The notes under the pieces were generated by a model. It did not search any database. It saw nothing but the letters and a program-made list of their open reading frames with translations, and was not told the DNA's origin. A stretch of 64,000 nt of DNA. Source: Levilactobacillus bambusae. GTDB taxonomy: Bacteria > Bacillota > Bacilli > Lactobacillales > Lactobacillaceae. A program made the position numbers and the translations under genes. Each line of letters opens with the position of its first letter. Positions within the stretch are counted from its first letter, which is position 1. Location: contig NZ_QCXQ01000002.1 in assembly GCF_003124125.1 (NCBI RefSeq), forward strand, positions 706,799 through 770,798, in the 5' to 3' direction. This document shows positions 1 to 64,000 of the stretch, piece after piece.

Positions 1-789
1 GAGCTCCCCGTGACCGTCCATAACGGCAACGTTAATTTCGTCCAGCTCTTTCAATCAATTGGGATTTACATCGTCAGTTTCTGTTTCGTTGCGGACTTAT
101 GGTACCAGCATGCCATCGCCTTTGACGCCGTGGATGAGGTCCCAAACAAAATTGTGATTAAAGATCTGATCTTCCTACTGCTTCTTTCATTAACCCCAAC
201 GTTAACCCGCCTAATGACGCAGGATACGGTTCGGCAAACGGTCATGTTATATGGTACCCTCTACCTTCTGATCGAGGGAGTATTCCGGTCGCTCGCCCAA
301 GATCTGGTTCACCTCAAGTTTACGGATAAGGCGAACATGAAAAAAATGTACCAATCGATTTATGGCAACCGTGACATGGGCCGAATGTTTGGCATGATCT
401 TAACCATTATCGTTCTAGCTTACTTTTATCCCAAAATCGCCCTTGTCTTTTTCTTAATTATTCCCATCCGGTCCTTCTTCACCAACGCCTTAAATAGCGA
501 GGAAATGCAGGATCTTTCACAGATGCCAATTGAAGGTCAGAAAAGCTTCGATCAAATGTCTGGCGCAGACAAACGCAAGTACAGCCAAATGATTCGCCGC
601 TACATTCAGCGGGTTCACCGCATTGGTCACGACCAAGAAAAGCAGCAGGCCGCCTGGAATGAATTTGCCAAACGGGCCCAACAGGAATTCAACATCTCGG
701 AATCCCAATCCAACGCTTGGTTTCGACAGTACCAAAAATACCGGCAGCCCAATCAGCGTAATCGGTCTTCCCGTCACTCCCAAAGCTAG
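1..789 (+). CDS. TMEM175/DUF1211-family membrane protein, 5'-truncated by window edge
   Basis: The reading frame is open from base 1 (E-L-P-V before the first GTG at base 10), so the gene starts upstream and the GTG is probably an internal Val. The first 100 visible residues resemble helices 2-3 of the TMEM175 (DUF1211) potassium-channel family: a hydrophobic helix ending F-V-A-D-L-W-Y-Q-H, then a helix rich in L with S-L-T-P-T. Further hydrophobic stretches lie near residues 75-95 and 125-155. The C-terminal 90 residues are polar and basic and look like a soluble cytoplasmic tail. The defining first-helix RxxxFSD motif would lie outside the window and could not be checked. The family assignment is by pattern recognition; the truncation is seen directly. 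A bidirectional terminator follows. Confidence 0.6.
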   Translation, partial: ELPVTVHNGNVNFVQLFQSIGIYIVSFCFVADLWYQHAIAFDAVDEVPNKIVIKDLIFLLLLSLTPTLTRLMTQDTVRQTVMLYGTLYLLIEGVFRSLAQDLVHLKFTDKANMKKMYQSIYGNRDMGRMFGMILTIIVLAYFYPKIALVFFLIIPIRSFFTNALNSEEMQDLSQMPIEGQKSFDQMSGADKRKYSQMIRRYIQRVHRIGHDQEKQQAAWNEFAKRAQQEFNISESQSNAWFRQYQKYRQPNQRNRSSRHSQS

Positions 790-838
790 GCCAATCTGAC
801 AGCATGTCACCCCTTGACAACTGAATTACAGGCTCTAC

Positions 839-887
839 GGCGGTCCGATCCCTTCCGAATATCTTCGGGTGGATCGGACCGCCTTTT
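839..887. terminator. Rho-independent terminator after the TMEM175-like gene
   Basis: A 13-bp perfect stem (GGCGGTCCGATCC with its complement) around an 18-nt loop is followed by TTTT on the plus strand. Confidence 0.85.
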
Positions 888-952
888 GTCGATGGCATAA
901 AAAGACTGGGTCATTAGGTCCGCTTCGCTAAAAAATGTGTCTCTTGCAACAT

Positions 953-990
953 GGTCCGAAAGTATCCTTAACAGGATGCTTTCGGACCAG
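953..990. repeat. Hairpin-forming inverted repeat
   Basis: TGGTCCGAAAGTATCC and its near-complement (one G-T) enclose a short loop. No T-run follows and no gene is attached. The 300-base gap between 790 and 1097 otherwise holds the terminator at 839, a partial copy of the palindromic repeat and the rpsR terminator. Confidence 0.6.
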
Positions 991-1003
991 TAGTTACAGG
1001 ACA

Positions 1004-1040
1004 GGGTGTGGAACTTCTCGCTTACTTTCGAGGATTAACG
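1004..1040 (+). repeat. Palindromic intergenic repeat, 5' half only (copy 1)
   Basis: It matches the 5' half of the repeat family: AGGGTGTGGA, then a TCGAGGATTAACG core. The inner hairpin and the 3' half are missing, and the sequence runs straight into the rpsR terminator. Confidence 0.65.
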
Positions 1041-1046
1041 GTGCTC

Positions 1047-1082
1047 ACAAAAAAAGGGACCCGGATTTTCATCCGAATCCCT
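1047..1082 (-). terminator. Terminator of the rpsF-ssb-rpsR operon
   Basis: On the minus strand an AGGGATTCGGAT stem pairs with ATCCGGGTCCCT and is followed by seven T, 15 nt beyond the rpsR stop. Confidence 0.85.
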
Positions 1083-1097
1083 CACCGAAACTAAAGA

Positions 1098-1334
1098 CTA
1101 GTCTTCAGTAACGAATGGCATTAAGCCCATGATACGTGAACGCTTGATAGCGATCGTTAACTTACGTTGGTTCTTAGCGCTAGTGCCCGTAACACGACGA
1201 GGTAAAATCTTACCACGTTCTGAAACGAACCGCTTTAATAAGTCAGTATCTTTGTAATCGATGTAATCGATGTGGTTGGCTGCAATAAAGTCAACCTTAC
1301 GACGGCGACGGCCGCCACGACGTTGGTTAGCCAT
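1098..1334 (-). CDS. rpsR: 30S ribosomal protein bS18
   Basis: A 78-residue basic protein, the usual length for bS18. It has the R-G-G-R-R-R-R-K start and the central block [11 protein letters not shown] followed by [11 protein letters not shown], both hallmarks of the family. It binds 16S rRNA next to bS6 in the 30S platform. It is the last gene of the rpsF-ssb-rpsR operon, 21 nt after ssb, with an AGGAGG site 6 nt before its ATG. It lies just before the operon terminator. Confidence 0.98.
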
Positions 1335-1355
1335 AGTTGTCCCTCCTCAGATTAA

Positions 1356-1919
1356 TTAGAATGGTAAATCATCATCAGAGATATCAATCTGGTCACCAGA
1401 GTTAGCAAATGGATCGGCTGGGGCATTCCCACCGTTATTGTTGCTTGGTGCGGAATTTCCACCGCGGTTACCGCCATTATTGCTGCCTCCAGCAAATGGA
1501 TTTACGTCTCCTTGAGGAGCGTTGTAGTTATTGTTGTTATTGGTATTACCACCATTATTGTTACCATAGTTGCCGTTATTTCCAGAGTTGGAATTAGCGG
1601 ACCGGGGTTCCAAGAATGACCAGTTATCAACCACAACTTCAGTGACGTATACGCGCTGACCCTGTTGGTTTTCGTAGTTCCGGGTTTGGAGCCGGCCTTC
1701 GAGTCCAACGAGGGATCCCTTATGCATGTAGTTTGCAAAGGTTTCCGCTGGTTTACGCCAAATAACACAACTGATGAAGTCAGCTCCGCGTTCACCGCTT
1801 GAGTTGGTGAAACGCTGATCGACGGCTAACGTAAATGTTGCTACGGCAGCACCGCTTTGTGTGTATCGCAATTCCACATCCCGCGTAAGGCGTCCAGTAA
1901 GTACGACTCGGTTGATCAT
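1356..1919 (-). CDS. ssb: Single-stranded DNA-binding protein
   Basis: 187 residues. The N-terminal OB fold (about residues 1-105) starts [12 protein letters not shown] and contains the F-I-S-C-V-I-W-R-K segment. It is followed by a low-complexity Asn/Gly-rich linker and the acidic tip D-D-D-L-P-F, which in this family recruits replication and repair partners. It coats ssDNA at forks and during recombination. The position between rpsF and rpsR is the standard Firmicutes arrangement. The start ATG has a GAGAGGAGA site upstream. The N/G linker is encoded by repetitive AAC/GGT-rich DNA, which could vary in length between strains. Confidence 0.98.
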
Positions 1920-1955
1920 AGCTGAAATCTCCTCTCAATTAAAACAGTTTAGTGA

Positions 1956-2258
1956 TTAGTTTTTGTCATCGCGCTTAACGATCATGTGACGTAAAATGCC
2001 ATCATTGATCTTTGAAAGACGGTCAAATTCGTTTAGGGCTTCATCGTTAGATGCAGTCACATTAGTAATGTGGTATACACCTTCGTTGTAGCCTCCAATT
2101 TCGTAAGCAAACTTACGCTTAGACCAGTCTTTGGAATCAACAATTGTTGCACCATTGTCAGACAAGATCTTGTCAAAACGGTCGATCAAGGCCGTCTTGT
2201 CGTCATCGTTTAAGTCTGGACGAACGATGTAAGTAATTTCGTAATTAGTCGTTTCCAT
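1956..2258 (-). CDS. rpsF: 30S ribosomal protein bS6
   Basis: 100 residues, normal for bS6, beginning [14 protein letters not shown] with the conserved central K-R-K-F-A-Y-E-I motif and R-H-M-I-V-K near the end. It forms the S6:S18 heterodimer on 16S rRNA. It is the first gene of the operon, with an AAGGAGG site and a -35/-10 promoter about 100 nt upstream. The leader between them can fold so that the Shine-Dalgarno is paired (see the leader entry), which fits the known autoregulation of this operon by S6:S18. Confidence 0.98.
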
Positions 2259-2268
2259 GAATGTTACA

Positions 2269-2314
2269 CCTCCTTATGGACTTTAGGCTCCCTCCCAATG
2301 AAGGGAGCAAGGAG
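2269..2314 (-). promoter_or_regulatory. rpsF leader structure sequestering the Shine-Dalgarno
   Basis: On the minus strand a GCTCCC/GGGAGC hairpin is enclosed by CTCCTT pairing with the AAGGAG of the rpsF Shine-Dalgarno. This is where the S6:S18-binding leader sits in other bacteria. I did not recognise the conserved CCG bulge of the published motif, so the match is positional only. Confidence 0.45.
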
Positions 2315-2350
2315 AGTTATCTATCAAATGATAGATACTCACGAATTAAT

Positions 2351-2379
2351 AGTATAGCAGAATATTAAGGTTAAGGCAA
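2351..2379 (-). promoter_or_regulatory. Promoter of rpsF operon
   Basis: On the minus strand TTGCCT, 17 nt, then TATACT, about 90 nt upstream of the rpsF start. Confidence 0.7.
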
Positions 2380-2458
2380 GGCCGTCTTGGGATGTTAGAA
2401 TTGCGATCTATCATATAGGTTCGCACCGAATCCCTAATTTGACGAAAAAAACGCAAAA

Positions 2459-2495
2459 AAAAGCAATCAGCTCCCCCCGGACACTGATTGCTTTT
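2459..2495 (-). terminator. Terminator, probably of the TetR gene
   Basis: AAGCAATCAG pairs with CTGATTGCTT around a C-rich loop, and on the minus strand it runs into a long T tract. It lies about 340 nt beyond the TetR stop. In the interval 2500-2836 I see only AT-rich sequence with a small hairpin (2519-2540) and no convincing gene. Confidence 0.7.
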
Positions 2496-2836
2496 ACGCC
2501 GTAAATTGGTTTGCCATTTGATTCCCGCTCAGGAATCAAAGTAACGTTAAGATACGATTAAGAGGTTAAGAAATTAAGATTAAATTATCAATTACGATAA
2601 TTACCCAACCACGGCTTGATAATAGGACATGGGAATTTGAGTAGAAACAGTGAACAACTCCATCTACAAGTATTATATTAACAAATATTTGCAGGGTCGC
2701 TGAACACTTCAGCCGTTCGTTGTCCAATTTTCACGAACGTTTTTCTAACATAGTGTTCTTTTTACGTGAACAATACAAAACACTGTGACAAGTTTCACTG
2801 AACATTTATGTGCATTTATGTCCAGTTCACCCTTGT

Positions 2837-3424
2837 TTACGCCTTCTGCATATCGGAAATAATCCGCCGGAGCATCTTTGTTTCGCTTATTGCTAGCTCT
2901 TCTGGCGTATGCCGGCGTTCCTTAGGCATTAAAAGCCAATAGTAAATCGCATTATAAATTCCGCCAACGTAAAATTGTAAATAGAAATCATCTTCGGTAA
3001 CTTCGCGGTGAATCTGACGACCGACGAATGACGCACAGGACGCCCCGAGCACCGTTGTAAACTTTTGCCGGAACATCATGGACCCGTGCATCCCCATGAA
3101 CGCTGCATATAACGACTCATGAAGTAAAATATACCGGTGCATTTTGAGCAGTGGTGTAAAGGGTTCGTTCGGACTAAACGCCCGAAAATCCAGGTAGCGC
3201 CAGTCGTTTAATATTGATTCCATCCCGCCAAGCGCAATTTCTTCCAGATACCGATACAAGCCATCAATATCGGAAAAATAAGTGTAGAAGGTAGTTCGCG
3301 AGATATGCGCGGAATCACAAATTTTACGAACCGTAATTTGACTGGCATCCATTTGCTGTAACAGAGTTGAAAACGCTGTTTGAATCTTCTGTTCCGTATC
3401 TGTATTCAAGTTCAAGCACCCCAA
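2837..3424 (-). CDS. TetR/AcrR-family transcriptional regulator
   Basis: 195 residues. The N-terminal helix-turn-helix (about residues 10-58) reads ...F-S-T-L-L-Q-Q-M-D, I-T-V-R-K-I-C, S-R-T-T-F-Y-T-Y-F. The last motif is the family signature of the recognition helix. The C-terminal 130 residues would bind an unknown ligand, with a T-E-E-L-A region typical of the TetR_C variants in lactobacilli. The start is taken as TTG at 3424 with no clear Shine-Dalgarno; nearby in-frame TTG codons a few residues on are alternatives. The gene stands alone between the ribosomal operon and gyrA, so its target cannot be read from context. Confidence 0.85.
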   Translation of the reverse strand: MGCLNLNTDTEQKIQTAFSTLLQQMDASQITVRKICDSAHISRTTFYTYFSDIDGLYRYLEEIALGGMESILNDWRYLDFRAFSPNEPFTPLLKMHRYILLHESLYAAFMGMHGSMMFRQKFTTVLGASCASFVGRQIHREVTEDDFYLQFYVGGIYNAIYYWLLMPKERRHTPEELAISETKMLRRIISDMQKA

Positions 3425-3510
3425 GTTCTATAACCAAATTGGTCGTTCAAGATAGCGTTCTGACGCCTAGACTTGTTCCCTCTTAATCTCTAACAACAGA
3501 GCTTACCAAA

Positions 3511-3558
3511 TTAAAATGGGAACGTCTACAAGTTTTTCACCTGCAGCGTTCCCATTGA
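3511..3558 (-). terminator. Terminator of gyrBA
   Basis: AATGGGAACG pairs with CGTTCCCATT around a 22-nt loop. On the minus strand the stem is followed by TTAATTT, 10 nt past the gyrA stop. Confidence 0.75.
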
Positions 3559-3566
3559 GTCATTCT

Positions 3567-6206
3567 TTAACGATCGAGGTCGGAACCATCAGACTGGTTT
3601 TCCGCTTCCTCTTCTTCATGTTTAATTTCACGATCCGCAAGTGCCTGAATGTCGCTAGGATCGGCGGCATTCGCAGCGGGCGCAACTGGTCGGGCAGCAT
3701 CCGAAACAGCCTCACGGGTCATTTCTTCGGCACTCAACTCTGCATCCACGGCATCCACAGGCTGATCATCTTCCTTATCAACCTTGGCCATTGTGGCAAC
3801 CTTAGACTCTTCGTTCATCCGCATCAGATGAACCCCGACGGTTGCCCGACCCGTGGTTGAGACATCGTTCACGTCAAACCGAATCATGACCCCGGAATCG
3901 GTGACCAGCATAATATCTTCGTCACCGCGAACGGTTGTTAACCCGGCTAACGGTCCGTTCTTTTCAACGATATTCGCCGTCTTAATCCCTTTACCACCCC
4001 GACCCTTAATTGGGTATTCGGTCGCAGGGGTCTGTTTGCCATAACCCTTTTCGGAGATGACAAAGACGTTATCATCCGGGTGCAGAACGCTCGCGCCAAT
4101 TACATAGTCGTTATCGCGCAGGCGAATTCCGCGAACCCCTGAGGCACTCCGGCCCATGGACCGAACGGCACCTACGTTAAAACTAACGGCGTAACCTTCG
4201 TGGGTCCCGATAATCATGTTCATTTCCTTCGTGACGATGGAAACGTCGATGAGTTCGTCACCCTCCTTGAGGTTGATGGCCTTCAGTCCGTTACTCCGGA
4301 TGTTTTCAAACTCAGCAACTGCCGTCCGCTTAACCGTCCCGTTTACCGTGGTAAAGAAGAGATCCCGGTCACCATTATCACCCGTTTGCTGAACATCAAT
4401 CACGTCTTGAATATGTTCATCGTTATTAATGCCTAACAGGTTGATAATCGGAATTCCCTTGGCGGTCCGACCGTACTCAGGGATTTCGTACCCCTTCATC
4501 CGGTAAACCTTCCCGGTATTGGTAAAGAAGAGCAGGGCATCGTGCGTTGAGCCGGAAACGAGGTGTTCGATGAAGTCATCATCGTGCACCCCCATCCCCT
4601 GGACGCCCTTGCCACCCCGGTTTTGGGCCTTAAAATCAGACGTTTTTAACCGTTTAATGTAGCCGTTATGCGTCAGAGAAATCACAATGTCTTCCTGAGC
4701 AATGAGGTCTTCATCTTCTAGGCTAGTTACTTCACCCACCATAAGTTCGGTTCTGCGGTCGTCCCCGTATTTATCAGCAATTTCCATCAATTCGTTGTAG
4801 ATGAGGGCCTGCTGCTTTTCGCGGGATGCCAGGATGGATTTGTACTCAGCGATGTCCTTTAACAGGCCTTCGTACTCCTTTTCCACCTTGTCACGTTCCA
4901 AACCGGTTAACCGAACCAGTCGCATGTCTAAGATGGCTTGCGCCTGTTTGTCAGATAAGCTGAACCGGCTCATTAATTCATTCTTGGCAATTTCAGAGGT
5001 TTGAGACTGCCGGATGAGGGTCACAATTTCATCAATGTGATCGAGGGCAATCTGTAACCCTTCCAAGATATGAGCCCGGGCTTCCGCCTTCTTTAAGTCA
5101 AACTGGGTCCGGCGAACAATGACCTCAAGTTGGAATTCCAAGTAATGCTGCAGGATTTCCTTTAGCCCCATCACTTTCGGTGCACCGTTGACAATTGCCA
5201 GCATATTAATCCCAAAGGTGGTTTGCATCAAGGTTTCCTTGAACAGGTTGTTTAAAACGACTTCTGCGCTTGAGTCACGCCGAATGTCGATCACAACCCG
5301 TTCGCCATCCCGGTCAGACTCATCGTTAATGTCGGTGATTCCCTCTAACCGTTTGTCACGCACGAGCTCAGCAATGTGTTCGATTAACCGGGCCTTATTC
5401 ACCATGTACGGTAATTCAGTCACGATTATCCGCTGTTTGCCGGTCTTACTGGTTTCAATCTCCGTCTTAGACCGTAAGATAATGGTTCCCCGACCCGTTT
5501 CATAGGCCTTCCGAATGGCGGATTTGCCCATCACAATGGCCCCAGTTGGGAAGTCTGGCCCAGGTAAAACATCCATCAAGTCAGCCGTAGTGGCATCGGG
5601 GTTATCCATTAACACGTGAATGGCGTTGATAACTTCCTGCAGGTTATGAGGCGGCACGTTCGTTGCCATCCCAACCGCAATTCCGGATGCTCCGTTAACC
5701 AATAAGTTAGGGAACCGGGACGGTAAAACAACGGGTTCGCGCTCCGTACCATCGTAGTTATCTTGGTAATCAATCGTATCTTTATTGATGTCCCGAATCA
5801 TTTCCCGGGAAATTTTACTTAATCGGGCTTCGGTATACCGCATTGCGGCAGCCTTATCTCCATCAACCGACCCAAAGTTTCCGTGGCCGTCAACCAGCAT
5901 ATACCGGTAAGAAAAGTCCTGGGCCATCCGCACCATGGCTTCGTAAATCGACGAATCACCGTGGGGGTGGTACTTACCCATGACGTCCCCGACAATTCTG
6001 GCTGACTTACGGTACGGTTTATCAGGGGTAACCCCTAATTCATGCATATCATAGAGAATCCGGCGGTTAACCGGCTTCATCCCGTCCCGAACATCAGGCA
6101 AAGCCCGCGCCACAATAACACTCATAGCGTAGTCCAAGAAGGACGACTTCATCGTGTTCGAGAGGTTGACATTGGTAATCCGACCAGATGTGTTTTCATC
6201 TGCCAA
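3567..6206 (-). CDS. gyrA: DNA gyrase subunit A
   Basis: About 879 residues. Breakage-reunion domain first, with the quinolone-determining region [14 protein letters not shown] and the catalytic Tyr in [10 protein letters not shown] long coiled-coil tower and a six-bladed beta-pinwheel follow, with a GyrA box variant Q-N-R-G-G-K-G-V. An acidic C-terminal tail ends the protein. The Ser and Glu at the usual quinolone-resistance positions are unchanged. It forms the A2B2 gyrase with GyrB, 31 nt upstream. I chose the TTG at 6206 because GGAGGG lies 7 nt before it; the ATG at 6221, which would add five residues, has no such site. Confidence 0.97.
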
Positions 6207-6237
6207 ACTGTTACCCTCCATTCATCAATTCCAAGCT

Positions 6238-8187
6238 TTAAACATCGAGATCCGCAAACCGTGCGTTGTCTTCGATGAATTGACGCCGTGGCGCCACTTT
6301 ATCACCCATCAGCATTTGGAAAACGTCGTCCGCATCCTCAGCGTCGCGGGGATCAACCCGCAATAGCCGCCGGGTTTCCGGATCCATCGTGGTTTCCCAC
6401 AGCTGTTCGGCATCCATTTCACCTAACCCCTTGTACCGTTGAATTTGGGGCTTAGGAGTTGGTGGCAGCTGACCCAGCAGTTCGCTTAACTCTTCGTCAC
6501 TATCGACATACTTTTGCATTTTACCCTGCCGAACCCGGTATAGCGGTGGCTGAGCAATGTAAACAAATCCCGCTTCTAAGAGTGGCCGCATATAACGGTA
6601 AATGAGCGTCAAGAGCAGCGTCCGAATGTGGGCACCATCAACATCGGCATCGGTCATGATAATTAATTTATGGTAATTTGCCTTTTCAGCATCGAAGTCC
6701 TTGCCAAACCCGGTTCCCATCGCCGTAAATAACGACCGAATTTCTTCGTTGGCTAAGATCCGATCCATTGACGCCTTTTCGACGTTTAAGATCTTCCCCC
6801 GAATGGGTAGGATCGCCTGGGTCAATCGCGACCGACCCTGTTTTGCGGATCCGCCGGCGGAATCCCCCTCGACGATAAACAGTTCTGAAACGGCGGGATC
6901 CTTTGACGTATTATCGGCTAACTTACCGGGCAGGTTGCTAATTTCCAACCCGCTCTTCTTCCGGGTAACTTCACGCGCCCGCTTAGCTGCTACCCGCGCC
7001 TTGGAAGCCAACTGGCCCTTTTCAATGATGTCCTTTCCGACATCCGGGTGTTCGAGCAGAAACTTCTTAAAGTGCTCGGAGAAAATCCGGTCAACAGCGG
7101 TCCGAGCGTCAGAATTGCCTAACTTCGTCTTCGTTTGGCCCTCAAATTGGGGGTCCGGGTGCTTAATGGAAATGACGGCGGTCATTCCTTCCCGAACGTC
7201 ATCCCCGCTCAAGTTAGGGTCCTTATCCTTCATGGCCCCAATCTGCCGGGCATAATCGTTAATGACCCGAGTAAGCGCCCGTTTAAACCCTTCTTCGTGG
7301 GTTCCACCTTCGTAGGTGTGAATGTTATTAGCAAACGTCAGCATGTGGCTCTGGTAGCCGGACGTGTACTGCAGGGACACTTCAACCGTGATGTCACTTT
7401 CTTGCCCCTCAACGTAAATTGGGGGTTCAAACAACGTTTCCTTGTCTTTATCGAGGTACTCAACGTAATGCCGAATTCCGCCTTCGTACAAGAAGTCCTC
7501 TTCCGTTGGTTCCTCCGGACGGTTATCCCGGATCGTAATCCGCAGTCCCTTGTTCAAGAAGGCAAGTTCCCGAATCCGGTTCGTTAACACCTTAATGTCG
7601 TAAGTGGTGGTTTCAAGGAAAATATCAGAATCTGGCTTAAAGTGAACCTTCGTTCCGTGCTCGGTTTCAGGGGCATTCTCATCAATAACCTTCATGCCCG
7701 TCTTCACGTGACCGCGTTCAAAGTCCATGTAATACGTTTTGCCGCCCCGGGTAACTGAAACGTCCAGTTCTTCCGAAAGAGCGTTCACAACGGACGCTCC
7801 GACCCCGTGGAGGCCCCCAGAAACCTTGTATCCGCCGCCGCCAAACTTACCGCCCGCATGCAGGACGGTATAAACCGTTTCTAGCGCCGACTTCCCGGTC
7901 TTTTTCTGAGTACCGACTGGGATTCCCCGACCATCATCGGTCACGGTAATACTATTATCCTTTTCAACGATGACGTGAATTTCGTCGGCAAACCCGGCCA
8001 ACGCTTCATCAATCCCGTTATCCACGATTTCCCAAACCAAGTGGTGAAGGCCTTGGGAACTCGTTGTTCCAATGTACATCCCCGGCCGTTTACGAACGGC
8101 TTCTAGGCCTTCCAAAACTTGAATCTGGCTGGCATCGTATTCCGCTGCCCGCTCAGCCTTGGTTTCTTCCATCTTGTCTTCAGCCAA
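6238..8187 (-). CDS. gyrB: DNA gyrase subunit B
   Basis: 649 residues, a full-length short-type GyrB. It has the GHKL ATPase motifs [19 protein letters not shown] and [14 protein letters not shown]. The TOPRIM motif [10 protein letters not shown] and the [10 protein letters not shown] metal site are also present. It supplies ATP-driven strand passage for gyrase. The start is a TTG (A-E-D-K-M follow) with AAGGAGG 7 nt upstream. It is 26 nt downstream of recF in one leftward cluster. Confidence 0.98.
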
Positions 8188-8213
8188 TATTTTTCCTCCT
8201 TACAGTGCCAAAC

Positions 8214-9332
8214 TTACTTTTCAGGTGTTAACTGTCCCCCGTCAATATTAAAAATCGTGGGGTCATGGACCAGTTTACGGGCAATGCCACTCAGGCTCGT
8301 CGTGGTTAAAAACGTCTGCACCTTATCCTGGATTGCCGTTAATAAGTGGGTTTGACGTGCATCATCCAGCTCGGACAGCACGTCATCCAGTAAGAGTACC
8401 GGATACTCCCCCGTTTCTTCCTTCATCAGATCAATTTCCGCCAGCTTCACGCTTAATGCGGTCGTCCGCTGTTGACCCTGCGAACCAAACGTCTGCACGT
8501 TTTTACCGTTTACGAAAAATTGAAGGTCATCACGGTGAGCTCCAAACAGCGTCGTTCCCCGTTCAATTTCCTTATCCTGGTTGTCCGCGTAGAGCTTTTG
8601 GAGCGCAGCGTAAATCGTCTCCGTATTGGTTAACTGATCCACGGGAATTTTGGTATCGTACTTAAAACTAAGCTGTTCACGCTCCTGTGAAATCTCAAAG
8701 TGCAGCTTCTGGGCCCACTTCTCAAGCTTTTTCAGCATATCTAGCCGTTGAAAAACGACTTCGGCGCCGTATGCCGCTAGCTGATCCGACAGGACGCCTA
8801 AATAAACCAAATCCTTAGCTCTGTGGTGCTGTAACAAACGCAAATAACGATTCCGCTGCTTTAAAACGTCCCGGTACTGGGCCAGGTTGTAGAGGTACCG
8901 GCTGCTCATTTGGCCAAACTCCATATCCACAAACCGGCGCCGAATTGCAGGCGCCCCCTTTACGAGGGATAGATCCTCCGGGGCAAACAAAATAACGTTG
9001 AACTGTCCCACATACTGTGAAAGCCTTGCCTGCTCTAAGTGATTGATCTTCGCCTTTTTTCCCCGGGCAGAAAAATCCAGCTCAATCGGTGTCGTCCCCG
9101 TTACCTTGACGATTTTGCCACGGACTTGAGCTGTCTTAGCTTCCCAGTTAATCAAATCATGATCATTATGGGTCCGATGACTTCGCGTCAACGCTAAAAC
9201 GTAAATGGCTTCGAGGAGGTTGGTTTTTCCCTGGGCATTCTCACCCAGTAAAACATTTACTCCGCGACCAAACTGAACGTCAACGTCATCGTAATTTCGA
9301 AAATCATGTAACTGCAACTCCTGCAAATACAT
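8214..9332 (-). CDS. recF: DNA replication and repair protein RecF
   Basis: 372 residues, typical for RecF. The SMC-like ATPase has Walker A G-E-N-A-Q-G-K-T-N-L-L-E-A near residue 30, the signature region L-S-V-K-L-A-E-I-D and Walker B L-L-L-D-D-V-L-S-E-L-D near the C-terminus. RecF loads RecA at gaps with RecO/RecR. Its ATG overlaps the yaaA stop by one base (TAATG), indicating translational coupling. Confidence 0.97.
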   Translation of the reverse strand: MYLQELQLHDFRNYDDVDVQFGRGVNVLLGENAQGKTNLLEAIYVLALTRSHRTHNDHDLINWEAKTAQVRGKIVKVTGTTPIELDFSARGKKAKINHLEQARLSQYVGQFNVILFAPEDLSLVKGAPAIRRRFVDMEFGQMSSRYLYNLAQYRDVLKQRNRYLRLLQHHRAKDLVYLGVLSDQLAAYGAEVVFQRLDMLKKLEKWAQKLHFEISQEREQLSFKYDTKIPVDQLTNTETIYAALQKLYADNQDKEIERGTTLFGAHRDDLQFFVNGKNVQTFGSQGQQRTTALSVKLAEIDLMKEETGEYPVLLLDDVLSELDDARQTHLLTAIQDKVQTFLTTTSLSGIARKLVHDPTIFNIDGGQLTPEK

Positions 9333-9559
9333 TATTCACCCTGCTTTGAGCGTATAAAAAATAATCCGACGTCTGGTACGTCGACTGTATCGCCAGGATA
9401 CAGCTTCCGACCGCGGCGATCATCAGGTTCTGAGTTTACGTTAACAACGTGTTCCCTCAAATACCATTTCGCTTGGCCGCCCGTACTGACTACGGATTCT
9501 TCTTTAAGCAATTGACCTAACGTGATGTAGGGCGTGTCGATGAAAACCTCATTTTTCAT
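9332..9559 (-). CDS. yaaA: S4-domain RNA-binding protein YaaA
   Basis: 75 residues, the usual size. It has an S4-like fold with T-L-G-Q-L-L-K-E-E, the G-G-Q-A-K loop, the V-N-V-N segment and R-R-G-R-K-L-Y-P-G-D-T-V. The family always lies between dnaN and recF in Firmicutes. An RNA- or ribosome-associated role is presumed and not shown here. The ATG at 9559 has AGGGGTG before it; a longer reading frame to 9634 has no ribosome site and was not used. Confidence 0.93.
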   Translation of the reverse strand: MKNEVFIDTPYITLGQLLKEESVVSTGGQAKWYLREHVVNVNSEPDDRRGRKLYPGDTVDVPDVGLFFIRSKQGE

Positions 9560-9583
9560 GATTTCACCCCTCTTTTTTCTTAT

Positions 9584-9612
9584 ATTATAAGCTTTTTTTA
9601 TGAAAAAGTACA
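9584..9612 (-). promoter_or_regulatory. Possible promoter of yaaA-recF-gyrBA
   Basis: A clear TATAAT lies 25 nt before the yaaA start. The -35 at the right distance (TGTACT) is weak. The 430-nt gap from 9560 to 9988 holds this, the dnaN terminator and several small hairpins with TTCACAA repeats, and no gene that I can see. Confidence 0.45.
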
Positions 9613-9930
9613 TGGATATCGCAATTTTAAGCACTTATAGCCCTTAAACAATTTTTTGATAAATTTATCGTTTTGCCCAAAAACGAGCTCAAACGGAAAA
9701 TTAGCCCCTTTTACCCCGTTTTTAGCTTAAATTTAAGCTGCTCCCCCGTGCCCCTGCCAAGAATGGGGTAAACAGCCAGGGTAGACCAATTATAAAGTTC
9801 AGTTTCACAAGCGTAGTTCCGCTTGTTTCAGGCATCATAACAGTTATTTTCACAAACTCGATAAAACGAGCAAAATCGGCAAGTTTAGCTTCACAAACTT
9901 TGCCGGTTTCAAAAATTGGTATACATAAAA

Positions 9931-9956
9931 AAGCGGGTCCCAGAGGGGACCCGCTT
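9931..9956. terminator. Terminator of dnaN
   Basis: A perfect AAGCGGGTCCC / GGGACCCGCTT stem with a four-base loop is followed by T-rich sequence on both strands, about 33 nt past the dnaN stop. Confidence 0.88.
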
Positions 9957-9988
9957 GATTTTGATTACATTAAATTTAGTTTGTGAAA

Positions 9989-11128
9989 TTAGAATGTCCG
10001 AACGGGCGTAATCAACTGAATAAAGTTCTCGGTATCCTCGGTTGGCACTAGGGTAAAGGGCCGAAGAGCAGAGGTAAACGAGACCTTAATTTCCGTTTGA
10101 CCAAAGGAACGCAGGGCGTCCTTCATGTAATCAGGGTTGAAGGAAATTTCTAGGTCGTTCCCAGTAAGGTTCTGAGATTCCAACTCCTCTTCCACGTTCC
10201 CAACGTCTGGTGAATTTCCGAAGATGGTCACCGCACCATCCGATGGTTTCAACGTTAGTTTCACCACGTTGTTCCGGGATTCGTGGGATAACAGGGAGGC
10301 CCGTTCAATGGCGGCTAAAAGTTCCGGTGCATTGAAATCAACCGTCGTATCGCCGTCCTTTGGAATTAACCGGGACGTATCCGGGTAATTTCCCTCCAGT
10401 AACCGGGAGTAAAAGGACAGGTCGCCCAGTAAAAAGAGTACCTGGTTTTCCGAAAGCCGCATTTCAACGTCCGGATTGTCTTCACCGATCATCTTTGAAA
10501 GTTCGGTCAGACTCTTACCGGGAATAATGACGTCATACGTTTCACTGGTTGGGGCGGGCAGGGCCACTTTGCGTTGGCTCAGTCGGTGACTATCCGTCGC
10601 TACGGCCATGAACTGATCGCCGTCCAGTATAAAGTGGACTCCGGTTAAGATTGGTCGGCTTTCCTGGGTGGAAACGGCAATGACCGTTTGGCGAATAATT
10701 TCTTTAAAGACATCGCCAGACAGGGTGATGGAATCCGTGGTATCAATTTCTGGTAGGTGAGGGTAGTTATTGGCATCTAGTCCATTGATGGTAAAGGATG
10801 CCGTCCCCGAAGTAATTTCAGTTTGAAACCCATCCACAACGTTTAGGGTCATGGTATCCGTAGGTAATCGTTTGACAATTTCACTGAAAAACCGGGCGGG
10901 GAGCACAATGGCCCCCGTATCTTCAATGTCTAACTGGTTATCGGCATCATCCGTATGAATTAACGTTTCGATAGAAATGTCAGCGTTGGACCCCGTTAAG
11001 GTAAGGCCATTTTCAGCAGCAACAATCTTTAACCCCGTTAAAATCGGGATGGTCGTCTTAGACGAAATAGCACGCGACACGTTATTAAGCTCTTTAACAA
11101 ATGAGGCTCGGTTAATGGAAAACTTCAT
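9989..11128 (-). CDS. dnaN: DNA polymerase III beta subunit (sliding clamp)
   Basis: 379 residues with three clamp domains. Recognisable segments are M-K-F-S-I-N-R near the start, I-P-I-L-T-G-L-K, F-M-A-V-A-T-D-S-H-R-L-S-Q-R in domain 2 and the C-terminal L-I-T-P-V-R-T-F, part of the partner-binding pocket. It forms a dimeric ring that tethers the replicative polymerase. ATG with AAAGGAG upstream. It is 315 nt from dnaA across the unwinding side of oriC and has its own terminator downstream. Confidence 0.98.
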   Translation of the reverse strand: MKFSINRASFVKELNNVSRAISSKTTIPILTGLKIVAAENGLTLTGSNADISIETLIHTDDADNQLDIEDTGAIVLPARFFSEIVKRLPTDTMTLNVVDGFQTEITSGTASFTINGLDANNYPHLPEIDTTDSITLSGDVFKEIIRQTVIAVSTQESRPILTGVHFILDGDQFMAVATDSHRLSQRKVALPAPTSETYDVIIPGKSLTELSKMIGEDNPDVEMRLSENQVLFLLGDLSFYSRLLEGNYPDTSRLIPKDGDTTVDFNAPELLAAIERASLLSHESRNNVVKLTLKPSDGAVTIFGNSPDVGNVEEELESQNLTGNDLEISFNPDYMKDALRSFGQTEIKVSFTSALRPFTLVPTEDTENFIQLITPVRTF

Positions 11129-11160
11129 GACGAAGGAACACTCCTTTATGACAGGTTAGG

Positions 11161-11305
11161 TTATTTAATTTAAGTAATTAAAAGATAGAAGCAGTAGTAG
11201 GGCGGTGGATAATGTGGATAACTATGGTTGATTAACGTCACATATGGGGTTGCAAGGTGTGGATAACTTGTGGATAACTTTTTGAGTTACGCACCTTTAT
11301 CCACA
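11161..11305. other. oriC, dnaA-dnaN part: DnaA boxes, DnaA-trio and AT-rich unwinding element
   Basis: Perfect DnaA boxes (TTATCCACA or complement) lie at 11213-11221, 11258-11266, 11269-11277 and 11297-11305, with a one-mismatch box at 11204-11212. Read in the dnaA direction, the two boxes at 11221-11204 are followed by a GCC patch, then trinucleotide repeats CTACTACTGCTTCTATCT (11200-11183) and an AT-rich stretch (11182-11161). This is the order of a Firmicutes basal unwinding system: two boxes, GC patch, DnaA-trios, then melting region. Confidence 0.9.
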
Positions 11306-11366
11306 CCACCTTATTTCTCGCCGCCTCAATTTTACTTCAAATTCGGGTAAATTAAACCCAAAAAGA

Positions 11367-11411
11367 GCAGCCAAACCACTTTTTTCTGATCAAAATGGTT
11401 ATTTTGGCTGC
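11367..11411 (-). terminator. Terminator of dnaA
   Basis: GCAGCCAAA pairs with TTTGGCTGC, with inner ACCA/TGGT pairing, and the minus strand continues TCTTTTTGG. Confidence 0.75.
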
Positions 11412-11443
11412 TTCGGGGTAAGAAAGGGCGGTACCCGAGTTAA

Positions 11444-12787
11444 TTAATGCTGTAATTCACTCTTTAAATCGCCAATTTCTTTTTGCAACGCATCGTCGGA
11501 TTTTAGCTGGTCGGCAATTTTATCGTACGCGTGAATAACCGTTGTATGGTCCTTTCCGCCAAACTCGTTGCCGATTTTAGGCAGGGATGAATCGGTTAGT
11601 TCTCGGGATAAGTACATCGCAATTTGCCGGGGCATAACGATGGTTTTGACCCGTTTTTTACCCTTCAGGTCCGCAACGGAAACGTGGTAGTAATTGGCGA
11701 CCTTAGTCATAATGACGGGAATCGTCAGTTGAGTCACTTTATCCGTCAGGTTGAGACTTTGAAGGGCGTCCGCGACTAGATCCGTTGTAATTGGGGCGCT
11801 TTTAAGGCGGGAATAGGCCTGAACCCGGGCTAATGCCCCCTCGAGTTCACGCACGTTGGAATCAATTTGGCCCGCAATGTAACTGAGTGTGTCATCAGGG
11901 ATGTCAATTCGGTCAGCATTGGCCTTGTTACGCAGAATGGCAATCCGGGTTTCTAAGTCGGGTGGGGTAATATCAACGGATAAGCCCCATGCGAACCGGG
12001 AAACGAGCCGGTCCTGCAGCTTAGGAATTTCGTTTGGCAACCGGTCAGACGTTAATACGATCTGCTTGTTGTCGTTATACAATGAATTGAAGGTATGGAA
12101 AAATTCTTCTTGGGTACCCTCTTTATCAGCAAAAAATTGAATATCATCAACCAGTAAAAGGTCGACGTTGCGGTATTCTTGACGAAATTCTTCCTGCGAG
12201 TGGGTTTGAATTGCATTAATAAAGTCATTTGTGAAGGCTTCGCTTGTCACGTACTTTACTTTAGTGCTTGGATTATCATCGATCATTTTGTTGCCAATCG
12301 CGTGCATCAAGTGGGTTTTCCCCAGTCCGACGCCTCCATAAAGCAAAAGCGGATTGTACATGGCGCCGGGTTCCTCGGAGACAACCAACGCCGCTGCGTG
12401 GGCCATCTGATTCCCCTTACCAATAACAAACGTGTCAAACGTATACTTTGAATTCAGCTGAATATCCTTACGGAAAGTTGGCGTGTCGCTGTTAGCTGTA
12501 GTCGAGGCTGGCGCTTTAGCAACAGGCCGCTTTAACTCTTCTTCGAGAACTAAAACCGGCTGAATGTCTTCGTGAGTGGCTTGGTATGCATATTCTACCA
12601 ATTGCTGGTCCATCTTATTTGACTTCCAGTAATCACGATGCAGGGCTGACGGTAGTTCAATCGTCAGTTGATTTCCATCAAGTGCAACTGGCTTGGCAGT
12701 ATTGACCCAGGTTTCGTAGGCAGTTGGCGCACTGCGCTTTTTAAACTGCTCAGCAACCTCGGCCCACAATGTTTCCATATCGAGCAC
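11444..12787 (-). CDS. dnaA: Chromosomal replication initiator DnaA
   Basis: 447 residues, four-domain DnaA. An N-terminal domain (to about 85) is followed by a short linker. The AAA+ domain has Walker [12 protein letters not shown] and Walker [11 protein letters not shown]. The C-terminal helix-turn-helix has the DnaA signature [12 protein letters not shown]. It binds the boxes on both sides of its own gene. The GTG at 12787 is preferred because AGGGGG lies 8 nt upstream; the ATG three codons later is possible. A DnaA box overlaps the putative -35, consistent with autorepression. Confidence 0.98.
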
Positions 12788-12819
12788 TGATGAATCCCCC
12801 TAATTTGAAATGTAAGTTC

Positions 12820-12848
12820 AGTGTATCATGCGAAAAAAAAGTTTTCCA
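12820..12848 (-). promoter_or_regulatory. Probable dnaA promoter overlapped by a DnaA box
   Basis: On the minus strand TGGAAA, 17 nt, then TACACT. The -35 lies inside the DnaA-box-like TGTGGAAAA (12842-12850), giving a simple autoregulatory layout. Confidence 0.55.
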
Positions 12849-13142
12849 CAGGCATTTTTAGACTGTGACTAATGTTTCACAGGGAGTGCACAAGTTATCC
12901 ACAAGCGAAATTTACATGTGGATAACTAGAGACGAAAAAGAAGTTATGCCCAGTAACATGTGAATAAGTATCGTTGACGTACCAATCGATCAACATGTTT
13001 TCCACAAAAAAATGAAAGCTGTTTAAAAAATTGTTAACGGGGTGTGGAATGGTGGATAACTCTGTGGGTTACCTGTGATTTACGTTTGAAAGAATTTCGA
13101 GTTTTCCACAAGCATTGTTCATGAAACAAATTTTTACCCACA
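12842..13142. other. oriC, rpmH-dnaA part: cluster of DnaA boxes
   Basis: Perfect boxes lie at 12895-12903 (+) and 12917-12925 (-). Boxes with one mismatch lie at 12842-12850, 12959-12967, 12998-13006, 13051-13059, 13102-13110 and 13134-13142. The spacer is AT-rich and lacks a trio, so this side looks like the DnaA-loading half of a bipartite origin. Confidence 0.88.
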
Positions 13143-13172
13143 AGTTTTTTTCCGTTAAGCTTTAATTTCAGG

Positions 13173-13201
13173 TTTTCAGGGAGTAAGTTTTGTGATACTA
13201 T
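13173..13201 (+). promoter_or_regulatory. Promoter of rpmH
   Basis: TTTTCA, 17 nt, TACTAT, about 65 nt before the rpmH ATG. Confidence 0.5.
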
Positions 13202-13267
13202 ATTCTAGAAATGCATTTCGTGAGAGATTCATTTGTTTAGAAAAAAGAATAAGGAGGTGTTTCAATA

Positions 13268-13402
13268 ATGAAACGGACTTTCCAACCAAAGAAGCGTCAC
13301 CGTTCACGTGTACACGGCTTCCGTAAGCGGATGAGCACCAGCAATGGTCGTAGTGTCTTAGCACGTCGTCGTCGCAAAGGACGCAAAGTTTTGTCTGCAT
13401 AG
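13268..13402 (+). CDS. rpmH: 50S ribosomal protein bL34
   Basis: A 44-residue, very basic protein beginning [12 protein letters not shown] and containing V-H-G-F-R-K-R-M, then A-R-R-R-R-K-G-R-K, the full bL34 signature. A strong AAGGAGGTG lies 8 nt before the ATG. It is the first rightward gene from the origin and is followed by its own terminator, so rnpA downstream depends on read-through or a separate promoter. Confidence 0.98.
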
Positions 13403-13403
13403 G

Positions 13404-13426
13404 CCACTGACCGTCAGTGGTCTTTT
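13404..13426 (+). terminator. Terminator of rpmH
   Basis: CCACTGA/TCAGTGG with a three-base loop, then TCTTTTT, directly after the rpmH stop. Confidence 0.85.
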
Positions 13427-13458
13427 TATTTTATCTGGGACGGTACTGGAACTCTAAT

Positions 13459-13528
13459 GCCGCTCGGACTATAACTGATCATTCAGTTAAGCCGGGCGGA
13501 TTTCTTGTTTATAAGGAATTTGCCCGGC
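13459..13528 (+). promoter_or_regulatory. Competing hairpins in the rpmH-rnpA spacer
   Basis: CCGCTCGG (13460-13467) can pair with CCGGGCGG (13492-13499), enclosing an AACTGA/TCAGTT hairpin. The overlapping GCCGGGC (13491-13497) can instead pair with GCCCGGC (13522-13528). The two folds exclude each other, as in an attenuator. The function is inferred. Confidence 0.4.
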
Positions 13529-13580
13529 ATCGTACATGTTAATGTAAATAATAGAAGTTTTTCTATGTTGGAGATGTACC

Positions 13581-13943
13581 ATGCGAAAATCTTACCGGAT
13601 AAAGAAAGAGTCGGAATTCCAGGCGGTATTTAACCTCAAGAATTCGGTAGCTAACCGGATGTTTGTGGTTTATACGATGGAAAAGCCGGGCCAGCCGCAT
13701 TTTCGGGTCGGAATCTCCGTTGGTAAGAAAATTGGTAACGCTGTCCACCGAAACTGGGTTAAACGCCGGATTCGGCAGTCTTTGTTAGAGTTAAAACCCT
13801 ACATCAAGCCGGACGTTGATTTTCTGGTCATCGCTCGTAAGCGGGCCGATGGCATATCAATGGCGGATGCCAAACAAAATCTGATCCACGTGCTTAAGCT
13901 GGCACATTTGTTAGATCCTAACTACAGTGAGGAAGAAAAGTGA
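13581..13943 (+). CDS. rnpA: Ribonuclease P protein component
   Basis: 120 residues. It starts [13 protein letters not shown] and has the RNase P signature around [15 protein letters not shown] (about residues 51-65), followed by D-F-L-V-I-A-R-K. It is the protein cofactor of the tRNA 5'-processing ribozyme. GGAGATG precedes the ATG. Its TGA overlaps the GTG start of yidC. Confidence 0.97.
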
Positions 13944-14776
13944 AAACGAAAAACAAAAAAACGCGAGCAATGCTTGCGATTTCTAGTTTAGCCTTCCTGC
14001 TAGCGGCCTGTGGAACCACGCCAATTACGAACCATAGCTCTGGATTATGGGACGGATTAATTGTCCTGAACTTCTCCCGGGCCATCATCTGGTTAGCAGA
14101 TCTCTTTGGCGGGTCATATGGAATGGGAATTATCGTCTTCACGGTGATTGTGAAGATCCTTCTGTTGCCACTGATGATTTTCCAAACGCGCAGCATGCAA
14201 AAGACGCAGGAAATTCAGCCGCAGTTAAAGGCGTTACAGAAAAAGTATTCATCTCGTGACCGTGAAACGATGGCAAAATTACAAGAAGAACAGCAGAAGC
14301 TCTACTCCGAGTCAGGGGTGCATCCCTTAGCTGGATGTCTGCCATTAGTTGTTCAGCTTCCCATTATTTGGGCCTTGTATCAAGCTATTTCCCGGACACA
14401 TGTGTTGAGAACAGGTTCGTTCTTATGGATGAACTTGGGACAACCTGATCCTTACTTCATCATGCCAATCTTGGCGGCGTTCTTCACGTTCGTGACCTCT
14501 TGGTTATCCATGAAGTCACAACCAGAATCAAACGCCATGAGCACGACGATGATCGTCTTTATGCCAATCGTGATCTTCTTTACGGCCCTCAATGTTCCTT
14601 CCGCTATCTCCCTTTACTGGGTGGTAACGAATGTGTTCCAAGCCTTCCAAACGTTATTGATTCAGAACCCTTGGAAGATTCAACGGGACCGGGACGAAAA
14701 AGCTCAGGAAGAGGAACGCCGGCAACGCGAAATTAGGAATGCCGTTCGGAAAGCTAAGCGAAGCAAACGGAAATAA
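13940..14776 (+). CDS. yidC: Membrane protein insertase YidC (lipoprotein form)
   Basis: 278 residues. An N-terminal signal with lipobox L-L-A-A-C (Cys24) is followed by a YidC/Oxa1 core of five hydrophobic segments. The [10 protein letters not shown] cytoplasmic hairpin, [11 protein letters not shown] and a basic C-terminal tail ending K-R-S-K-R-K are visible. It inserts membrane proteins alone or with SecYEG. The start is a GTG overlapping the rnpA stop (GTGA), so the two are translationally coupled. A long-stem terminator follows. Confidence 0.96.
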
Positions 14777-14781
14777 CCAGG

Positions 14782-14833
14782 AACGACGTTTTCTGATGAC
14801 TGTCGAAACAGTCATTGGGAAATGTCGTTTTTT
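14782..14833 (+). terminator. Terminator of rnpA-yidC
   Basis: AACGACGTTTTCTGATGACTGT folds on its near-complement with a CGAA loop, then at least eight T. Confidence 0.9.
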
Positions 14834-14982
14834 TTGATTATCTTTAGTTATAACTTTTAAACGAAACAATGATCATTATTGATAATAACTAAAAAGGCAA
14901 AGTGGCAGTCTATCTAGGGAATGGTATACTTAAGGAAGAAAATCAGCGGGTCCTCGTGGACGGCCCAAAAGGAGAATTGATA

Positions 14983-15723
14983 ATGACACGGTTTAAAGGT
15001 GAAACAGTTGAGGCAGCAGTACAAAAAGGCCTAGCGGATTTTGCGACCCAAAGGGAAAACGTTAAAATAACGGTCGTTTCTGAACCGAAGAGGGGCTTTT
15101 TGGGGTTTGGCAAACGGCCGGCTGAGGTCGAGATAACTTTGATTTCTGCTCCTCAGTCAGAAGTTGCACCAGCTTTAACGACATCAGATCGAGCCCCTGA
15201 AACTATCACTCAACCTGGGGCGCCGAAGGAAGCAGATCAGACGTTATCTGAGGCCACCCAGCAAGTTACGAAAATTACGGGAGCCGCGACGGAGGTCACA
15301 GCATATTTAACCGATATTATTAGTCACTTGGGGATTCCGGTTGATCTCACGGATCAAACGACTCATCGACACATTAAAGTTGATATTCAAACGCCGCAAG
15401 AGGGGTTATTGATTGGCAAGCACGGACGGACCATTAACGCCCTACAAACGTTGGCCCAAATGTACCTTAATCACCATCGAGCTTCCCATTTTACGGTGGA
15501 ACTGGATATTGCGGGGTACCGCGAACGACGGGAACAAACCCTAGAACAGCTAGCCGACCGGACGGCTCGAAGGGCAGTTGCGGATGGTAAGCCGGTTTAT
15601 TTAGATCCCATGCCATCCTTTGAGCGCAAGGTGATTCACGCCACGCTAGCGGAAAATGAATTTGTCACCACTTATTCAGCTGGCCGCGAACCCCGTCGTT
15701 CCGTTGTTGTTGCCCCAAGGTAA
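14983..15723 (+). CDS. jag: Jag/KhpB RNA-binding protein
   Basis: 246 residues. An N-terminal Jag_N domain contains F-K-G-E-T-V-E-A-A and G-F-L-G-F-G-K-R-P-A. A Thr/Ala-rich linker follows, then a KH domain with G-L-L-I-G-K-H-G-R-T-I-N-A-L and an R3H domain with R-R-E-Q-T-L and H-A-T-L-A-E-N. In related Firmicutes the protein works with KhpA in RNA binding and cell-envelope control. I chose the ATG at 14983, with AAGGAG upstream; a longer frame from 14902 has no ribosome site. It has its own terminator. Confidence 0.93.
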   Translation: MTRFKGETVEAAVQKGLADFATQRENVKITVVSEPKRGFLGFGKRPAEVEITLISAPQSEVAPALTTSDRAPETITQPGAPKEADQTLSEATQQVTKITGAATEVTAYLTDIISHLGIPVDLTDQTTHRHIKVDIQTPQEGLLIGKHGRTINALQTLAQMYLNHHRASHFTVELDIAGYRERREQTLEQLADRTARRAVADGKPVYLDPMPSFERKVIHATLAENEFVTTYSAGREPRRSVVVAPR

Positions 15724-15747
15724 TTCTTCATTAAGCCGTTGTATATT

Positions 15748-15784
15748 AAGCTAGTCGTCGCGTTAATTGGACGGCTAGCTTTTT
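15748..15784 (+). terminator. Terminator of jag
   Basis: AAGCTAGTCG pairs with CGGCTAGCTT and is followed by TTT. Confidence 0.8.
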
Positions 15785-15828
15785 GTGTGGGCGTTATTAG
15801 TAGAAATAATTTAGGTGGGGGGAGTCTC

Positions 15829-15949
15829 ACACATCCCATAACGTGCTCCGTCAAGTAGACTTCTGCGGCTAACAAGATGATGGAAAAAGGTTCTGAGAAC
15901 CAAACCTCTCTCCATCATCACGTTAGTCCTCAAAGTCTGACCACTTGAC
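15829..15949 (-). repeat. Palindromic intergenic repeat (copy 2a)
   Basis: The minus-strand unit has the core TTTGAGGACTAACGT and GTTAGCCGCAGAAGTCT. The outer arms GTCAAGT/ACTTGAC and the inner arms GATGATGGA/TCCATCATC are unique to this copy. Confidence 0.8.
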
Positions 15950-15950
15950 A

Positions 15951-16069
15951 CCACACTTCCCATAACGTGCTCGCCTTCCCAGATTTCTGCGGTTAACCAG
16001 ATAAGAAGAAATTGGCAAAGAGCACCAACCTCTTCTTATCCCGTTAATCCTCAAAATCTAAGTGGGGGA
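15951..16069 (-). repeat. Palindromic intergenic repeat (copy 2b)
   Basis: A tandem neighbour of copy 2a at a period of about 122 bp, with the CCCATAACGTGCTC spacer repeated. The inner arms are GATAAGAAG/CTTCTTATC. The core motifs CGGTTAACC and CCTCAAAATCT are kept. This pair fills most of the 540-base gap between jag and mnmE. Confidence 0.8.
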
Positions 16070-16084
16070 GTCTCACACTTCCCA

Positions 16085-16113
16085 TTGACAAAACACTCGT
16101 TTGCCTTTATATT
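16085..16113 (+). promoter_or_regulatory. Strong promoter upstream of mnmE
   Basis: A perfect TTGACA, 17 nt, then TATATT, immediately after repeat copy 2b. Confidence 0.8.
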
Positions 16114-16151
16114 AGAACCAATCATTCTTATCTTAATAGATAAAGTAGTGA

Positions 16152-16200
16152 AAGTGCTTTATCCGCGTCTTTTAGGTAGCGTGGAGCGGGCGCTTTTTTT
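16152..16200 (+). terminator. Terminator between promoter and mnmE (attenuator or end of a small RNA)
   Basis: A 17-bp stem (16152-16168 with 16079+100 to 16195, only two mismatches) ends in seven T. It lies 40 nt after the expected start of transcription and 66 nt before mnmE. A smaller TTATCT/AGATAA hairpin precedes it. No better promoter was found between it and mnmE. Confidence 0.75.
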
Positions 16201-16266
16201 GTTGCTTATTAAGACACGCCAGGAATGTTTAACTACTATTATCTGAAACTTCAAGGAGGTTTTCAT

Positions 16267-17658
16267 ATGACGACGACAACTGAATTTGATACCATTGCCG
16301 CAATTTCAACGCCACCTGGTGAGGGTGGAATTGCAATTATCCGTGTCAGCGGAGATGAGGTGTTTGACGTTGTTGAACCCCTGTTTCGTGGTAAGGACTT
16401 ACGGCAGGTAGCTGCGAACACCATTAACTACGGTCACATTATTGATCCAGACAATCAAAATGAAGTGGTCGATGAAGTAATGGTTTCCGTTTACCGGGCG
16501 CCGCATACTTATACACGTGAAGACGTTGTTGAAATTAACTGTCATGGTGGACTGCTTTCCACCAACCGAATTTTACAGCTGACCTTAAGTCACGGGGCTC
16601 GAATGGCTGAACCTGGTGAATTTACCAAGCGGGCGTTTTTAAACGGGCGCCTTGATTTAACCCAGGCGGAATCCGTTATGGATTTGATCCGGGCTAAAAC
16701 GGATCGGTCCATGAAGGTGGCTTTAAACCAACTGGATGGCAACCTATCCCACCTCATACGTAACTTGCGTCAGGACATCCTGGACGTTCTGGCCCAGGTG
16801 GAGGTCAACATTGATTACCCGGAGTATGATGACGCCGAAGTCATGACCACTAAGTTATTGATGGAAAAGGCGCAGGAAGTTAAGGGACAAATCACCCAAC
16901 TATTGGCGACAGCCAAGGAGGGGAAGATTCTGCGCGATGGGTTGGCGACGGCCATTGTTGGGCGGCCAAACGTGGGGAAATCAAGCCTGCTTAACCACTT
17001 GCTGCACGAAGATAAAGCCATTGTCACGGATGTTCCAGGAACGACACGGGACTCAATTGAAGAGTACGTCAACGTTAAGAACGTTCCGCTTAAACTGGTT
17101 GATACGGCAGGAATCCGGGAAACGGCTGATAAGGTTGAAAAAATCGGGGTTGACCGAGCTAAAAAAGCGATTCAAACGGCGGATTTAATCTTAATGGTTT
17201 TAAACGCCAGCGAACCTTTATCTGCTGAGGATCAAGAACTTTTGGAAGCCACTAAGGGCAGCCAACGGATTGTGATTCTGAATAAGACGGATTTACCCAT
17301 CCAATTGGATATGGCCCAGTTAACTAAGTTAGTCCCGGATGCTAAGATCATCCAAACGGCGGTCACGGCCGATCAAGGGCTAGATGAATTAGAAACGACG
17401 ATTTCCAACATGTTCTTTAATGAAGGAATTGACCGGAATAATAGTGTCATGGTGACGAATTCCCGGCAAATTGGGCTGTTACACCAAGCTAATGATGCCC
17501 TGGATGATGTGATGTCTGGAATTGCGGCTGGAATGCCAGTGGACCTCGTGCAAATTGATATGACGCGTACTTGGAGTCTGCTGGGTGAAATAACCGGTGA
17601 TAGCTACCAAGACGAATTAATTGATCAATTATTCTCCCAATTCTGTTTAGGAAAATAG
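16267..17658 (+). CDS. mnmE: tRNA modification GTPase MnmE
   Basis: 463 residues, standard length. The N-terminal formyl-THF-binding domain begins [15 protein letters not shown]. The G domain has [20 protein letters not shown] and N-K-T-D. The C-terminus is F-C-L-G-K with the conserved Cys. With MnmG it makes the cmnm5 group on U34 of several tRNAs. The ATG at 16267 follows AAGGAGG by 8 nt; the longer frame from 16225 is not supported. mnmG follows after 51 nt. Confidence 0.98.
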
Positions 17659-17660
17659 GA

Positions 17661-17676
17661 TGTTTCATGTGAAACA
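17661..17676. promoter_or_regulatory. parS-like site 1
   Basis: TGTTTCATGTGAAACA differs from the chromosomal parS consensus TGTTTCACGTGAAACA at one central base. It lies 2 nt after the mnmE stop. Confidence 0.6.
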
Positions 17677-17709
17677 CCGGATGAATTAGCGAAAGGAACG
17701 ATTAGTTTA

Positions 17710-19635
17710 ATGCCAGAAGTAGTACAATATGCGGCCGGCGACTTTGACGTGATTGTCGTTGGGGCGGGACATGCAGGTAGCGAAGCCGCGCTTGCAGCCG
17801 CACGCATGGGAAATAAAACCATGCTCATTACCATTAACCTGGATATGGTAGCGTTTATGCCGTGTAACCCGTCGGTCGGTGGGCCGGCGAAGGGAATTGT
17901 CGTCCGTGAAATCGATGCGCTTGGCGGCGAAATGGCCAAGAACATTGATAAAACGTACGTTCAAATGCGGATGCTGAATACCGGGAAGGGTCCGGCAGTT
18001 CGGGCACTTAGAGCCCAAGCTGATAAGCATGCCTACCACAATGAAATGAAGCACACCCTGGAAAAGGAACCGAACTTGACCCTGCGTCAGGGGATCGTGG
18101 ATGATCTAGTGGTTGAAGACGGTGAGTGTAAGGGGATCGTGACGAATACGGGAGCCGTATATACGGCTAAGTCCGTGGTGATTGCAGCGGGAACGGCGGC
18201 GCGAGGCCGGATTATTATTGGTGAACTGATGTATTCAAGCGGCCCCAATAATTCACAACCCGCGCTCGAACTCACTAAGAACTTAAAGGATAAGTACGGG
18301 TTTAGGCTCGAACGGTTTAAGACGGGAACTCCGCCACGGGTGGATGGAACGACCATTCACTACGATGAAACGGAGGAACAGCCCGGGGATGCCGATGTCC
18401 ATCATTTTAGTTATGAAACGAAGGATGAGGACTACCTGGACGTTAAGAACCAGCTTTCCTGCTGGTTAACCTACACCAACGAGAAAACGCATGATATTAT
18501 CCGCGAAAACTTAGATCGGGCCCCCATGTTTACGGGTGTGATTGAGGGGGTTGGTCCCCGGTATTGCCCATCCATTGAGGACAAGATCGTTCGGTTTGCT
18601 GATAAGAAGCGCCACCAGCTATTCTTAGAGCCAGAGGGCCGGACAACGGAAGAATGGTACGTTCAGGGACTTTCCACTAGTCTGCCAGAGGAAGTTCAGC
18701 AGAAGATGGTCCGGTCAATTAAGGGGTTGGAAGACGCTCGGATGATGCGGCCGGGGTACGCTATTGAATACGACGTTGTTGCACCATACCAATTGCGACC
18801 AACCCTGGAGACCAAGTTGGTGAAGAACCTGTATACCGCCGGCCAAACGAACGGAACGTCCGGGTACGAGGAAGCTGCCGGTCAGGGACTGCTAGCCGGC
18901 ATTAACGCTGGGTTACGCGCCCTAGGTAAGGCCCCCCTCGTGTTAAAACGGAGCGACGCCTACATTGGGGTGATGGTCGATGACTTAGTGACTAAGGGAA
19001 CGAACGAGCCCTACCGGTTGTTAACCAGCCGGGCGGAGTACCGGTTAATTCTGCGTCACGATAACGCCGATTTACGCCTCACTGAAATCGGGCACGAAAT
19101 TGGGCTGATTGATGATCGTCGCTACCAGGCGTTCTTAGACAAGAAGGCTCAGATTGCCGCTGAGATGACCCGGCTAGAGCAGATTCGCCTAAAGCCAGGG
19201 GATGCCGTTGATGATTTTATTGTTAGTCATGGTGACAAACCGCTAAAGGATAGTCTTACGGCGGCTGATTTTCTACGGCGTCCTTACGTAACATACGACG
19301 TTCTCCTTGATTTTATTCCAGCACCTGAGACGCCGTTGGATCATTGGCTGACGGAAGAAATCGAGATTCAAATGAAGTATGCCGGCTACATCAAGAAGGC
19401 GGAAGAGGGAGTTGCCAAGCTGAAAAAAGCGGAGGCTAAGAAAATCCCTGACAATATCGATTATCTGGCCATTGAAGGATTAGCGACCGAAGCCCGTCAA
19501 AAACTTCAGAAGATTAACCCAGAAACGGTCGCTCAGGCGAGCCGAATTAGCGGGGTTAATCCGGCCGACCTGGCAATTTTAAGTGTGTACATTAAGCACG
19601 GGCAAATTGCTAAGGTGACGGATCAAGCGCAGTAA
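17710..19635 (+). CDS. mnmG: tRNA uridine-5-carboxymethylaminomethyl modification enzyme MnmG (GidA)
   Basis: 641 residues. The N-terminal FAD-binding motif is [14 protein letters not shown]. Conserved blocks include [18 protein letters not shown] and P-G-Y-A-I-E-Y-D. The C-terminal I-E-G-L-A-T-E-A-R motif interacts with MnmE. It partners MnmE in tRNA wobble modification. In many Firmicutes rsmG-noc-parA-parB follow; here they do not, and the next gene is unrelated. Confidence 0.98.
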
Positions 19636-19656
19636 CCCAAATAAATTATTCCAAAT

Positions 19657-19716
19657 AATAAAGCGGTTCGCCCGGTTGATCTCTACGTTGAGATTCCCAG
19701 GACGAGCCGCTTTATT
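19657..19716. terminator. Terminator of mnmEG
   Basis: AATAAAGCGG pairs with CCGCTTTATT around a 40-nt loop containing an inner GATCTC/GAGATT hairpin, then TTTGG. Confidence 0.8.
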
Positions 19717-19721
19717 TTGGT

Positions 19722-19737
19722 TGTTTCATATGAAACA
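19722..19737. promoter_or_regulatory. parS-like site 2
   Basis: TGTTTCATATGAAACA is a perfect palindrome with two central changes from the parS consensus, immediately after the mnmG terminator. Confidence 0.5.
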
Positions 19738-19787
19738 TTACGGATTTATAAAGGTCCAAACTTTTCGTTAAAATGAAGGCAGATTAA

Positions 19788-19816
19788 TTGAAACTTTGAT
19801 TCGAGGTTACGATAAT
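19788..19816 (+). promoter_or_regulatory. Promoter of the HesB-like gene
   Basis: TTGAAA, 17 nt, GATAAT, 35 nt before the start codon. Confidence 0.6.
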
Positions 19817-19850
19817 AAGCATAGCACAGTAGTCGATTGGAGGGATCACC

Positions 19851-20207
19851 ATGAATTTAATGGTTGCCGATTCAGCACGAAAAAAAATAGCTCCGCTTTT
19901 AGGGCCCCACACGCGGGTTCTACTAAGTTTAGATGACGGCGTAGGCCCCTATTCTCATCATGGCTTAGTCGCTTTAGAGGTGGATTTTATGTTGGTCATC
20001 ATTCGGGATGATATGCCATTCGAAGATTATAATACCCCGATTGAAACGAATATGGGGACCTGGTACGCTAAGGATTATTCCGTTCGCCAGTTGGGTCAAA
20101 ATATGACGCTTTCCCTGCAGCCGACGTATAACACATTGCAATTAAAGGCTGATGGTGAAATGATTGATGACAGCATCGGGATTGAAGATTTAACCGGACA
20201 GAAATAA
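19851..20207 (+). CDS. IscA/HesB-like (iron-sulfur biosynthesis family) protein without cysteines
   Basis: 118 residues, all-beta in character, starting M-N-L-M-V-A-D-S-A-R-K-K-I-A like the IscA/HesB-type proteins annotated in lactobacilli. The three Cys that bind the cluster in true A-type scaffolds are absent (there is no Cys at all), so cluster transfer is doubtful and the name describes fold only. GGAGGGATCACC precedes the first ATG; a second ATG three codons later is less well placed. It stands 72 nt before the condensation-type gene in the same direction with no terminator between, so co-transcription is likely. Confidence 0.55.
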   Translation: MNLMVADSARKKIAPLLGPHTRVLLSLDDGVGPYSHHGLVALEVDFMLVIIRDDMPFEDYNTPIETNMGTWYAKDYSVRQLGQNMTLSLQPTYNTLQLKADGEMIDDSIGIEDLTGQK

Positions 20208-20279
20208 AACTAAATTGTAATTAATAATTTAAATTAGTTGTTATTAATAATAAAAAGCGAGTTCTAAAGGGGTGACACA

Positions 20280-21503
20280 ATGATTTATCGTGGTGAACCG
20301 TTAGATATTTTAAGCACGCTTGATTTTCAAGGCCGATATCCATTAATGGAGGCCGTTGTTCATTTGGCCCACCGCTTAAATATCCCACGGCTAAAGGCGG
20401 CGGTCACGGCAACGGCGAGCGTCGTACCAGAGATTTACGGGGGGTATAGTTTGAAACGAAACCGGTTTGACACCCCAAAGCGGGATGACTTAACGGTTGT
20501 ACAAGAATACGCTAGTTTTCAGGACCCTGAGCGAGCCTCCCTTGACCTGTTAGCTGGTCCGCAGCTCCAGGTTCAAGTGATTCATCACGATGATGCGGAT
20601 GTTCTTCGGATTTTTATAAGCCACCTCGTGACGGATGGCGTGGGATTTAAGAACTACCTTTACTTACTTGCAGCGGCGTATAACGGGGATGATATTTCCA
20701 CCATCAGGAACGATCGCAGTGTGCGATCGATTCTGGCCGGCCTGAAAAAGCGGTCCCACGTTGAAGTGGATCAGGAAGAAACCGAGATTGCTTCGGACTG
20801 GCAGCCGATTCCCGGCGGGGTTCATTACCATAACGGTAAAATTACAATTGGTCAGCGCAGTTTTAAACGGATTGAGCAGGCCAGTCAAACCCATGATTTT
20901 AGCGTTGAAGAGGTTGTGTTAGCTGCATATGCGAAGGCTATTAACGTCCTAACGGGCAAGCAAAGGCTTCAAATACCATTCCCCGTGAATCTTCGGCAGT
21001 TTAATCCCGCACGTTTTTCGGATCAGACCGTTCAAATTGCGAATTTAACGGGACAGCTGCTTGTTTCCGTTCAAATTCATATTTACGATACCTTTGATAC
21101 CATCTTACAGCGGGTTCATGACACGATTGAAACCATGATTGATCAGCAGCAGTACCTTAACGTTATTCCGGCTTTGCAGCGACTAAGCCGGTGGGCGACC
21201 CCGGATATGATGCGCCGGATGATTGCCAGAAACCAACCCCTGCGCCACGTTTCGTTCGAGGCGTTTGGGGAGGTTGATGCTAACCGGTTTATGTTTGACC
21301 AGATTCCGGTGGCGGGCGTTTACCTGACCGATTCGTTTCGAACGATGCCGGACTTCCGGCTGACGATGAGTTCGTTTAACGACAGCTGCACGCTATCGTT
21401 TCGGATGCTTGGATCAGAGCAGGATTACCAACAGGGGCTAAAAGTCCTGAACAATATGGAAAGTACGCTAACGATGTGGGCCCAAAAAATCTCACAGGAT
21501 TAA
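20280..21503 (+). CDS. Condensation/CAT-superfamily acyltransferase-like protein
   Basis: 407 residues. The motif H-L-V-T-D-G at about residue 123 is the HHxxxDG-type active site of the CoA-dependent acyltransferase superfamily (chloramphenicol acetyltransferase, NRPS condensation domains, alcohol acetyltransferases). Here the first His is replaced by Ser (I-S-H-L-V-T-D-G). A second-half block I-P-F-P-V-N-L-R-Q-F resembles the PVxLR region of this fold. There is no carrier-protein or adenylation domain next to it, so it is not part of a visible NRPS. An O- or N-acyltransferase on a small substrate is plausible; the substrate is unknown. GGGGTGAC lies before the ATG. A strong terminator follows, then an esterase. 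Confidence 0.65.
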   Translation: MIYRGEPLDILSTLDFQGRYPLMEAVVHLAHRLNIPRLKAAVTATASVVPEIYGGYSLKRNRFDTPKRDDLTVVQEYASFQDPERASLDLLAGPQLQVQVIHHDDADVLRIFISHLVTDGVGFKNYLYLLAAAYNGDDISTIRNDRSVRSILAGLKKRSHVEVDQEETEIASDWQPIPGGVHYHNGKITIGQRSFKRIEQASQTHDFSVEEVVLAAYAKAINVLTGKQRLQIPFPVNLRQFNPARFSDQTVQIANLTGQLLVSVQIHIYDTFDTILQRVHDTIETMIDQQQYLNVIPALQRLSRWATPDMMRRMIARNQPLRHVSFEAFGEVDANRFMFDQIPVAGVYLTDSFRTMPDFRLTMSSFNDSCTLSFRMLGSEQDYQQGLKVLNNMESTLTMWAQKISQD

Positions 21504-21516
21504 ATGAACTACCAGT

Positions 21517-21570
21517 AAGAAGCCGGTCCCTTTAATTGCCAAGACAATTGAATCGGGGCCCGCTTCTTAT
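21517..21570 (+). terminator. Terminator after the acyltransferase-like gene
   Basis: AAGAAGCCGGTCCCTTTAATTG pairs almost fully with the following complement, then TATTTTG. Confidence 0.85.
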
Positions 21571-21609
21571 TTTGTCAGGTGGGAGTGCGTAACTAGCAAG
21601 GAGGAAAAC

Positions 21610-22506
21610 ATGAAGTTTATTGACCGAGAAGTCCCGTTTGTGGCGGCTCAAACCCAGTTTGTGAAACAGCAACAATTAAACCTTTCCTATGCCGAGGGTG
21701 ACCGGCACCAATTAGACGTTTACTTGCCAAACGAAGGGGCGGGCCCGTTTCCGACCATCATTGATATATACGGGGGCGGCCTCTACTTTGGGGAGAAGAG
21801 TTCACATAAAATGGAAGGGGCCCTTCGGCTTTTAGAACGTGGGTTTGCGGTGGTTTCGCCAAATTATTCGCTGTCGTGGCAACGCCGGTACCCGGCCCAA
21901 ATTTTTGAAATTAAGGCGGCCATTCGGTACGTCCGGGCCCACGCCAAGGGTCTGCAGCTTGATCCTGACAACTTCTTTTTAATGGGGGAATCCTCCGGGG
22001 CCCAGTTAGCCATGATGGTGGCAGCAACGGATGCCGTTTCTGAAATGCAAAACGACTTAGGCGGAAATTTGACGGTTGACAGCCGGGTCAACGCGGTGAT
22101 TGCTTCGTACGGCCCCTATGACTTCCGGCTGATGCGGCCCCAGTTTGAAACATTAGGGATCACCCCGAAGTTTCCGGAGACCGGGGCGGCCGATTCGTTT
22201 GAAGGTATGATGTTTGGAAAAACGAAGCCAGCGAACGCAAAGGCCGCCGTGGCAAAGGCCAACCCAGCTAACTGGTTAACGCCACAGATGCCGCCGGTGC
22301 TCCTATACGCGGGTACGGCGGATGCCGTGGTTCCCTACATCCAAAGCGTTAACCTGGCGAGCGAACTCGTGAGTGTCCTAGGTGAACGAAAGGTGGAATG
22401 GCACTGGCTTGAAGGTGCCCACCACGGCCCAGCCGACTTTTTGACACCGGTGGTTTACGACCAAAAAGAAGCTTTCCTCCGGCGCTTTGAAACGGCAACG
22501 GAATGA
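21610..22506 (+). CDS. Alpha/beta-hydrolase esterase (HSL/BD-FAE-like)
   Basis: 298 residues. The oxyanion region I-D-I-Y-G-G-G-L-Y-F-G replaces the usual HGGG (Tyr for His), and the nucleophile elbow is G-E-S-S-G-A-Q-L-A. The acid is likely in G-T-A-D-A-V-V-P, and the base His in E-G-A-H-H-G-P-A-D-F. No signal peptide, so cytoplasmic. The family hydrolyses short acyl or aryl esters. AAGGAGG precedes the ATG. Copy 3a of the palindromic repeat begins on the base after the stop. Confidence 0.88.
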   Translation: MKFIDREVPFVAAQTQFVKQQQLNLSYAEGDRHQLDVYLPNEGAGPFPTIIDIYGGGLYFGEKSSHKMEGALRLLERGFAVVSPNYSLSWQRRYPAQIFEIKAAIRYVRAHAKGLQLDPDNFFLMGESSGAQLAMMVAATDAVSEMQNDLGGNLTVDSRVNAVIASYGPYDFRLMRPQFETLGITPKFPETGAADSFEGMMFGKTKPANAKAAVAKANPANWLTPQMPPVLLYAGTADAVVPYIQSVNLASELVSVLGERKVEWHWLEGAHHGPADFLTPVVYDQKEAFLRRFETATE

Positions 22507-22623
22507 AGGGTGTGGAAAGCCTCGCTAACTCTCGAGGATTAACGTAAGCAGAAAAAAATACTGGGCTTTAGTATTATTTGCTGCTTGGGTTAACCGGAAA
22601 GAGTTGAGGCTTGGAACCCGACT
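22507..22623 (+). repeat. Palindromic intergenic repeat (copy 3a)
   Basis: Starts directly after the esterase TGA with AGGGTGTGGA. Outer arms AAGCCTC and GAGGCTT, core CGAGGATTAACGT and GGGTTAACCGG, inner arms TAAGCAG and CTGCTT around a TACTGGGCTTTAGTA hairpin top. Confidence 0.85.
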
Positions 22624-22624
22624 G

Positions 22625-22741
22625 AGGGTGTGGAACCGTTCGGTAGATCTTGAGGATTAACGGGGTCATCGAAAAATGCTGGGCTTGGGCATTATTCGAT
22701 GACCTGGTTAAACGCAGAGATCTGAGCGGTGGAACCCAACT
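22625..22741 (+). repeat. Palindromic intergenic repeat (copy 3b)
   Basis: Outer arms ACCGTTC/GAGCGGT, AGATCT on both sides, inner arms GTCATCGAA/TTCGATGAC. The inner hairpin nearly matches copy 5, 18 kb away. Confidence 0.85.
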
Positions 22742-22860
22742 AAAGGGTGTGGAGTCACTCGGTAGAGCTTGAGGATTAACGTAAGAAACAAAATATGCTG
22801 GGCTTTAGCATAATTTGTTTCTTGGGTTATCCGCAGAGATCTGAGTGATGGAACCTAACT
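22742..22860 (+). repeat. Palindromic intergenic repeat (copy 3c)
   Basis: Outer arms TCACTC/GAGTGA, inner arms AAGAAACAAA/TTTGTTTCTT, top hairpin TATGCTGGGCTTTAGCATA. Confidence 0.85.
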
Positions 22861-22908
22861 AAAGGGTATGGAGACCCTCGGTAGATCTTGAGGCTTGCAC
22901 CCCGACTA
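22861..22908 (+). repeat. Palindromic intergenic repeat, internally deleted (copy 3d)
   Basis: The 5' part GGTAGATCTTGAGG is joined directly to the terminal GCACCCCGACTAA, so the whole inner hairpin is missing. The 500-base gap from 22507 to 23010 is filled by copies 3a-3d and the palindrome at 22909. Confidence 0.65.
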
Positions 22909-22970
22909 ACCACCCCAAATAAGGATGATGACCAAGATCGATCTTGGTCATCATCCTTATTTGGGGTGGT
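22909..22970. repeat. Perfect 62-bp palindrome, possible terminator of the Bcr/CflA gene
   Basis: Thirty-one bases are followed by their exact complement with no loop, centred between 22939 and 22940 (ACCAAGATCGATCTTGGT). It lies between the repeat array and the convergent exporter gene. No T-run follows on either strand. Confidence 0.9.
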
Positions 22971-23010
22971 ATAAATGTTTGATTTTAGTGTTCTTACGAC
23001 GTTTAGGGCC

Positions 23011-24204
23011 TTAGACTGTGGGTTTTAATTCACTGGTATGGGTTAAACCGAGGGCTAATGCGGCCGAGATCAGCATCCAGATGGCCATCGAGGCGTATGA
23101 TCCCGGCTTGCCTAGTCCGACGAGCGGCGAGGCTAAGCCGCCTAACCCATCCTGAGAAAGGCCGATGAGGGCTGAAACGCTGCCGGCGTTGGCCGTTGCG
23201 TTTTCGAGAATTAAGGATCCCGAGAGGGTTAATCCGGCGCCGTTCAATAATAAAATAATGAAGAGCAGGGATACCACTAACCATAACTGTTGGGGGAAGA
23301 ACAGCGACAGCACTAAGCAGCCCGTGGCAAGCAGGGTCAGCCGCAGCACCCAGATGAGCTGCCGCCGGTTGTCTAAGCGACCCACTAACCGGGCAGGGAT
23401 GGCACTCCCGAGCGCCATGGCAAGTCCGTTCATGGCGTATAACCAGCTAAAGGCCTGGGCGGACATGCCAAAACCGTGTTGAAAGACGAAGGAGGACGCC
23501 GAAATGTAGCAGAATAAAATGGCGTAGATGAGCCCGGTCACGAGGAGCATGGCGTCAAACCGGGGATGCGTTAACAGTTTTCCCATGGCGGCAAAGGAGC
23601 TCCGCAGGCTGCCCGTTGACCGTTTGTCCATCGGTAAGCTTTCGGGTAGCCCGATGGCGACGGCCAGGGTAATGAGAATCCCGATGAGGGTTAAGAGCCA
23701 GAAGATACCTTCCCACGGCACAACGGCGATGAGCATGCCACCAATGAGGGGGGCGATGATGGGGAAGAGGCCGTTCACCGCATTAAGCATGGCGTAAAAC
23801 CGGGTTAATTGGTTGCCGGAAAAGAGGTCCGAGGTTACCGCCCGCGACAGAACCTGGCCGGCCGCTCCAGCCGCCCCCTGAATAAACCGGAGGGCGATTA
23901 AGACGCCGATGCTATGGGAAAGGGTAATGAGAAACGAGGCGATGGCAAACGTGGCAAAGCCGGCTAAGAGCATCTTCTTTCGGCCGTACCGATCCGATAA
24001 CGGGCCCCAAAAAACCTGGCCTAACGCGAGGCCAACTAAGCAGGCGGTAATACTAAGCTGCATGAGTGAAGCGCTGGTATGAAACTGGGTCGTCATCTGC
24101 GGCAGAGCCGGCATGTAAAGGTCGATGGAGAGAGGGCCGGTTGCGCTGATCGTCCCTAAAAGCAGGGTGAGCCACGTTGCCCGTGAACGGTTTGTATGGG
24201 CCAA
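23011..24204 (-). CDS. Bcr/CflA-family multidrug exporter (MFS)
   Basis: 397 residues with 12 hydrophobic segments. The start T-G-P-L-S-I-D-L-Y-M-P-A-L-P and the loop G-P-L-S-D-R-Y-G-R-K-K-M (motif A) are characteristic of the Bcr/CflA branch. A proton-driven drug or metabolite efflux role is expected. The start is TTG at 24204 with AAAGGA 10 nt upstream. A stable hairpin lies in its leader (24242-24285). It is convergent with the esterase across the repeat array. Confidence 0.9.
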   Translation of the reverse strand: MAHTNRSRATWLTLLLGTISATGPLSIDLYMPALPQMTTQFHTSASLMQLSITACLVGLALGQVFWGPLSDRYGRKKMLLAGFATFAIASFLITLSHSIGVLIALRFIQGAAGAAGQVLSRAVTSDLFSGNQLTRFYAMLNAVNGLFPIIAPLIGGMLIAVVPWEGIFWLLTLIGILITLAVAIGLPESLPMDKRSTGSLRSSFAAMGKLLTHPRFDAMLLVTGLIYAILFCYISASSFVFQHGFGMSAQAFSWLYAMNGLAMALGSAIPARLVGRLDNRRQLIWVLRLTLLATGCLVLSLFFPQQLWLVVSLLFIILLLNGAGLTLSGSLILENATANAGSVSALIGLSQDGLGGLASPLVGLGKPGSYASMAIWMLISAALALGLTHTSELKPTV

Positions 24205-24241
24205 AAATTGTCAATCCTTTCATTCCCGGTCCGCTATTGTG

Positions 24242-24285
24242 AATAAGGAAGTGCGCCCGCAAATCACCGGGTGCACTTCCTTATT
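24242..24285. repeat. Stable hairpin upstream of the Bcr/CflA gene
   Basis: AATAAGGAAGTGC pairs with GCACTTCCTTATT (13 bp). It lies 38 nt before the exporter start on the minus strand. It may be a leader structure or an isolated terminator. Confidence 0.55.
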
Positions 24286-24438
24286 ATTTAACGGGACTTA
24301 AGTTGATTAACCTTAGTGTAACAGTTTTACTGAAAAAATGGCTGGAAAGCTGGTAATTAAGTTGTCAGCCAGCGGAATTAAGGCGAACATGGTAAAATTA
24401 GAGGGTGAGAATTGATTTTTTTACCAAGGAGCCGACTC

Positions 24439-25026
24439 ATGAAAATCATAAGAGAGATAGCAAGCTGGGTAATACCGGTCATCATTGGTTTATTAATCGC
24501 ACTAGGTATTAAGGACTACGTCTTCGCGATGGTCCGGGTGGATGGTCCATCAATGACACCCAATTTAAAAAATGACGAGCGAGTACTGGTTGTTAAACCG
24601 CTATCCGTAAATCGCATGGGTGTGATTGTATTCGATGCCTACGGGGAGGACCCCGATGCCGCTCCGGGGACGGACTATGTCAAACGGGTGATTGGGTTGC
24701 CTGGTGATACGGTGGCCAGCAAGGATGGTCAGCTCTACGTTAACCAAAAACGGGTTTCGCAATCCTACATAAGTGAATCGGAACGAACGAAGGGAACGGG
24801 CAACTGGACGTTATCAAGCCTAGCCAAAACTAACGAATGGCCCCGGTCAGAACAGGTGGCTCGGGTCCCAAAGGGCAAGGTATTTGTTCTAGGCGATCAC
24901 CGAAGTGTTTCAAACGACAGCCGGTATTGGGGATATGTGTCCCAGGATAAAATTATCGGGGTCGTTAAGGTGCCCTTCTGGATTTCGACCAAGTCCGCTA
25001 GGGACAATATCAATGATTTCAAGTAG
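24439..25026 (+). CDS. lepB: Signal peptidase I
   Basis: 195 residues. A single N-terminal membrane anchor is followed by the catalytic Ser in D-G-P-S-M-T-P and the catalytic Lys in Y-V-K-R-V-I-G-L-P-G-D. Later boxes are G-D-H-R-S-V-S-N-D-S-R-Y-W-G. It cleaves signal peptides of exported proteins at the outer membrane face. The ATG at 24439 has AAGGAG 7 nt before it; an upstream in-frame start at 24412 does not. It is a single gene with its own terminator. Confidence 0.96.
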   Translation: MKIIREIASWVIPVIIGLLIALGIKDYVFAMVRVDGPSMTPNLKNDERVLVVKPLSVNRMGVIVFDAYGEDPDAAPGTDYVKRVIGLPGDTVASKDGQLYVNQKRVSQSYISESERTKGTGNWTLSSLAKTNEWPRSEQVARVPKGKVFVLGDHRSVSNDSRYWGYVSQDKIIGVVKVPFWISTKSARDNINDFK

Positions 25027-25045
25027 GACAACGGCCATATTATCC

Positions 25046-25100
25046 GGACCGCTAACTAGATTCAACGGGAAGAACCTGAATTTAGTTAGCGGCCTTGTTT
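25046..25100 (+). terminator. Terminator of lepB
   Basis: GGACCGCTAACTA and its complement TAGTTAGCGGCC enclose a loop, then TTGTTTTTT. The T-run doubles as the -35 region of the next operon. Confidence 0.85.
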
Positions 25101-25123
25101 TTTACTTTGAATGAGTGTACACT
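25095..25123 (+). promoter_or_regulatory. Promoter of the ABC exporter-TetR operon
   Basis: TTGTTT, 17 nt, TACACT; the -10 lies inside the first operator palindrome. Confidence 0.65.
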
Positions 25124-25126
25124 CAT
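25111..25126. promoter_or_regulatory. TetR-type operator 1
   Basis: A perfect palindrome ATGAGTGTACACTCAT covering the -10. The likely ligand is the TetR protein encoded last in the operon. Confidence 0.8.
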
Positions 25127-25137
25127 TTTGAACGAAA

Positions 25138-25153
25138 GTGAGTGTACACTCAC
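25138..25153. promoter_or_regulatory. TetR-type operator 2
   Basis: GTGAGTGTACACTCAC, 27 bp centre to centre from operator 1 and just before the Shine-Dalgarno. Confidence 0.8.
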
Positions 25154-25169
25154 TAAAGGAGGAATGGAA

Positions 25170-25910
25170 ATGACGTTAACGGTTAACGCTGAGAAAATTA
25201 CGAAGCGATTTGGCTCAAAAACCGTTTTGGATCAGGTGGATTTGCAGTTAAGTCCGGGTGAAATTTTAGGTTTGATTGGACCCTCCGGGGCGGGCAAAAC
25301 GACGCTGGTTAAGGCCATCTTAGGCATGGAAAAGTTAGATGGCGGGACCGCCCAGGTTTTTGAGCAGACGATGCCGAACCGGCCCGTCATGGCAGAAATT
25401 GGGTACATGGCACAGAGTGACGCCCTGTATCAGGATTTGACGGCGAAGGAAAACCTCCTCTTTTTTGCTCGATTGATGGGGGTTCCGCACGATCAACTAG
25501 CGCCTAATATGGCGTACGCCACGGAATTAGTGAATTTGACCGCCGATCTGAATAAGAAGGTCGTCGCCTACTCTGGGGGGATGAAGCGCCGGTTGTCCCT
25601 GGCGATTGCACTCATTCAGGATCCCGGTCTGCTCATCTTAGATGAACCCACCGTTGGAATTGATCCCGAACTGCGGCAGCAGATTTGGGCCGAATTAAAG
25701 CGGCTGAAGGATCAGGGCAAGGCGATTCTAATCACGACCCATGTGATGGATGAGGCTGAGCGATGTGACCAGCTCATGCTGATTCGGGAAGGGATTGACT
25801 TGGCCCATGGAACGCCGCAGGAACTAAAGGACCGGTACGGAGTCGCAACTATTGAACAGGTATTTTTAAAGGCGGGGAGGCTTCAAGATGAGAATCAAAG
25901 CAATCGTTAA
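25170..25910 (+). CDS. ABC exporter ATP-binding protein
   Basis: 246 residues. Walker A G-P-S-G-A-G-K-T-T-L, signature Y-S-G-G-M-K-R-R-L, Walker B L-L-I-L-D-E-P-T-V-G and the H-loop T-T-H-V-M-D-E. This is the drug-resistance (DrrA-like) group that pairs with ABC-2 permeases. The ATG at 25170 is 7 nt after AGGAGG; the frame is open further upstream but through the operators. It overlaps the permease by 23 nt, indicating coupled translation. Confidence 0.93.
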   Translation: MTLTVNAEKITKRFGSKTVLDQVDLQLSPGEILGLIGPSGAGKTTLVKAILGMEKLDGGTAQVFEQTMPNRPVMAEIGYMAQSDALYQDLTAKENLLFFARLMGVPHDQLAPNMAYATELVNLTADLNKKVVAYSGGMKRRLSLAIALIQDPGLLILDEPTVGIDPELRQQIWAELKRLKDQGKAILITTHVMDEAERCDQLMLIREGIDLAHGTPQELKDRYGVATIEQVFLKAGRLQDENQSNR

Positions 25911-27069
25911 GCGGGTCTTACTCCAAATGGTACGGGATAAACGAACGCTCGCCCTGCTATTTTTGGCCCCGCTGCTCGTGCTCTCGCTGATGTACGTTTT
26001 ATTTCAGTCTAACCAAACGACGACGGCCACCATCGGGATTCGGTCAAACGTTGATGCCGACCTAGTGAAGGCCATTAAGTCAGACGATCTCACGGTCAAG
26101 ACGTACGGTCGGCACGCGAACGCTAAAACGGAAATTCGCCGCCATGATTTGGCGGGCTTTATTACGCAGGACGGTGATAAACTAAGGGTGACCTACCAAA
26201 ACAGTCAGCCAAGTCAGGCGGCTTTAATTCGGCAGTCGCTGATTCAGGGCCAGACCAAGCTGCAATTTAAAGCCCTAACGGCCGTCACCAAGGCCCAGCA
26301 AGCGGCTTTAAAACAGACGCAGAGTCAGCTGAACCAGTTAACGGCCAGTTTGCCCGCTAGTTCGCCCGCTAGTTCGCAGCAATCGGCGACTAACCAGCCC
26401 CCGACGAAGGTCCAGCAGCCGACCCGCTACCACGTAACCAGCCACTATCTGTATGGTAGCCAGGATTCAACCTTCTTCGTGGAGTTCTTGCCCATTCTCT
26501 TAGGGTTCTTTGTATTCTTCTTCGTCTTCCTGATTTCAGGGATGTCCCTGTTAAACGAGCGAACCTCCGGCACCCTCACCCGGCTGTTAGCGACTCCCGT
26601 TCGCCGGGGTGAAATTATTACCGGCTATATGATTGGTTACGGACTGTTTGCCATCGTCCAAACGCTGATCATCTGTACGTTCTCCATCTACGTCTTTAAC
26701 GTGCATATTTTGGGGAGCTTTTGGCTGCTCGTCCTGATTAACCTGGTGCTCGCCTTAGTGGCACTATCCATGGGGATTTTTATTTCAACGTTTGCCAACA
26801 CGGAGTTTCAGATGATCCAGTTCATTCCGCTGGTGGTGGTCCCCCAGGTGTTCTTTTCGGGGTTGGTTCCCGTTAGCGGAATGGCCACGTGGCTGCAGGT
26901 TCTCGCCCACGTTTTCCCCTTATACTACGGGGGCGCGGCCTTAACGGACGTGGCAACGAAGGGCTTCACGTTTGGCGATGTTGCGCCGGAACTAGGAATC
27001 TTACTGCTGTTCGTGATTATTTTGACGGGGTTAAATACGGTGGGATTAAGACGGTATCGGAGGGTTTAA
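25888..27069 (+). CDS. ABC-2 type exporter permease
   Basis: 393 residues. One N-terminal helix (about 20-40) is followed by an extracellular region of about 160 residues with a Gln/Ser/Ala-rich stretch, then five to six helices starting F-V-E-F-L-P-I-L-L-G. The block L-N-E-R-T-S-G-T-L-T-R-L-L-A-T-P is the ABC-2 membrane signature. With the upstream ATPase it forms an exporter, probably of drugs or lipophilic compounds. The substrate is not readable from the sequence. Confidence 0.9.
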   Translation: MRIKAIVKRVLLQMVRDKRTLALLFLAPLLVLSLMYVLFQSNQTTTATIGIRSNVDADLVKAIKSDDLTVKTYGRHANAKTEIRRHDLAGFITQDGDKLRVTYQNSQPSQAALIRQSLIQGQTKLQFKALTAVTKAQQAALKQTQSQLNQLTASLPASSPASSQQSATNQPPTKVQQPTRYHVTSHYLYGSQDSTFFVEFLPILLGFFVFFFVFLISGMSLLNERTSGTLTRLLATPVRRGEIITGYMIGYGLFAIVQTLIICTFSIYVFNVHILGSFWLLVLINLVLALVALSMGIFISTFANTEFQMIQFIPLVVVPQVFFSGLVPVSGMATWLQVLAHVFPLYYGGAALTDVATKGFTFGDVAPELGILLLFVIILTGLNTVGLRRYRRV

Positions 27070-27070
27070 C

Positions 27071-27715
27071 GTGACACCAATTCAAGAATTTTTTAAGCAG
27101 GAAATGAGCCGCAGAGGGGATCTGACGTCGAAACAGAAACAGATTTTGGAGGCTAGCCTCACCCTGTTTGCGGAGAAGGGCTTTGAAAAAACGAGTACGG
27201 CTGATATTGCGGCCATGGCCGGGGTAGCCGAGGGTACGGTGTACCGGCACTATAAAACGAAGCGGGAGCTGTTGCTGGCAGTGCTAGCACCGTTGATGGC
27301 TGTGATGCCTAATATGGTGGCAGAATTCGATGAAAATACCGTCCGGAAACCCATTACGACGCTCCAAGAGTTCGTTCAGAATTTAGTGCGGGACCGCTTG
27401 GAGTTTCTGGATGTCAACTATAAGGAAGTCAAGGTGTTAGCGGGCGAACTGCTGTTTAACACGGATTTACGGCGGGAATTTATCAACAGCCTGTTAAGTA
27501 AGACGGAGGTCTTTTCCGACCTGACCAAAACGTTAGACCGGTTAAAGGCTGAGGGGAAAGTGGTGGACTGGCCAACCGATTTAATTCTGCAGTTTACCCT
27601 CTCAACGCTGATTGGATTTGTGGGCCGCCAATTTATTGAATTACCCTCGGAGTTAACGAAGGACCAGCGGGAAAAGATGACCGTGGCGTTTTTAGTCAAG
27701 GGACTAACCCCGTAA
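27071..27715 (+). CDS. TetR/AcrR-family regulator of the ABC exporter operon
   Basis: 214 residues. HTH: Q-I-L-E-A-S-L-T-L-F-A-E-K-G-F, T-S-T-A-D-I-A, A-E-G-T-V-Y-R-H-Y-K-T-K, the textbook TetR recognition region. The GTG start is one base after the permease stop with GGAGGG upstream. Being last in an operon whose promoter carries two 14-16 bp palindromes, it is most likely an autorepressor released by an exporter substrate; this is inference from layout. Confidence 0.93.
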   Translation: MTPIQEFFKQEMSRRGDLTSKQKQILEASLTLFAEKGFEKTSTADIAAMAGVAEGTVYRHYKTKRELLLAVLAPLMAVMPNMVAEFDENTVRKPITTLQEFVQNLVRDRLEFLDVNYKEVKVLAGELLFNTDLRREFINSLLSKTEVFSDLTKTLDRLKAEGKVVDWPTDLILQFTLSTLIGFVGRQFIELPSELTKDQREKMTVAFLVKGLTP

Positions 27716-27804
27716 AAAAGAACTATTCCTTCAATTTTACCGGTTTAAATGAATCCGGTGAAAGCGAGGGAACTTAGACCATTTAAATTTGTGGGTCATC
27801 TCAC

Positions 27805-27832
27805 TTGCGGAAATATTTCATAATGGTAGGAT
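27805..27832 (+). promoter_or_regulatory. Possible eno promoter
   Basis: TTGCGG, 16 nt, TAGGAT, about 120 nt before eno. Confidence 0.45.
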
Positions 27833-27848
27833 AAAGCTGTAATTAAAT

Positions 27849-27926
27849 CGGCGATGGTGTTCGCCGCAATATTCGAAAGAATTGATGACGCCTACTCGAT
27901 CCTTAGGGGTGGAGTAGGCGCTTTTT
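27849..27926 (+). promoter_or_regulatory. Structured eno leader with terminator-like hairpin
   Basis: Hairpins CGGCGA/TCGCCG (27849-27866) and ATTCGAAAGAAT are followed by GCCTACTC/GAGTAGGC (27890-27919) ending CGCTTTTT. The last one sits 11 nt before the eno Shine-Dalgarno. Confidence 0.6.
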
Positions 27927-27950
27927 CTATATCTAGGAGGGATTTTTGTT

Positions 27951-29237
27951 ATGTCAGTTTACATTGATAAGGTTAAAGCGCGCGAAGTATTTGATTCCCG
28001 GGGTAACCCAACTGTCGAAGTTGACGTTATTCTGTCAGATGGTGTCCGTGGCCGGGCCGAAGTACCATCAGGTGCCTCAACCGGTGAGAAAGAAGCCGTT
28101 GAACTCCGTGACGGTGGGTCACGTTTAGAGGGCAAGGGAGTTTTAAAGGCCGTCGACAATGTGAACACTGAAATTAACGATGCCCTACATGGCAAGGATC
28201 CATTCAACCAAGCCGACATCGATAACACGATGATTAAACTAGATGGCACACCAAACAAGAGTCGTCTGGGGGCCAACGCGATTTTAGGTGTTTCCATGGC
28301 GACCGCCCGGGCTGCTGCTAATGAACAGGGCGTTCCATTGTACCGGTACTTAGGCGGCACCGACCTTGAAATCCCACAAACGTTCCACAACGTCATCAAT
28401 GGTGGGGTTCACGCTCAAAATGATATTGATACGCAAGAATTCTTAATTACCCCAATCAAGCGGACCACCACTCGTGAAGGAATTGAAATGATTGCCAACA
28501 CCTACCACACCCTGAAGAAAGTTCTTCATGATGCTGGCTACGACACCGGTTTAGGTGATGAAGGTGGTTTTGCGCCTAACCTGAAGACCACTGAAGACGC
28601 CGTTAAGATGCTTTACAAGGCGATCGAAGAAGCCGGCTACAAGCCTGGTGTTGATATCGCCATTGCGATTGATCCCGCTTCCTCAGAATTTTACGATGAA
28701 AAGACCGGGAACTATAACTTCGAAGGCAGCGAAAAGACGCCTAAGGAAATGGCTGACTACTACGAAAACCTGGTTAAGGAATTCCCTGCCATCATTTCCA
28801 TTGAAGATCCGTTCTCCGAAGACGACTGGGATAGTTTCGTTAAGTTTACAAAACGCATGGGCGGCAAGATTCAAATTGTCGACGATGACTTAGTGGTAAC
28901 GAACCCTGAAATCATCCGGAAGGCCGTCAAGGACGGTGCTGGTAACGCCATCTTAATTAAGCTGAACCAAATTGGAACGGTAACTGAAACCCTTGAAGCC
29001 ATGCGGGTTGCCCGTAAGAATAACTTCAAGACCATGATTTCCCACCGTTCAGGTGAAACGGGCGACACCTTCATTTCCGACTTCGCCGTTGCAACGAACG
29101 CTGGCGAAATGAAGTCCGGTGCCATGGCCCGCTCCGAACGGGTTGAAAAGTACAACCAACTTCTCCGAATCGAAGAAGAACTAGGAGAAGCCGGCGACCG
29201 CATCTCGGTGTACCCAAATGATGTGGATAAGGACTAG
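27951..29237 (+). CDS. eno: Enolase
   Basis: 428 residues. The conserved start [26 protein letters not shown] near residue 40, [10 protein letters not shown] and S-H-R-S-G-E-T-G-D are all present, so substrate loops and the Mg site are intact. It converts 2-phosphoglycerate to phosphoenolpyruvate. CTAGGAGGGA precedes the ATG. It stands alone instead of in a gap-pgk-tpi cluster. The stop codon TAG lies inside the first GACTAGGTGC motif of repeat copy 4a. Confidence 0.98.
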
Positions 29238-29357
29238 GTGCGAATCATTCCGTTTAGATTTTGAGGATTAACGTCAATACACGCGTATAGCCTGGGTTTG
29301 GGCTATGCGCGTGTATTTTTGTTAACCGGAGAAATCTGGGGTGAAGAGCCCGATATG
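29232..29357 (+). repeat. Palindromic intergenic repeat (copy 4a)
   Basis: Begins at GACTAGGTGC over the eno stop. Inner arms AATACACGCGTATAGCC and GGCTATGCGCGTGTATT; core TTTTGAGGATTAACGT and GTTAACCGGAGAAATCT. Confidence 0.82.
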
Positions 29358-29480
29358 ACTAGGTGCTGACCCAACCGGTTAGAACTTGAGCACTAACGTA
29401 ATAATCAGGATAATGCCTGAACTGTGGCATTATCCTGATTATTTTGTTAGGCGGAGAGGTCTGGTTGGGGAAGCCTGATA
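29358..29480 (+). repeat. Palindromic intergenic repeat (copy 4b)
   Basis: A tandem copy starting at the next GACTAGGTGC. Outer arms CCCAACC/GGTTGGGG, inner arms AATAATCAGGATAATGCC and GGCATTATCCTGATTATT. Confidence 0.82.
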
Positions 29481-29515
29481 AAACTAGGTGCTGCCCCAGC
29501 CGGTTCCCCTAACGT
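29481..29515 (+). repeat. Palindromic intergenic repeat, remnant (copy 4c)
   Basis: A third ACTAGGTGC with CCCAGCCGGTT joined to CCCTAACGTCAC; the inner hairpin and 3' half are lost. Confidence 0.55.
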
Positions 29516-29535
29516 CACTTTCTCCACGAAATCAA

Positions 29536-29564
29536 TTGCGAAAATGGGGGGGAGGCGCTATGAT
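29536..29564 (+). promoter_or_regulatory. Promoter of pepC
   Basis: TTGCGA, 17 nt, TATGAT, 45 nt before the ATG. Confidence 0.65.
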
Positions 29565-29609
29565 AAGAACATTATTATGAGATTTCAATGAGATTAGAGG
29601 AGTGAGCGT

Positions 29610-30929
29610 ATGAGTGAAAAAGCGTTAACGCAGCAGGATATCCAAGCGTTTCACCAGGACCTAGCAACTCAACCAGCCGCTGAGGTGATTGGGCGGGCGG
29701 TTCAAACGAACGGGGTTTTAAAGGCCTCGGAAGACCCTAAGGCTGCAACCCGGTTAAACCGGACCTTTTCGGTTGAACTGGATACCGGGACGGTTTCCAA
29801 CCAAAAACACAGTGGTCGGTGCTGGTTGTTTTCAACGTTGAATACCTTACGGCACACGTTTGCGAAGGAAAATAACGTGAAGGACTTTGAGCTGTCTCAG
29901 AGTTACCTCTTTTTCTGGGATAAGGTGGAACGGGCCAACATGTTTTACCAACGAACCATCGACTTGGCTGACAAACCACTGAGTGACCGAGAAGTCAGCT
30001 TTTATATGGGGATGCCCGATGATGACGGCGGTCAGTGGGCCATGTGTGCGGCACTGATCCAGAAGTACGGGGTCGTTCCCTCATACGCCATGCCCGAAAC
30101 GTTTAATACGGATAACACCACCGGATTTGCGGCGGCCTTAAATAGGAAGTTGCGCCGTGACGCATTGATTCTACGGCAAATGGTAGCGGACCGTGCGAGT
30201 GACGCCGAGATTGCGACTAAACGCCAAGGAATGATGACCGAAGTTTACCGGATGGCAGTCTATTCCATTGGGGAGCCCCCGACAACGTTTGACTTGGAGT
30301 TTAAGGATGACGATCACAAACTTCACCGGGACCGTCAGTTAACCCCACTCGACTTCTTCAACAAGTACTGGGACGTTGATCTTGATGACTACGTGGTGGT
30401 GACAAATTCCCCGGATAAGCCGTTTAACAAGCTTTATAGCTTGCCGAGCCAGGATAATGTTTTAGGCGGCAAACGCATTGAGTTTTTCAATACGGATATG
30501 GCTACGCTGAAGCAAACGGCCATTGATCAATTGAAGGATGGCGAATCCGTATGGTTTGGAAACGACATCATGCAAGAAATGAGCCGCGAAAAGGGCTACA
30601 TGGATAGTCAGCTCTACCAACAAGCTAAGCTATTTAACGTTGAGATGACCATGAGTAAAGCGGAACGGTTTGAAACTCACGAGGCCGAAGTGACCCACGC
30701 GATGACCTTAACCGGGGTCGACCTAGTCGATAACCAACCACAGCGGTGGAAGGTAGAAAACAGTTGGGGAACCAAGGTCGGTGATAAGGGCTACTTTGTG
30801 ATGACCGATGACTGGATGGATGACTTTGGTTACGAAGTTGTCGTTCATAAAAAGTACCTCACGCCAGAACAACAGGCCGTCTTAACCACTACCCCACAAC
30901 CATTAGATGCCTGGGATCCGTTGATGTAG
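29610..30929 (+). CDS. pepC: Aminopeptidase C (bleomycin-hydrolase-type cysteine peptidase)
   Basis: 439 residues, full length for PepC. The catalytic Cys is in H-S-G-R-C-W-L-F-S-T-L near residue 70, His in V-T-H-A-M-T-L-T-G, and Asn in V-E-N-S-W-G. It is a cytoplasmic homohexamer family that releases N-terminal residues from peptides taken up by lactic acid bacteria. GAGGAGTG lies before the ATG. Single gene, strong terminator downstream. Confidence 0.97.
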   Translation: MSEKALTQQDIQAFHQDLATQPAAEVIGRAVQTNGVLKASEDPKAATRLNRTFSVELDTGTVSNQKHSGRCWLFSTLNTLRHTFAKENNVKDFELSQSYLFFWDKVERANMFYQRTIDLADKPLSDREVSFYMGMPDDDGGQWAMCAALIQKYGVVPSYAMPETFNTDNTTGFAAALNRKLRRDALILRQMVADRASDAEIATKRQGMMTEVYRMAVYSIGEPPTTFDLEFKDDDHKLHRDRQLTPLDFFNKYWDVDLDDYVVVTNSPDKPFNKLYSLPSQDNVLGGKRIEFFNTDMATLKQTAIDQLKDGESVWFGNDIMQEMSREKGYMDSQLYQQAKLFNVEMTMSKAERFETHEAEVTHAMTLTGVDLVDNQPQRWKVENSWGTKVGDKGYFVMTDDWMDDFGYEVVVHKKYLTPEQQAVLTTTPQPLDAWDPLM

Positions 30930-30981
30930 TCGGTGAAGGGTGAATTCTAACTAAGGACTTTATCAAGCACTTAGGGAAACG

Positions 30982-31040
30982 TTCGGGCCGTTAACCAGAT
31001 CTAATCGTTACGATTAGATCTGGTTAGCGGCCCGAATTGT
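30982..31040. terminator. Terminator of pepC
   Basis: A 26-bp stem (TTCGGGCCGTTAACCAGATC and beyond) with one G-T pair and a tiny TTA loop, then TTGTTT. Confidence 0.85.
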
Positions 31041-31112
31041 TTCTCGATCCGTTTCTCCGTGCCAAATCTGGTAAAATAGATGGGTTAGTATTTTGCGGAG
31101 GGAAGTCAAACC

Positions 31113-31919
31113 ATGGTTAAACGACGAAAAAAACGGCGGCGAGGTCATTTTTGGACGTACGTCCTGACCTTCTTAGCGATTGTGGCAGGGGGAGCCATTG
31201 CTCAGGATCCCAGTGTCATTCAGCATCCCACCGCCGAAAATGCAACGGCGCTGGTCAAACAGGTCGTTCAAGCGGGCCAGCTGAAGACCAACCAAACGAA
31301 TCAAGTGACGGCACCAAAACAATCGGTCGATGCCAAGCAGCTAGCAACCGAAACGTACCGGGGAACAGAGATTGTTGCGGTGAACCATAACCAGCCCACG
31401 TTTACTAAGGCGGACCTTTCACTAGGCAACGGAGCGTGGCAAAAGTACGGCAACCTTGACCGGCTCAACCGGGTTACCGCGGCGAATGCGATGTTGCAAA
31501 GGGACCTCATGCCAACGGCTAAGCGCGAGGCGTTAGTGGTGAGTCCGACGGGGTGGCATAATAAGGAATACACCGTGAACGGCAAACGGACGTACCTTTA
31601 TAATCGTTCCCACCTCATTGGGTACCAACTGACGGGCCAGAATAATAACGTTAAAAATTTGATGACGGGGACCCGGGATCTGAACGCGCCAGACATGGAA
31701 AACTACGAATCAAAGGTGGCGGCCTACCTGAAGCAGACGGATAACCACGTGCGCTACCAAGTTGAGCCTGTGTTTCGAAACGATGAATTGGTGGCCCGGG
31801 GAGTTCATATGCAGGCCCAATCCATTGAAACGGGTGATATTAAGTTTAATATCTATATTTTTAACGTCCAACCCGGAATTACCATTAACTATCAAACGGG
31901 TTACAGTCAAAAGGAATGA
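31113..31919 (+). CDS. DNA/RNA non-specific endonuclease (EndA-like), membrane-anchored or secreted
   Basis: 268 residues. A very basic N-terminus and one hydrophobic segment (about 12-30, ending A-I-A-Q) look like a signal anchor. The nuclease core contains N-R-S-H-L-I-G-Y-Q-L-T-G, the DRGH-type beta-beta-alpha metal motif with N for D, followed by N-L-M-T-G-T-R-D-L-N near the metal-binding Asn. V-R-Y-Q-V-E-P-V-F and the C-terminal I-Y-I-F-N-V-Q-P-G-I-T-I complete the EndA pattern. In streptococci EndA degrades the non-transforming strand at the surface; here no competence genes are adjacent. GGAGGGA before the ATG. Confidence 0.85.
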   Translation: MVKRRKKRRRGHFWTYVLTFLAIVAGGAIAQDPSVIQHPTAENATALVKQVVQAGQLKTNQTNQVTAPKQSVDAKQLATETYRGTEIVAVNHNQPTFTKADLSLGNGAWQKYGNLDRLNRVTAANAMLQRDLMPTAKREALVVSPTGWHNKEYTVNGKRTYLYNRSHLIGYQLTGQNNNVKNLMTGTRDLNAPDMENYESKVAAYLKQTDNHVRYQVEPVFRNDELVARGVHMQAQSIETGDIKFNIYIFNVQPGITINYQTGYSQKE

Positions 31920-31923
31920 GCAA

Positions 31924-31990
31924 CCAACTAAAGAGAGCATCCCTAAGGTCGACCATTGTTGATCGACGTTGGGGATGCTCTTTTAGTTGG
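31924..31990. terminator. Bidirectional terminator between the nuclease and GNAT genes
   Basis: CAACTAAAGAGAGCATCCC pairs with GGGGATGCTCTTTTAGTTG around an inner GGTCGA/TCGACG hairpin. Confidence 0.85.
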
Positions 31991-32003
31991 CAATTATAGG
32001 TTC

Positions 32004-32501
32004 TTAGTGAAGTTGAATTCCGTACACCTCTAAGTCCTCCCAGGCCCCTGCTTGATTGGCAATTCGTGGGAGGTGGCCCCAATGGTCGAATCCACCCGTT
32101 TCAAACAGGTGCCGGCTAGCGTGATTACTCCCGAAAACCCGGGAAATGAGGACCGTGAAGCCAAATTGAGGTGCCTGCTCCAACGCAAATTGTAGGCTTT
32201 GCCGCCCAAAGTGGTGCCCTTGCGCGGTCAAAGTTAAATAGAGGCTAATTTCGCTGGTTTGGCGGTAACCGGCCCGGTCGCTGTACGGCGATAAGCTGAG
32301 CCAGCCCACTAGCTGGGGGCCGGAATAGATGACCCACAGTGGATACTTGGCGGGGGAATGGGCGTCAAACCAGCTCTGGCGGTCCGATACGGTAACCGGG
32401 GCCAAGTCCGCCGTGATGTGGTGGTTGGGAATGGATTCGTTATAGATGGCCACAATATCGGGCAAGTCAGCCAGAGTGGCAATTTGAAACTGCAGGGTCA
32501 A
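32004..32501 (-). CDS. GNAT-family N-acetyltransferase
   Basis: About 165 residues. It has I-A-T-L-A-D-L-P-D-I-V-A-I-Y-N at the start, an S-L-Y-L-T strand, and a degenerate acetyl-CoA loop Q-G-H-H-F-G-R-Q-S-L, then S-N-H-A-S-R-H-L-F-E, a typical GNAT end. It resembles PAT/Bar-type acetyltransferases by overall pattern; the substrate is unknown. I chose the TTG at 32501 because AAAGGA lies 9 nt upstream; the GTG three codons earlier is too close to that site. It follows ade by 37 nt in the same direction. Confidence 0.8.
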   Translation of the reverse strand: MTLQFQIATLADLPDIVAIYNESIPNHHITADLAPVTVSDRQSWFDAHSPAKYPLWVIYSGPQLVGWLSLSPYSDRAGYRQTSEISLYLTLTAQGHHFGRQSLQFALEQAPQFGFTVLISRVFGSNHASRHLFETGGFDHWGHLPRIANQAGAWEDLEVYGIQLH

Positions 32502-32538
32502 ATCAATCACGTCCTTTCCCACATTATGAGGATTGTTG

Positions 32539-34215
32539 CTAGGGTTCGTCAACTTCGAGCGGAATGAATTGTCCCCGTTCGACATCGTAGAGGCCTTGAT
32601 CCGTCAGTTTTAACGTCGGAATGACCGGCAGGGTAAGAAACGACAGCGTAATAAAGGGATCAAACGGATCGGCGGTGCTCAGGGATTGGTAGGCGGCTGT
32701 GAGCGAGGTAAGCTGCTGCGAAACGGTGGCGTAGGGCTGGTCGGATAAGATTCCACCAATGGCTAGCGGCATTGAGGCTAAAACCTGCCCCTGATTAACG
32801 ACCGCAATCCCTCCGTTGGTTGCGGTGATTTGTTGGATTGCCAGTAAGATATCCGCATCGGACGTCCCAAACGCCACGATATTATGGGCGTCGTGGGCAA
32901 TTGACGTGGCAACGGCGCCCGACGTGAGTTGAAACCCGTGAACAAGTCCTAATCCAACGGTGCCGAGGCGGCGGTGCCGTTCGACAACGACCATTTTGAG
33001 CAGGTCGTTAGTCAGATCCGCCTCAAAGTTGGGTGTTTTGGGGAGGGCAGCAAGGTCGTGCCCAGTGGTAATGTGGTTAGGCTCAATGGTCATCACGTGA
33101 ACGGGTTGCCCGTGCAACGGCAGTTGGAGGTCGGCTAATTGAACGTGGTGGTGCATGGTGTTTTGGGTAAAGGCCAGGGGCTTTGTGACTGATTCTGCTG
33201 TCACCCACTGCCCGTTTTTCATAACCCGGTTGATGGTGACGGCTTCCGGATTATCGAGGACAACGAGATCGGCTAAGTATCCCGCCGAAAGGGCGCCCCG
33301 GTTCCAGAGCCGGTGAATTTGGGCGGCGTTGTAACTTGCCAGCGTGTAAGCGAGGGCTGGACGCATCCCCGATTGAATGGCTAAGCGAACGTTATGGTCA
33401 ATGGATCCTTCGTGAACCAAATCCGAAATGGTTTTATCATCGGTACAGAAGGCAAACCGGTGGGCATTGGCTTCGGTGACCGCCCCAATTGTGTTTAACA
33501 GGTCGTTCTCAACGCTGCCCTGCCGTAAAAAAACGGCCATCCCGGCCCGCAACCGGGCCTCTGCTTCTGCCACACTGACGCATTCGTGGTCCGTATCGAT
33601 TCCTGCTCCTGCGAGTTGATTCAACATGGCTTCCGAATATCCGGCGGCGTGTCCATCCACGTGGTCACCGTGGCGGCGGGCGTCCTGGATCTTTTGAAGG
33701 AGGTCGGCATCGTGGCGGACGATTCCGGGGTAATCCATGACCTCAGCTAATCCGTTGACTTCGGGATAGGCGTAAAGATCTGCTAAGTCGGCTGCGGACA
33801 GGGTGGCCCCGTTATGGTCAAAGGGCACACAGGGTACGGATGATGGGAGCATAAATTGAACGTCCAGCGGAGTTTGGCGGGCGTCCTGTATGAGGTAGGT
33901 AATCCCGTCAATTCCCGTGACGTTAGCTAGTTCGTGGGGATCGGTAACAATGGTTGTCACCCCGTGGTTTAAGACAACTTGGCCAAACTCACTAGGTGAA
34001 ACGAGGGCGCTTTCCATGTGGACGTGGGCGTCAATCAAACCAGGCACCACCCATTTTCCCGTTAAGTCAATGGTTTTGGTGGCTTCAAGGTTGGCGTCGA
34101 GTTGGTTGCTAATAATTTGACCGCCGGTAATCCAAAGGGTAAGTGGTTCAAATTGGCGGGAAAAGACGTTCAGAACTTGAGCGCCGGTTAGTTTTAAATC
34201 AACGGTGGTTGTCAA
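32539..34215 (-). CDS. ade: Adenine deaminase
   Basis: 558 residues, two-part amidohydrolase. The metal motif is G-L-I-D-A-H-V-H-M-E-S, then D-P-H-E-L-A-N-V-T-G and F-C-T-D-D-K-T-I-S-D near residue 260, with the AdeC C-terminal domain after 400 (F-G-T-S-D-A-D). It converts adenine to hypoxanthine. The start is a TTG with AGGGAG upstream. A guanine-class purine riboswitch with a terminator lies immediately upstream, so expression falls when guanine or hypoxanthine is plentiful. Confidence 0.94.
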   Translation of the reverse strand: MTTTVDLKLTGAQVLNVFSRQFEPLTLWITGGQIISNQLDANLEATKTIDLTGKWVVPGLIDAHVHMESALVSPSEFGQVVLNHGVTTIVTDPHELANVTGIDGITYLIQDARQTPLDVQFMLPSSVPCVPFDHNGATLSAADLADLYAYPEVNGLAEVMDYPGIVRHDADLLQKIQDARRHGDHVDGHAAGYSEAMLNQLAGAGIDTDHECVSVAEAEARLRAGMAVFLRQGSVENDLLNTIGAVTEANAHRFAFCTDDKTISDLVHEGSIDHNVRLAIQSGMRPALAYTLASYNAAQIHRLWNRGALSAGYLADLVVLDNPEAVTINRVMKNGQWVTAESVTKPLAFTQNTMHHHVQLADLQLPLHGQPVHVMTIEPNHITTGHDLAALPKTPNFEADLTNDLLKMVVVERHRRLGTVGLGLVHGFQLTSGAVATSIAHDAHNIVAFGTSDADILLAIQQITATNGGIAVVNQGQVLASMPLAIGGILSDQPYATVSQQLTSLTAAYQSLSTADPFDPFITLSFLTLPVIPTLKLTDQGLYDVERGQFIPLEVDEP

Positions 34216-34240
34216 ATGAGTTTTACTCCCTTGGGTTTAC

Positions 34241-34283
34241 AAAAAAGAGCGCAAACCAACACAAAAAGTGTTGGCTTGCGCTC
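34241..34283 (-). terminator. Riboswitch expression-platform terminator for ade
   Basis: On the minus strand GAGCGCAAGCCAACAC pairs with GTGTTGGTTTGCGCTC, then six T, directly after the purine aptamer. Confidence 0.9.
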
Positions 34284-34290
34284 ACTTTCT

Positions 34291-34355
34291 GCTTATAGTC
34301 CAACGTTTACGGCGTTGGGTAGAGACTGCCGTCCATATTACGGCCTTATATAAAC
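34291..34355 (-). promoter_or_regulatory. Purine riboswitch aptamer (guanine class) upstream of ade
   Basis: Minus strand: P1 GTTTATA/TATAAGC, P2 GCCGT/ACGGC with loop AATATGG, J2/3 AGTCTCTACC, P3 CAACG/CGTTG with loop CCGTAAA, then GACTATA. The C in GAC is the discriminator position (C for guanine/hypoxanthine, U for adenine). Confidence 0.93.
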
Positions 34356-34361
34356 AAATAA

Positions 34362-35513
<1,152 letters not shown>

Positions 35514-35674
35514 TCATAAACACTCCTTCGATTTGGCTAGTCAGTCATTTGAAATTAAGTTGATTGCTATTAAGAGTAGCCACCGGAGCCAAAACTGTCA
35601 AGAACGATTTTTTTATCAAAATTGGGTGAGAGACATTGAGGATGATAAATATAATTATTAATTACAATTAATAA

Positions 35675-35712
35675 AATCCCCAAGCCGGGGAATTAACCTC
35701 AGCTTGGGGATT
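35675..35712. terminator. Terminator of the baeRF-type gene
   Basis: AATCCCCAAGC pairs with GCTTGGGGATT; the minus strand continues TTATTAAT. The 250 nt from 35511 to 35759 otherwise show only AT-rich sequence holding the guaB upstream region. Confidence 0.75.
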
Positions 35713-35759
35713 ATTAGGTTCCGGAATTTCCGGCCCCTTCATTACTTAGGAGTTGAAAC

Positions 35760-36944
35760 CTAATCCTTAGGTTCCTTATCTGCGGTCCGGCGAGCCCGTA
35801 AAATTGCAACTGCGGGTTCATCTTTCCGGGCAGGGGTTTCGTCCTTTGGCAGAACGTAAACCTGACCGCCAAAACCAGCAACGGTAATGGCAAGGTCGTT
35901 TAGAAGGTTGTTGCGCTTGCCTTCTGGGGTGTTGGTATCGATGTGCAAGTCATCGGTCAACTTACCCGCGAGGTAGGCCCCTTCCGTAACAAATAACGTA
36001 TCAACTTGACCTGAAATAGCTGCGTCCATAAGGGTTTCAAGGTCGGTAGCGTAACGCTTGCTTGATACGGCGTTATCGTACTTTGTCTTTAAGCCGGCAA
36101 CGTCTGCCTTGGCGTAATCCGTGGCAATTTCGGAAGTGATTTCTTGCAGCTCATTGATTTGTGAGTGTTCGCTTGGAATCTTAGTGATTTCAATGTCCCG
36201 GTTCAAGTAGAGGTTCTTGCTTTGTTTGCGGAAAACCCCTTGGTCTTCAGTCACGGCTGCAACGATCAGTGGTAAGTGATCAACGTTGCTGTAGTTCTTG
36301 AAGATGTATTCATCAATGATACCGAAGTAGTGCTTCCGGTCATCCACCTTGGTTTCGTCACGTTGGTCCCGACCAGCGAAGTGGGTACCTGCGCCCATCC
36401 CTTCGGAACGTTCGCGTTGACGGCCACCGGTTAAATCGGTTCCTACGGCTTTACCCATGGTGGTAGGAGCGTCTTCTGGAAGGTGAATTTCTTCCATAAT
36501 AAGATCCTTGATGTGGAATAATTGGAAAGTATTCCGACGGAGTAATAAAAGATCATATTCAACACTAAATTGGGAATCTTTAATTAAAGGCAAAATTTGA
36601 ATGGTATTACTAATTGTGTAAAAACTTGAGACAGAGTCCCGAAGTGGGAAACTGTGAAGAGTGTTTGCACCGATATATAAGGCCAAACCGCTTGCACTCC
36701 GGTCACTGTTGACCCGGTCGCTGGAGATAAAAAGATCAATCTTATCCGCGTAGGGGTGCCAAGCTTTTTCGGAGTAGTCCTTTGTGAATTCACGTTTGGC
36801 TTCGCTAATTAAACTATTAAATTGCGAAGCATCTTCACTGCGATTTTGTGCCTTAGGGTTCAGGGGCATAAAGATCGAAACAAAGGGACCTGGATCCGAT
36901 TCTAAAGTTAAAGCGTTCTGTAATTCAACGTTTGTTGCTGCCAT
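35760..36944 (-). CDS. baeRF-type (bacterial archaeo-eukaryotic release-factor-like) protein
   Basis: 394 residues. The N-terminus has V-S-I-F-M-P-L-N-P and the middle has F-S-V-E-Y-D-L-L-L-L-R-R-N-T-F-Q-L-F-H. A Gly/Arg-rich loop (about 180-205) precedes H-Y-F-G-I-I-D-E-Y-I-F, and the end has F-G-G-Q-V-Y-V-L-P. This order resembles the baeRF family 6 proteins annotated in lactobacilli, related to eRF1/Pelota domains. A role in ribosome rescue or stress is proposed for the superfamily but unproven. GGAGGG is 6 nt before the ATG at 36944. A small membrane-protein gene lies 101 nt upstream. Confidence 0.6.
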   Translation of the reverse strand: MAATNVELQNALTLESDPGPFVSIFMPLNPKAQNRSEDASQFNSLISEAKREFTKDYSEKAWHPYADKIDLFISSDRVNSDRSASGLALYIGANTLHSFPLRDSVSSFYTISNTIQILPLIKDSQFSVEYDLLLLRRNTFQLFHIKDLIMEEIHLPEDAPTTMGKAVGTDLTGGRQRERSEGMGAGTHFAGRDQRDETKVDDRKHYFGIIDEYIFKNYSNVDHLPLIVAAVTEDQGVFRKQSKNLYLNRDIEITKIPSEHSQINELQEITSEIATDYAKADVAGLKTKYDNAVSSKRYATDLETLMDAAISGQVDTLFVTEGAYLAGKLTDDLHIDTNTPEGKRNNLLNDLAITVAGFGGQVYVLPKDETPARKDEPAVAILRARRTADKEPKD

Positions 36945-37045
36945 ACTAATCCCTCCAGACATGAGTACGTTTGAAAAAATCAAGCGCCTTCTTACCTTCT
37001 AAGCATAGCACTGCTGTGTCCCTAACTCTAGAAATTGGCTCACCG

Positions 37046-37201
37046 TTAATGCCGATTCATGTACCGGTAAAAGGCGTAGAGGGCCACGCCGATGATGAAG
37101 ATTAGGCCAACCGTTTTATTATCGTTAAAGAGCAGGTGGAAAACGCGGTAAGTACTCACCCCATGGATCCCACCCAGAAGGGTAACCATTGATAGACTCA
37201 T
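37046..37201 (-). CDS. Small membrane protein, 51 residues
   Basis: Reads M-S-L-S-M-V-T-L-L-G-G-I-H-G-V-S-T-Y-R-V and ends A-F-Y-R-Y-M-N-R-H. The last third is one hydrophobic helix (V-G-L-I-F-I-I-G-V-A-L-Y). A strong GGAGG lies 8 nt before the ATG, supporting translation. It points away from cls and toward the baeRF-type gene, with no terminator between them, so the two may be co-transcribed. I do not recognise the family; it could be a small regulator or a membrane-anchored stress peptide. Confidence 0.6.
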   Translation of the reverse strand: MSLSMVTLLGGIHGVSTYRVFHLLFNDNKTVGLIFIIGVALYAFYRYMNRH

Positions 37202-37308
37202 TCAGCAAACCTCCAATTCTCCTCCTATTTTAACGTCATTTTAGGACAAAATTAAGTAACTTGACGCATTTTACGGTATTATAGGACTATCGAAAAGGGG
37301 TGAATACA

Positions 37309-38760
37309 ATGACCTGGCATCAGATCATTGAATTAATCGTCACGCTAAACGCCATATTAGCGATTATAACGGTGTTCCGTGAGAAACGGGATATCGCAGC
37401 AACGTGGGCATGGCTCCTGGTTTTAACCGTCTTTCCGGTTTTTGGGTTCATTATTTACGCCTTTATTGGGAGGCAAATGCCCCACAAGCAGTTAACTCGG
37501 GTGCAGCAGCAGGTTGCGGTAGCCCTCGATAAACGGTTGGATCAACAGCGCACTGAAAACGGCAGTGAGGCTAATCTGGCCGATGAAATTACGACCGGTG
37601 CAGCCACAATGGTCAATATGTTTATGGCAACGGATGAAGCGTTCTTAGCCCGAAAAAACCGGGTGAAGATTTTTACCAACGGTGATGACCTGTTTCATTC
37701 GCTGATTGAAGATATTGAAGCCGCTCAGTCCAGTATACATATTGAGTTTTACACCTTCTATGCGGATAACATTGGAACTGAAATTCGCGATTTGCTGGTG
37801 AAAAAAGCGAAGGAAGGGGTCGAAGTCCGGGTGATTTACGATCCATGGGGGTCCATGGGAACGAATACCCGGTTCTTTAAACCGCTATTAGATGCGGGGG
37901 GCTACGTGGAACGGTTCTTAGGAACCCGCCCCGCCTTTATTGATTTCCGGCTCAACTTTCGGGATCACAGAAAAATTGTGGTCATCGACGGTAAGGAAGG
38001 CTACATCGGGGGCTATAACATCGGGGACCAATACCTCGGCCGAAAACCCAAGTTTGGTTTCTGGCGTGATACCCATCTCCGGATTGTTGGCTCGGGTGTC
38101 TTTGCCCTTCAGCGCCATTTCATGATGGACTGGAACGCTACGGATCGGGCGCACCCGTTTTCCGAGGGGGAACTCGTAGATAAATATTTCCCGTTGATCA
38201 AGGTCAAGGGCGATACTACGATGCAAATCGTCTCCAGTGGACCAGATTCTGACATGCAGCAGATTAAGATGGGATATATGCGGATGATTCAGCAGGCCAC
38301 TAAGACCCTATGGATTCAAACACCGTACCTCATTCCTGATGATAGTGTGTTAGATAGCTTGCGGTGTGCCGCTATGTCGGGGGTGGACGTTCGGATTATG
38401 GTACCGGATAAGCCGGACCACCCGTTTGTCTACCGGGCAACGCAGTACTACGCCCGGCAATTAGCCGACGATGGCGTAAAAATTTACTACTACCATAATG
38501 GCTTTATTCACGCCAAGACGATGGTGGTGGACGGCCGGATGGCATCCGTTGGCTCAGCCAACCTGGATTTTCGGAGCTTTAAACTCAACTTTGAAATTAA
38601 TTCATTCCTGTATGATGAAAAACTAGCGAAGAAGCTGGAGGAAATTTACCAGGAAGATATTGATAAGTCAGAGTTGATTACCCCGCAGAAGTTTGCGGAC
38701 CAGTCCCTCTACTTGAAATTTAAGCAGATGTTTTCCCGTCTGCTGTCACCAATTCTATAG
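37309..38760 (+). CDS. cls: Cardiolipin synthase
   Basis: 483 residues. Two N-terminal membrane helices (about 5-60, with the second reading T-W-A-W-L-L-V-L-T-V-F-P) are followed by two phospholipase D domains. The HKD motifs are D-H-R-K-I-V-V-I-D-G and H-A-K-T-M-V-V-D-G. It joins two phosphatidylglycerols into cardiolipin at the membrane. The ATG at 37309 has AGGGG 8 nt upstream; an in-frame GTG three codons earlier is too close. Confidence 0.96.
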   Translation: MTWHQIIELIVTLNAILAIITVFREKRDIAATWAWLLVLTVFPVFGFIIYAFIGRQMPHKQLTRVQQQVAVALDKRLDQQRTENGSEANLADEITTGAATMVNMFMATDEAFLARKNRVKIFTNGDDLFHSLIEDIEAAQSSIHIEFYTFYADNIGTEIRDLLVKKAKEGVEVRVIYDPWGSMGTNTRFFKPLLDAGGYVERFLGTRPAFIDFRLNFRDHRKIVVIDGKEGYIGGYNIGDQYLGRKPKFGFWRDTHLRIVGSGVFALQRHFMMDWNATDRAHPFSEGELVDKYFPLIKVKGDTTMQIVSSGPDSDMQQIKMGYMRMIQQATKTLWIQTPYLIPDDSVLDSLRCAAMSGVDVRIMVPDKPDHPFVYRATQYYARQLADDGVKIYYYHNGFIHAKTMVVDGRMASVGSANLDFRSFKLNFEINSFLYDEKLAKKLEEIYQEDIDKSELITPQKFADQSLYLKFKQMFSRLLSPIL

Positions 38761-38773
38761 GTTTAACGAAGTT

Positions 38774-38831
38774 GGATCGTTAGCTAGGTTTGATCAATTT
38801 GAGATCGAACCTAGCTGACGGTCCGTTTTTT
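38774..38831. terminator. Terminator of cls
   Basis: GGATCGTTAGCTAGGTTTGATC pairs with its complement after an AATTTGA loop, then GTTTTTTATT. Confidence 0.85.
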
Positions 38832-38926
38832 ATTGGGTGGGGATTGTATCAGGGCGGGTACTTGACTAAACGTGTTTTCTTTGATCGACAGATAAGGTAT
38901 AACTAAAGGTAAAAGGAGGGGCAAAA

Positions 38927-39994
38927 ATGTACTTAGCAACCCATGAACTAAAGGCAAATAAGGGGCGATACGGCCTAGTAATCCTGATCCTCTTTCTTAT
39001 TGCCTACCTGATCTATTTTTTAACGGGCTTGGCATATGGCCTGGCGTCAGATAACCGGTTAGCGGTAGATCAGTGGCATGCGAATCGGATTGGTATTAGC
39101 CAGTACGCCAACTCGAACCTAGCAGCGTCCACCCTAGGACCGGATAAGATTAACCTTGCTAACTTGAAGCCAACCCAAGCACCCCTTGGGGAAATGGCGG
39201 CGGTCGTCAACAAGGTTGGGAGTCAGAAGGACCTGAATGCCACCATTTTTGGAATTCAGTTTGATAGCTTCATTAAACCCAAGCTGATTAAGGGGCACCA
39301 GGTAACCACCAATCATCAGGTCGTCGTTGATGAACGACTTGGCAACGGCACGGTGAAGGTGGGGGATCAGCTTCATATTAACGGGAGTCAGGCCTCCTAC
39401 CATATTGTGGGGTTAACCCGGAATAACCTGTACGGAACGTTACCGGTCGTGTACACGACGTTAGGGACCTACGATCAATTGAGGTACGGGAGTGCCCGGG
39501 TTAAAAATGTGAGCGGAATTGTTTACCAGCGGGCGAGCGACGTTCAGCAGATTAAGGGTATTAAAAATTTGACCCCACAAGCGCTGATCACTCATATTCC
39601 TGGCTATAGCGCCCAAAATTCGACGTTTAGCCTCATGATTGGGGCACTGTTTATTATTGTGCTTTTTATTGTCGGGATTTTTATGTACATTCTGACCCTT
39701 CAAAACATTAGTGTATACGGGATTATGCGGGCCCAAGGGATTAGTAACCGAACGCTGATTACGAGCGTTCTTGATCAATCGTTAATCCTTGGGGTGATTG
39801 GAATTGGATTAGGACTGATCGCTAACCAGCTGACGGTGCTGATTTTACCGGCGGGAATACCGTATGCCAATAACCTCATGCTGGTCGCTTTATTTTCGAT
39901 CGGATTACTAGCTATGGTCGTTTTGGGAGCTATTTTCTCAGTTCGACAAATTTTAAAGATTGATCCGATTCGTGCGATTGGAGGGACAGCCTAA
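38927..39994 (+). CDS. FtsX-type ABC transporter permease (HrtB-like)
   Basis: 355 residues. The start M-Y-L-A-T-H-E-L-K-A-N-K-G-R-Y-G and one N-terminal helix are followed by an extracellular domain (about 45-230) and three C-terminal helices, the MacB/FtsX topology. The opening resembles the HrtB heme-exporter permeases of lactic acid bacteria. Substrate assignment is inference; no heme regulator is adjacent. AAAAGGAGG precedes the ATG. Its stop overlaps the ATPase start (TAATG). Confidence 0.8.
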   Translation: MYLATHELKANKGRYGLVILILFLIAYLIYFLTGLAYGLASDNRLAVDQWHANRIGISQYANSNLAASTLGPDKINLANLKPTQAPLGEMAAVVNKVGSQKDLNATIFGIQFDSFIKPKLIKGHQVTTNHQVVVDERLGNGTVKVGDQLHINGSQASYHIVGLTRNNLYGTLPVVYTTLGTYDQLRYGSARVKNVSGIVYQRASDVQQIKGIKNLTPQALITHIPGYSAQNSTFSLMIGALFIIVLFIVGIFMYILTLQNISVYGIMRAQGISNRTLITSVLDQSLILGVIGIGLGLIANQLTVLILPAGIPYANNLMLVALFSIGLLAMVVLGAIFSVRQILKIDPIRAIGGTA

Positions 39995-40677
39995 TGTCAG
40001 TATTAGAGTTAAAACGGGCCGCTAAAACGTTTAAATCCGGCGATACGGAAACGCAAGCGGTTCAGCCGCTCGACTTAACCGTTGATGCGGGGGAGTTTAT
40101 TATTCTAACGGGTCCATCGGGGTCAGGTAAAACGACGCTCTTAACCATGATGGGCGGTCTATTGACCCCAACGAGCGGGCAAATTTTATTGAACGGTCAG
40201 GATTTAGGACGGATGAAGGAAAAGCAGCTGAGCCAAGTTCGGTTTGCGGACTATGGGTTCATCTTACAATCATCTAATTTAATCCCGTTTCTAACGGTGG
40301 ACGAGCAGTTTCGGCTGGTCGATCGGTTAAATAAGAAATCTGACGAAGCCTATGAAGCTGAACTCTTGGCTGCCATGGGCATGGCCGGCGAGAAACAAAG
40401 CAAGCCAAATCAGCTTTCCGGTGGTCAAAAGCAGCGGGTTGCCATCGCCAGGGCACTTTACAATCATCCGGCGGTTATCTTTGCGGATGAACCCACCGCC
40501 GCCTTAGATTCTGAGCGGGCCGCTCAAGTGGTTCAAACTCTTCGGGACCAGGCCAAGGAACATCACGTTGCCGTCATTATGGTGACGCACGACGATGACC
40601 TCTTAAAGGCCGCCGACCGGATTTATAACATGGTGGATGGTAAATTAAAGGATGTGGAATCACTCGGTAGATCTTGA
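39994..40677 (+). CDS. ABC transporter ATP-binding protein (HrtA/LolD-like)
   Basis: 227 residues. Walker A G-P-S-G-S-G-K-T-T-L-L, Q-loop F-I-L-Q-S-S-N, signature L-S-G-G-Q-K-Q-R-V-A, Walker B V-I-F-A-D-E-P-T-A-A-L-D, H-loop V-T-H-D-D-D. This group drives FtsX-type permeases. The last eight residues (D-V-E-S-L-G-R-S) and the TGA are encoded by repeat copy 5, which starts inside the gene; the ancestral end was probably different. This does not touch any catalytic motif, so the protein is likely functional. Confidence 0.9.
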   Translation: MSVLELKRAAKTFKSGDTETQAVQPLDLTVDAGEFIILTGPSGSGKTTLLTMMGGLLTPTSGQILLNGQDLGRMKEKQLSQVRFADYGFILQSSNLIPFLTVDEQFRLVDRLNKKSDEAYEAELLAAMGMAGEKQSKPNQLSGGQKQRVAIARALYNHPAVIFADEPTAALDSERAAQVVQTLRDQAKEHHVAVIMVTHDDDLLKAADRIYNMVDGKLKDVESLGRS

Positions 40678-40765
40678 GGAGTAACTGAGTCATCGGAAAA
40701 TGCTGGTTTTGGGCATTATTCGATGACTTGGTTAGCCGCAGAGATCTGAGTGGTGTAACCCAACT
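40650..40765 (+). repeat. Palindromic intergenic repeat (copy 5), overlapping a gene end
   Basis: GGATGTGGAATCACTCGGTA opens the unit inside the ATPase gene. The core AGATCTTGAGG supplies its TGA. Inner arms GTCATCGGAAAATGC and GCATTATTCGATGAC match copy 3b closely. It ends ACCCAACT. Confidence 0.88.
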
Positions 40766-40808
40766 AAGATCTCCGCTACATCAAGCTGATGTTTCTTCCT
40801 AGACTTTT

Positions 40809-40858
40809 GCATAAGAAAACAGCTATCAGTCAACGGACTGGTAGCTGTTTTCTTATGC
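40809..40858. terminator. Bidirectional terminator at the end of queT
   Basis: GCATAAGAAAACAGCTATCAGT pairs with its complement around CAACGG. It ends 18 nt after the queT stop on the minus strand. Confidence 0.8.
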
Positions 40859-40876
40859 TCCCATGGAGCTCATAAT

Positions 40877-41401
40877 CTAGCGGTATAAATCCACGAAGAA
40901 ACTGAGTGAATAGATAATAGCCCCCCCAACGGCCATGGCGATAAATTCACCAATCCCGATGGTCAGCCAGTTCATCCAGAACGTAGGCCAAAAGGCAGTT
41001 GTTGCGGACATTAAGGTTACTTCTAACGCAATAATCCACATAAAGAAGGTTGCCACGAGGGTGTTAATGACCAACTTTAAAATTAGGTTTGAGTTATGAC
41101 GGTTAAGCCACCTCATGGCGAGCAACGTGATCAGGGTTTGGAGCGTTCCGACAATGACATCTACCCAGCCAAAGCTTGAGGCCAGTAAGTTTGATAGAAA
41201 TACCCCCATGGTCACGGCAGCCACGTAGCGTTTGTTGAAAACAACAAGGTGGTTAAAACCTTCGGAAAGGCGCACTTGGATTGCGCCAAAGCTAAAGGGT
41301 GCCAAGACTATCGTTATCACGACGTAGAGGGCAGTAATCAGGGCGGCCTTGACCATTCCGGCGGTGCCATCGATCCCTAAAAATGAAGTCTTAGAATGCA
41401 A
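40877..41401 (-). CDS. queT: QueT-family queuosine-precursor transporter subunit
   Basis: 174 residues, about five to six hydrophobic segments. The block P-F-S-F-G-A-I-Q-V-R-L-S-E-G-F-N-H-L is the family signature, followed by F-N-K-R-Y-V-A-A-V-T-M-G-V-F. It is the S-component of an ECF transporter for queuine or preQ1-type precursors, needing EcfA/A'/T encoded elsewhere. TTG start with GGAAGG upstream. I looked for a preQ1 riboswitch in the leader and found none. Confidence 0.9.
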   Translation of the reverse strand: MHSKTSFLGIDGTAGMVKAALITALYVVITIVLAPFSFGAIQVRLSEGFNHLVVFNKRYVAAVTMGVFLSNLLASSFGWVDVIVGTLQTLITLLAMRWLNRHNSNLILKLVINTLVATFFMWIIALEVTLMSATTAFWPTFWMNWLTIGIGEFIAMAVGGAIIYSLSFFVDLYR

Positions 41402-41512
41402 AATGATTCCTTCCTTTGCTAAGTATTAAATTAATCTTCCTTAGCTTATCGCAATTGAACGGTCACCGTAAAGGGCAATCTTATCCAAATGATAAAAATT
41501 TGCAAAATAACT

Positions 41513-41541
41513 TTCTTAAAGTAACCGGATGGTGGTATACT
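41513..41541 (+). promoter_or_regulatory. Promoter of the MerR gene
   Basis: TTCTTA, 17 nt, TATACT, 31 nt before the ATG; divergent from queT. Confidence 0.5.
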
Positions 41542-41571
41542 ACTCACCATATCATTTAAGGGGGTTCTTCA

Positions 41572-41988
41572 ATGACTTACTCAGTACAGGAAGTAGCCAA
41601 TCAGCTCGGGTTAACCAGCTATACCATTCGTTACTACGATGACCACGGCTTAATTCCAGGCATTTCACGTGATGCCAACAATAATCGAGTATTCGGCGAT
41701 GAAGCCCTGCAGTGGACCCAATTAGTATCCTGTTTAAGGAAAACGGGGATGCCGCTTTCAGATATCAAACACTACGTTGACTTGGCTTTGGATGGAGACG
41801 ACACCATTCCAGAGCGTTACAAAATCATGGTTACACAACAACAGCGGACAATGGATCAATTAAACGACCTTCAGGATCAACTCACGATTGTTAACCAAAA
41901 GGTCGATCACTATGCCCAAGCGTTGATTAATCACCATCCAGATAATTTTGTAAAGGGACCCCGCGACCGGGAGAGCGTCAATGCCTGA
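41572..41988 (+). CDS. MerR-family transcriptional regulator
   Basis: 138 residues. The winged HTH has Y-S-V-Q-E-V-A-N-Q-L-G-L-T-S-Y-T-I-R-Y-Y-D and I-S-R-D-A-N-N-N-R-V-F, then a dimer coiled coil (about 80-125, Q-Q-Q-R-T-M-D-Q-L). No Cys is found near the C-terminus, so it is not a metal sensor of the classic kind; it fits the AdhR/NmlR group. The target is unknown; MerR regulators often control the divergent or next gene, here queT or the aquaporin gene. Confidence 0.9.
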   Translation: MTYSVQEVANQLGLTSYTIRYYDDHGLIPGISRDANNNRVFGDEALQWTQLVSCLRKTGMPLSDIKHYVDLALDGDDTIPERYKIMVTQQQRTMDQLNDLQDQLTIVNQKVDHYAQALINHHPDNFVKGPRDRESVNA

Positions 41989-42054
41989 GGGCAGGGCGTG
42001 ATTGAGTATGATAGACAGGGTTGGATCATCAGGTATCTAATCCAAACAGAAACG

Positions 42055-42107
42055 GCAGCGTAACGAATTCGATTGACGGTTAATCGAATTCGTTACGCTG
42101 CTTTTTT
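42055..42107. terminator. Terminator of the MerR gene
   Basis: GCAGCGTAACGAATTCGATT and its exact complement around GACGGTT, then six T. Confidence 0.9.
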
Positions 42108-42141
42108 GTGGGTTTCGTTATGGCTTAGCTAAAAATGGGGA

Positions 42142-42157
42142 TGTTTCACATGAAACA
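42142..42157. promoter_or_regulatory. parS-like site 3
   Basis: TGTTTCACATGAAACA, one central base from the consensus, in the intergenic region before the aquaporin gene. Confidence 0.6.
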
Positions 42158-42217
42158 TTTAGTGATGGCGCTTTCTATGGTACACTGATTGCAATAAGAA
42201 GAAAGCGAGTGACAGAC

Positions 42218-42925
42218 ATGCAAGGCTTTATTGGGGAATTATTAGGAACCTTCGTGTTAATAATTTTGGGGGTTGGCGCTAGTGCCAGCGTCAACTTAAA
42301 CCGATCCTACGCTAAGGGTGTGGATTGGACGATGGTTTGTTTAGCGTGGGGACTAGCGGTAACGATGGGGGTTTACGTGGCTGGTTCGTTAGGGTCGGAC
42401 GGGCATTTGAATCCAGCGGTAACGTTATCGTTCGCACTGTTTGGCTACTTCCCGTGGCAGCACGTGGGTGCCTACATTGCGGGCCAATTTATTGGGGCGT
42501 TTTTAGGGGCAACCCTCGTCATTATCCAGTTTTGGCCGTTGTTTCAAGCCACTAAAACAAAGGCCGAAGGAAACTCGGTCGGAATTTTTGCCACGGTGCC
42601 AGCGGTGCGGCATCCGTGGTTTGATTTCCTATCGGAAGTCATTGCCACCTTCATTTTTATTCTGGTCTTGTTAAACCTCGGCAACTTTACTCAGGGGTTA
42701 AAACCGTTTATCGTTGGGACTTTAATTACCGTGGTGGGGATGGGACTGGGATCCACCACCGGATTTGCTCTGAATCCTGCCCGGGATTGGGGACCCCGGT
42801 TGGCCTACACAATTATTCCGGTCCCTAATAAGGGAACGGCTGACTGGGGATACGCATGGGTTCCGATGGTGGGCCCCATTGTGGGTGCCTGCTTAGCAGC
42901 GGGGCTTCAAACCCTGGTTAAATAG
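42218..42925 (+). CDS. Aquaglyceroporin (MIP family, GlpF-like)
   Basis: 235 residues, six helices and two half-helices. The pore motifs are H-L-N-P-A-V-T and A-L-N-P-A-R-D-W-G-P; the Asp after the second NPAR marks the glycerol-conducting branch. It lets glycerol, water and similar small solutes through the membrane. The ATG at 42218 gives the normal M-Q-G-F-I-G-E-L start; the in-frame GTG three codons earlier is less likely. No glycerol kinase is adjacent. Confidence 0.92.
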   Translation: MQGFIGELLGTFVLIILGVGASASVNLNRSYAKGVDWTMVCLAWGLAVTMGVYVAGSLGSDGHLNPAVTLSFALFGYFPWQHVGAYIAGQFIGAFLGATLVIIQFWPLFQATKTKAEGNSVGIFATVPAVRHPWFDFLSEVIATFIFILVLLNLGNFTQGLKPFIVGTLITVVGMGLGSTTGFALNPARDWGPRLAYTIIPVPNKGTADWGYAWVPMVGPIVGACLAAGLQTLVK

Positions 42926-42960
42926 CCAAGGATTATTCCGTCAAGTATCTTAGATGCGAA

Positions 42961-43021
42961 AAAATAGAGGGACTTACCGAATTCGATTTTTTTAATCGGA
43001 GCGGGTAAGTCCCTCTATTTT
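42961..43021. terminator. Bidirectional terminator between aquaporin and HxlR genes
   Basis: AAAATAGAGGGACTTACC pairs with GGTAAGTCCCTCTATTTT; T-runs on both sides. Confidence 0.9.
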
Positions 43022-43052
43022 TACCTTAAATGATTTGATGCCGGGTGATGAC

Positions 43053-43448
43053 CTAGCTAACCGAGGAGCCACCCTGAATTTTTGAGAAGCCTTCGTGGCC
43101 GTTTAAGAGTTGAATATCTTGGCCGTCTTGGTTAAGGTTGGCAACCCGCTGTTCGCCCCAGATGGACATTTGCATGAGAACATCGCCTAAGCTGGTCCCG
43201 TAGGAAGTCAGCTGGTATTCAACCTTACATGGCGCGGTGTTGACTAATACAATGCGGTTAATGATGCCATCGTTAATCAGATCCCGTAATTGATCAGTGA
43301 GGACCTTTTGTGTAATTCCCGGAATCGCCCGCCTTAAGTCACCCGTCCGTAAGGGTTGCACGGCTAAGTGACAAATAATCATGGGTTTCCATTTGCCGCC
43401 AATCACATCTAGGGTTGCTTCAACCCCGTTTTGATAGACCTTTTTCAA
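43053..43448 (-). CDS. HxlR-family winged-helix regulator
   Basis: 131 residues. The family pattern is clear: V-I-G-G-K-W-K-P-M-I-I-C-H-L, then R-T-G-D-L-R-R-A-I-P-G-I-T-Q-K-V-L-T-D-Q-L-R-D-L and V-E-Y-Q-L-T-S-Y-G. One Cys at position 26 lies in the helix where some HxlR proteins sense electrophiles. TTG start with GGAGGC upstream. It is divergent from the PadR operon; the target is not evident. Confidence 0.92.
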   Translation of the reverse strand: MKKVYQNGVEATLDVIGGKWKPMIICHLAVQPLRTGDLRRAIPGITQKVLTDQLRDLINDGIINRIVLVNTAPCKVEYQLTSYGTSLGDVLMQMSIWGEQRVANLNQDGQDIQLLNGHEGFSKIQGGSSVS

Positions 43449-43524
43449 TCCGGCGCCTCCTTTATTAATCAGCCAAATTATAGTGAGTTGGGCGCTGAAA
43501 GTAAAGCTAATGGTTAAAGGGGGC

Positions 43525-43553
43525 TTGACCTAGTCTAAACAATTGGCTATACT
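43525..43553 (+). promoter_or_regulatory. Promoter of the PadR operon
   Basis: TTGACC, 17 nt, TATACT. Confidence 0.75.
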
Positions 43554-43569
43554 ATCCATGAATCAATAC

Positions 43570-43582
43570 TATACGACGTATA
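43570..43582. promoter_or_regulatory. Candidate PadR operator
   Basis: TATACGACGTATA, a perfect dyad around a single A, lies 17 nt after the -10, where binding would block transcription of padR and the two genes behind it. Confidence 0.6.
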
Positions 43583-43602
43583 ACATTAGAGGTGAACGTA
43601 AG

Positions 43603-43917
43603 ATGGCAATTCCGATTAGTTCAGATTTGTTAGACGGGTGCGTTTTAGCCCTTTTAAAGCAGGAAGACTACTACGGCTATGCGCTGACTCGCCGCGTGAA
43701 AGAAGTTTTGCCAATCTCGGAATCAACGCTTTATCCGGTTTTACGGCGCCTCAAGAAAAACCAATGGCTGACAACGTACGATCAGCCTTATCAGGGGCGA
43801 AATCGCCGGTATTACCAATTAACGCCCGCTGGCAATGATCAGCTGCGTTTGATTCAACAGGAGTGGCACCAATACCGGCAAGCAATTGATCAGTTAATGG
43901 GAGGAGAAGAAGCATAA
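43603..43917 (+). CDS. PadR-family transcriptional regulator
   Basis: 104 residues, the short PadR type. The winged helix reads L-L-D-G-C-V-L-A-L-L, Y-Y-G-Y-A-L-T, S-E-S-T-L-Y-P-V-L-R-R-L and G-R-N-R-R-Y-Y-Q-L-T-P-A-G. The ATG at 43603 follows GAGGTG; an upstream in-frame start lies before the promoter. Its stop overlaps the DUF1700 start by one base. Layout suggests autoregulation of a three-gene envelope operon. Confidence 0.94.
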   Translation: MAIPISSDLLDGCVLALLKQEDYYGYALTRRVKEVLPISESTLYPVLRRLKKNQWLTTYDQPYQGRNRRYYQLTPAGNDQLRLIQQEWHQYRQAIDQLMGGEEA

Positions 43918-44570
43918 TGGACACTTACTTAGCGGAACTTAAGCGGGCGTTGGCACCGCTGAATCCCGACGAACAGAGCGAAGTCTTGGCCTACTATAGC
44001 GAGTACCTGCAGGATGCCCAACTAAAGACCTATGACGAATGCGTCAAAGAGTTGGGCTCATCCCGCTCACTCGCGCGTAAAATTCTCGCCGATTACTCAA
44101 TTAGAACGTCGGACGAAGAATGGGAGACGGAAACGGGATCGGGTTCAGGGGCAAAACGGGTTCGCCATCAGGTGAGCTCCGTCTGGCGTATGATTGTTCT
44201 GATTGGGTTGGCCATTTTGTCCAGTCCCGTTACCATTCCCGTTATTATTCTGGCAATTACCACGTTAATTGCCCTGGCAGGGGTCGCCGGTGCCATGGTG
44301 CTGACGTTAGCCGTATTAGTGGTTGCGGCCCTCCTAGTTGCGGTCGTTATGATTGTGGCAGGGGCGGGCGTCATCCTCACCACGCCTTTTACCGGTCTCT
44401 TTTACATTGGCGCCGGTTTGATTATTATTGGCGGTTTTATGATGGGCCTCCCCGTTTTAGAATGGGCCGTCATGTTAATTATTAGGGGCGTGTCAAAAGT
44501 GGTTAAACGGCTATACCGTAAAATTCGGCGGCCAGAAAAGGAGGGAACCCACCATGAAAAAAACGTTTAA
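43917..44570 (+). CDS. DUF1700-family membrane protein
   Basis: 217 residues. A cytoplasmic N-terminus (about 1-85) holds the HAAS-like helical pattern Y-L-A-E-L-K-R-A-L, E-V-L-A-Y-Y-S-E-Y and the block L-G-S-S-R-S-L-A-R-K-I. Four hydrophobic helices (about 88-200) rich in Ile/Val/Ala and a basic tail follow. DUF1700 proteins usually sit between a PadR regulator and a DUF4097 protein, as here. Function is unproven; a membrane-stress relay is the common proposal. It overlaps the next gene by 17 nt. Confidence 0.85.
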   Translation: MDTYLAELKRALAPLNPDEQSEVLAYYSEYLQDAQLKTYDECVKELGSSRSLARKILADYSIRTSDEEWETETGSGSGAKRVRHQVSSVWRMIVLIGLAILSSPVTIPVIILAITTLIALAGVAGAMVLTLAVLVVAALLVAVVMIVAGAGVILTTPFTGLFYIGAGLIIIGGFMMGLPVLEWAVMLIIRGVSKVVKRLYRKIRRPEKEGTHHEKNV

Positions 44571-45354
44571 ATTCGGTTTATTTGTGGCCATCTTTGGTTT
44601 CATCCTACTGGTGCTAGGACTAGCCAACCACGGTCTTAAAGGAATTATCTGGCATGACAATCATTTTGTGACCGTTGAAGAAACGGCGGCTACCTATCAA
44701 CCTCAGCACGTCACCAAACTCGTCTTGAAAACCAGCGATCCAGTAACCATTAAAACGGGAAATCGATTTCGGGTTAAGACGACCTCCGTCGTTGGAGAGA
44801 AAGTTCAGGTGATTAAAGAGGGTCACCAATTAACCATTAAGGATGGCCAAAATCAGGGGAACCAGGAGTCAGCGCTAGATGGATCCCCGGTTAATCTGGA
44901 TCGAGTAGAGATTACGGTTCCGACAACCCAAAAATTAACGGCTGTTGAAGGCGATTCCCAGCTAAGTGACGTGACGATGACAGGGATTTCTGCTGCTAAC
45001 ATTCGCCTGCAAAATCGCGGCAACACCACGTTAACCAACGTGCAGGCCAAGACAATTCAAGTTCGGAATGGTAGGGATCTGTACTTGACTAACGTTACGG
45101 CTCCCGCAATGACGTTAAGTAGTGTATACGGCAACGTGCATTTGAATCGGAACCAGACCACTGCATTAACGGCTGAAGCCAAGCGGGGCGATGTCAACGT
45201 GATTACGAATCAACGGACGGGAATTCAGGCCGTTGGAAAAGAAGTTACCGTCTTTGGACACCATACCAACCGCGTGAATAATAGTGCAGACCAGCAGTAT
45301 CGGTTGACCGCTAAGCGGGGTCACGTTCTCGTTGTAACCCATGCCCAGCAGTAA
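44554..45354 (+). CDS. DUF4097-family beta-repeat protein, membrane-anchored
   Basis: 266 residues. One N-terminal hydrophobic segment (about 8-27) is followed by a repetitive beta-helix-like region with strand patterns such as V-E-I-T-V-P, L-S-D-V-T-M-T, T-T-L-T-N-V-Q-A and L-Y-L-T-N-V-T-A. This is the DUF4097 adhesin-like fold seen in LiaG-type proteins, expected outside the membrane. AAGGAGGG precedes the ATG. It is the last gene of the operon, with a terminator 30 nt on. Confidence 0.85.
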   Translation: MKKTFKFGLFVAIFGFILLVLGLANHGLKGIIWHDNHFVTVEETAATYQPQHVTKLVLKTSDPVTIKTGNRFRVKTTSVVGEKVQVIKEGHQLTIKDGQNQGNQESALDGSPVNLDRVEITVPTTQKLTAVEGDSQLSDVTMTGISAANIRLQNRGNTTLTNVQAKTIQVRNGRDLYLTNVTAPAMTLSSVYGNVHLNRNQTTALTAEAKRGDVNVITNQRTGIQAVGKEVTVFGHHTNRVNNSADQQYRLTAKRGHVLVVTHAQQ

Positions 45355-45381
45355 GTGAAAAAATAAAGGTAAGCAAAACAA

Positions 45382-45425
45382 AAGCCGGTCATCATCCTCG
45401 CTGTGATGATGTACCGACTTTTTTG
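45382..45425. terminator. Terminator of the PadR operon
   Basis: AAGCCGGTCATCATC pairs with GATGATGTACCGACTT, then TTTTT. From 45430 to 45615 there is also a GCGTATCA/TGATACGT hairpin (about 45524-45545) but no gene. Confidence 0.85.
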
Positions 45426-45615
45426 CGTCATGAACTTTTGGTTAGCCCCTGAGGCCAACTTCTGTAAAACCGCTAATTAAAGCGGGTAAATGATCGTTTA
45501 TAAAACGTCCCCCGAAGTCATGAAGCGTATCACTCTTTGATACGTTCATTATAGTATCAGAAATCGAATCAAAAGGGGTGGAAGAAGCTCACGACTTTTG
45601 GAATCCGTAACCTTC

Positions 45616-46926
45616 TTAATCAATGTTTAAAATGATCAGGAAGATGACAAATACCACGGCTAACCCGTACATCATGGCGCCGACTTCCTTACCGCGTTTA
45701 GCAGCAATCATGGTTAATGGGTAGGTAATAAAGCCTAAGGCAATTCCATCTGAAATACTGTAGGTGAGGGGCATGCCAATGACCATTAAAAAGGCGGGGG
45801 CTGCGATTTCAAAATCTTCCCAGTGGATTTGTTTTAGGGATTGGGCCATTAAAATTCCAACGATAATTAGGGCAGGAGCGGTCACCTGACTCGTCACAAC
45901 GGTGAGCATAGGCGAGAAAAATGAACCAAGCAGGAAGAGCACGCCGACAACGATCGCGGTAAATCCGGTACGGCCACCAACGGCAATTCCGGCAGAGGAT
46001 TCCACGAAGGCCCCCATGGGTGATGTTCCGAGGAGGGATCCCACAACCATCGTGGTGGAGTCCGCAGAGAGGGCCTTTCCGACGCGGGGAATTTTGTTAT
46101 CTTTTACCAGACCAGCTTGGGTTGCTAAACCGACTAATGTCCCGGTTGTATCAAAGAAGGTCACAAGGAGGAACGTCAGCACCACTACGAGTAACTGAAT
46201 GGTATCGATACTTCCGATATGAGTTAGACCAACTAAGAACGTTGATTTAATACTTGGGACTGCCGCTACCCAGTGGGTGGGCATTGGAATAATTCCGGTC
46301 ACTAAACCTAAAATGACGTTGGCGACCATCCCAATGAAGATGGCTCCCGGGATTTTTCGTGCCATGAGGATTAACGTGAGGAGCAACCCAAAGATTGTCA
46401 GCCAGGTTGACTGAACGCCGAATGATCCTAATCCGACCACGGTGTCCTTGTTGGCAACGACTAGTCCTCCTTCGTTTAAGCCCAGAAAGGCAATGAACAT
46501 CCCAATTCCGCCGCTAATCGCCATTTTAAGGTCGGCAGGAATTGCATCCACTACTTTTTCCCGAATCTTAAAGGCAGTTAAGATCATAAATAAAATTGAA
46601 GCGGCAAAAACGCCCGCTAAGGCCGTCTGCCATGGAACATGCATGCCAATTACTACGGAGTAAGAGAAAAAGGCGTTAATTCCAAGGCTGGCTGAAATGG
46701 CGATTGGATAATTGGCTAAGATCCCCATTAAGAAACAACCGAACGCACTTGCTAAGGCGGTGGCGGTAAAGACCGCACCCTTATCCATTCCGGACGCTCC
46801 TAAGACGTTAGGATTTACGAAGAGAATGTAGGCCATGGAAACGAACGTCGTTAAACCCGCAATGAATTCAATCCGAAAGCTGGTGCCCATCTCGTCAAAG
46901 TGAAAATAATCTGCAATCTTTTGCAT
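45616..46926 (-). CDS. NCS2/AzgA-family purine permease (guanine/hypoxanthine type)
   Basis: 436 residues with about 12 helices. The start has G-T-S-F-R-I-E-F-I-A-G-L-T-T-F-V-S-M-A-Y-I, the AzgA/PbuG signature, with N-A-F-F-S-Y-S-V-V in helix 3 and F-F-D-T-T-G-T-L-V-G and E-S-S-A-G-I-A-V-G-G-R-T-G further on. It takes up hypoxanthine, guanine or adenine by proton symport. PurBox-like sites upstream and the nearby ade and guaB genes agree with a purine role. GGAGGG lies before the ATG. Confidence 0.93.
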   Translation of the reverse strand: MQKIADYFHFDEMGTSFRIEFIAGLTTFVSMAYILFVNPNVLGASGMDKGAVFTATALASAFGCFLMGILANYPIAISASLGINAFFSYSVVIGMHVPWQTALAGVFAASILFMILTAFKIREKVVDAIPADLKMAISGGIGMFIAFLGLNEGGLVVANKDTVVGLGSFGVQSTWLTIFGLLLTLILMARKIPGAIFIGMVANVILGLVTGIIPMPTHWVAAVPSIKSTFLVGLTHIGSIDTIQLLVVVLTFLLVTFFDTTGTLVGLATQAGLVKDNKIPRVGKALSADSTTMVVGSLLGTSPMGAFVESSAGIAVGGRTGFTAIVVGVLFLLGSFFSPMLTVVTSQVTAPALIIVGILMAQSLKQIHWEDFEIAAPAFLMVIGMPLTYSISDGIALGFITYPLTMIAAKRGKEVGAMMYGLAVVFVIFLIILNID

Positions 46927-46950
46927 TAAAGTATGCCCTCCAAATTAGCA

Positions 46951-46983
46951 AAACACGAACGTTTTTGGATATCGTTCGTGTTT
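46951..46983. promoter_or_regulatory. Leader hairpin of the purine permease
   Basis: AAACACGAACG pairs with CGTTCGTGTTT; on the minus strand a short T-run follows, just before the Shine-Dalgarno. It may act as an attenuator or terminate transcription from the other side. Confidence 0.5.
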
Positions 46984-47032
46984 TTATGCTTAAATCACTG
47001 TCTATAGTGTACGATATTTTATTGTTAAAATC

Positions 47033-47090
47033 AATAACCGAACTTAAAAAGAATTCAAAACCGAAAAGTTCGAAAAACCGAACATTTATG
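47033..47090. promoter_or_regulatory. PurBox-like repeats upstream of the purine permease
   Basis: CCGAAC occurs at 47038 and 47078 in the contexts AATAACCGAACTT and AAAAACCGAACAT, close to the PurR box AWWWCCGAACWWT. A degenerate CCGAAA (47061) and an inverted GTTCG (47068) lie between. Confidence 0.6.
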
Positions 47091-47166
47091 AAATTGGACG
47101 GGGGTTTGCATCCGGGGATTAACCGGGTTATATTTTAGGAAGAAATGAAAATGAGGAGATTGCTTG

Positions 47167-47775
47167 ATGACAACGATTTTAGTTTTAGGTCAGGATCAAA
47201 CGGCGTTAATGGTTGCCAAACAGTTAGCGTCATCATCCACAGTTAAGGTGCACTTAATGGTGGCTGAATCCAACGGGGTTCCTGATAATCTTCCCGACCA
47301 AATTACTATTTTTCAGGGTGATTTAACGCAGCCGGAGTCCTATGAACGAGTTTTAGATGGTGTTGGTTACTTGTATTCCGGGTTAGAGGGATCGGGAGTC
47401 GATCTAGCCCTGGAAGCCGTCTTTGATGAGCTAAGGATTCGTCGGCAGGCCCTTACCCGAACCGTCATGCTCACGACGCTTGGGGTTGATCAGGAACTTA
47501 CTTCCCCCATGGCCTATCCGGGAATTTTAGACGTTTCAGGCTACCTAAACGAGCAGCGATTTGCGGCCAAGGTAATTGATGAGGCAGAATTTCCTTACAC
47601 TCTATTACGTGCCGGTGAACTAGTAGATGGACCAGCCGAACGTCCCCGGCTAATTTCTGAGGGTACTCCCGTTCAACCAACCCCAGTTTCACGTGAAACA
47701 ATTGCCACCCTTGCCACTCAAATCTTGTTAGGTGGAGGTTATGATTATCAATCACTGGGAGTTATTCAGGCGTAG
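47167..47775 (+). CDS. NmrA/SDR-like NAD(P)-binding protein
   Basis: 202 residues. A Rossmann start I-L-V-L-G-Q-D-Q-T-A-L-M-V-A keeps only part of the glycine motif. F-Q-G-D-L-T-Q-P is the typical acidic strand of NmrA-type oxidoreductases, and Y-T-L-L-R-A-G-E-L-V-D matches the later conserved block. It is probably a nucleotide-binding sensor or a small reductase. The ATG at 47167 follows GAGGAG by 8 nt. A near-consensus parS site lies inside the gene, encoding V-S-R-E-T. Confidence 0.75.
   Translation: MTTILVLGQDQTALMVAKQLASSSTVKVHLMVAESNGVPDNLPDQITIFQGDLTQPESYERVLDGVGYLYSGLEGSGVDLALEAVFDELRIRRQALTRTVMLTTLGVDQELTSPMAYPGILDVSGYLNEQRFAAKVIDEAEFPYTLLRAGELVDGPAERPRLISEGTPVQPTPVSRETIATLATQILLGGGYDYQSLGVIQA
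47685..47700. promoter_or_regulatory. parS-like site 4, inside a gene
   Basis: AGTTTCACGTGAAACA has the exact consensus core; only the first base differs. It is the best of the four candidates. Confidence 0.75.
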
Positions 47776-47869
47776 TCCAGTCAAAAAACGAAATGTGAAC
47801 TTAATGGGACAATGTGTCTGTCTTTTAGACCAAAATCTGGTAAAATTAAGCGTGTAGAGGTGAAAATAC

Positions 47870-48226
47870 ATGTCAATTAACGTCACTGCCGCACAACTTG
47901 AAATGATTAAGCAACAAATGAGCGAAGCAAATCAGCAATCCCACTTCGTCATTTTTAAAACGATTGAGAAAAAAACGGGTCGAATTCAGCGCCTAATTAC
48001 GGATCATAGCAGTTATGAAATGATTCGTCGGGATCATGATGAGATGGAACTCGTTATTGAGCGCGATATTGTTCCCATTACGGACGCCCTCGCACGGTGG
48101 GCAGTTGCCGAAAATATGGCAGCTACCAACGGAGAACAAGCCCAAGTGGGTCGGGATTTAGAGGACTGTATGAATGCGGTTCTCGTTGAAAATAAATTAC
48201 CGGCTAACGGGCCCGCAAGCTATTAA
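47870..48226 (+). CDS. Hypothetical protein, 118 residues
   Basis: I do not recognise the family. It is soluble, starts M-S-I-N-V-T-A-A-Q-L-E-M-I-K-Q-Q-M, has a beta-rich middle (H-F-V-I-F-K-T-I-E-K-K) with R-R-D-H-D-E-M-E-L-V, and an acidic helical end. No signal or membrane segment. GAGGTG 8 nt before the ATG and a strong terminator behind support a real gene. It lies 95 nt after the NmrA-like gene in the same direction. Confidence 0.75.
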   Translation: MSINVTAAQLEMIKQQMSEANQQSHFVIFKTIEKKTGRIQRLITDHSSYEMIRRDHDEMELVIERDIVPITDALARWAVAENMAATNGEQAQVGRDLEDCMNAVLVENKLPANGPASY

Positions 48227-48250
48227 GTTAGCTGATTATGGAACAACTAA

Positions 48251-48300
48251 AACCCCCGGCTAAACCTGATTAAGCAGATCAGGTTTAGCCGGAGGTTTTT
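48251..48300. terminator. Terminator after the 118-residue hypothetical gene
   Basis: AACCCCCGGCTAAACCTGAT pairs with ATCAGGTTTAGCCGGAGGTT, then TTT. Confidence 0.88.
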
Positions 48301-48301
48301 A

Positions 48302-48354
48302 TGGCTTTTTACGTTAAGCCTTGAGAGTTAATCGAAATGCTCCACGTCCTTTTA
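48302..48354 (-). repeat. Palindromic intergenic repeat, partial (copy 6c)
   Basis: Minus-strand 5' half: GGACGTGGAGC... CTCAAGGCTTAACGT. The 3' half is missing. Confidence 0.55.
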
Positions 48355-48474
48355 ATCGGGTTGCAAGCCTCAACTCTTTCCGGTTAACCCAAGAAACAAA
48401 TAATACTAAAACCCAGTATTTTTTGCTTCTTACGTTAAGCCTCGAGAGTTACCGAGGCTTTCCACACTTTTTTA
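48355..48474 (-). repeat. Palindromic intergenic repeat (copy 6a)
   Basis: Outer arms AAGCCTCGG/GAGGCTT, core CGAGGCTTAACGT and GGGTTAACCGG, inner arms AAGAAGCAAA/TTTGTTTCTT. Close to copy 3a in its outer arms. Confidence 0.85.
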
Positions 48475-48591
48475 GTTGAGTTCCACCGCTCAGATCTCTG
48501 CGGATAACCAAGGTATTGAATAATGCTAAAGCCCAGCGTTTTTCAATACCTCAGTTATTCCTCAAGATCTACCGAGCGGTTCCACAACCTG
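48475..48591 (-). repeat. Palindromic intergenic repeat (copy 6b)
   Basis: Starts right behind the xylosidase stop. Outer arms ACCGCTC/GAGCGGT, AGATCT both sides, inner arms AGGTATTGAA/TTCAATACC. The gap 48227-48591 is filled by the terminator and copies 6a-6c. Confidence 0.87.
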
Positions 48592-50214
48592 TTAGTCCGC
48601 CAACTCCGCATAGTCAAAGTTATAGAAGTTGGCTTCTCGGTTATACCCGGCGTAGTCAACGGCTGCTAGGCCAACGAAGGCTCCGGTGAAGAAGCCGCCA
48701 TAGGTTTGTAAGACGTAGTCGTCGGAGACAACCGCAGCGTCCAGTTCAACTGGAATATCCTGCCAGGTTTTGCCGTCCAACGAGTAGGCGTAGGAGTAGC
48801 TTGACGTCCGAACCTTTGTCTTAAACCAAACGGATTGGGTGCCCGCTGGGATTTGAATGGCGGCGTCCTTAAGGAAGGAGGTGTACTGGTTATTGTCGTT
48901 TTGGGCCACTTCAATCACATGACCTCGTTCTTCATCCCAGGTAATGAAGACCCAAGAATAGTGTTTGTCATTATAGAAATTCGTTAAGCCGGCCATTTGC
49001 TGGTAGGAGTAGGGGTCAAATTCAACCTTGACTTGGGCGTCAAAGTTGAAGGCTTGCCAGCGTAAGCCAACGAGGGATACGTCGAAGTTGCTGGCAAAGG
49101 ATTCGTGGCCCACCAGCGTGAGTTTACCGTCACCAGTGCGGCCCATATGAGAAGTAAACGGAATTCGCAGGGTGTTCCACTGAGTGGTATCCAGATCACC
49201 CGTAAAGTTATCGTGGTAGGAATGATTATCCGGGGCATCCGTGTGAATAGCGTCCTTAGGGGCCTCAACAAACGTTTGCCCGCCGTGCCCGCCGACAATT
49301 CGAGGCCAGCCCTCGGCATCCCATTCAACCTTTTGGATGGCCGTTTCCCGGCCCAGAGTGCACCAGCCGCGGGGATCCCAGACGGATTCGGTATCGTGAT
49401 GCCACGGACGACCAGTCAGGGAAGCATAGTACCATTCGCCGCCGGGGGTGCTAACTAGAGCGCCGTGCCCTTGTTTTTGAAGGTAGGAGTCGGGGGTATC
49501 AAAGTTGGTAATAAAAGGTTCACCAGGTTCGGTAACAAAGGACTCGGCAGTTAAGCTAGCTGAACGGGCCACCACTTCTTGGTGGGTCCAAACGGTCCCT
49601 CCCTGAGCGGCAAATAGATAGTACTGCCCCTTAATTTTATAAAGGTGGGGACCTTCCACTAACTTAACGTCCGTGCCCCGGTAAATTGTTCGTGCCGTTT
49701 CAGGTTTCACCCGTAAAGTTTCTGGATCAATTTCGGTCAGGGTAATGCCGTTAAACGGCTGTTTGTATTCCCGGTGGTCCCAAGTTTGCTGCACGAGGTA
49801 CTTACGGCCATCGTCATCGTGAAAGAGGGATTCATCAAAGCCAACGCCGTTTAAGAGGGTTGGTTTCGTCCACGGGCCCCGAATGTCAGTCGCCGTGGTG
49901 ACGTAGTTATGCATATCCTTGAAGGGTCCCTCAGTCACCTTGACGTCGGTAAAGACTAACCAAAATTTACCATCAGCGTAAGAGAGGTCGGGAGCCCAGA
50001 TGCCACCCGATGCGGGATTACCCGCCATATCAAGCATGGTCACGCTGGCTAACGGTGAGGGTAGTTCGTTCCAGTGCACCATATCCTTGGATTCATGGAG
50101 GCGAACACCGGGAAACCATTCAAACGTGGAGTTAGCAATGTAGTAGGTATCACCAACCCGAATCATACTGGGATCGGGGTTAAAGCCGGGGAGTACCGGA
50201 TTTTGAATTTTCAT
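48592..50214 (-). CDS. xynB: GH43 beta-xylosidase
   Basis: 540 residues. Five-blade propeller domain starting N-P-V-L-P-G-F-N-P-D-P-S (catalytic base Asp), then W-A-P-D-L-S-Y near residue 110, and V-E-G-P-H-L-Y (catalytic acid Glu) near 205. A C-terminal beta-sandwich (about 335-540) is typical of GH43 subfamily 11. It hydrolyses xylo-oligosaccharides in the cytoplasm. The ATG at 50214 is 8 nt after AAAGGA; the ATG three codons earlier overlaps that site. It forms an operon with the xyloside symporter 25 nt upstream. Confidence 0.95.
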   Translation of the reverse strand: MKIQNPVLPGFNPDPSMIRVGDTYYIANSTFEWFPGVRLHESKDMVHWNELPSPLASVTMLDMAGNPASGGIWAPDLSYADGKFWLVFTDVKVTEGPFKDMHNYVTTATDIRGPWTKPTLLNGVGFDESLFHDDDGRKYLVQQTWDHREYKQPFNGITLTEIDPETLRVKPETARTIYRGTDVKLVEGPHLYKIKGQYYLFAAQGGTVWTHQEVVARSASLTAESFVTEPGEPFITNFDTPDSYLQKQGHGALVSTPGGEWYYASLTGRPWHHDTESVWDPRGWCTLGRETAIQKVEWDAEGWPRIVGGHGGQTFVEAPKDAIHTDAPDNHSYHDNFTGDLDTTQWNTLRIPFTSHMGRTGDGKLTLVGHESFASNFDVSLVGLRWQAFNFDAQVKVEFDPYSYQQMAGLTNFYNDKHYSWVFITWDEERGHVIEVAQNDNNQYTSFLKDAAIQIPAGTQSVWFKTKVRTSSYSYAYSLDGKTWQDIPVELDAAVVSDDYVLQTYGGFFTGAFVGLAAVDYAGYNREANFYNFDYAELAD

Positions 50215-50239
50215 GGGAATCATCCTTTCGTTTTCAAAG

Positions 50240-51730
50240 TTAGGCGTTTTGTTTGGTCAGTTCGGCCTTCCGTTGGTCAGCTAATTCATGGTTCATCTTG
50301 TCAACGTCGGCATCGGTCAGGGGGTACTTGCTCATAATCCACATGGCGACGAAGGCGAGAATAATCGGAATCCAAATCATGGACCACGTGATTCCAGAAA
50401 GGGCAGTTGCAGTCTGAGTCGGCTTGTTTCCGTTGAATCCGACGAAAGCGTTCACATATCCGGGGATGATACCACCTAAGGCAAGCCCGATCTTAAAAAA
50501 GAGTCCCATCAGGGAGTTAATTAAGGCGGCTGACCGTTTATGGGAAGTATATTCACCGTATGTGACAACCTCGGGAACCATGGACCACATGTAGCCCGTA
50601 GCGGAGGTAATTCCCCACTGTTGGATGAACCGACCGGCGTAACCTAGGGCAATGTGGTTCTTGAATTGAGGGAAACCCCAGATCCACAGGAGGAGACTTC
50701 CGACGATGAAGAGGCCGAGGAATAAGTAGAAGAATCCTTTCTTCCCAATGACCTTTTTAACCTTAGGCCAGAGGAAGACCAGGAAAATGCCGGGAATGGA
50801 ACCAATGAGGCCGATTGAAGCCATCCACTCGGAATGGCCGACGTTGTACTGCATAAAGAAGGGCCACACGGTGTTGCCAAAGAACATAAAGGTAAACCCA
50901 ATGAGGAAGAATCCGCCAAGTACCCGGAGCGGTTTATTCCGTTTGAACTCCGTAATTAAATCGGAATACTTGACGTTTTCGGTCTCGGCTTTGGTGGCAA
51001 CGACCCGTTCCTTAACCCCGAAGTAGGTGAGCATGAGGAGGCCAAACCCAATAACCATGTAAATCATCATGACCTTGAAGTAGGCGGGGCCGGCAGCCCG
51101 GGATGCATAATTTCCGAGGTTTAAGTGGATCCCGAACATCCCAATATCCTTATTGATTTTATCTGGGGATGCCATTTGAACGAATAAGGGCAAAAACGTG
51201 TAAACCATTAAGTTTCCGACGTTGGCTTCGGTCATCCGGATGGTGGTGATACTAGAGATTTCGTCCGTATCCCGGGTGAGAGAAGCGTTTAACGAACCGT
51301 AGGGAATGTTGACGAGGGAGTAAACCATCGCGGTCGCTAAGTATGAACAGAAGGCGTAGATGATACTGCCATGGACGGCCGGAATGGGGAGAAAGAGGAG
51401 CGCCGTTAATACGGTAAGGGGAATTCCAAACCAGAGCAGGTAGGGGCGGTATTTCCCCGCCTTGGGGTTTCGTTTATCCACGAAGGCCCCGACGAAGGGA
51501 TCCCAAAAGACGTTAACCCACCGAACCACTAAGAAGATGGTAGCCCCGGCAGCAGCCGAAATGCCGTCGACGGTTGTTAAGTAGAAGAGCAACATGGAGC
51601 CAACGGTCCCGAAGATCAAGTTTTGGGCCAGGTCACCGGCACCATAAGAAATTTTTTCAAACAGCGTCAGTTTGGCAAACTCGTTTGACGGTTTGGTTTC
51701 CTTTGGGGTCTGAATTGTGGTATCTGCCAT
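50240..51730 (-). CDS. xynP: Xyloside/pentoside cation symporter (GPH family, XynP/XylP-like)
   Basis: 496 residues, 12 hydrophobic segments. The start I-S-Y-G-A-G-D-L-A-Q-N-L-I-F-G is the GPH (MelB) signature; further blocks are D-P-F-V-G-A-F-V-D-K-R and G-K-Y-R-P-Y-L-L-W. It should import isoprimeverose or xylobiose-type sugars for the xylosidase behind it. AAGGAAG lies before the ATG. The promoter region carries a XylR-like operator and a cre-like site. Confidence 0.93.
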   Translation of the reverse strand: MADTTIQTPKETKPSNEFAKLTLFEKISYGAGDLAQNLIFGTVGSMLLFYLTTVDGISAAAGATIFLVVRWVNVFWDPFVGAFVDKRNPKAGKYRPYLLWFGIPLTVLTALLFLPIPAVHGSIIYAFCSYLATAMVYSLVNIPYGSLNASLTRDTDEISSITTIRMTEANVGNLMVYTFLPLFVQMASPDKINKDIGMFGIHLNLGNYASRAAGPAYFKVMMIYMVIGFGLLMLTYFGVKERVVATKAETENVKYSDLITEFKRNKPLRVLGGFFLIGFTFMFFGNTVWPFFMQYNVGHSEWMASIGLIGSIPGIFLVFLWPKVKKVIGKKGFFYLFLGLFIVGSLLLWIWGFPQFKNHIALGYAGRFIQQWGITSATGYMWSMVPEVVTYGEYTSHKRSAALINSLMGLFFKIGLALGGIIPGYVNAFVGFNGNKPTQTATALSGITWSMIWIPIILAFVAMWIMSKYPLTDADVDKMNHELADQRKAELTKQNA

Positions 51731-51839
51731 TCAATAAACTTCCTTTCTATTTGTGACGAAGGTGAAGCGGTGTACCATGAAAAACGGTCAAAATGTGCGC
51801 ACATGAATGACGGTGGCTGATGCTAAAACCTAGCAGCTT

Positions 51840-51867
51840 GTTAAGTTGGTTTTGGCAACAAACTAAC
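51840..51867. promoter_or_regulatory. XylR-like operator upstream of xynP-xynB
   Basis: An imperfect 28-bp palindrome: left arm GTTAAGTTGGTT, right arm AACAAACTAAC. It resembles XylR operators of the form TTAGTTTGTT-N-AACAAACTAA. It lies just after the -10. A 12-bp palindrome (51793-51804) of unknown meaning is further downstream in the leader. Confidence 0.7.
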
Positions 51868-51874
51868 TACAAAG

Positions 51875-51902
51875 AGGATAACACATTTAATTTAACTTTG
51901 AA
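51875..51902 (-). promoter_or_regulatory. Promoter of xynP-xynB
   Basis: Minus strand TTCAAA, 16 nt, TATCCT. Confidence 0.5.
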
Positions 51903-51955
51903 ACCGGATTCACAAATGAAAAATAGTCATTTACGGGAATTTACCGAAAACTCAT

Positions 51956-51969
51956 TGAAACCGATTTCT
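51956..51969. promoter_or_regulatory. cre-like site (CcpA) upstream of xynP
   Basis: TGAAACCGATTTCT fits the cre consensus WGNAANCGNWNNCW in all fixed positions. Confidence 0.65.
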
Positions 51970-52027
51970 AAAATAATCCCTACACATCCGGCAAAGTGTT
52001 GGTAAACTCGCCGTTTGCCGGTAAATA

Positions 52028-52078
52028 AAAAACTCCGACTGCTTCTTCAGGATGAAGAGAAAAAGCAGACAGAGTTTT
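52028..52078 (-). terminator. Terminator of xylT
   Basis: AAACTC...CTGCTT pairs with AAGCAG...GAGTTT, then T-rich sequence on the minus strand. Confidence 0.8.
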
Positions 52079-52096
52079 AAATTTGGATAAATTTCA

Positions 52097-53485
52097 TTAG
52101 TGAGCGGAGTGGGTGACATCGGTTATCTCAACGTCTTTTTCAACTCCGGCCCGGTTTCTCAGGGTCATTTCAATTTCTTCGAGTGACCGGCCCCGGGTTT
52201 CAAACACATTAGAGTGAACGAACCAAATGGCCACGAAACAGATAATGCCATAGCCGATAAAGAGGCTGCCCGTACCAAAGAAGTTGAGTAGGGGTGGGAA
52301 GGTTAACGAAACGATCATGTTGGCGCCCCAGTTAATGATGCTGCTGAAGGAATTGCCAAGTCCCCGAATGTTTAACGGGAAGACTTCCCCAATCATTACC
52401 CACATAACGGGGCCCCAAGTGGCCGAGAAGAAAGCAATGTAAATGGTTAAGGCGAGCACACAGATAACGGCCGCCGTCGTAGATCCCTTAGAAAAGTGCA
52501 TGGCAAAACTCATGATAAACAGGGAGATTCCCATGCCAATAGCACCCCCAATGAGCATCTTTTTCCGGTCAATTTTATCCATAATGGCTACTGCAACGGC
52601 CGTGACAATCACGTTGAAGATCCCAATCCCAATGTGGGCGATTAACGCGGCTGAAACTCCGAAACCGACGTCCGTAAAGATGGTTGGGGCGTAGTAAAGT
52701 ACCGTATTACAGCCCATGATTTGCTGGAAGACGGCGAGACCGACCCCAATCAGTAAAGCGGGGTGAACCATCTTGCTAAATAGTTCGGTCCATCCGCCGC
52801 TTTGCAGCTTAGCCTGGGCTTCGATTTGGTTTAGCTCGGCGTTTGAAGCCACGGCATCGTTATGGTTCATCTGCATGATGACCCCTTCGGCTTCAGCGAC
52901 CTTTCCCTGTTTGACGAGGAAGCGGGGACTTTCAGGAAGCAGCAGGCCGCCAAAGAAAAGGATGGCGGCGGGGAGGGCAGCGAACCCGAGCATCCAACGC
53001 CAACCGGTATAAATACCGGAAAAGCTGTAGTTGGTTATGTAAGCTAAGAGAATCCCAGTCATGACCATCAGCTGGAACAGACTGGAAACCGTGCCCCGTT
53101 TGTCGGCGGGAGCTAACTCTGCGAGGTAGGTGGGGATTAAAGCGGATGCGGCACCCACGCCCATTCCCAGGATAATCCGAGAAATAATCAGGGACCAAAA
53201 TTCTGGGGAGAAGGCGGAACCTAACGCGCCGACGAAGAAGATAATGGCGGAGAGTAGGACTAGCTTCCGCCGACCGTAACGATCGGACATTGGGCCGATG
53301 ATAGCGGCCCCTAACATGGCGCCCAGTAAGACGGCACTGACAACCCATCCCTGCTGCCACGATCCGAGGTTCAGCTGCTTTTGAATGAAGAGGATTGCCC
53401 CGGAGATTACCCCGGTGTCGTATCCAAATAGTAACCCGCCGAGTGCGCCAAAGAAATAGACGAACCCTGTTGAGACTTTATGCAT
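52097..53485 (-). CDS. xylT: D-xylose/sugar-proton symporter (MFS, XylT-like)
   Basis: 462 residues, 12 helices. G-A-L-G-G-L-L-F-G-Y-D-T-G-V-I-S-G-A at the start, G-P-M-S-D-R-Y-G-R-R-K, P-E-S-P-R-F-L and G-R-S-L-E-E-I-E are the sugar-porter signatures. It resembles the xylose-proton symporter of lactobacilli. The ATG at 53485 follows AAGGAG by 10 nt; a longer frame to 53548 would start inside the operator. No xylA/xylB/xylR is in the window. Confidence 0.9.
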   Translation of the reverse strand: MHKVSTGFVYFFGALGGLLFGYDTGVISGAILFIQKQLNLGSWQQGWVVSAVLLGAMLGAAIIGPMSDRYGRRKLVLLSAIIFFVGALGSAFSPEFWSLIISRIILGMGVGAASALIPTYLAELAPADKRGTVSSLFQLMVMTGILLAYITNYSFSGIYTGWRWMLGFAALPAAILFFGGLLLPESPRFLVKQGKVAEAEGVIMQMNHNDAVASNAELNQIEAQAKLQSGGWTELFSKMVHPALLIGVGLAVFQQIMGCNTVLYYAPTIFTDVGFGVSAALIAHIGIGIFNVIVTAVAVAIMDKIDRKKMLIGGAIGMGISLFIMSFAMHFSKGSTTAAVICVLALTIYIAFFSATWGPVMWVMIGEVFPLNIRGLGNSFSSIINWGANMIVSLTFPPLLNFFGTGSLFIGYGIICFVAIWFVHSNVFETRGRSLEEIEMTLRNRAGVEKDVEITDVTHSAH

Positions 53486-53523
53486 GTGTTTCACGCTCCT
53501 TTTAAAATGGGGAATAGGGTTTA

Positions 53524-53548
53524 TTGGTTGGTTCTTAAAACCAACCAA
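53524..53548. promoter_or_regulatory. XylR-like operator upstream of xylT
   Basis: TTGGTTGGTT, five bases, then the exact complement AACCAACCAA. It lies 15 nt after the -10. Confidence 0.72.
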
Positions 53549-53562
53549 CTTGAGACGAAGAA

Positions 53563-53591
53563 AGTATAGCTCTAAATAAATGATATTGCAA
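53563..53591 (-). promoter_or_regulatory. Promoter of xylT
   Basis: Minus strand TTGCAA, 17 nt, TATACT. Confidence 0.75.
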
Positions 53592-53600
53592 CCGCTTTCT
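53587..53600. promoter_or_regulatory. cre-like site overlapping the xylT -35
   Basis: Minus strand AGAAAGCGGTTGCA, close to the cre consensus and covering the -35. Confidence 0.6.
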
Positions 53601-53723
53601 AAAAGGACTAGACACTCTCGACAAAAAGTCGAAACCGGAAATAATTAATATCGAACAGACATTCGGATTTATAGTGGGATATGTTAAAATAGGGAACATC
53701 AAAAGACGTTTGGAGGAAACAGC

Positions 53724-56700
53724 ATGAGTTTGGAATTTGTGTTAGGGGCGGCCAGTCTGGATCATCGCTCGGTGTTAGTGGATGAATTAGCAACGGAACT
53801 AACGGAACATCCCAATGACCAGTTTTATTACTTGGTGCCCAACCACATTAAGTTTGAATCAGAGGTGGCGATTCTATCGCAGCTCAAACACCAATTGGCC
53901 CCTGATCAGGCCCTATTTGCTCAAACTCAGGTTCAGGTTTTCTCAATGAGTCGGTTGGCCTGGTACTTTATGAAGAACGAACCGGTCTACCAGGTCCCGC
54001 GACTATCAACGGCTGGGACGAACATGCTGTTGTATCAAATTATTAAGGCGCACCAAGCCGAATTGACCGTTTTCCGGGGTGAAGTCGAGCGGCCCGGATT
54101 TTTAACCCAGTTAACTCAGCAGCTCGGTCAGTTAAAGGTGGGGCGGATTACCGCGGCCGACCTAGTGGACGTGGTGAACGGGATGGACGACGACAATCCC
54201 GCGGCACTCCAAGGCAAGCTGCACGATTTACTCATTATTTATCAAGCCTTTGAAGAGGCGACGACGGGTCAATTTATTGATAACGCTGATATCCTAAATC
54301 AGCTTACGCGATTCCTGATCACGGAAGATCTCAGTCACGCGCACTTTTATATTGAAGGACTTTCACAAATGACCGCTCAGGAACGGCAGTTGGTGGACAT
54401 GCTGGTGCAGCAGTCAGCCTCCGTTTCCGTGGCGTTAACGTTAGACAAACCGTACGTTTCAGCACGACCAGAAAAACAGAATTTGTTCTATCAATCTGGC
54501 AAACTGTACCACCAACTATACGTTAGCGCCCGGGCCGCCCACGTCAAAATCTTATTAGACCGGTATGCTAAACATCCGCGGGTATGTGCGGACTTAGTTA
54601 CCCTCGATCGGTACTGGCAGGAGTCAACAAATATGACGCCCATAACGGCACCCCAGTTAGAGAATTCAGCAACCGTTCAAATTTTAGCGGCTGATAATCG
54701 GTACGTTGAAGTGGCTCAGGTGGCGACCAGGATTCGGCAGATGGTGGCCACCGGGAACTACCGGTACCAGGACTTTCTTGTGTTGACGCGGCATTTAGCC
54801 CCGTACCAAACGGTGATTGATCCCATCTTCCGCATGCAGCAGATTCCGTACTTTGATGATGCGGACGTGGCCATGGCGGACCATCCCTTCGTGGAACTGA
54901 TCAACGCCCTGTTTGACATGGATCGGCGGCATTACCGTTATGGTGACGTGATGCGGGTACTGAAAACGGAATTAATGTTGCCCGTTAACGATCAGAATCA
55001 TCCCTTAGATATCCCGACTTACCGCCAAGATTTAGCGTTAGCCGAGAACCTCGTACTAAAAAACGGGTACGAGGGTGAACAAAAATGGACCCAGGATCAG
55101 GACTGGCAGTACGCCTGGTTTACCGAGGGTGACGATGGGATCGAAACCACCCGAAATCAAGAGTTAACGGCGAAAATCAACGTCATTCGTCACTTTGTCA
55201 AACAAACCTTTCCTCCGTTTTTCAAACGGCTGAACCGAGCAACGACGTACCGGGAGGCCCTCACCATTTTGTACCAATTTTTAGACCAGCATGGAGTGGT
55301 CGACCAACTGCAGGGCTGGCGAAATGAGGCCTTAGAAACGGGCGACTTAGTTCGGGCCGGTCAGCCTGAACAGACGTGGGCGACATTCTGCGACATGCTG
55401 GATGAATTTGTGGCAATCTTAGGGGATGAACCGTTTGACCTAGCGGACTTTCAGGCGCTGATGCAGGCGGGATTTGAGGGGGCGTCGTTCTCCCAAATTC
55501 CGTCCACGTTAGACCAAGTTTTAATCTCTGAAAGCGGGATTACCCAGGCTGGCAACCGAAAAATCACCTTTATGATTGGTTCCACGGATAACACGATGCC
55601 GGACAGCAACGTCAGCGAGGGTTTACTGTCCGACTTAGACAAGACCGTCATGATGAATCAACTGGATGAAACGGTCGAAGCTGACGAACCAGACCATTAC
55701 CTGCCGGATGATGCGGCAACGCAGCTAGCGGGTGAACCCTACCTTAACTACTTGGCGTTTTTGGCCTCTAGCGAGCAGTTGATTTTTACGTATCCGTTAA
55801 GCACGGGGGATGACGCCGATGCCCGGCTATCCCCGTACGTTGCCCGGATTCAAAAGTACTTTAACTTGAAACCCCAGCATTGTCCGGCCAATCCAGCCCC
55901 TGACAGCGAGCAGATGTTAAGTTACGTGGGGACCCCCAGGGCAACGCTGCGGCATCTCGTTCAGGCTAGCCATCGAAGTGATCAAGATCAGCTGCCCCTG
56001 GCTGCCAGCTGGGTGTACGTTAACCATAAGCTCCGTAAAAACATTGATTTAGCGCCCTTAACTCAAACGCTGCTGGGGAGTTTATCGTATCAAAACGTCC
56101 CTCAGACCCTAAACCAGGACGTGGTGGCCTCCCTCTATGGATCGACAATTAACACGTCAATTTCCAAACTAGAGGAGTACTACCGGAATCCGTACGCCTA
56201 CTTCTTAAAGTACGGTTTAAAACTTCAGGAACGGGACGTTTTTGAAATGTCGCCGGCGAATATCGGGGAATTCTTTCACGCCGTGATGGACCAACTGTTA
56301 AAGCTGATCCACGAACAACGGGTGAACCTCGCGGATTTAGATGAACAGCAAACAAACGAACTAGTGGATGAAGTCGTTTCAAAAACGTTAGACACCGAAG
56401 AAAACCCCCAATTTACCATTTTGGAGAGTTCGAACCGGATGGGGTATATCCGGGATCAGCTGATTCAAACCATTAAGCAGATGGCGGGTATCCTTCATAA
56501 GCAAAGCCAGCATACCCGGATGCGATCCCAGCAGACGGAAGTGATGTTTGGTCAGATAGGGGCCAAGCAGGGGCTAGCCTCCCTGGACTTTAAGCTGCCA
56601 CAAGACCGGGAAGTTCGGGTCCGCGGGAAGATTGACCGGATTGATGCTCTCCGATTAGACGATAAGACCTATCTGGGGATTGTGGACTATAAATCAAGCG

Positions 56701-57329
56701 ACCATAAGTTTGACTTTGGCCTCGCCTACTATGGGGCGGCCATGCAAATGATTACGTACCTAGACGCCGTTCGGCAAAACCTGGCCGAGTTAGCGGGGGA
56801 TAGTAACGGAGACGTTCAATTGGCCGGAGCCGTGTATTTACACCTAAAAAACCCCGTGCTAAAACCCACCGATTTGCAGAAGGATGACTTTGCAACGGCC
56901 CTACTAAAGAACGATCAGTATAATGGGTTACTGTTGAACGATCCCGAATTTCTGGACGAAATTGACGATGCCTTTGCTAACGATAGGACGGGGTACTCGA
57001 AGTTGTATAAGGGGGTTCAAAAGAAGAAGGACGGATCCTATTCCATGAAGGACGTCTTAGTCACCCCCGAAGAATTAGACCTGCTGATTCACAATACGGA
57101 ACGGCGAATTAAGGAAGCGGCCGCCGCTATTTTTAACGGTCGGATCGATTTAACGCCGCTACGGTTTGGCGGGGTCGATCTAGCGATGCCGTTTTCACCG
57201 TACAAAAGCATTATGCAGTTTGATCCGATGCTTCCCGAAAATAACTACCGGGATTTGAACCGGATGAAGAAACAGGACATCTTAGATCGACTACGGGAAG
57301 AACAGGAGGATCAGCATGGCGAAATTTAG
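53724..57329 (+). CDS. rexB: ATP-dependent nuclease subunit B (RexB/AddB)
   Basis: 1201 residues. The N-terminal helicase-like part has no Walker A: the expected site reads F-V-L-G-A-A-S-L-D-H-R-S. The C-terminal RecB-type nuclease is present (L-G-I-V-D-Y-K-S-S-D, then G-A-A-M-Q-M-I-T-Y). The iron-sulfur Cys of AddB are replaced (F-S-P-Y-K-S-I-M-Q-F-D where AddB has Cys flanking this block). These losses are those of the RexB branch of lactic acid bacteria. With RexA it processes double-strand ends for recombination. GGAGGA precedes the ATG; it overlaps rexA by 14 nt. Confidence 0.95.
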   Translation: MSLEFVLGAASLDHRSVLVDELATELTEHPNDQFYYLVPNHIKFESEVAILSQLKHQLAPDQALFAQTQVQVFSMSRLAWYFMKNEPVYQVPRLSTAGTNMLLYQIIKAHQAELTVFRGEVERPGFLTQLTQQLGQLKVGRITAADLVDVVNGMDDDNPAALQGKLHDLLIIYQAFEEATTGQFIDNADILNQLTRFLITEDLSHAHFYIEGLSQMTAQERQLVDMLVQQSASVSVALTLDKPYVSARPEKQNLFYQSGKLYHQLYVSARAAHVKILLDRYAKHPRVCADLVTLDRYWQESTNMTPITAPQLENSATVQILAADNRYVEVAQVATRIRQMVATGNYRYQDFLVLTRHLAPYQTVIDPIFRMQQIPYFDDADVAMADHPFVELINALFDMDRRHYRYGDVMRVLKTELMLPVNDQNHPLDIPTYRQDLALAENLVLKNGYEGEQKWTQDQDWQYAWFTEGDDGIETTRNQELTAKINVIRHFVKQTFPPFFKRLNRATTYREALTILYQFLDQHGVVDQLQGWRNEALETGDLVRAGQPEQTWATFCDMLDEFVAILGDEPFDLADFQALMQAGFEGASFSQIPSTLDQVLISESGITQAGNRKITFMIGSTDNTMPDSNVSEGLLSDLDKTVMMNQLDETVEADEPDHYLPDDAATQLAGEPYLNYLAFLASSEQLIFTYPLSTGDDADARLSPYVARIQKYFNLKPQHCPANPAPDSEQMLSYVGTPRATLRHLVQASHRSDQDQLPLAASWVYVNHKLRKNIDLAPLTQTLLGSLSYQNVPQTLNQDVVASLYGSTINTSISKLEEYYRNPYAYFLKYGLKLQERDVFEMSPANIGEFFHAVMDQLLKLIHEQRVNLADLDEQQTNELVDEVVSKTLDTEENPQFTILESSNRMGYIRDQLIQTIKQMAGILHKQSQHTRMRSQQTEVMFGQIGAKQGLASLDFKLPQDREVRVRGKIDRIDALRLDDKTYLGIVDYKSSDHKFDFGLAYYGAAMQMITYLDAVRQNLAELAGDSNGDVQLAGAVYLHLKNPVLKPTDLQKDDFATALLKNDQYNGLLLNDPEFLDEIDDAFANDRTGYSKLYKGVQKKKDGSYSMKDVLVTPEELDLLIHNTERRIKEAAAAIFNGRIDLTPLRFGGVDLAMPFSPYKSIMQFDPMLPENNYRDLNRMKKQDILDRLREEQEDQHGEI

Positions 57330-60300
57330 TTTTACGGAAAATCAGGATAAGGCGATTCACCATTCCGGCCATAACCTGTTAGTTTCCGCATCCGCTGGGT
57401 CCGGTAAGACTCGGGTTTTAGTTCAGCGGGTGATTGAAAAGATTAAGGCGGGCACGTCCATCGATCAGTTATTGATCGTGACGTTTACCCGGGCTGCGGC
57501 AAAGGAAATGCGCGATCGCATTCAGCAGGCGCTCAGAAAGGAATTAGCGGACGCGGAAGGAGAGCCAGAGCGGCAACAATTCCTGCTGCAGCAGTTGAAC
57601 CTACTTCCCGTAGCCGATATTAGTACCCTCGATTCCTTTTGTCAGCGGTTGATTAGCCGCTACTACTACGTCATCAACCGGGATCCCGTTTTCCGGCTGC
57701 TTGGTGATGAAACGGAACAGGCACTGCTTCAGGATGAGGTTTGGAATGACTTAAGGGAGCAGCTATATACCAAAGACCAAGATGGCACCTTTAGTGCGCT
57801 CACTGCTAATTTTTCGGATGATCGCAGCGACCAGGGATTAGCGAACTTAGTTTTACAAGTTTATGATTTTGCTAACGCTAACCCAGCGCCCGCCCAGTGG
57901 CTAGCGGATTTGCCCAAGCGCTATGAATTAGACGGTAAGTCATTAACCACCTCCACCTTTTACCAGGCGGAAGTCCTACCCGTTTTACAAGCCCAGCTGG
58001 ATCAGATGATTCATGACTTGACGAGTGGCTACCAAACGGCTGCTACGGCAGGTTTGGATACCCGGGTTGACTATCTCAATGCCATGACCAGCCAACTAGT
58101 TGAGTTAAGGGAATCGTTGGGGGACCTGAGTTGGAATGACCTGCGCGACCGGGTGACCACGTTTGACTGGGGGAAGATCCCCACGAGTCGCAAAAAGGAT
58201 GAGGCCTACGAAGCAGAGGTCCGGGTTAAGACTTACCGGGATACGGCTAAGGATGCCTTGAATAAACTGGGGGACCAATACTTTCAGTTTAATGAGGGCG
58301 ACACGGTTGATCTGATGACCCATGCTCACGGATTAGTGGCCAAGTTAGCGGAGGTTGTCTCCCAGTACATTCAGGCCTACCGGGCGGAAAAGCAGCGACG
58401 GCACGTGCTGGACTTTTCTGATTTAGAGCACGATGCCCTCGCCATTGTGAGCGGCACCAGCGATGAATCCAGTCAGGTTCGGCAGCTGCTGACTCAGCAC
58501 TACGCTGAAATTATGGTGGACGAGTACCAGGATACGAATGCGCTTCAGGAAGCTATTTTGACGAGCATTAGTCAGCCGGACCCGGGAAACCTTTTTATGG
58601 TGGGCGACGTTAAGCAGTCGATCTACCGGTTTCGGCAAGCGGATCCGACGCTATTCGTTTCCAAGTACGAACGGTACGGGGATGGGACAACTCATAACGA
58701 ACTAGTGACACTGCCCGATAACTTTCGGTCGATGCGAAACGTTGACCAGTTTACCAACCTTGTCTTTACGCAGCTGATGAACCGGGACCTAGGGGAAGTC
58801 GACTACTCCGGGGATAACGAACTGGTTTTTGGGGCCACTTACTATCCGGACGACCTGCCCCCCGTTGCTAAACTCCTGGTCTATGAGTCCGAAGATGACC
58901 CGGATTCCCAACCCGATGGGGAACCGGTAAGTGAAACGGGATTGATTGATAATAAGGTAAAGGGTGAAATTGTGATGGCCGCCCGTCAAATTCAGCAGCT
59001 GATTGCCGATCAAACTCTAATTTACGACCGTCAGTTGAATGAGAAACGGCTGATTGAATACCGCGATATTACGCTGTTAACGCCCACCAAGGCGAATAAC
59101 CTGACCATTACCGATCTCTTTCAGAAACTTGGCATTCCGGTTGCCGTGAATAATGCGCAAAGCTACTTTAAGACGACGGAAATTCAAACGATGATGGCGC
59201 TGTTAAGCGTCATCGATAATCCCTACCAGGACATTCCGTTAACGGCCGTCTTGCGGTCGCCCATCGTGGGGTTGGACGAAAATGAACTAGCCGCCCTCCG
59301 GCTCGTGAATAAAACGGGGAATTATTACCAGGCGGTTCTCGACTTTATGGACCAGTACCCCAAGGGCGATTTAACCATTGAGGCCCAACTGCCATCCGTA
59401 GATTGGATGACGTTATACCATAAATTGAAACGGTTCTTAGGGCAGCTGCACGGCTTTAAGGAAGTAGCACAGCAAAACGAGTTAGTGGCCTTGATTTGGA
59501 AGATTTACCAGGAAACGGGCTTCCTTGACTATGTCGGCGGGATGCCAGCGGGAGAACAACGGCAGGCTAATTTGCACGCCCTGTACGATCGGGCGAAGGC
59601 GTACGAACAAAGCAGCTTTAAGGGCCTATTCCAATTCGTTCGATTTGTTCAAAAAATGCAGGGCCGGGATAAAGATTTAGCCGTGGCCGAGACCCAATCA
59701 GCAACGAACGCCGTTTCCGTCATGACCATTCACGGAAGCAAGGGGTTGGAATTTCCGGTCGTCTTTCTCATAGATGCGTCCAAACGGTTTAACCAGCAGG
59801 ATCAGCGGGGGAAATACGTCATGACGGCTAAGCAGGGCATTGGGATTGACTATTTGAACCCTCAAACCCGGGTGAAGGCCCCAACGTTGCAAAAGCAGAT
59901 GGTGACGAACGCCATCCAAACTGCCAGTCTTTCGGAGGAAATGCGGAAGCTCTACGTGGCACTAACGCGGGCGGAACAACAGATTTACGTTGTGGGCACC
60001 CATAAATCGCAGGAAGAGGCCCTGTCCATTTGGCAGGATGCGGACCAAAGCGACGGCTTAGTCCTTAACGCCACCATTCGGGCTAAAAACGCGAACTACT
60101 TGGACTGGATTGGCCTTAGCCTTTACCGGCACCCCGAGTTTAGCGCCCAGTTTGATGGTGTGGGGGACTCGTTGGCTGAACTATCGGAAGACCAGACGAG
60201 TTTTAGTGTGGTATTTAAGACCAAGCAGGAGTTAGAGTTAGAGGCGGTTAACGATGACCATATGGGAGCAGACTGGTTAGCTGACTTAACTAAGAAAACG

Positions 60301-61095
60301 GCGGCCGCTAAGTTTGAGGCCGTGGACGTCGACCGGATTGACCAGATCATGGACTTTAAGTATCGCCACCAAGTGGCCACGGCCACCACGGCGTACCAAT
60401 CCGTATCGGAAGCGAAGCGGCTGTTCGATGATCCGGATAATTTAGAACTTGGAAACTACCAGCCCGGCAGCCACGGCCACCTGGGTAACCGGTACGTTGA
60501 AACCGACTTTAAACGACCCCAATTCCTCCAGACGGTACGGGAACCACTAGCGACTGAAATCGGGAGTGCCACCCACTTGGTGCTTCAATCGGTTGATTTG
60601 ACGGTCCCAGTGACCGCTGATTCCCTGCATGAAACGGTTACCCGGTTAGTAGCAGATCAGGTGATTTCTGCTGAAGTGGCAGATCGAATCGATGAAGTCG
60701 GCATCTTAACGTTCTTTAACAGTTCCTTAGGTCAGCAGCTGTTGGCCCATCCCAAGGACGTTCACCGGGAAGTTCCGTTTTCTCTCTTAATGCCCGCTAA
60801 GACGTTATTTGCTGATTTTGACGACGCCACATCGGAAATTTTGATTCACGGAATTATGGACGGTTATTTGGTGACGAAGGACGAGGTCATCCTGTTCGAT
60901 TACAAGACGGACTACGTGGATGTCACTCAGCAGGAAGCCGCCGTTGACCAGATTGTCGAACGATATAGCGGCCAAGTTAACCTCTATGCGGCGGCCCTAG
61001 AACAGATTTTAAACCGGCCGGTGACCAAGCAGGGGCTTTACCTGCTGCGGACGGGTCAGCTAGTTGCCGTTCCAAAGCAGAAAGTCAGATTGTAA
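57316..61095 (+). CDS. rexA: ATP-dependent helicase/nuclease subunit A (RexA/AddA)
   Basis: 1259 residues, UvrD-type helicase plus nuclease. Walker A S-A-S-A-G-S-G-K-T-R-V near residue 25, motif II M-V-D-E-Y-Q-D-T-N, motif IV P-D-N-F-R-S-M-R, motif V T-I-H-G-S-K-G-L-E-F, motif VI Y-V-A-L-T-R-A. C-terminal nuclease L-F-D-Y-K-T-D-Y-V-D. AGGAGG lies 5 nt before the ATG, inside the end of rexB. The complex substitutes for RecBCD. Confidence 0.97.
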   Translation: MAKFSFTENQDKAIHHSGHNLLVSASAGSGKTRVLVQRVIEKIKAGTSIDQLLIVTFTRAAAKEMRDRIQQALRKELADAEGEPERQQFLLQQLNLLPVADISTLDSFCQRLISRYYYVINRDPVFRLLGDETEQALLQDEVWNDLREQLYTKDQDGTFSALTANFSDDRSDQGLANLVLQVYDFANANPAPAQWLADLPKRYELDGKSLTTSTFYQAEVLPVLQAQLDQMIHDLTSGYQTAATAGLDTRVDYLNAMTSQLVELRESLGDLSWNDLRDRVTTFDWGKIPTSRKKDEAYEAEVRVKTYRDTAKDALNKLGDQYFQFNEGDTVDLMTHAHGLVAKLAEVVSQYIQAYRAEKQRRHVLDFSDLEHDALAIVSGTSDESSQVRQLLTQHYAEIMVDEYQDTNALQEAILTSISQPDPGNLFMVGDVKQSIYRFRQADPTLFVSKYERYGDGTTHNELVTLPDNFRSMRNVDQFTNLVFTQLMNRDLGEVDYSGDNELVFGATYYPDDLPPVAKLLVYESEDDPDSQPDGEPVSETGLIDNKVKGEIVMAARQIQQLIADQTLIYDRQLNEKRLIEYRDITLLTPTKANNLTITDLFQKLGIPVAVNNAQSYFKTTEIQTMMALLSVIDNPYQDIPLTAVLRSPIVGLDENELAALRLVNKTGNYYQAVLDFMDQYPKGDLTIEAQLPSVDWMTLYHKLKRFLGQLHGFKEVAQQNELVALIWKIYQETGFLDYVGGMPAGEQRQANLHALYDRAKAYEQSSFKGLFQFVRFVQKMQGRDKDLAVAETQSATNAVSVMTIHGSKGLEFPVVFLIDASKRFNQQDQRGKYVMTAKQGIGIDYLNPQTRVKAPTLQKQMVTNAIQTASLSEEMRKLYVALTRAEQQIYVVGTHKSQEEALSIWQDADQSDGLVLNATIRAKNANYLDWIGLSLYRHPEFSAQFDGVGDSLAELSEDQTSFSVVFKTKQELELEAVNDDHMGADWLADLTKKTAAAKFEAVDVDRIDQIMDFKYRHQVATATTAYQSVSEAKRLFDDPDNLELGNYQPGSHGHLGNRYVETDFKRPQFLQTVREPLATEIGSATHLVLQSVDLTVPVTADSLHETVTRLVADQVISAEVADRIDEVGILTFFNSSLGQQLLAHPKDVHREVPFSLLMPAKTLFADFDDATSEILIHGIMDGYLVTKDEVILFDYKTDYVDVTQQEAAVDQIVERYSGQVNLYAAALEQILNRPVTKQGLYLLRTGQLVAVPKQKVRL

Positions 61096-61132
61096 GACGC
61101 GGGCAAAGTGTAATTTGCTGATTCATAAGTCA

Positions 61133-61191
61133 AAAAAGGGGTCATAGCGAAATTCGATCAAATCGATCGGATCTCACTATGACCCCCTTTT
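61133..61191. terminator. Bidirectional terminator after rexA
   Basis: AAAAGGGGTCATAGCGA pairs with TCACTATGACCCCCTTTT around a GATC-rich inner hairpin. Confidence 0.85.
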
Positions 61192-61206
61192 GATGCGGGC
61201 TGAATT

Positions 61207-61398
61207 TTAACCGGGTAAGTTGACGGCCGAGATTAAAATAAAAATCATGGCGGCAATCACGGCTAGCAGTCCAGTGGTGAACCGCGTAAAAAGATGGTGG
61301 TCATGGCGGGTAAGCAATGCCACAATGGTGCTTAAGACGAGAATTCCCACGGTGGCCATGATAATTAGTTTGAGTTTGACATCGGCGTTAGCGGACAC
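61207..61398 (-). CDS. Small membrane protein, 63 residues
   Basis: Two hydrophobic helices (about 10-29 and 40-60) separated by a polar turn R-H-D-H-H-L-F-T-R. The start is GTG with a G-rich site upstream. The gene lies between two well-defined genes and just before the bidirectional terminator, 31 nt after thiolase in the same direction. I do not recognise the family. Confidence 0.6.
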   Translation of the reverse strand: MSANADVKLKLIIMATVGILVLSTIVALLTRHDHHLFTRFTTGLLAVIAAMIFILISAVNLPG

Positions 61399-61429
61399 GT
61401 TCCCACCCCATTTCGGTTAGTTAAAGTTA

Positions 61430-62626
61430 TTATACGCTGGTTGTTGGGGTCCGTTCAATCTGCATGGCCGTTCCCATGCCGCCTCCAACGCACATCGCGG
61501 CAACTCCGGTTGTTTCGTTATCGTGGATCAGGTCGTAGAGCAGCGTGACGATGAGCCGGGCCCCCGTCATGCCAATTGGGTGGCCTAGCGCAATGGCGCC
61601 CCCGTTGACGTTTAGTTTATCCGTTGGTAGGGCCAAGTCACGTTCAATCGCAACACTCTGGGAGGCGAAGGCTTCGTTGACTTCGAAGCGGCCCACTGCC
61701 TTTTGATCCGTTTGGGTCCGGGCCAGGAGGGCGGGAATGGTCTGGACGGGAGCATAACCCATGATGGCGGGGTCAATCCCCGTTTCCTGGTAGCCGCGAA
61801 TAACAGCCTGGTAAGGAATATGGCGGGCATCAGCCAGTGAGCGGCGCATTAGAATTAATGCGGCAGCCCCGTCATTAATCCCCGCTGCGTTACCGGCGGT
61901 GACTGTGCCATCCGGTTTGAAGGAGGGCGAGAGTCGCGCCAATTTTTCTAAACTGGTATCGGGACGGATGGCCTCGTCGGTACTCACAATCACGGGTCCC
62001 TGCCGCGTTTGAACGGTGACGGGGACGATTTCGTCGGTAAAGCGGCCGCTTTCACGGGCCGCAGCGGCTTTCATATGGGACGCTAGCGCAAATTGATCCT
62101 GCTGATCACGGGAGACGTGAAATTGATCAGCAACGTTTTCAGCGGTGATCCCCATCGGATAGTGGTTAAACGCATCCGTGAGTCCATCGTGTTCCATACT
62201 ATCTGTGAGTTCAAGGGAACCGAACTTATGGCCAGTGCGCATATCGGGGACAAGGTAGGGAGACTGTGACATACTTTCGGTGCCCCCAACTAGCACGACA
62301 TCCGCATCCCCAACCTGAATGGCAGTTTGACCCAGGTGGATGGCCTTCATGCTGGATCCGCAGACCTGATTAATGGTCATGGCGGTACTCGTTACGGGAA
62401 TTCCCGAGTTTAGTTCAATCTGTCGGGCAACGTTTTGACCTGATCCCGCTTGTAAGACGTTCCCAAAAATGACTTGATCCACCGATTGGGGATCGACGTG
62501 ACCGCGTTTAAGGGCGGCCTGTGCGGCACGGGTGCCTAATTCGACGGCGGAAAGGGAGCTCAATGCACCGTTTAACTTTCCGATCGGGGTCCGAACCGCA
62601 CTCACAATCACAACTTCATCTAACAT
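61430..62626 (-). CDS. Acetyl-CoA C-acetyltransferase (thiolase)
   Basis: 398 residues, full-length thiolase II. Nucleophile Cys in N-Q-V-C-G-S-S-M-K-A, the N-E-A-F-A motif, the G-H-P-I-G-M-T-G-A-R His and the final C-V-G-G-G-M-G Cys are all present. It condenses two acetyl-CoA to acetoacetyl-CoA, in lactobacilli normally the first step of the mevalonate pathway. AAAAGGAG lies before the ATG. No HMG-CoA genes are adjacent. Confidence 0.95.
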   Translation of the reverse strand: MLDEVVIVSAVRTPIGKLNGALSSLSAVELGTRAAQAALKRGHVDPQSVDQVIFGNVLQAGSGQNVARQIELNSGIPVTSTAMTINQVCGSSMKAIHLGQTAIQVGDADVVLVGGTESMSQSPYLVPDMRTGHKFGSLELTDSMEHDGLTDAFNHYPMGITAENVADQFHVSRDQQDQFALASHMKAAAARESGRFTDEIVPVTVQTRQGPVIVSTDEAIRPDTSLEKLARLSPSFKPDGTVTAGNAAGINDGAAALILMRRSLADARHIPYQAVIRGYQETGIDPAIMGYAPVQTIPALLARTQTDQKAVGRFEVNEAFASQSVAIERDLALPTDKLNVNGGAIALGHPIGMTGARLIVTLLYDLIHDNETTGVAAMCVGGGMGTAMQIERTPTTSV

Positions 62627-62726
62627 TCAGGAAGTCTCCTTTTTCGTTTTATCGAATCCTAAGCATAACTTATTTTAAGCCGGTTGTGGAGCGAAATGGT
62701 TAAAACTTAAAAAACGTCAGGAAATT

Positions 62727-62754
62727 TTGCTTTTACGCAAGTTTCCTCTATAGT
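62727..62754 (+). promoter_or_regulatory. Promoter of the 299-residue hypothetical gene
   Basis: TTGCTT, 16 nt, TATAGT. Confidence 0.55.
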
Positions 62755-62783
62755 AGGTATCAGAAAAACGAGGGGGTCACATC

Positions 62784-63683
62784 ATGGCAGCTGAATTCAA
62801 TCAATCGGAATACTGGCGGGAACTAACACCTAACCAGCAGCGGTACGCTAAATCAATTGTTAGTCAATTTAGGTCGGCGGCAGAAGGAGCCGGATTGAAC
62901 TGGGATCGCTTAACGTCAGGTGAAGTAGGAACGCTAATGGTGAACGAGTTTCCCCGTACCACTGATGAACCGCGTCACTTTTACGTGGCGGTAGTTCCCG
63001 TTATGACGGCCTACTTCACCTGGCGGAAACCCGAGCAAGCGGACGATTATGCGACCGTGCTGAAACGTACCCGGACGGCGATGCTGGCGGCAAGCGAAGA
63101 ACCCGCTCCGGATGTAGCCATTGATCAACAGGAAGCCAAGGTTGATCGCTGGTTAGAGTTGTTGGACCAGGTGCCGATGATTGAGAATTTATCTGATCAG
63201 GACCAGCAGCGAGTCGTGACGATTTTGGATGCGTTTGGCGACCTAGCCTTAATTGGGTACCGCACACAACCGGTAGATTGGTCGCCGAAACTCTTTGAGG
63301 CCATCTTCTTTGGTCGGTTTACACAATTGTTAAGTCCAGATGAAAGAACCGCCGCCTTATTCCGGTTGCTACCCATGACGTTATCCGTACTGGTGGAGCA
63401 ACTGAAAGCGACCCACCAACTCTCTGAGCAAACGGCGATGGATTTAACGGCGTGGGTTAAACTGAATCACGATAATTTGGTGCACCTTAGCGACCCGCAA
63501 TTTGAGACTTACTTCCATAAACTGGCGTTACTAATGCAGCAAGCGGGGATTGACCCAACGGATACCACAGCGGTCGATGAATTTACAACCAATTATTTAC
63601 ATGAACATCCAAAGGAAGGGGTCAAGTTGTTTTCATCCCTAACAAAGGGGTTGAAACCATCTCGGTCCGACCGCAAGAGTTAG
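62784..63683 (+). CDS. Hypothetical protein, 299 residues
   Basis: I do not recognise the family. It is soluble, mostly helical, acidic in the middle, and has no signal or membrane segment. The start reads M-A-A-E-F-N-Q-S-E-Y-W-R-E-L and the C-terminus is basic (L-K-P-S-R-S-D-R-K-S). A conserved-looking Trp/Arg pair, F-T-W-R-K-P, lies near residue 77. Base composition and codon use look like the neighbours. The ribosome site is weak (GAGGGGGTC). It is the last gene before the rRNA-type promoters. Confidence 0.75.
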   Translation: MAAEFNQSEYWRELTPNQQRYAKSIVSQFRSAAEGAGLNWDRLTSGEVGTLMVNEFPRTTDEPRHFYVAVVPVMTAYFTWRKPEQADDYATVLKRTRTAMLAASEEPAPDVAIDQQEAKVDRWLELLDQVPMIENLSDQDQQRVVTILDAFGDLALIGYRTQPVDWSPKLFEAIFFGRFTQLLSPDERTAALFRLLPMTLSVLVEQLKATHQLSEQTAMDLTAWVKLNHDNLVHLSDPQFETYFHKLALLMQQAGIDPTDTTAVDEFTTNYLHEHPKEGVKLFSSLTKGLKPSRSDRKS

Positions 63684-63778
63684 CGGCGGTCCAACGGCTT
63701 TTAAACGGGCCTGATTAAGAACTGCAGCGCAGGTTAACAAGGCTTCTTACAAAAATGAAAAAAAGTTTGAAAAAGTAG

Positions 63779-63807
63779 TTGACGGATTTGTAATTCGCGT
63801 GTATATT
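63779..63807 (+). promoter_or_regulatory. rRNA-type promoter P1
   Basis: TTGACG, 17 nt, TATATT. First of three tandem strong promoters in the 317 bases with no gene at the window end. Confidence 0.75.
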
Positions 63808-63866
63808 TAAACACGTTGTCATCGACAGACATCAACTAGACCAATTCAAATAAGTAAAAAAACTTG

Positions 63867-63895
63867 TTGACAGGTTGTTGATTAGATGATATAGT
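63867..63895 (+). promoter_or_regulatory. rRNA-type promoter P2
   Basis: TTGACA, 17 nt, TATAGT. Confidence 0.85.
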
Positions 63896-63956
63896 TATAA
63901 AGCTGTCACGAAGAAATGTTCGTTCAACGCAAACGTTGATAAATCAAAATTTGTTG

Positions 63957-63985
63957 TTGACATCATTTGAAAGACATGCTAAACT
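63957..63985 (+). promoter_or_regulatory. rRNA-type promoter P3
   Basis: TTGACA, 17 nt, TAAACT. P2 and P3 are about 90 bp apart, the usual spacing for tandem rrn promoters in lactobacilli. The rRNA itself would begin beyond the window. Confidence 0.8.
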
Positions 63986-64000
63986 AATTAAGTTGCTTCG

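Follow-up and report, generated by a model that had tools for sequence, protein, structure and literature searches.

Repeat copies in the window

The window, a stretch of 64,000 nucleotides from Levilactobacillus bambusae, holds ten full copies of an intergenic repeat at six places, as the original prediction had stated; its count of four partial copies becomes five, with starts that by eye lie near 1003, 15837 (minus strand), 22863, 29485 and 48350 (minus strand) (Table 1). The tandem period is 118-125 nt, in agreement with the 118-126 bp first given. The repeat had also been described as having a split core, and both of its motifs do recur: allowing up to three mismatches, the 5' core gives nine matches against 0.06 expected from shuffles, and the 3' core six against 0.02. 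The split itself is better read as the two sides of a single TAAC...GTTA stem enclosing a hypervariable inner hairpin. The four host genes inspected (hydrolase, enolase, ABC transporter and GH43) are unrelated, and the sequence downstream of the enolase gene is unrelated in the two orthologous regions compared (L061 and L063).

Table 1. Coordinates of repeat copies and of an associated terminator-like hairpin in the window
Feature	Position	Strand	Basis
Partial copy, 5' half only; its A-tract leads into a GC-rich hairpin that lacks a T-tract	1003..1050	+	Strict terminator rule: none found
Partial copy, 5' end only; third array member	15808..15837	-	By eye
Full copy, variant family	15840..15959	-	Fold against shuffles, model
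Full copy, variant family	15964..16079	-	Fold against shuffles, model
Full copy, immediately 3' of the TGA of an alpha/beta hydrolase-type gene (21610-22506)	22507..22622	+	Fold against shuffles, model
Full copy, second array member	22625..22740	+	Fold against shuffles, model
Full copy, third array member	22744..22859	+	Fold against shuffles, model
Partial copy without inner hairpin; last of array 22507-22906	22863..22906	+	By eye
Terminator-like hairpin, 14-bp stem then T-rich sequence, 3' of the array	22923..22956	+	Strict terminator rule
Full copy, starting on the TAG stop of the enolase gene (27951-29237)	29235..29354	+	Fold against shuffles, model
Full copy, second array member	29360..29479	+	Fold against shuffles, model
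Partial copy, 5' end only	29485..29515	+	By eye
Full copy, entered by an ABC-transporter ATPase frame (39994-40677) that ends on a TGA within it	40649..40764	+	Fold, model
Full copy, one base beyond the GH43 stop codon (gene 48592-50223)	48475..48590	-	Fold against shuffles, model
Full copy, second array member	48355..48470	-	Fold against shuffles, model
Partial copy, 5' half, passing at its A-tract into a terminator-like hairpin	48305..48350	-	Reading and terminator rule

Structure of the repeat unit

The repeat unit is a nested hairpin of about 116 nt (range about 113-122 nt) whose stems vary in sequence while their pairing is conserved. The TAAC/GTTA stem and unpaired bases are conserved; the remaining stems are free to vary if their arms match, and they are hypervariable yet covary across copies. 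In one test, 93.6% of cells were paired against at most 47.1% after sliding, changes on both sides were present in 38 of 41 pairs against at most 28, and there were 950 double-change cells against at most 186. A second test gave 90.6% of cells paired against at most 47.6% when slid, with both-side changes in 26 pairs against at most 15. Each of the ten full copies of the window has a fold that beats 200 of 200 dinucleotide shuffles (z from -5.45 to -11.64), and this, together with core motifs far above shuffled expectation, led us to reject chance or low complexity as an explanation. A CRISPR array was likewise rejected, as the units are 63-87% alike and their variable part is a paired hairpin and not an unrelated spacer.

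The left and right ends of the element differ by a few bases among copies, and by eye the feet read AGRGTG...ACCCRAC or AGAGTG...GCACGTT. Inner arms with less than 60% complementarity were absent from the 59 own-genome and 81 trio copies parsed (the trio being the three related species compared below). Clear arm chimeras are rare, with two among the 22 weakest folds inspected from a fold-energy ranking of 196 copies. Arms that do not match are found at L017:1741 and L041:2001 and, by eye, at L048:2001, and the apical loop is inverted in one copy (L008:1620).

Placement at gene ends and strand signature

Copies are mostly in sense orientation and sit either where the upstream gene stops, at its stop codon, or directly past a T-tract. 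Among 106 clusters from Lactobacillaceae, 50 start between -3 and +7 nt from a co-directional stop codon against 9.4 expected under a crude, uniform null, with genes called from open frames. The start is at -2 in 17 of the 106, where the element's own AG completes TAG, and the upstream gene is co-directional in 85. Among distant copies 11 of 27 lie at a stop codon against 2.1 expected. Of the 57 trio clusters, 16 stand behind a run of at least five T, 14 of these being co-directional, and such a run was found at 31 of 585 random control positions outside called frames. Neither class of placement accounts for 21 of the 39 clusters of the source genome. Copies past a terminator lie outside the upstream 3' UTR unless there is read-through.

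Counted over anchor-parsable unique inner stems (52 from the source genome, 66 from the trio, 11 from other Lactobacillaceae and 14 from distant genomes), G-U pairs number 332 and A-C pairs 9 within Lactobacillaceae, and the outer arms give 55 and 10. An excess of G-U so far above A-C points to the sense RNA as the folded form. It is, however, largely located at a few positions common to related variants, with 28 G-U against 8 A-C elsewhere, and 18 against 8 without another position that holds ten G-U, so that A-C pairs may also be allowed.

Distribution among genomes

The original prediction had left it to a model search whether further copies existed and whether they were confined to one genus. 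In the source genome (G000), 68 sense matches scored above 50 bits, and leaving out one truncated match of 65 nt (L056) gave 67 usable copies in 39 clusters, opposite-strand matches of the same places being omitted in all three genome sets. The spread is wider than one genus: of the 397 Lactobacillaceae genomes sampled, 184 have matches, and these fall in 20 of the 40 genera of that sample, with 0 to 60 per genome inside a single genus. Five further families of Bacilli have weaker look-alikes with the same fold; these score far below the family members (best E 5.7e-13) and do not prove common descent.

The repeat could not at first be assigned to a named class, and this still holds for Rfam: at gathering score no element match was obtained in the window or at nine distant loci, and under relaxed settings one array yielded nothing above threshold but some matches below it, and six own-genome loci yielded none at E 0.01. 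A known Rfam RNA was therefore rejected within the loci searched. An element borne by plasmids or phages was also rejected within blastn searches of single copies: one own-genome copy had no match in plasmid or phage collections, one distant copy had none in plasmids and another none in phages. Two viral contigs do match one element pattern, a second pattern matching none.

Differences in hairpin content between close species

Comparison of three close species, with about 95% identity over the loci examined (the trio G012, G021 and G027) proved informative in understanding how copies change. At orthologous sites the hairpin content often differs en bloc and resembles copies elsewhere in the same genome. 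Of 95 orthologous pairs, in which a few sites are counted twice because their flank is displaced by a remnant (L135, L234), 40 have different content (element identity below 0.8) and 49 have an element identity of at least 0.9, with a mean upstream flank identity of 0.953; 58 pairs have a better match in a paralogue from one of the genomes than in each other. The tails of swapped pairs are as similar as those of unswapped pairs (0.83 and 0.68 against 0.80 and 0.72; 0.64 and 0.56 for random paralogues). One pair is 100% identical upstream and near-identical downstream, yet P1, P2 and P4 are different; another site has three variants across the three species, and at a further one both arms of P2 are changed while P1 is identical and P4 is off by one or two bases. 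Older left-end remnants stand ahead of a newer copy at L135, L159 and L163, and remnants of 3' halves were found behind full copies.

Most empty sites, when compared, show that a hairpin already resident there was replaced. From 30 candidate empty sites 20 were queried and 14 aligned, and two of these held decayed copies, leaving 12. The resident hairpin is substituted at nine (seven by script and two by eye), and only three look like plain insertions, with direct repeats read by eye as 9, about 12-13 and about 5 nt. A target-site duplication general to the sites was not seen, the direct repeats being of unequal length, and the outer arms of the element pair with each other. One sub-family is mostly followed by a terminator-like structure: under a strict rule a terminator-like hairpin lies within 110 nt after 16 of its 24 copies, compared with 18 of 105 remaining copies and 53 of 300 random windows. 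A looser rule gives 20 of 24 but has no control set, and the strict rule is preferred.

Discussion

We favour the view, and hold it to be somewhat probable, that these repeats are non-autonomous mobile RNA hairpins of gene 3' ends which exchange their content by DNA recombination and have a putative host function. The element would be copied as a passenger, and since Pfam detects neither a RAYT-type transposase nor a reverse transcriptase in the source genome, its mover may be another transposase or host recombination. At the DNA stage the near-perfect palindrome could break or provoke template switching. Repair that draws on a different copy, by way of the shared ends and microhomology in the A/T-tracts, would replace the hairpin; a mismatched arm might then be re-copied from its partner arm, or be lost. 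At the RNA stage a hairpin at a stop codon would become part of the upstream mRNA's 3' UTR, where selection may preserve the sense-strand fold. By analogy with REPs, the likeliest role could be to block 3'-5' decay and to act as an insulator beside the terminating ribosome, and such a role would render insertion harmless or useful for the host.

The original statement that no transposase is present stands genome-wide for the only two families searched, Y1/RAYT (PF01797) and reverse transcriptase (PF00078). Of eight genomes searched for the latter, G012, G021 and G393 have matches and G000, G027, G158, G183 and G206 have none; a retroelement-moved RNA of the group II intron or retron type was rejected on the lack of such a match in the source genome, where neither family can be a necessary partner. 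The classic REP/REPIN explanation, in which a RAYT or IS200/605-type Y1 transposase moves hairpins as single-stranded DNA, agrees with small hairpins in intergenic arrays and with Y1 matches in 78 of 184 element-bearing genomes against 61 of 213 others (Fisher p 0.0045, uncorrected for kinship). However, the co-occurrence raised in the original prediction breaks down in the remaining 106 of the 184: these include the source genome, which keeps 67 copies with no Y1 match or candidate, and G012, with 42 model matches, so a RAYT-type transposase is not needed. With no constant tetranucleotide tag seen by eye at the foot of copies, and a G-U excess that points to RNA, this explanation is largely refuted for the source genome and we give it very little credence.

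A resident insertion sequence might instead supply a DDE transposase in trans to MITE-like elements, the stems being inverted repeats and a change of content being insertion into an older copy. Presence and absence among close species, the direct repeats at the three plain insertions and the left-end remnants all fit, but replacement of a resident hairpin at nine of the 12 empty sites is not plain insertion, flanks and tails of swapped pairs are no more divergent than those of unswapped ones, one site is changed in P2 alone, and the start at stop codons and the G-U excess are left unexplained; we find it unlikely. We are equally doubtful that the repeat is a beneficial 3'-UTR regulatory RNA (a decay barrier, or a ribosome- or protein-binding site) kept vertically and simply multiplied, with mobility secondary. 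The same fold and similar placement across Bacilli, and again the G-U excess, suggest such a function, whereas the uneven numbers within one genus, the gain and loss of sites between close species and the unrelated host genes speak against it. More doubtful still is a dedicated swap system, in which a recombination machinery that recognises fold and not sequence would trade mobile 3'-end cassettes of hairpin and terminator between fixed gene ends, and the genome re-deals shared variants and terminators among its genes.

If recombining mobile hairpins are the correct reading, they would constitute a common structured class of gene ends in lactic acid bacteria, and perhaps in other Bacilli, that is missing from Rfam. 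They would also amount to a natural experiment that keeps structure and swaps sequence in one step, and comparison of close strains would make palindrome-driven recombination, template switching and the roles of stop-codon-proximal hairpins testable. Mobile terminators replacing resident ones would offer a route for the evolution of gene expression.

The attC sites of integrons are likewise folded elements, their variable terminal structure being flanked by short conserved arms. The likeness to attC is one of description only, and the fold of the present element seems to be maintained at the RNA level. In the open-access literature we recognised no paper describing this hairpin family. As far as we could find, it is a large and undescribed family of small non-coding mobile elements of gene 3' ends, although the unnamed stem-loop clusters of other Firmicutes counted in the available part of PMC2267715 may include a prior description. 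The same part cites, by title, bcr1 as a Bacillus cereus group chromosomal repeat with mobile-element characteristics, and bcr1 is similar by description only, as a repeat of Bacilli with such traits. BOX, RUP and SPRITE of Streptococcus pneumoniae are short dispersed repeats predicted to fold strongly as RNA, probably parasitic and over-represented between convergent genes, SPRITE being named after its likeness to rho-independent terminators (PMC3049150, available part). They resemble the present element, by description only, in size class and folding. In the same part of that paper, hypervariable covarying stems, a start at stop codons and exchange of content were not found, and "stop codon" refers to frames inside BOX; the terms "gene conversion" and "compensatory" are absent from the whole paper. 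REPs, as far as the available part of PMC3733652 describes them, are 20-40 bp long and carry GTAG or CGTC as a tag on one end, and a role in mRNA stabilisation and termination has been hypothesised for them (for RAYT see also PMC3116915). REP, BIME and REPIN share with our element the arrangement of intergenic palindromes in arrays, but at about 116 nt, with no REP-type foot by eye and a source genome without Y1, the element differs from them. GTAG does occur in many own-genome copies, inside the copy and not at its foot.

Copies and fold of the element

The original prediction described ten full and four partial copies of this nested-palindrome intergenic repeat at six intergenic places, all sharing a split core. 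The core holds up, as both of its motifs recur in the window: at up to three mismatches the 5' motif is found nine times against 0.06 expected, and the 3' motif six times against 0.02. On reading the six places the ten full copies stand, and the partial copies number five rather than four. For each full copy the fold is stronger than that of every one of 200 dinucleotide shuffles, with z from -5.45 to -11.64, and the unit is one long hairpin of about 116 nt (Table).

The stems of the element covary. Among the ten full copies in the window, pairing reaches 90.6% of cells, and no more than 47.6% once the partners are slid. In an alignment of 73 rows from the same and other genomes, which is biased towards the model because it was fitted to it and which includes one antisense row, the figures are 93.6% and at most 47.1%; here 38 of 41 pairs change on both sides (at most 28 when slid), and double changes fill 950 cells (at most 186).

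Table. Parts of the unit, from the outer stem to the inner hairpin, and positions of associated features
Feature	Size or position	Description
Outer stem		short
P1	about 7 bp	variable stem
Bulge after P1	3-4 nt	5' side
P2	5-7 bp	variable stem
Asymmetric internal loop with bulged A		conserved bases
TAAC/GTTA stem		conserved
P4	about 17 bp	inner hairpin, hypervariable sequence, length nearly constant
Resident hairpin replaced (by script)	11768, 235350, 84328, 164803, 134694, 283666, 332712	
Upstream half of the composite repeat	window 900-1053	at the first partial copy
Frame ending inside the element	window 39994-40677	
Inverted apical loop of the inner hairpin	L008:1620-1735	
Core pattern in viral contigs (IMG/VR)	L285:5360-5433; L286:4010-4073	
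Fluoride riboswitch RF01734 and enolase gene	window 27841-29237 (+)	riboswitch directly upstream of the gene
Purine riboswitch RF00167	window 34276-34373 (-)	

Strand bias of the stems

What reads as G-C to G-U on the sense strand reads as A-C on its complement, so that in the absence of selection both kinds would be expected in equal numbers. When unique inner stems were aligned without preference for G-U, the ratio of G-U to A-C was 98 to 3 in the genome of the window, 212 to 6 in three close species (G012, G021 and G027, the trio), 22 to 0 in other Lactobacillaceae and 12 to 3 in distant look-alikes. The outer arms gave 22 to 7, 31 to 3 and 2 to 0 for the first three of these sets. Much of the inner-stem excess lies at positions where many related copies have a wobble pair; outside them the ratio is 28 to 8, or 18 to 8 when one further position is removed. 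The bias supports a sense-strand RNA, less extremely than the raw counts do.

Distribution and candidate partner enzymes

A covariance-model search found further copies in the 1.97-Mb genome. Model R1 gave 78 matches, a number that includes opposite-strand hits to places already counted; 68 sense matches scored above 50 bits and 67 of them were kept, in 39 clusters. Restriction to a single genus, which the original prediction had raised as a question, does not apply: a match was present in 184 of 397 genomes of a family sample, in 20 of 40 genera, no more than nine candidates being scored in each genome. Among 59 relatives, this genome included, 37 had a match. G016 and G022, 99%-complete genomes of the same genus, had none under the stricter filters used for these relatives, so a genome may lose the family or fail to acquire it. 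A pattern scan added Pediococcus acidilactici, a Pediococcus metagenome bin, Lacticaseibacillus songhuajiangensis, Lacticaseibacillus hulanensis and Paucilactobacillus suebicus as carriers.

Class-wide, a second model, R2, matched 14 of 398 genomes. One is that of the window; the remaining 13 come from two more families of its order (three genera) and from three families in other orders (three genera). In the handful of genomes read, the distant copies have a similar nested hairpin, carry the motifs CGnTTAG, CTGG and GGAGC in part, and in some cases are arranged in tandem at periods of 120-125 nt.

As for a RAYT-type transposase, no Y1 match was present in the genome of the window, nor in 106 of the 184 carriers. 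RVT_1 had no match in that genome or in G027, G158, G183 and G206, and matched in G012, G021 and G393.

Placement at gene ends

With each orthologous site counted once (a few twice) and uniform position in the gap as expectation, clusters starting -3 to +7 nt from a co-directional stop codon made up 17 of 39 in the genome of the window (3.7 expected), 26 of 57 in the trio (5.0) and 7 of 10 in other Lactobacillaceae (0.7). Distant copies show this more weakly (11 of 27, 2.1 expected). The most frequent offset is -2 (17 of 106 clusters), where a T and the element's own AG form a TAG stop, and some frames extend into the element and end inside it. Of the remaining trio clusters, 16 lie behind a run of at least five T within 18 nt, and in 14 of these the upstream gene is co-directional; such a run was present at 31 of 585 positions taken at random from these loci outside called frames. 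Counting against placement at gene ends, 21 of the 39 clusters in the genome of the window fall in neither class: eight lie in a larger composite repeat, five are entered by a frame and eight are elsewhere.

By eye, the composite at its eight loci (L005, L007, L012, L015, L028, L029, L043 and L047) runs from a GGGACATTAGGCCCGCTTCGC-type region and hairpin through the element, TAAAGACAGACCACAACC and a terminator-like hairpin of variable stem to a closing stretch with the potential to pair with the beginning of the composite.

Exchange of content and replacement of hairpins

The trio is 94-96% identical at the enolase locus. Its 129 sense copies resolve into 63 sites, merged at upstream-flank identity above 80% and with later array copies counted as sites: 29 in three species, eight in two and 26 in one. 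Across 95 orthologous pairs the upstream flanks average 95.3% identity, while identity of the element is below 0.8 in 40, at least 0.9 in 49 and between these in six. For 58 of the pairs the orthologue is less similar than a paralogue from one of the two genomes. Tail identity is 0.83 then 0.68 in swapped pairs, 0.80 then 0.72 in unswapped pairs and 0.64 then 0.56 in random paralogues. In their tails, then, swapped pairs match each other as closely as unswapped pairs do and more closely than random paralogues, which places the change within the hairpin alone.

The 85 parsable trio copies contain 18 P1, 11 P2 and 42 P4 types, with P2 and P4 mostly linked and P1 partly re-assorted. At one site P2 has changed in both arms, with P1 unchanged and P4 off by one or two bases. 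Arms of different origin were found in two copies by fold-energy ranking and in a third (L048) by eye, and one of 67 copies scanned in the genome of the window has the apical loop inverted relative to the common form. Decayed hairpins are present in one or two of the three species, 3' halves lie behind full copies and 5' remnants before them. These features appear to be traces of palindrome events at the DNA level.

Orthologous places were aligned for 14 sites that are filled in a single species; two hold decayed copies and 12 are empty. By script, seven of the 12 carry a strong resident hairpin with arms that the filled site lacks. Two more, 395691 and 206113, look similar by eye, the script finding no strong resident hairpin at 206113. 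Three of the 12 resemble plain insertion by eye, the direct repeats measuring 9, about 12-13 and about 5 nt. A terminator-like hairpin lies within 110 nt behind 16 of 24 copies of one sub-family, against 18 of 105 other copies and 53 of 300 random windows under the same rule.

Possible mechanism and relation to known repeats

Behind the observed fold, placement, hairpin replacement and differences in content between orthologous sites may lie a process in which the palindrome leads to breaks or to template switching, and repair draws on other copies as templates. Mismatches between arms would be corrected from the opposite arm, and A/T tracts and terminator stems would be the junctions. With a copy at the stop codon, the transcript would carry a hairpin directly behind the terminating ribosome. 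The likeliest consequence for the host would be an influence on decay or termination in the manner of REPs, and this may be just what makes a parasite tolerable. Escherichia coli REPs near stop codons have reportedly been linked to translation.

Searches of an open-access library brought up no description of the family. It is of the same general kind as BOX, RUP, SPRITE and REP, a small interspersed structured repeat, but differs from them in combining hypervariable covarying stems, stop-codon placement, content exchange at fixed sites and terminator substitution.

Genes beside the copies

A second enolase in the same genome (G000:C36) is 56% identical to that of the window, and the latter would be a fluoride-controlled spare enolase.
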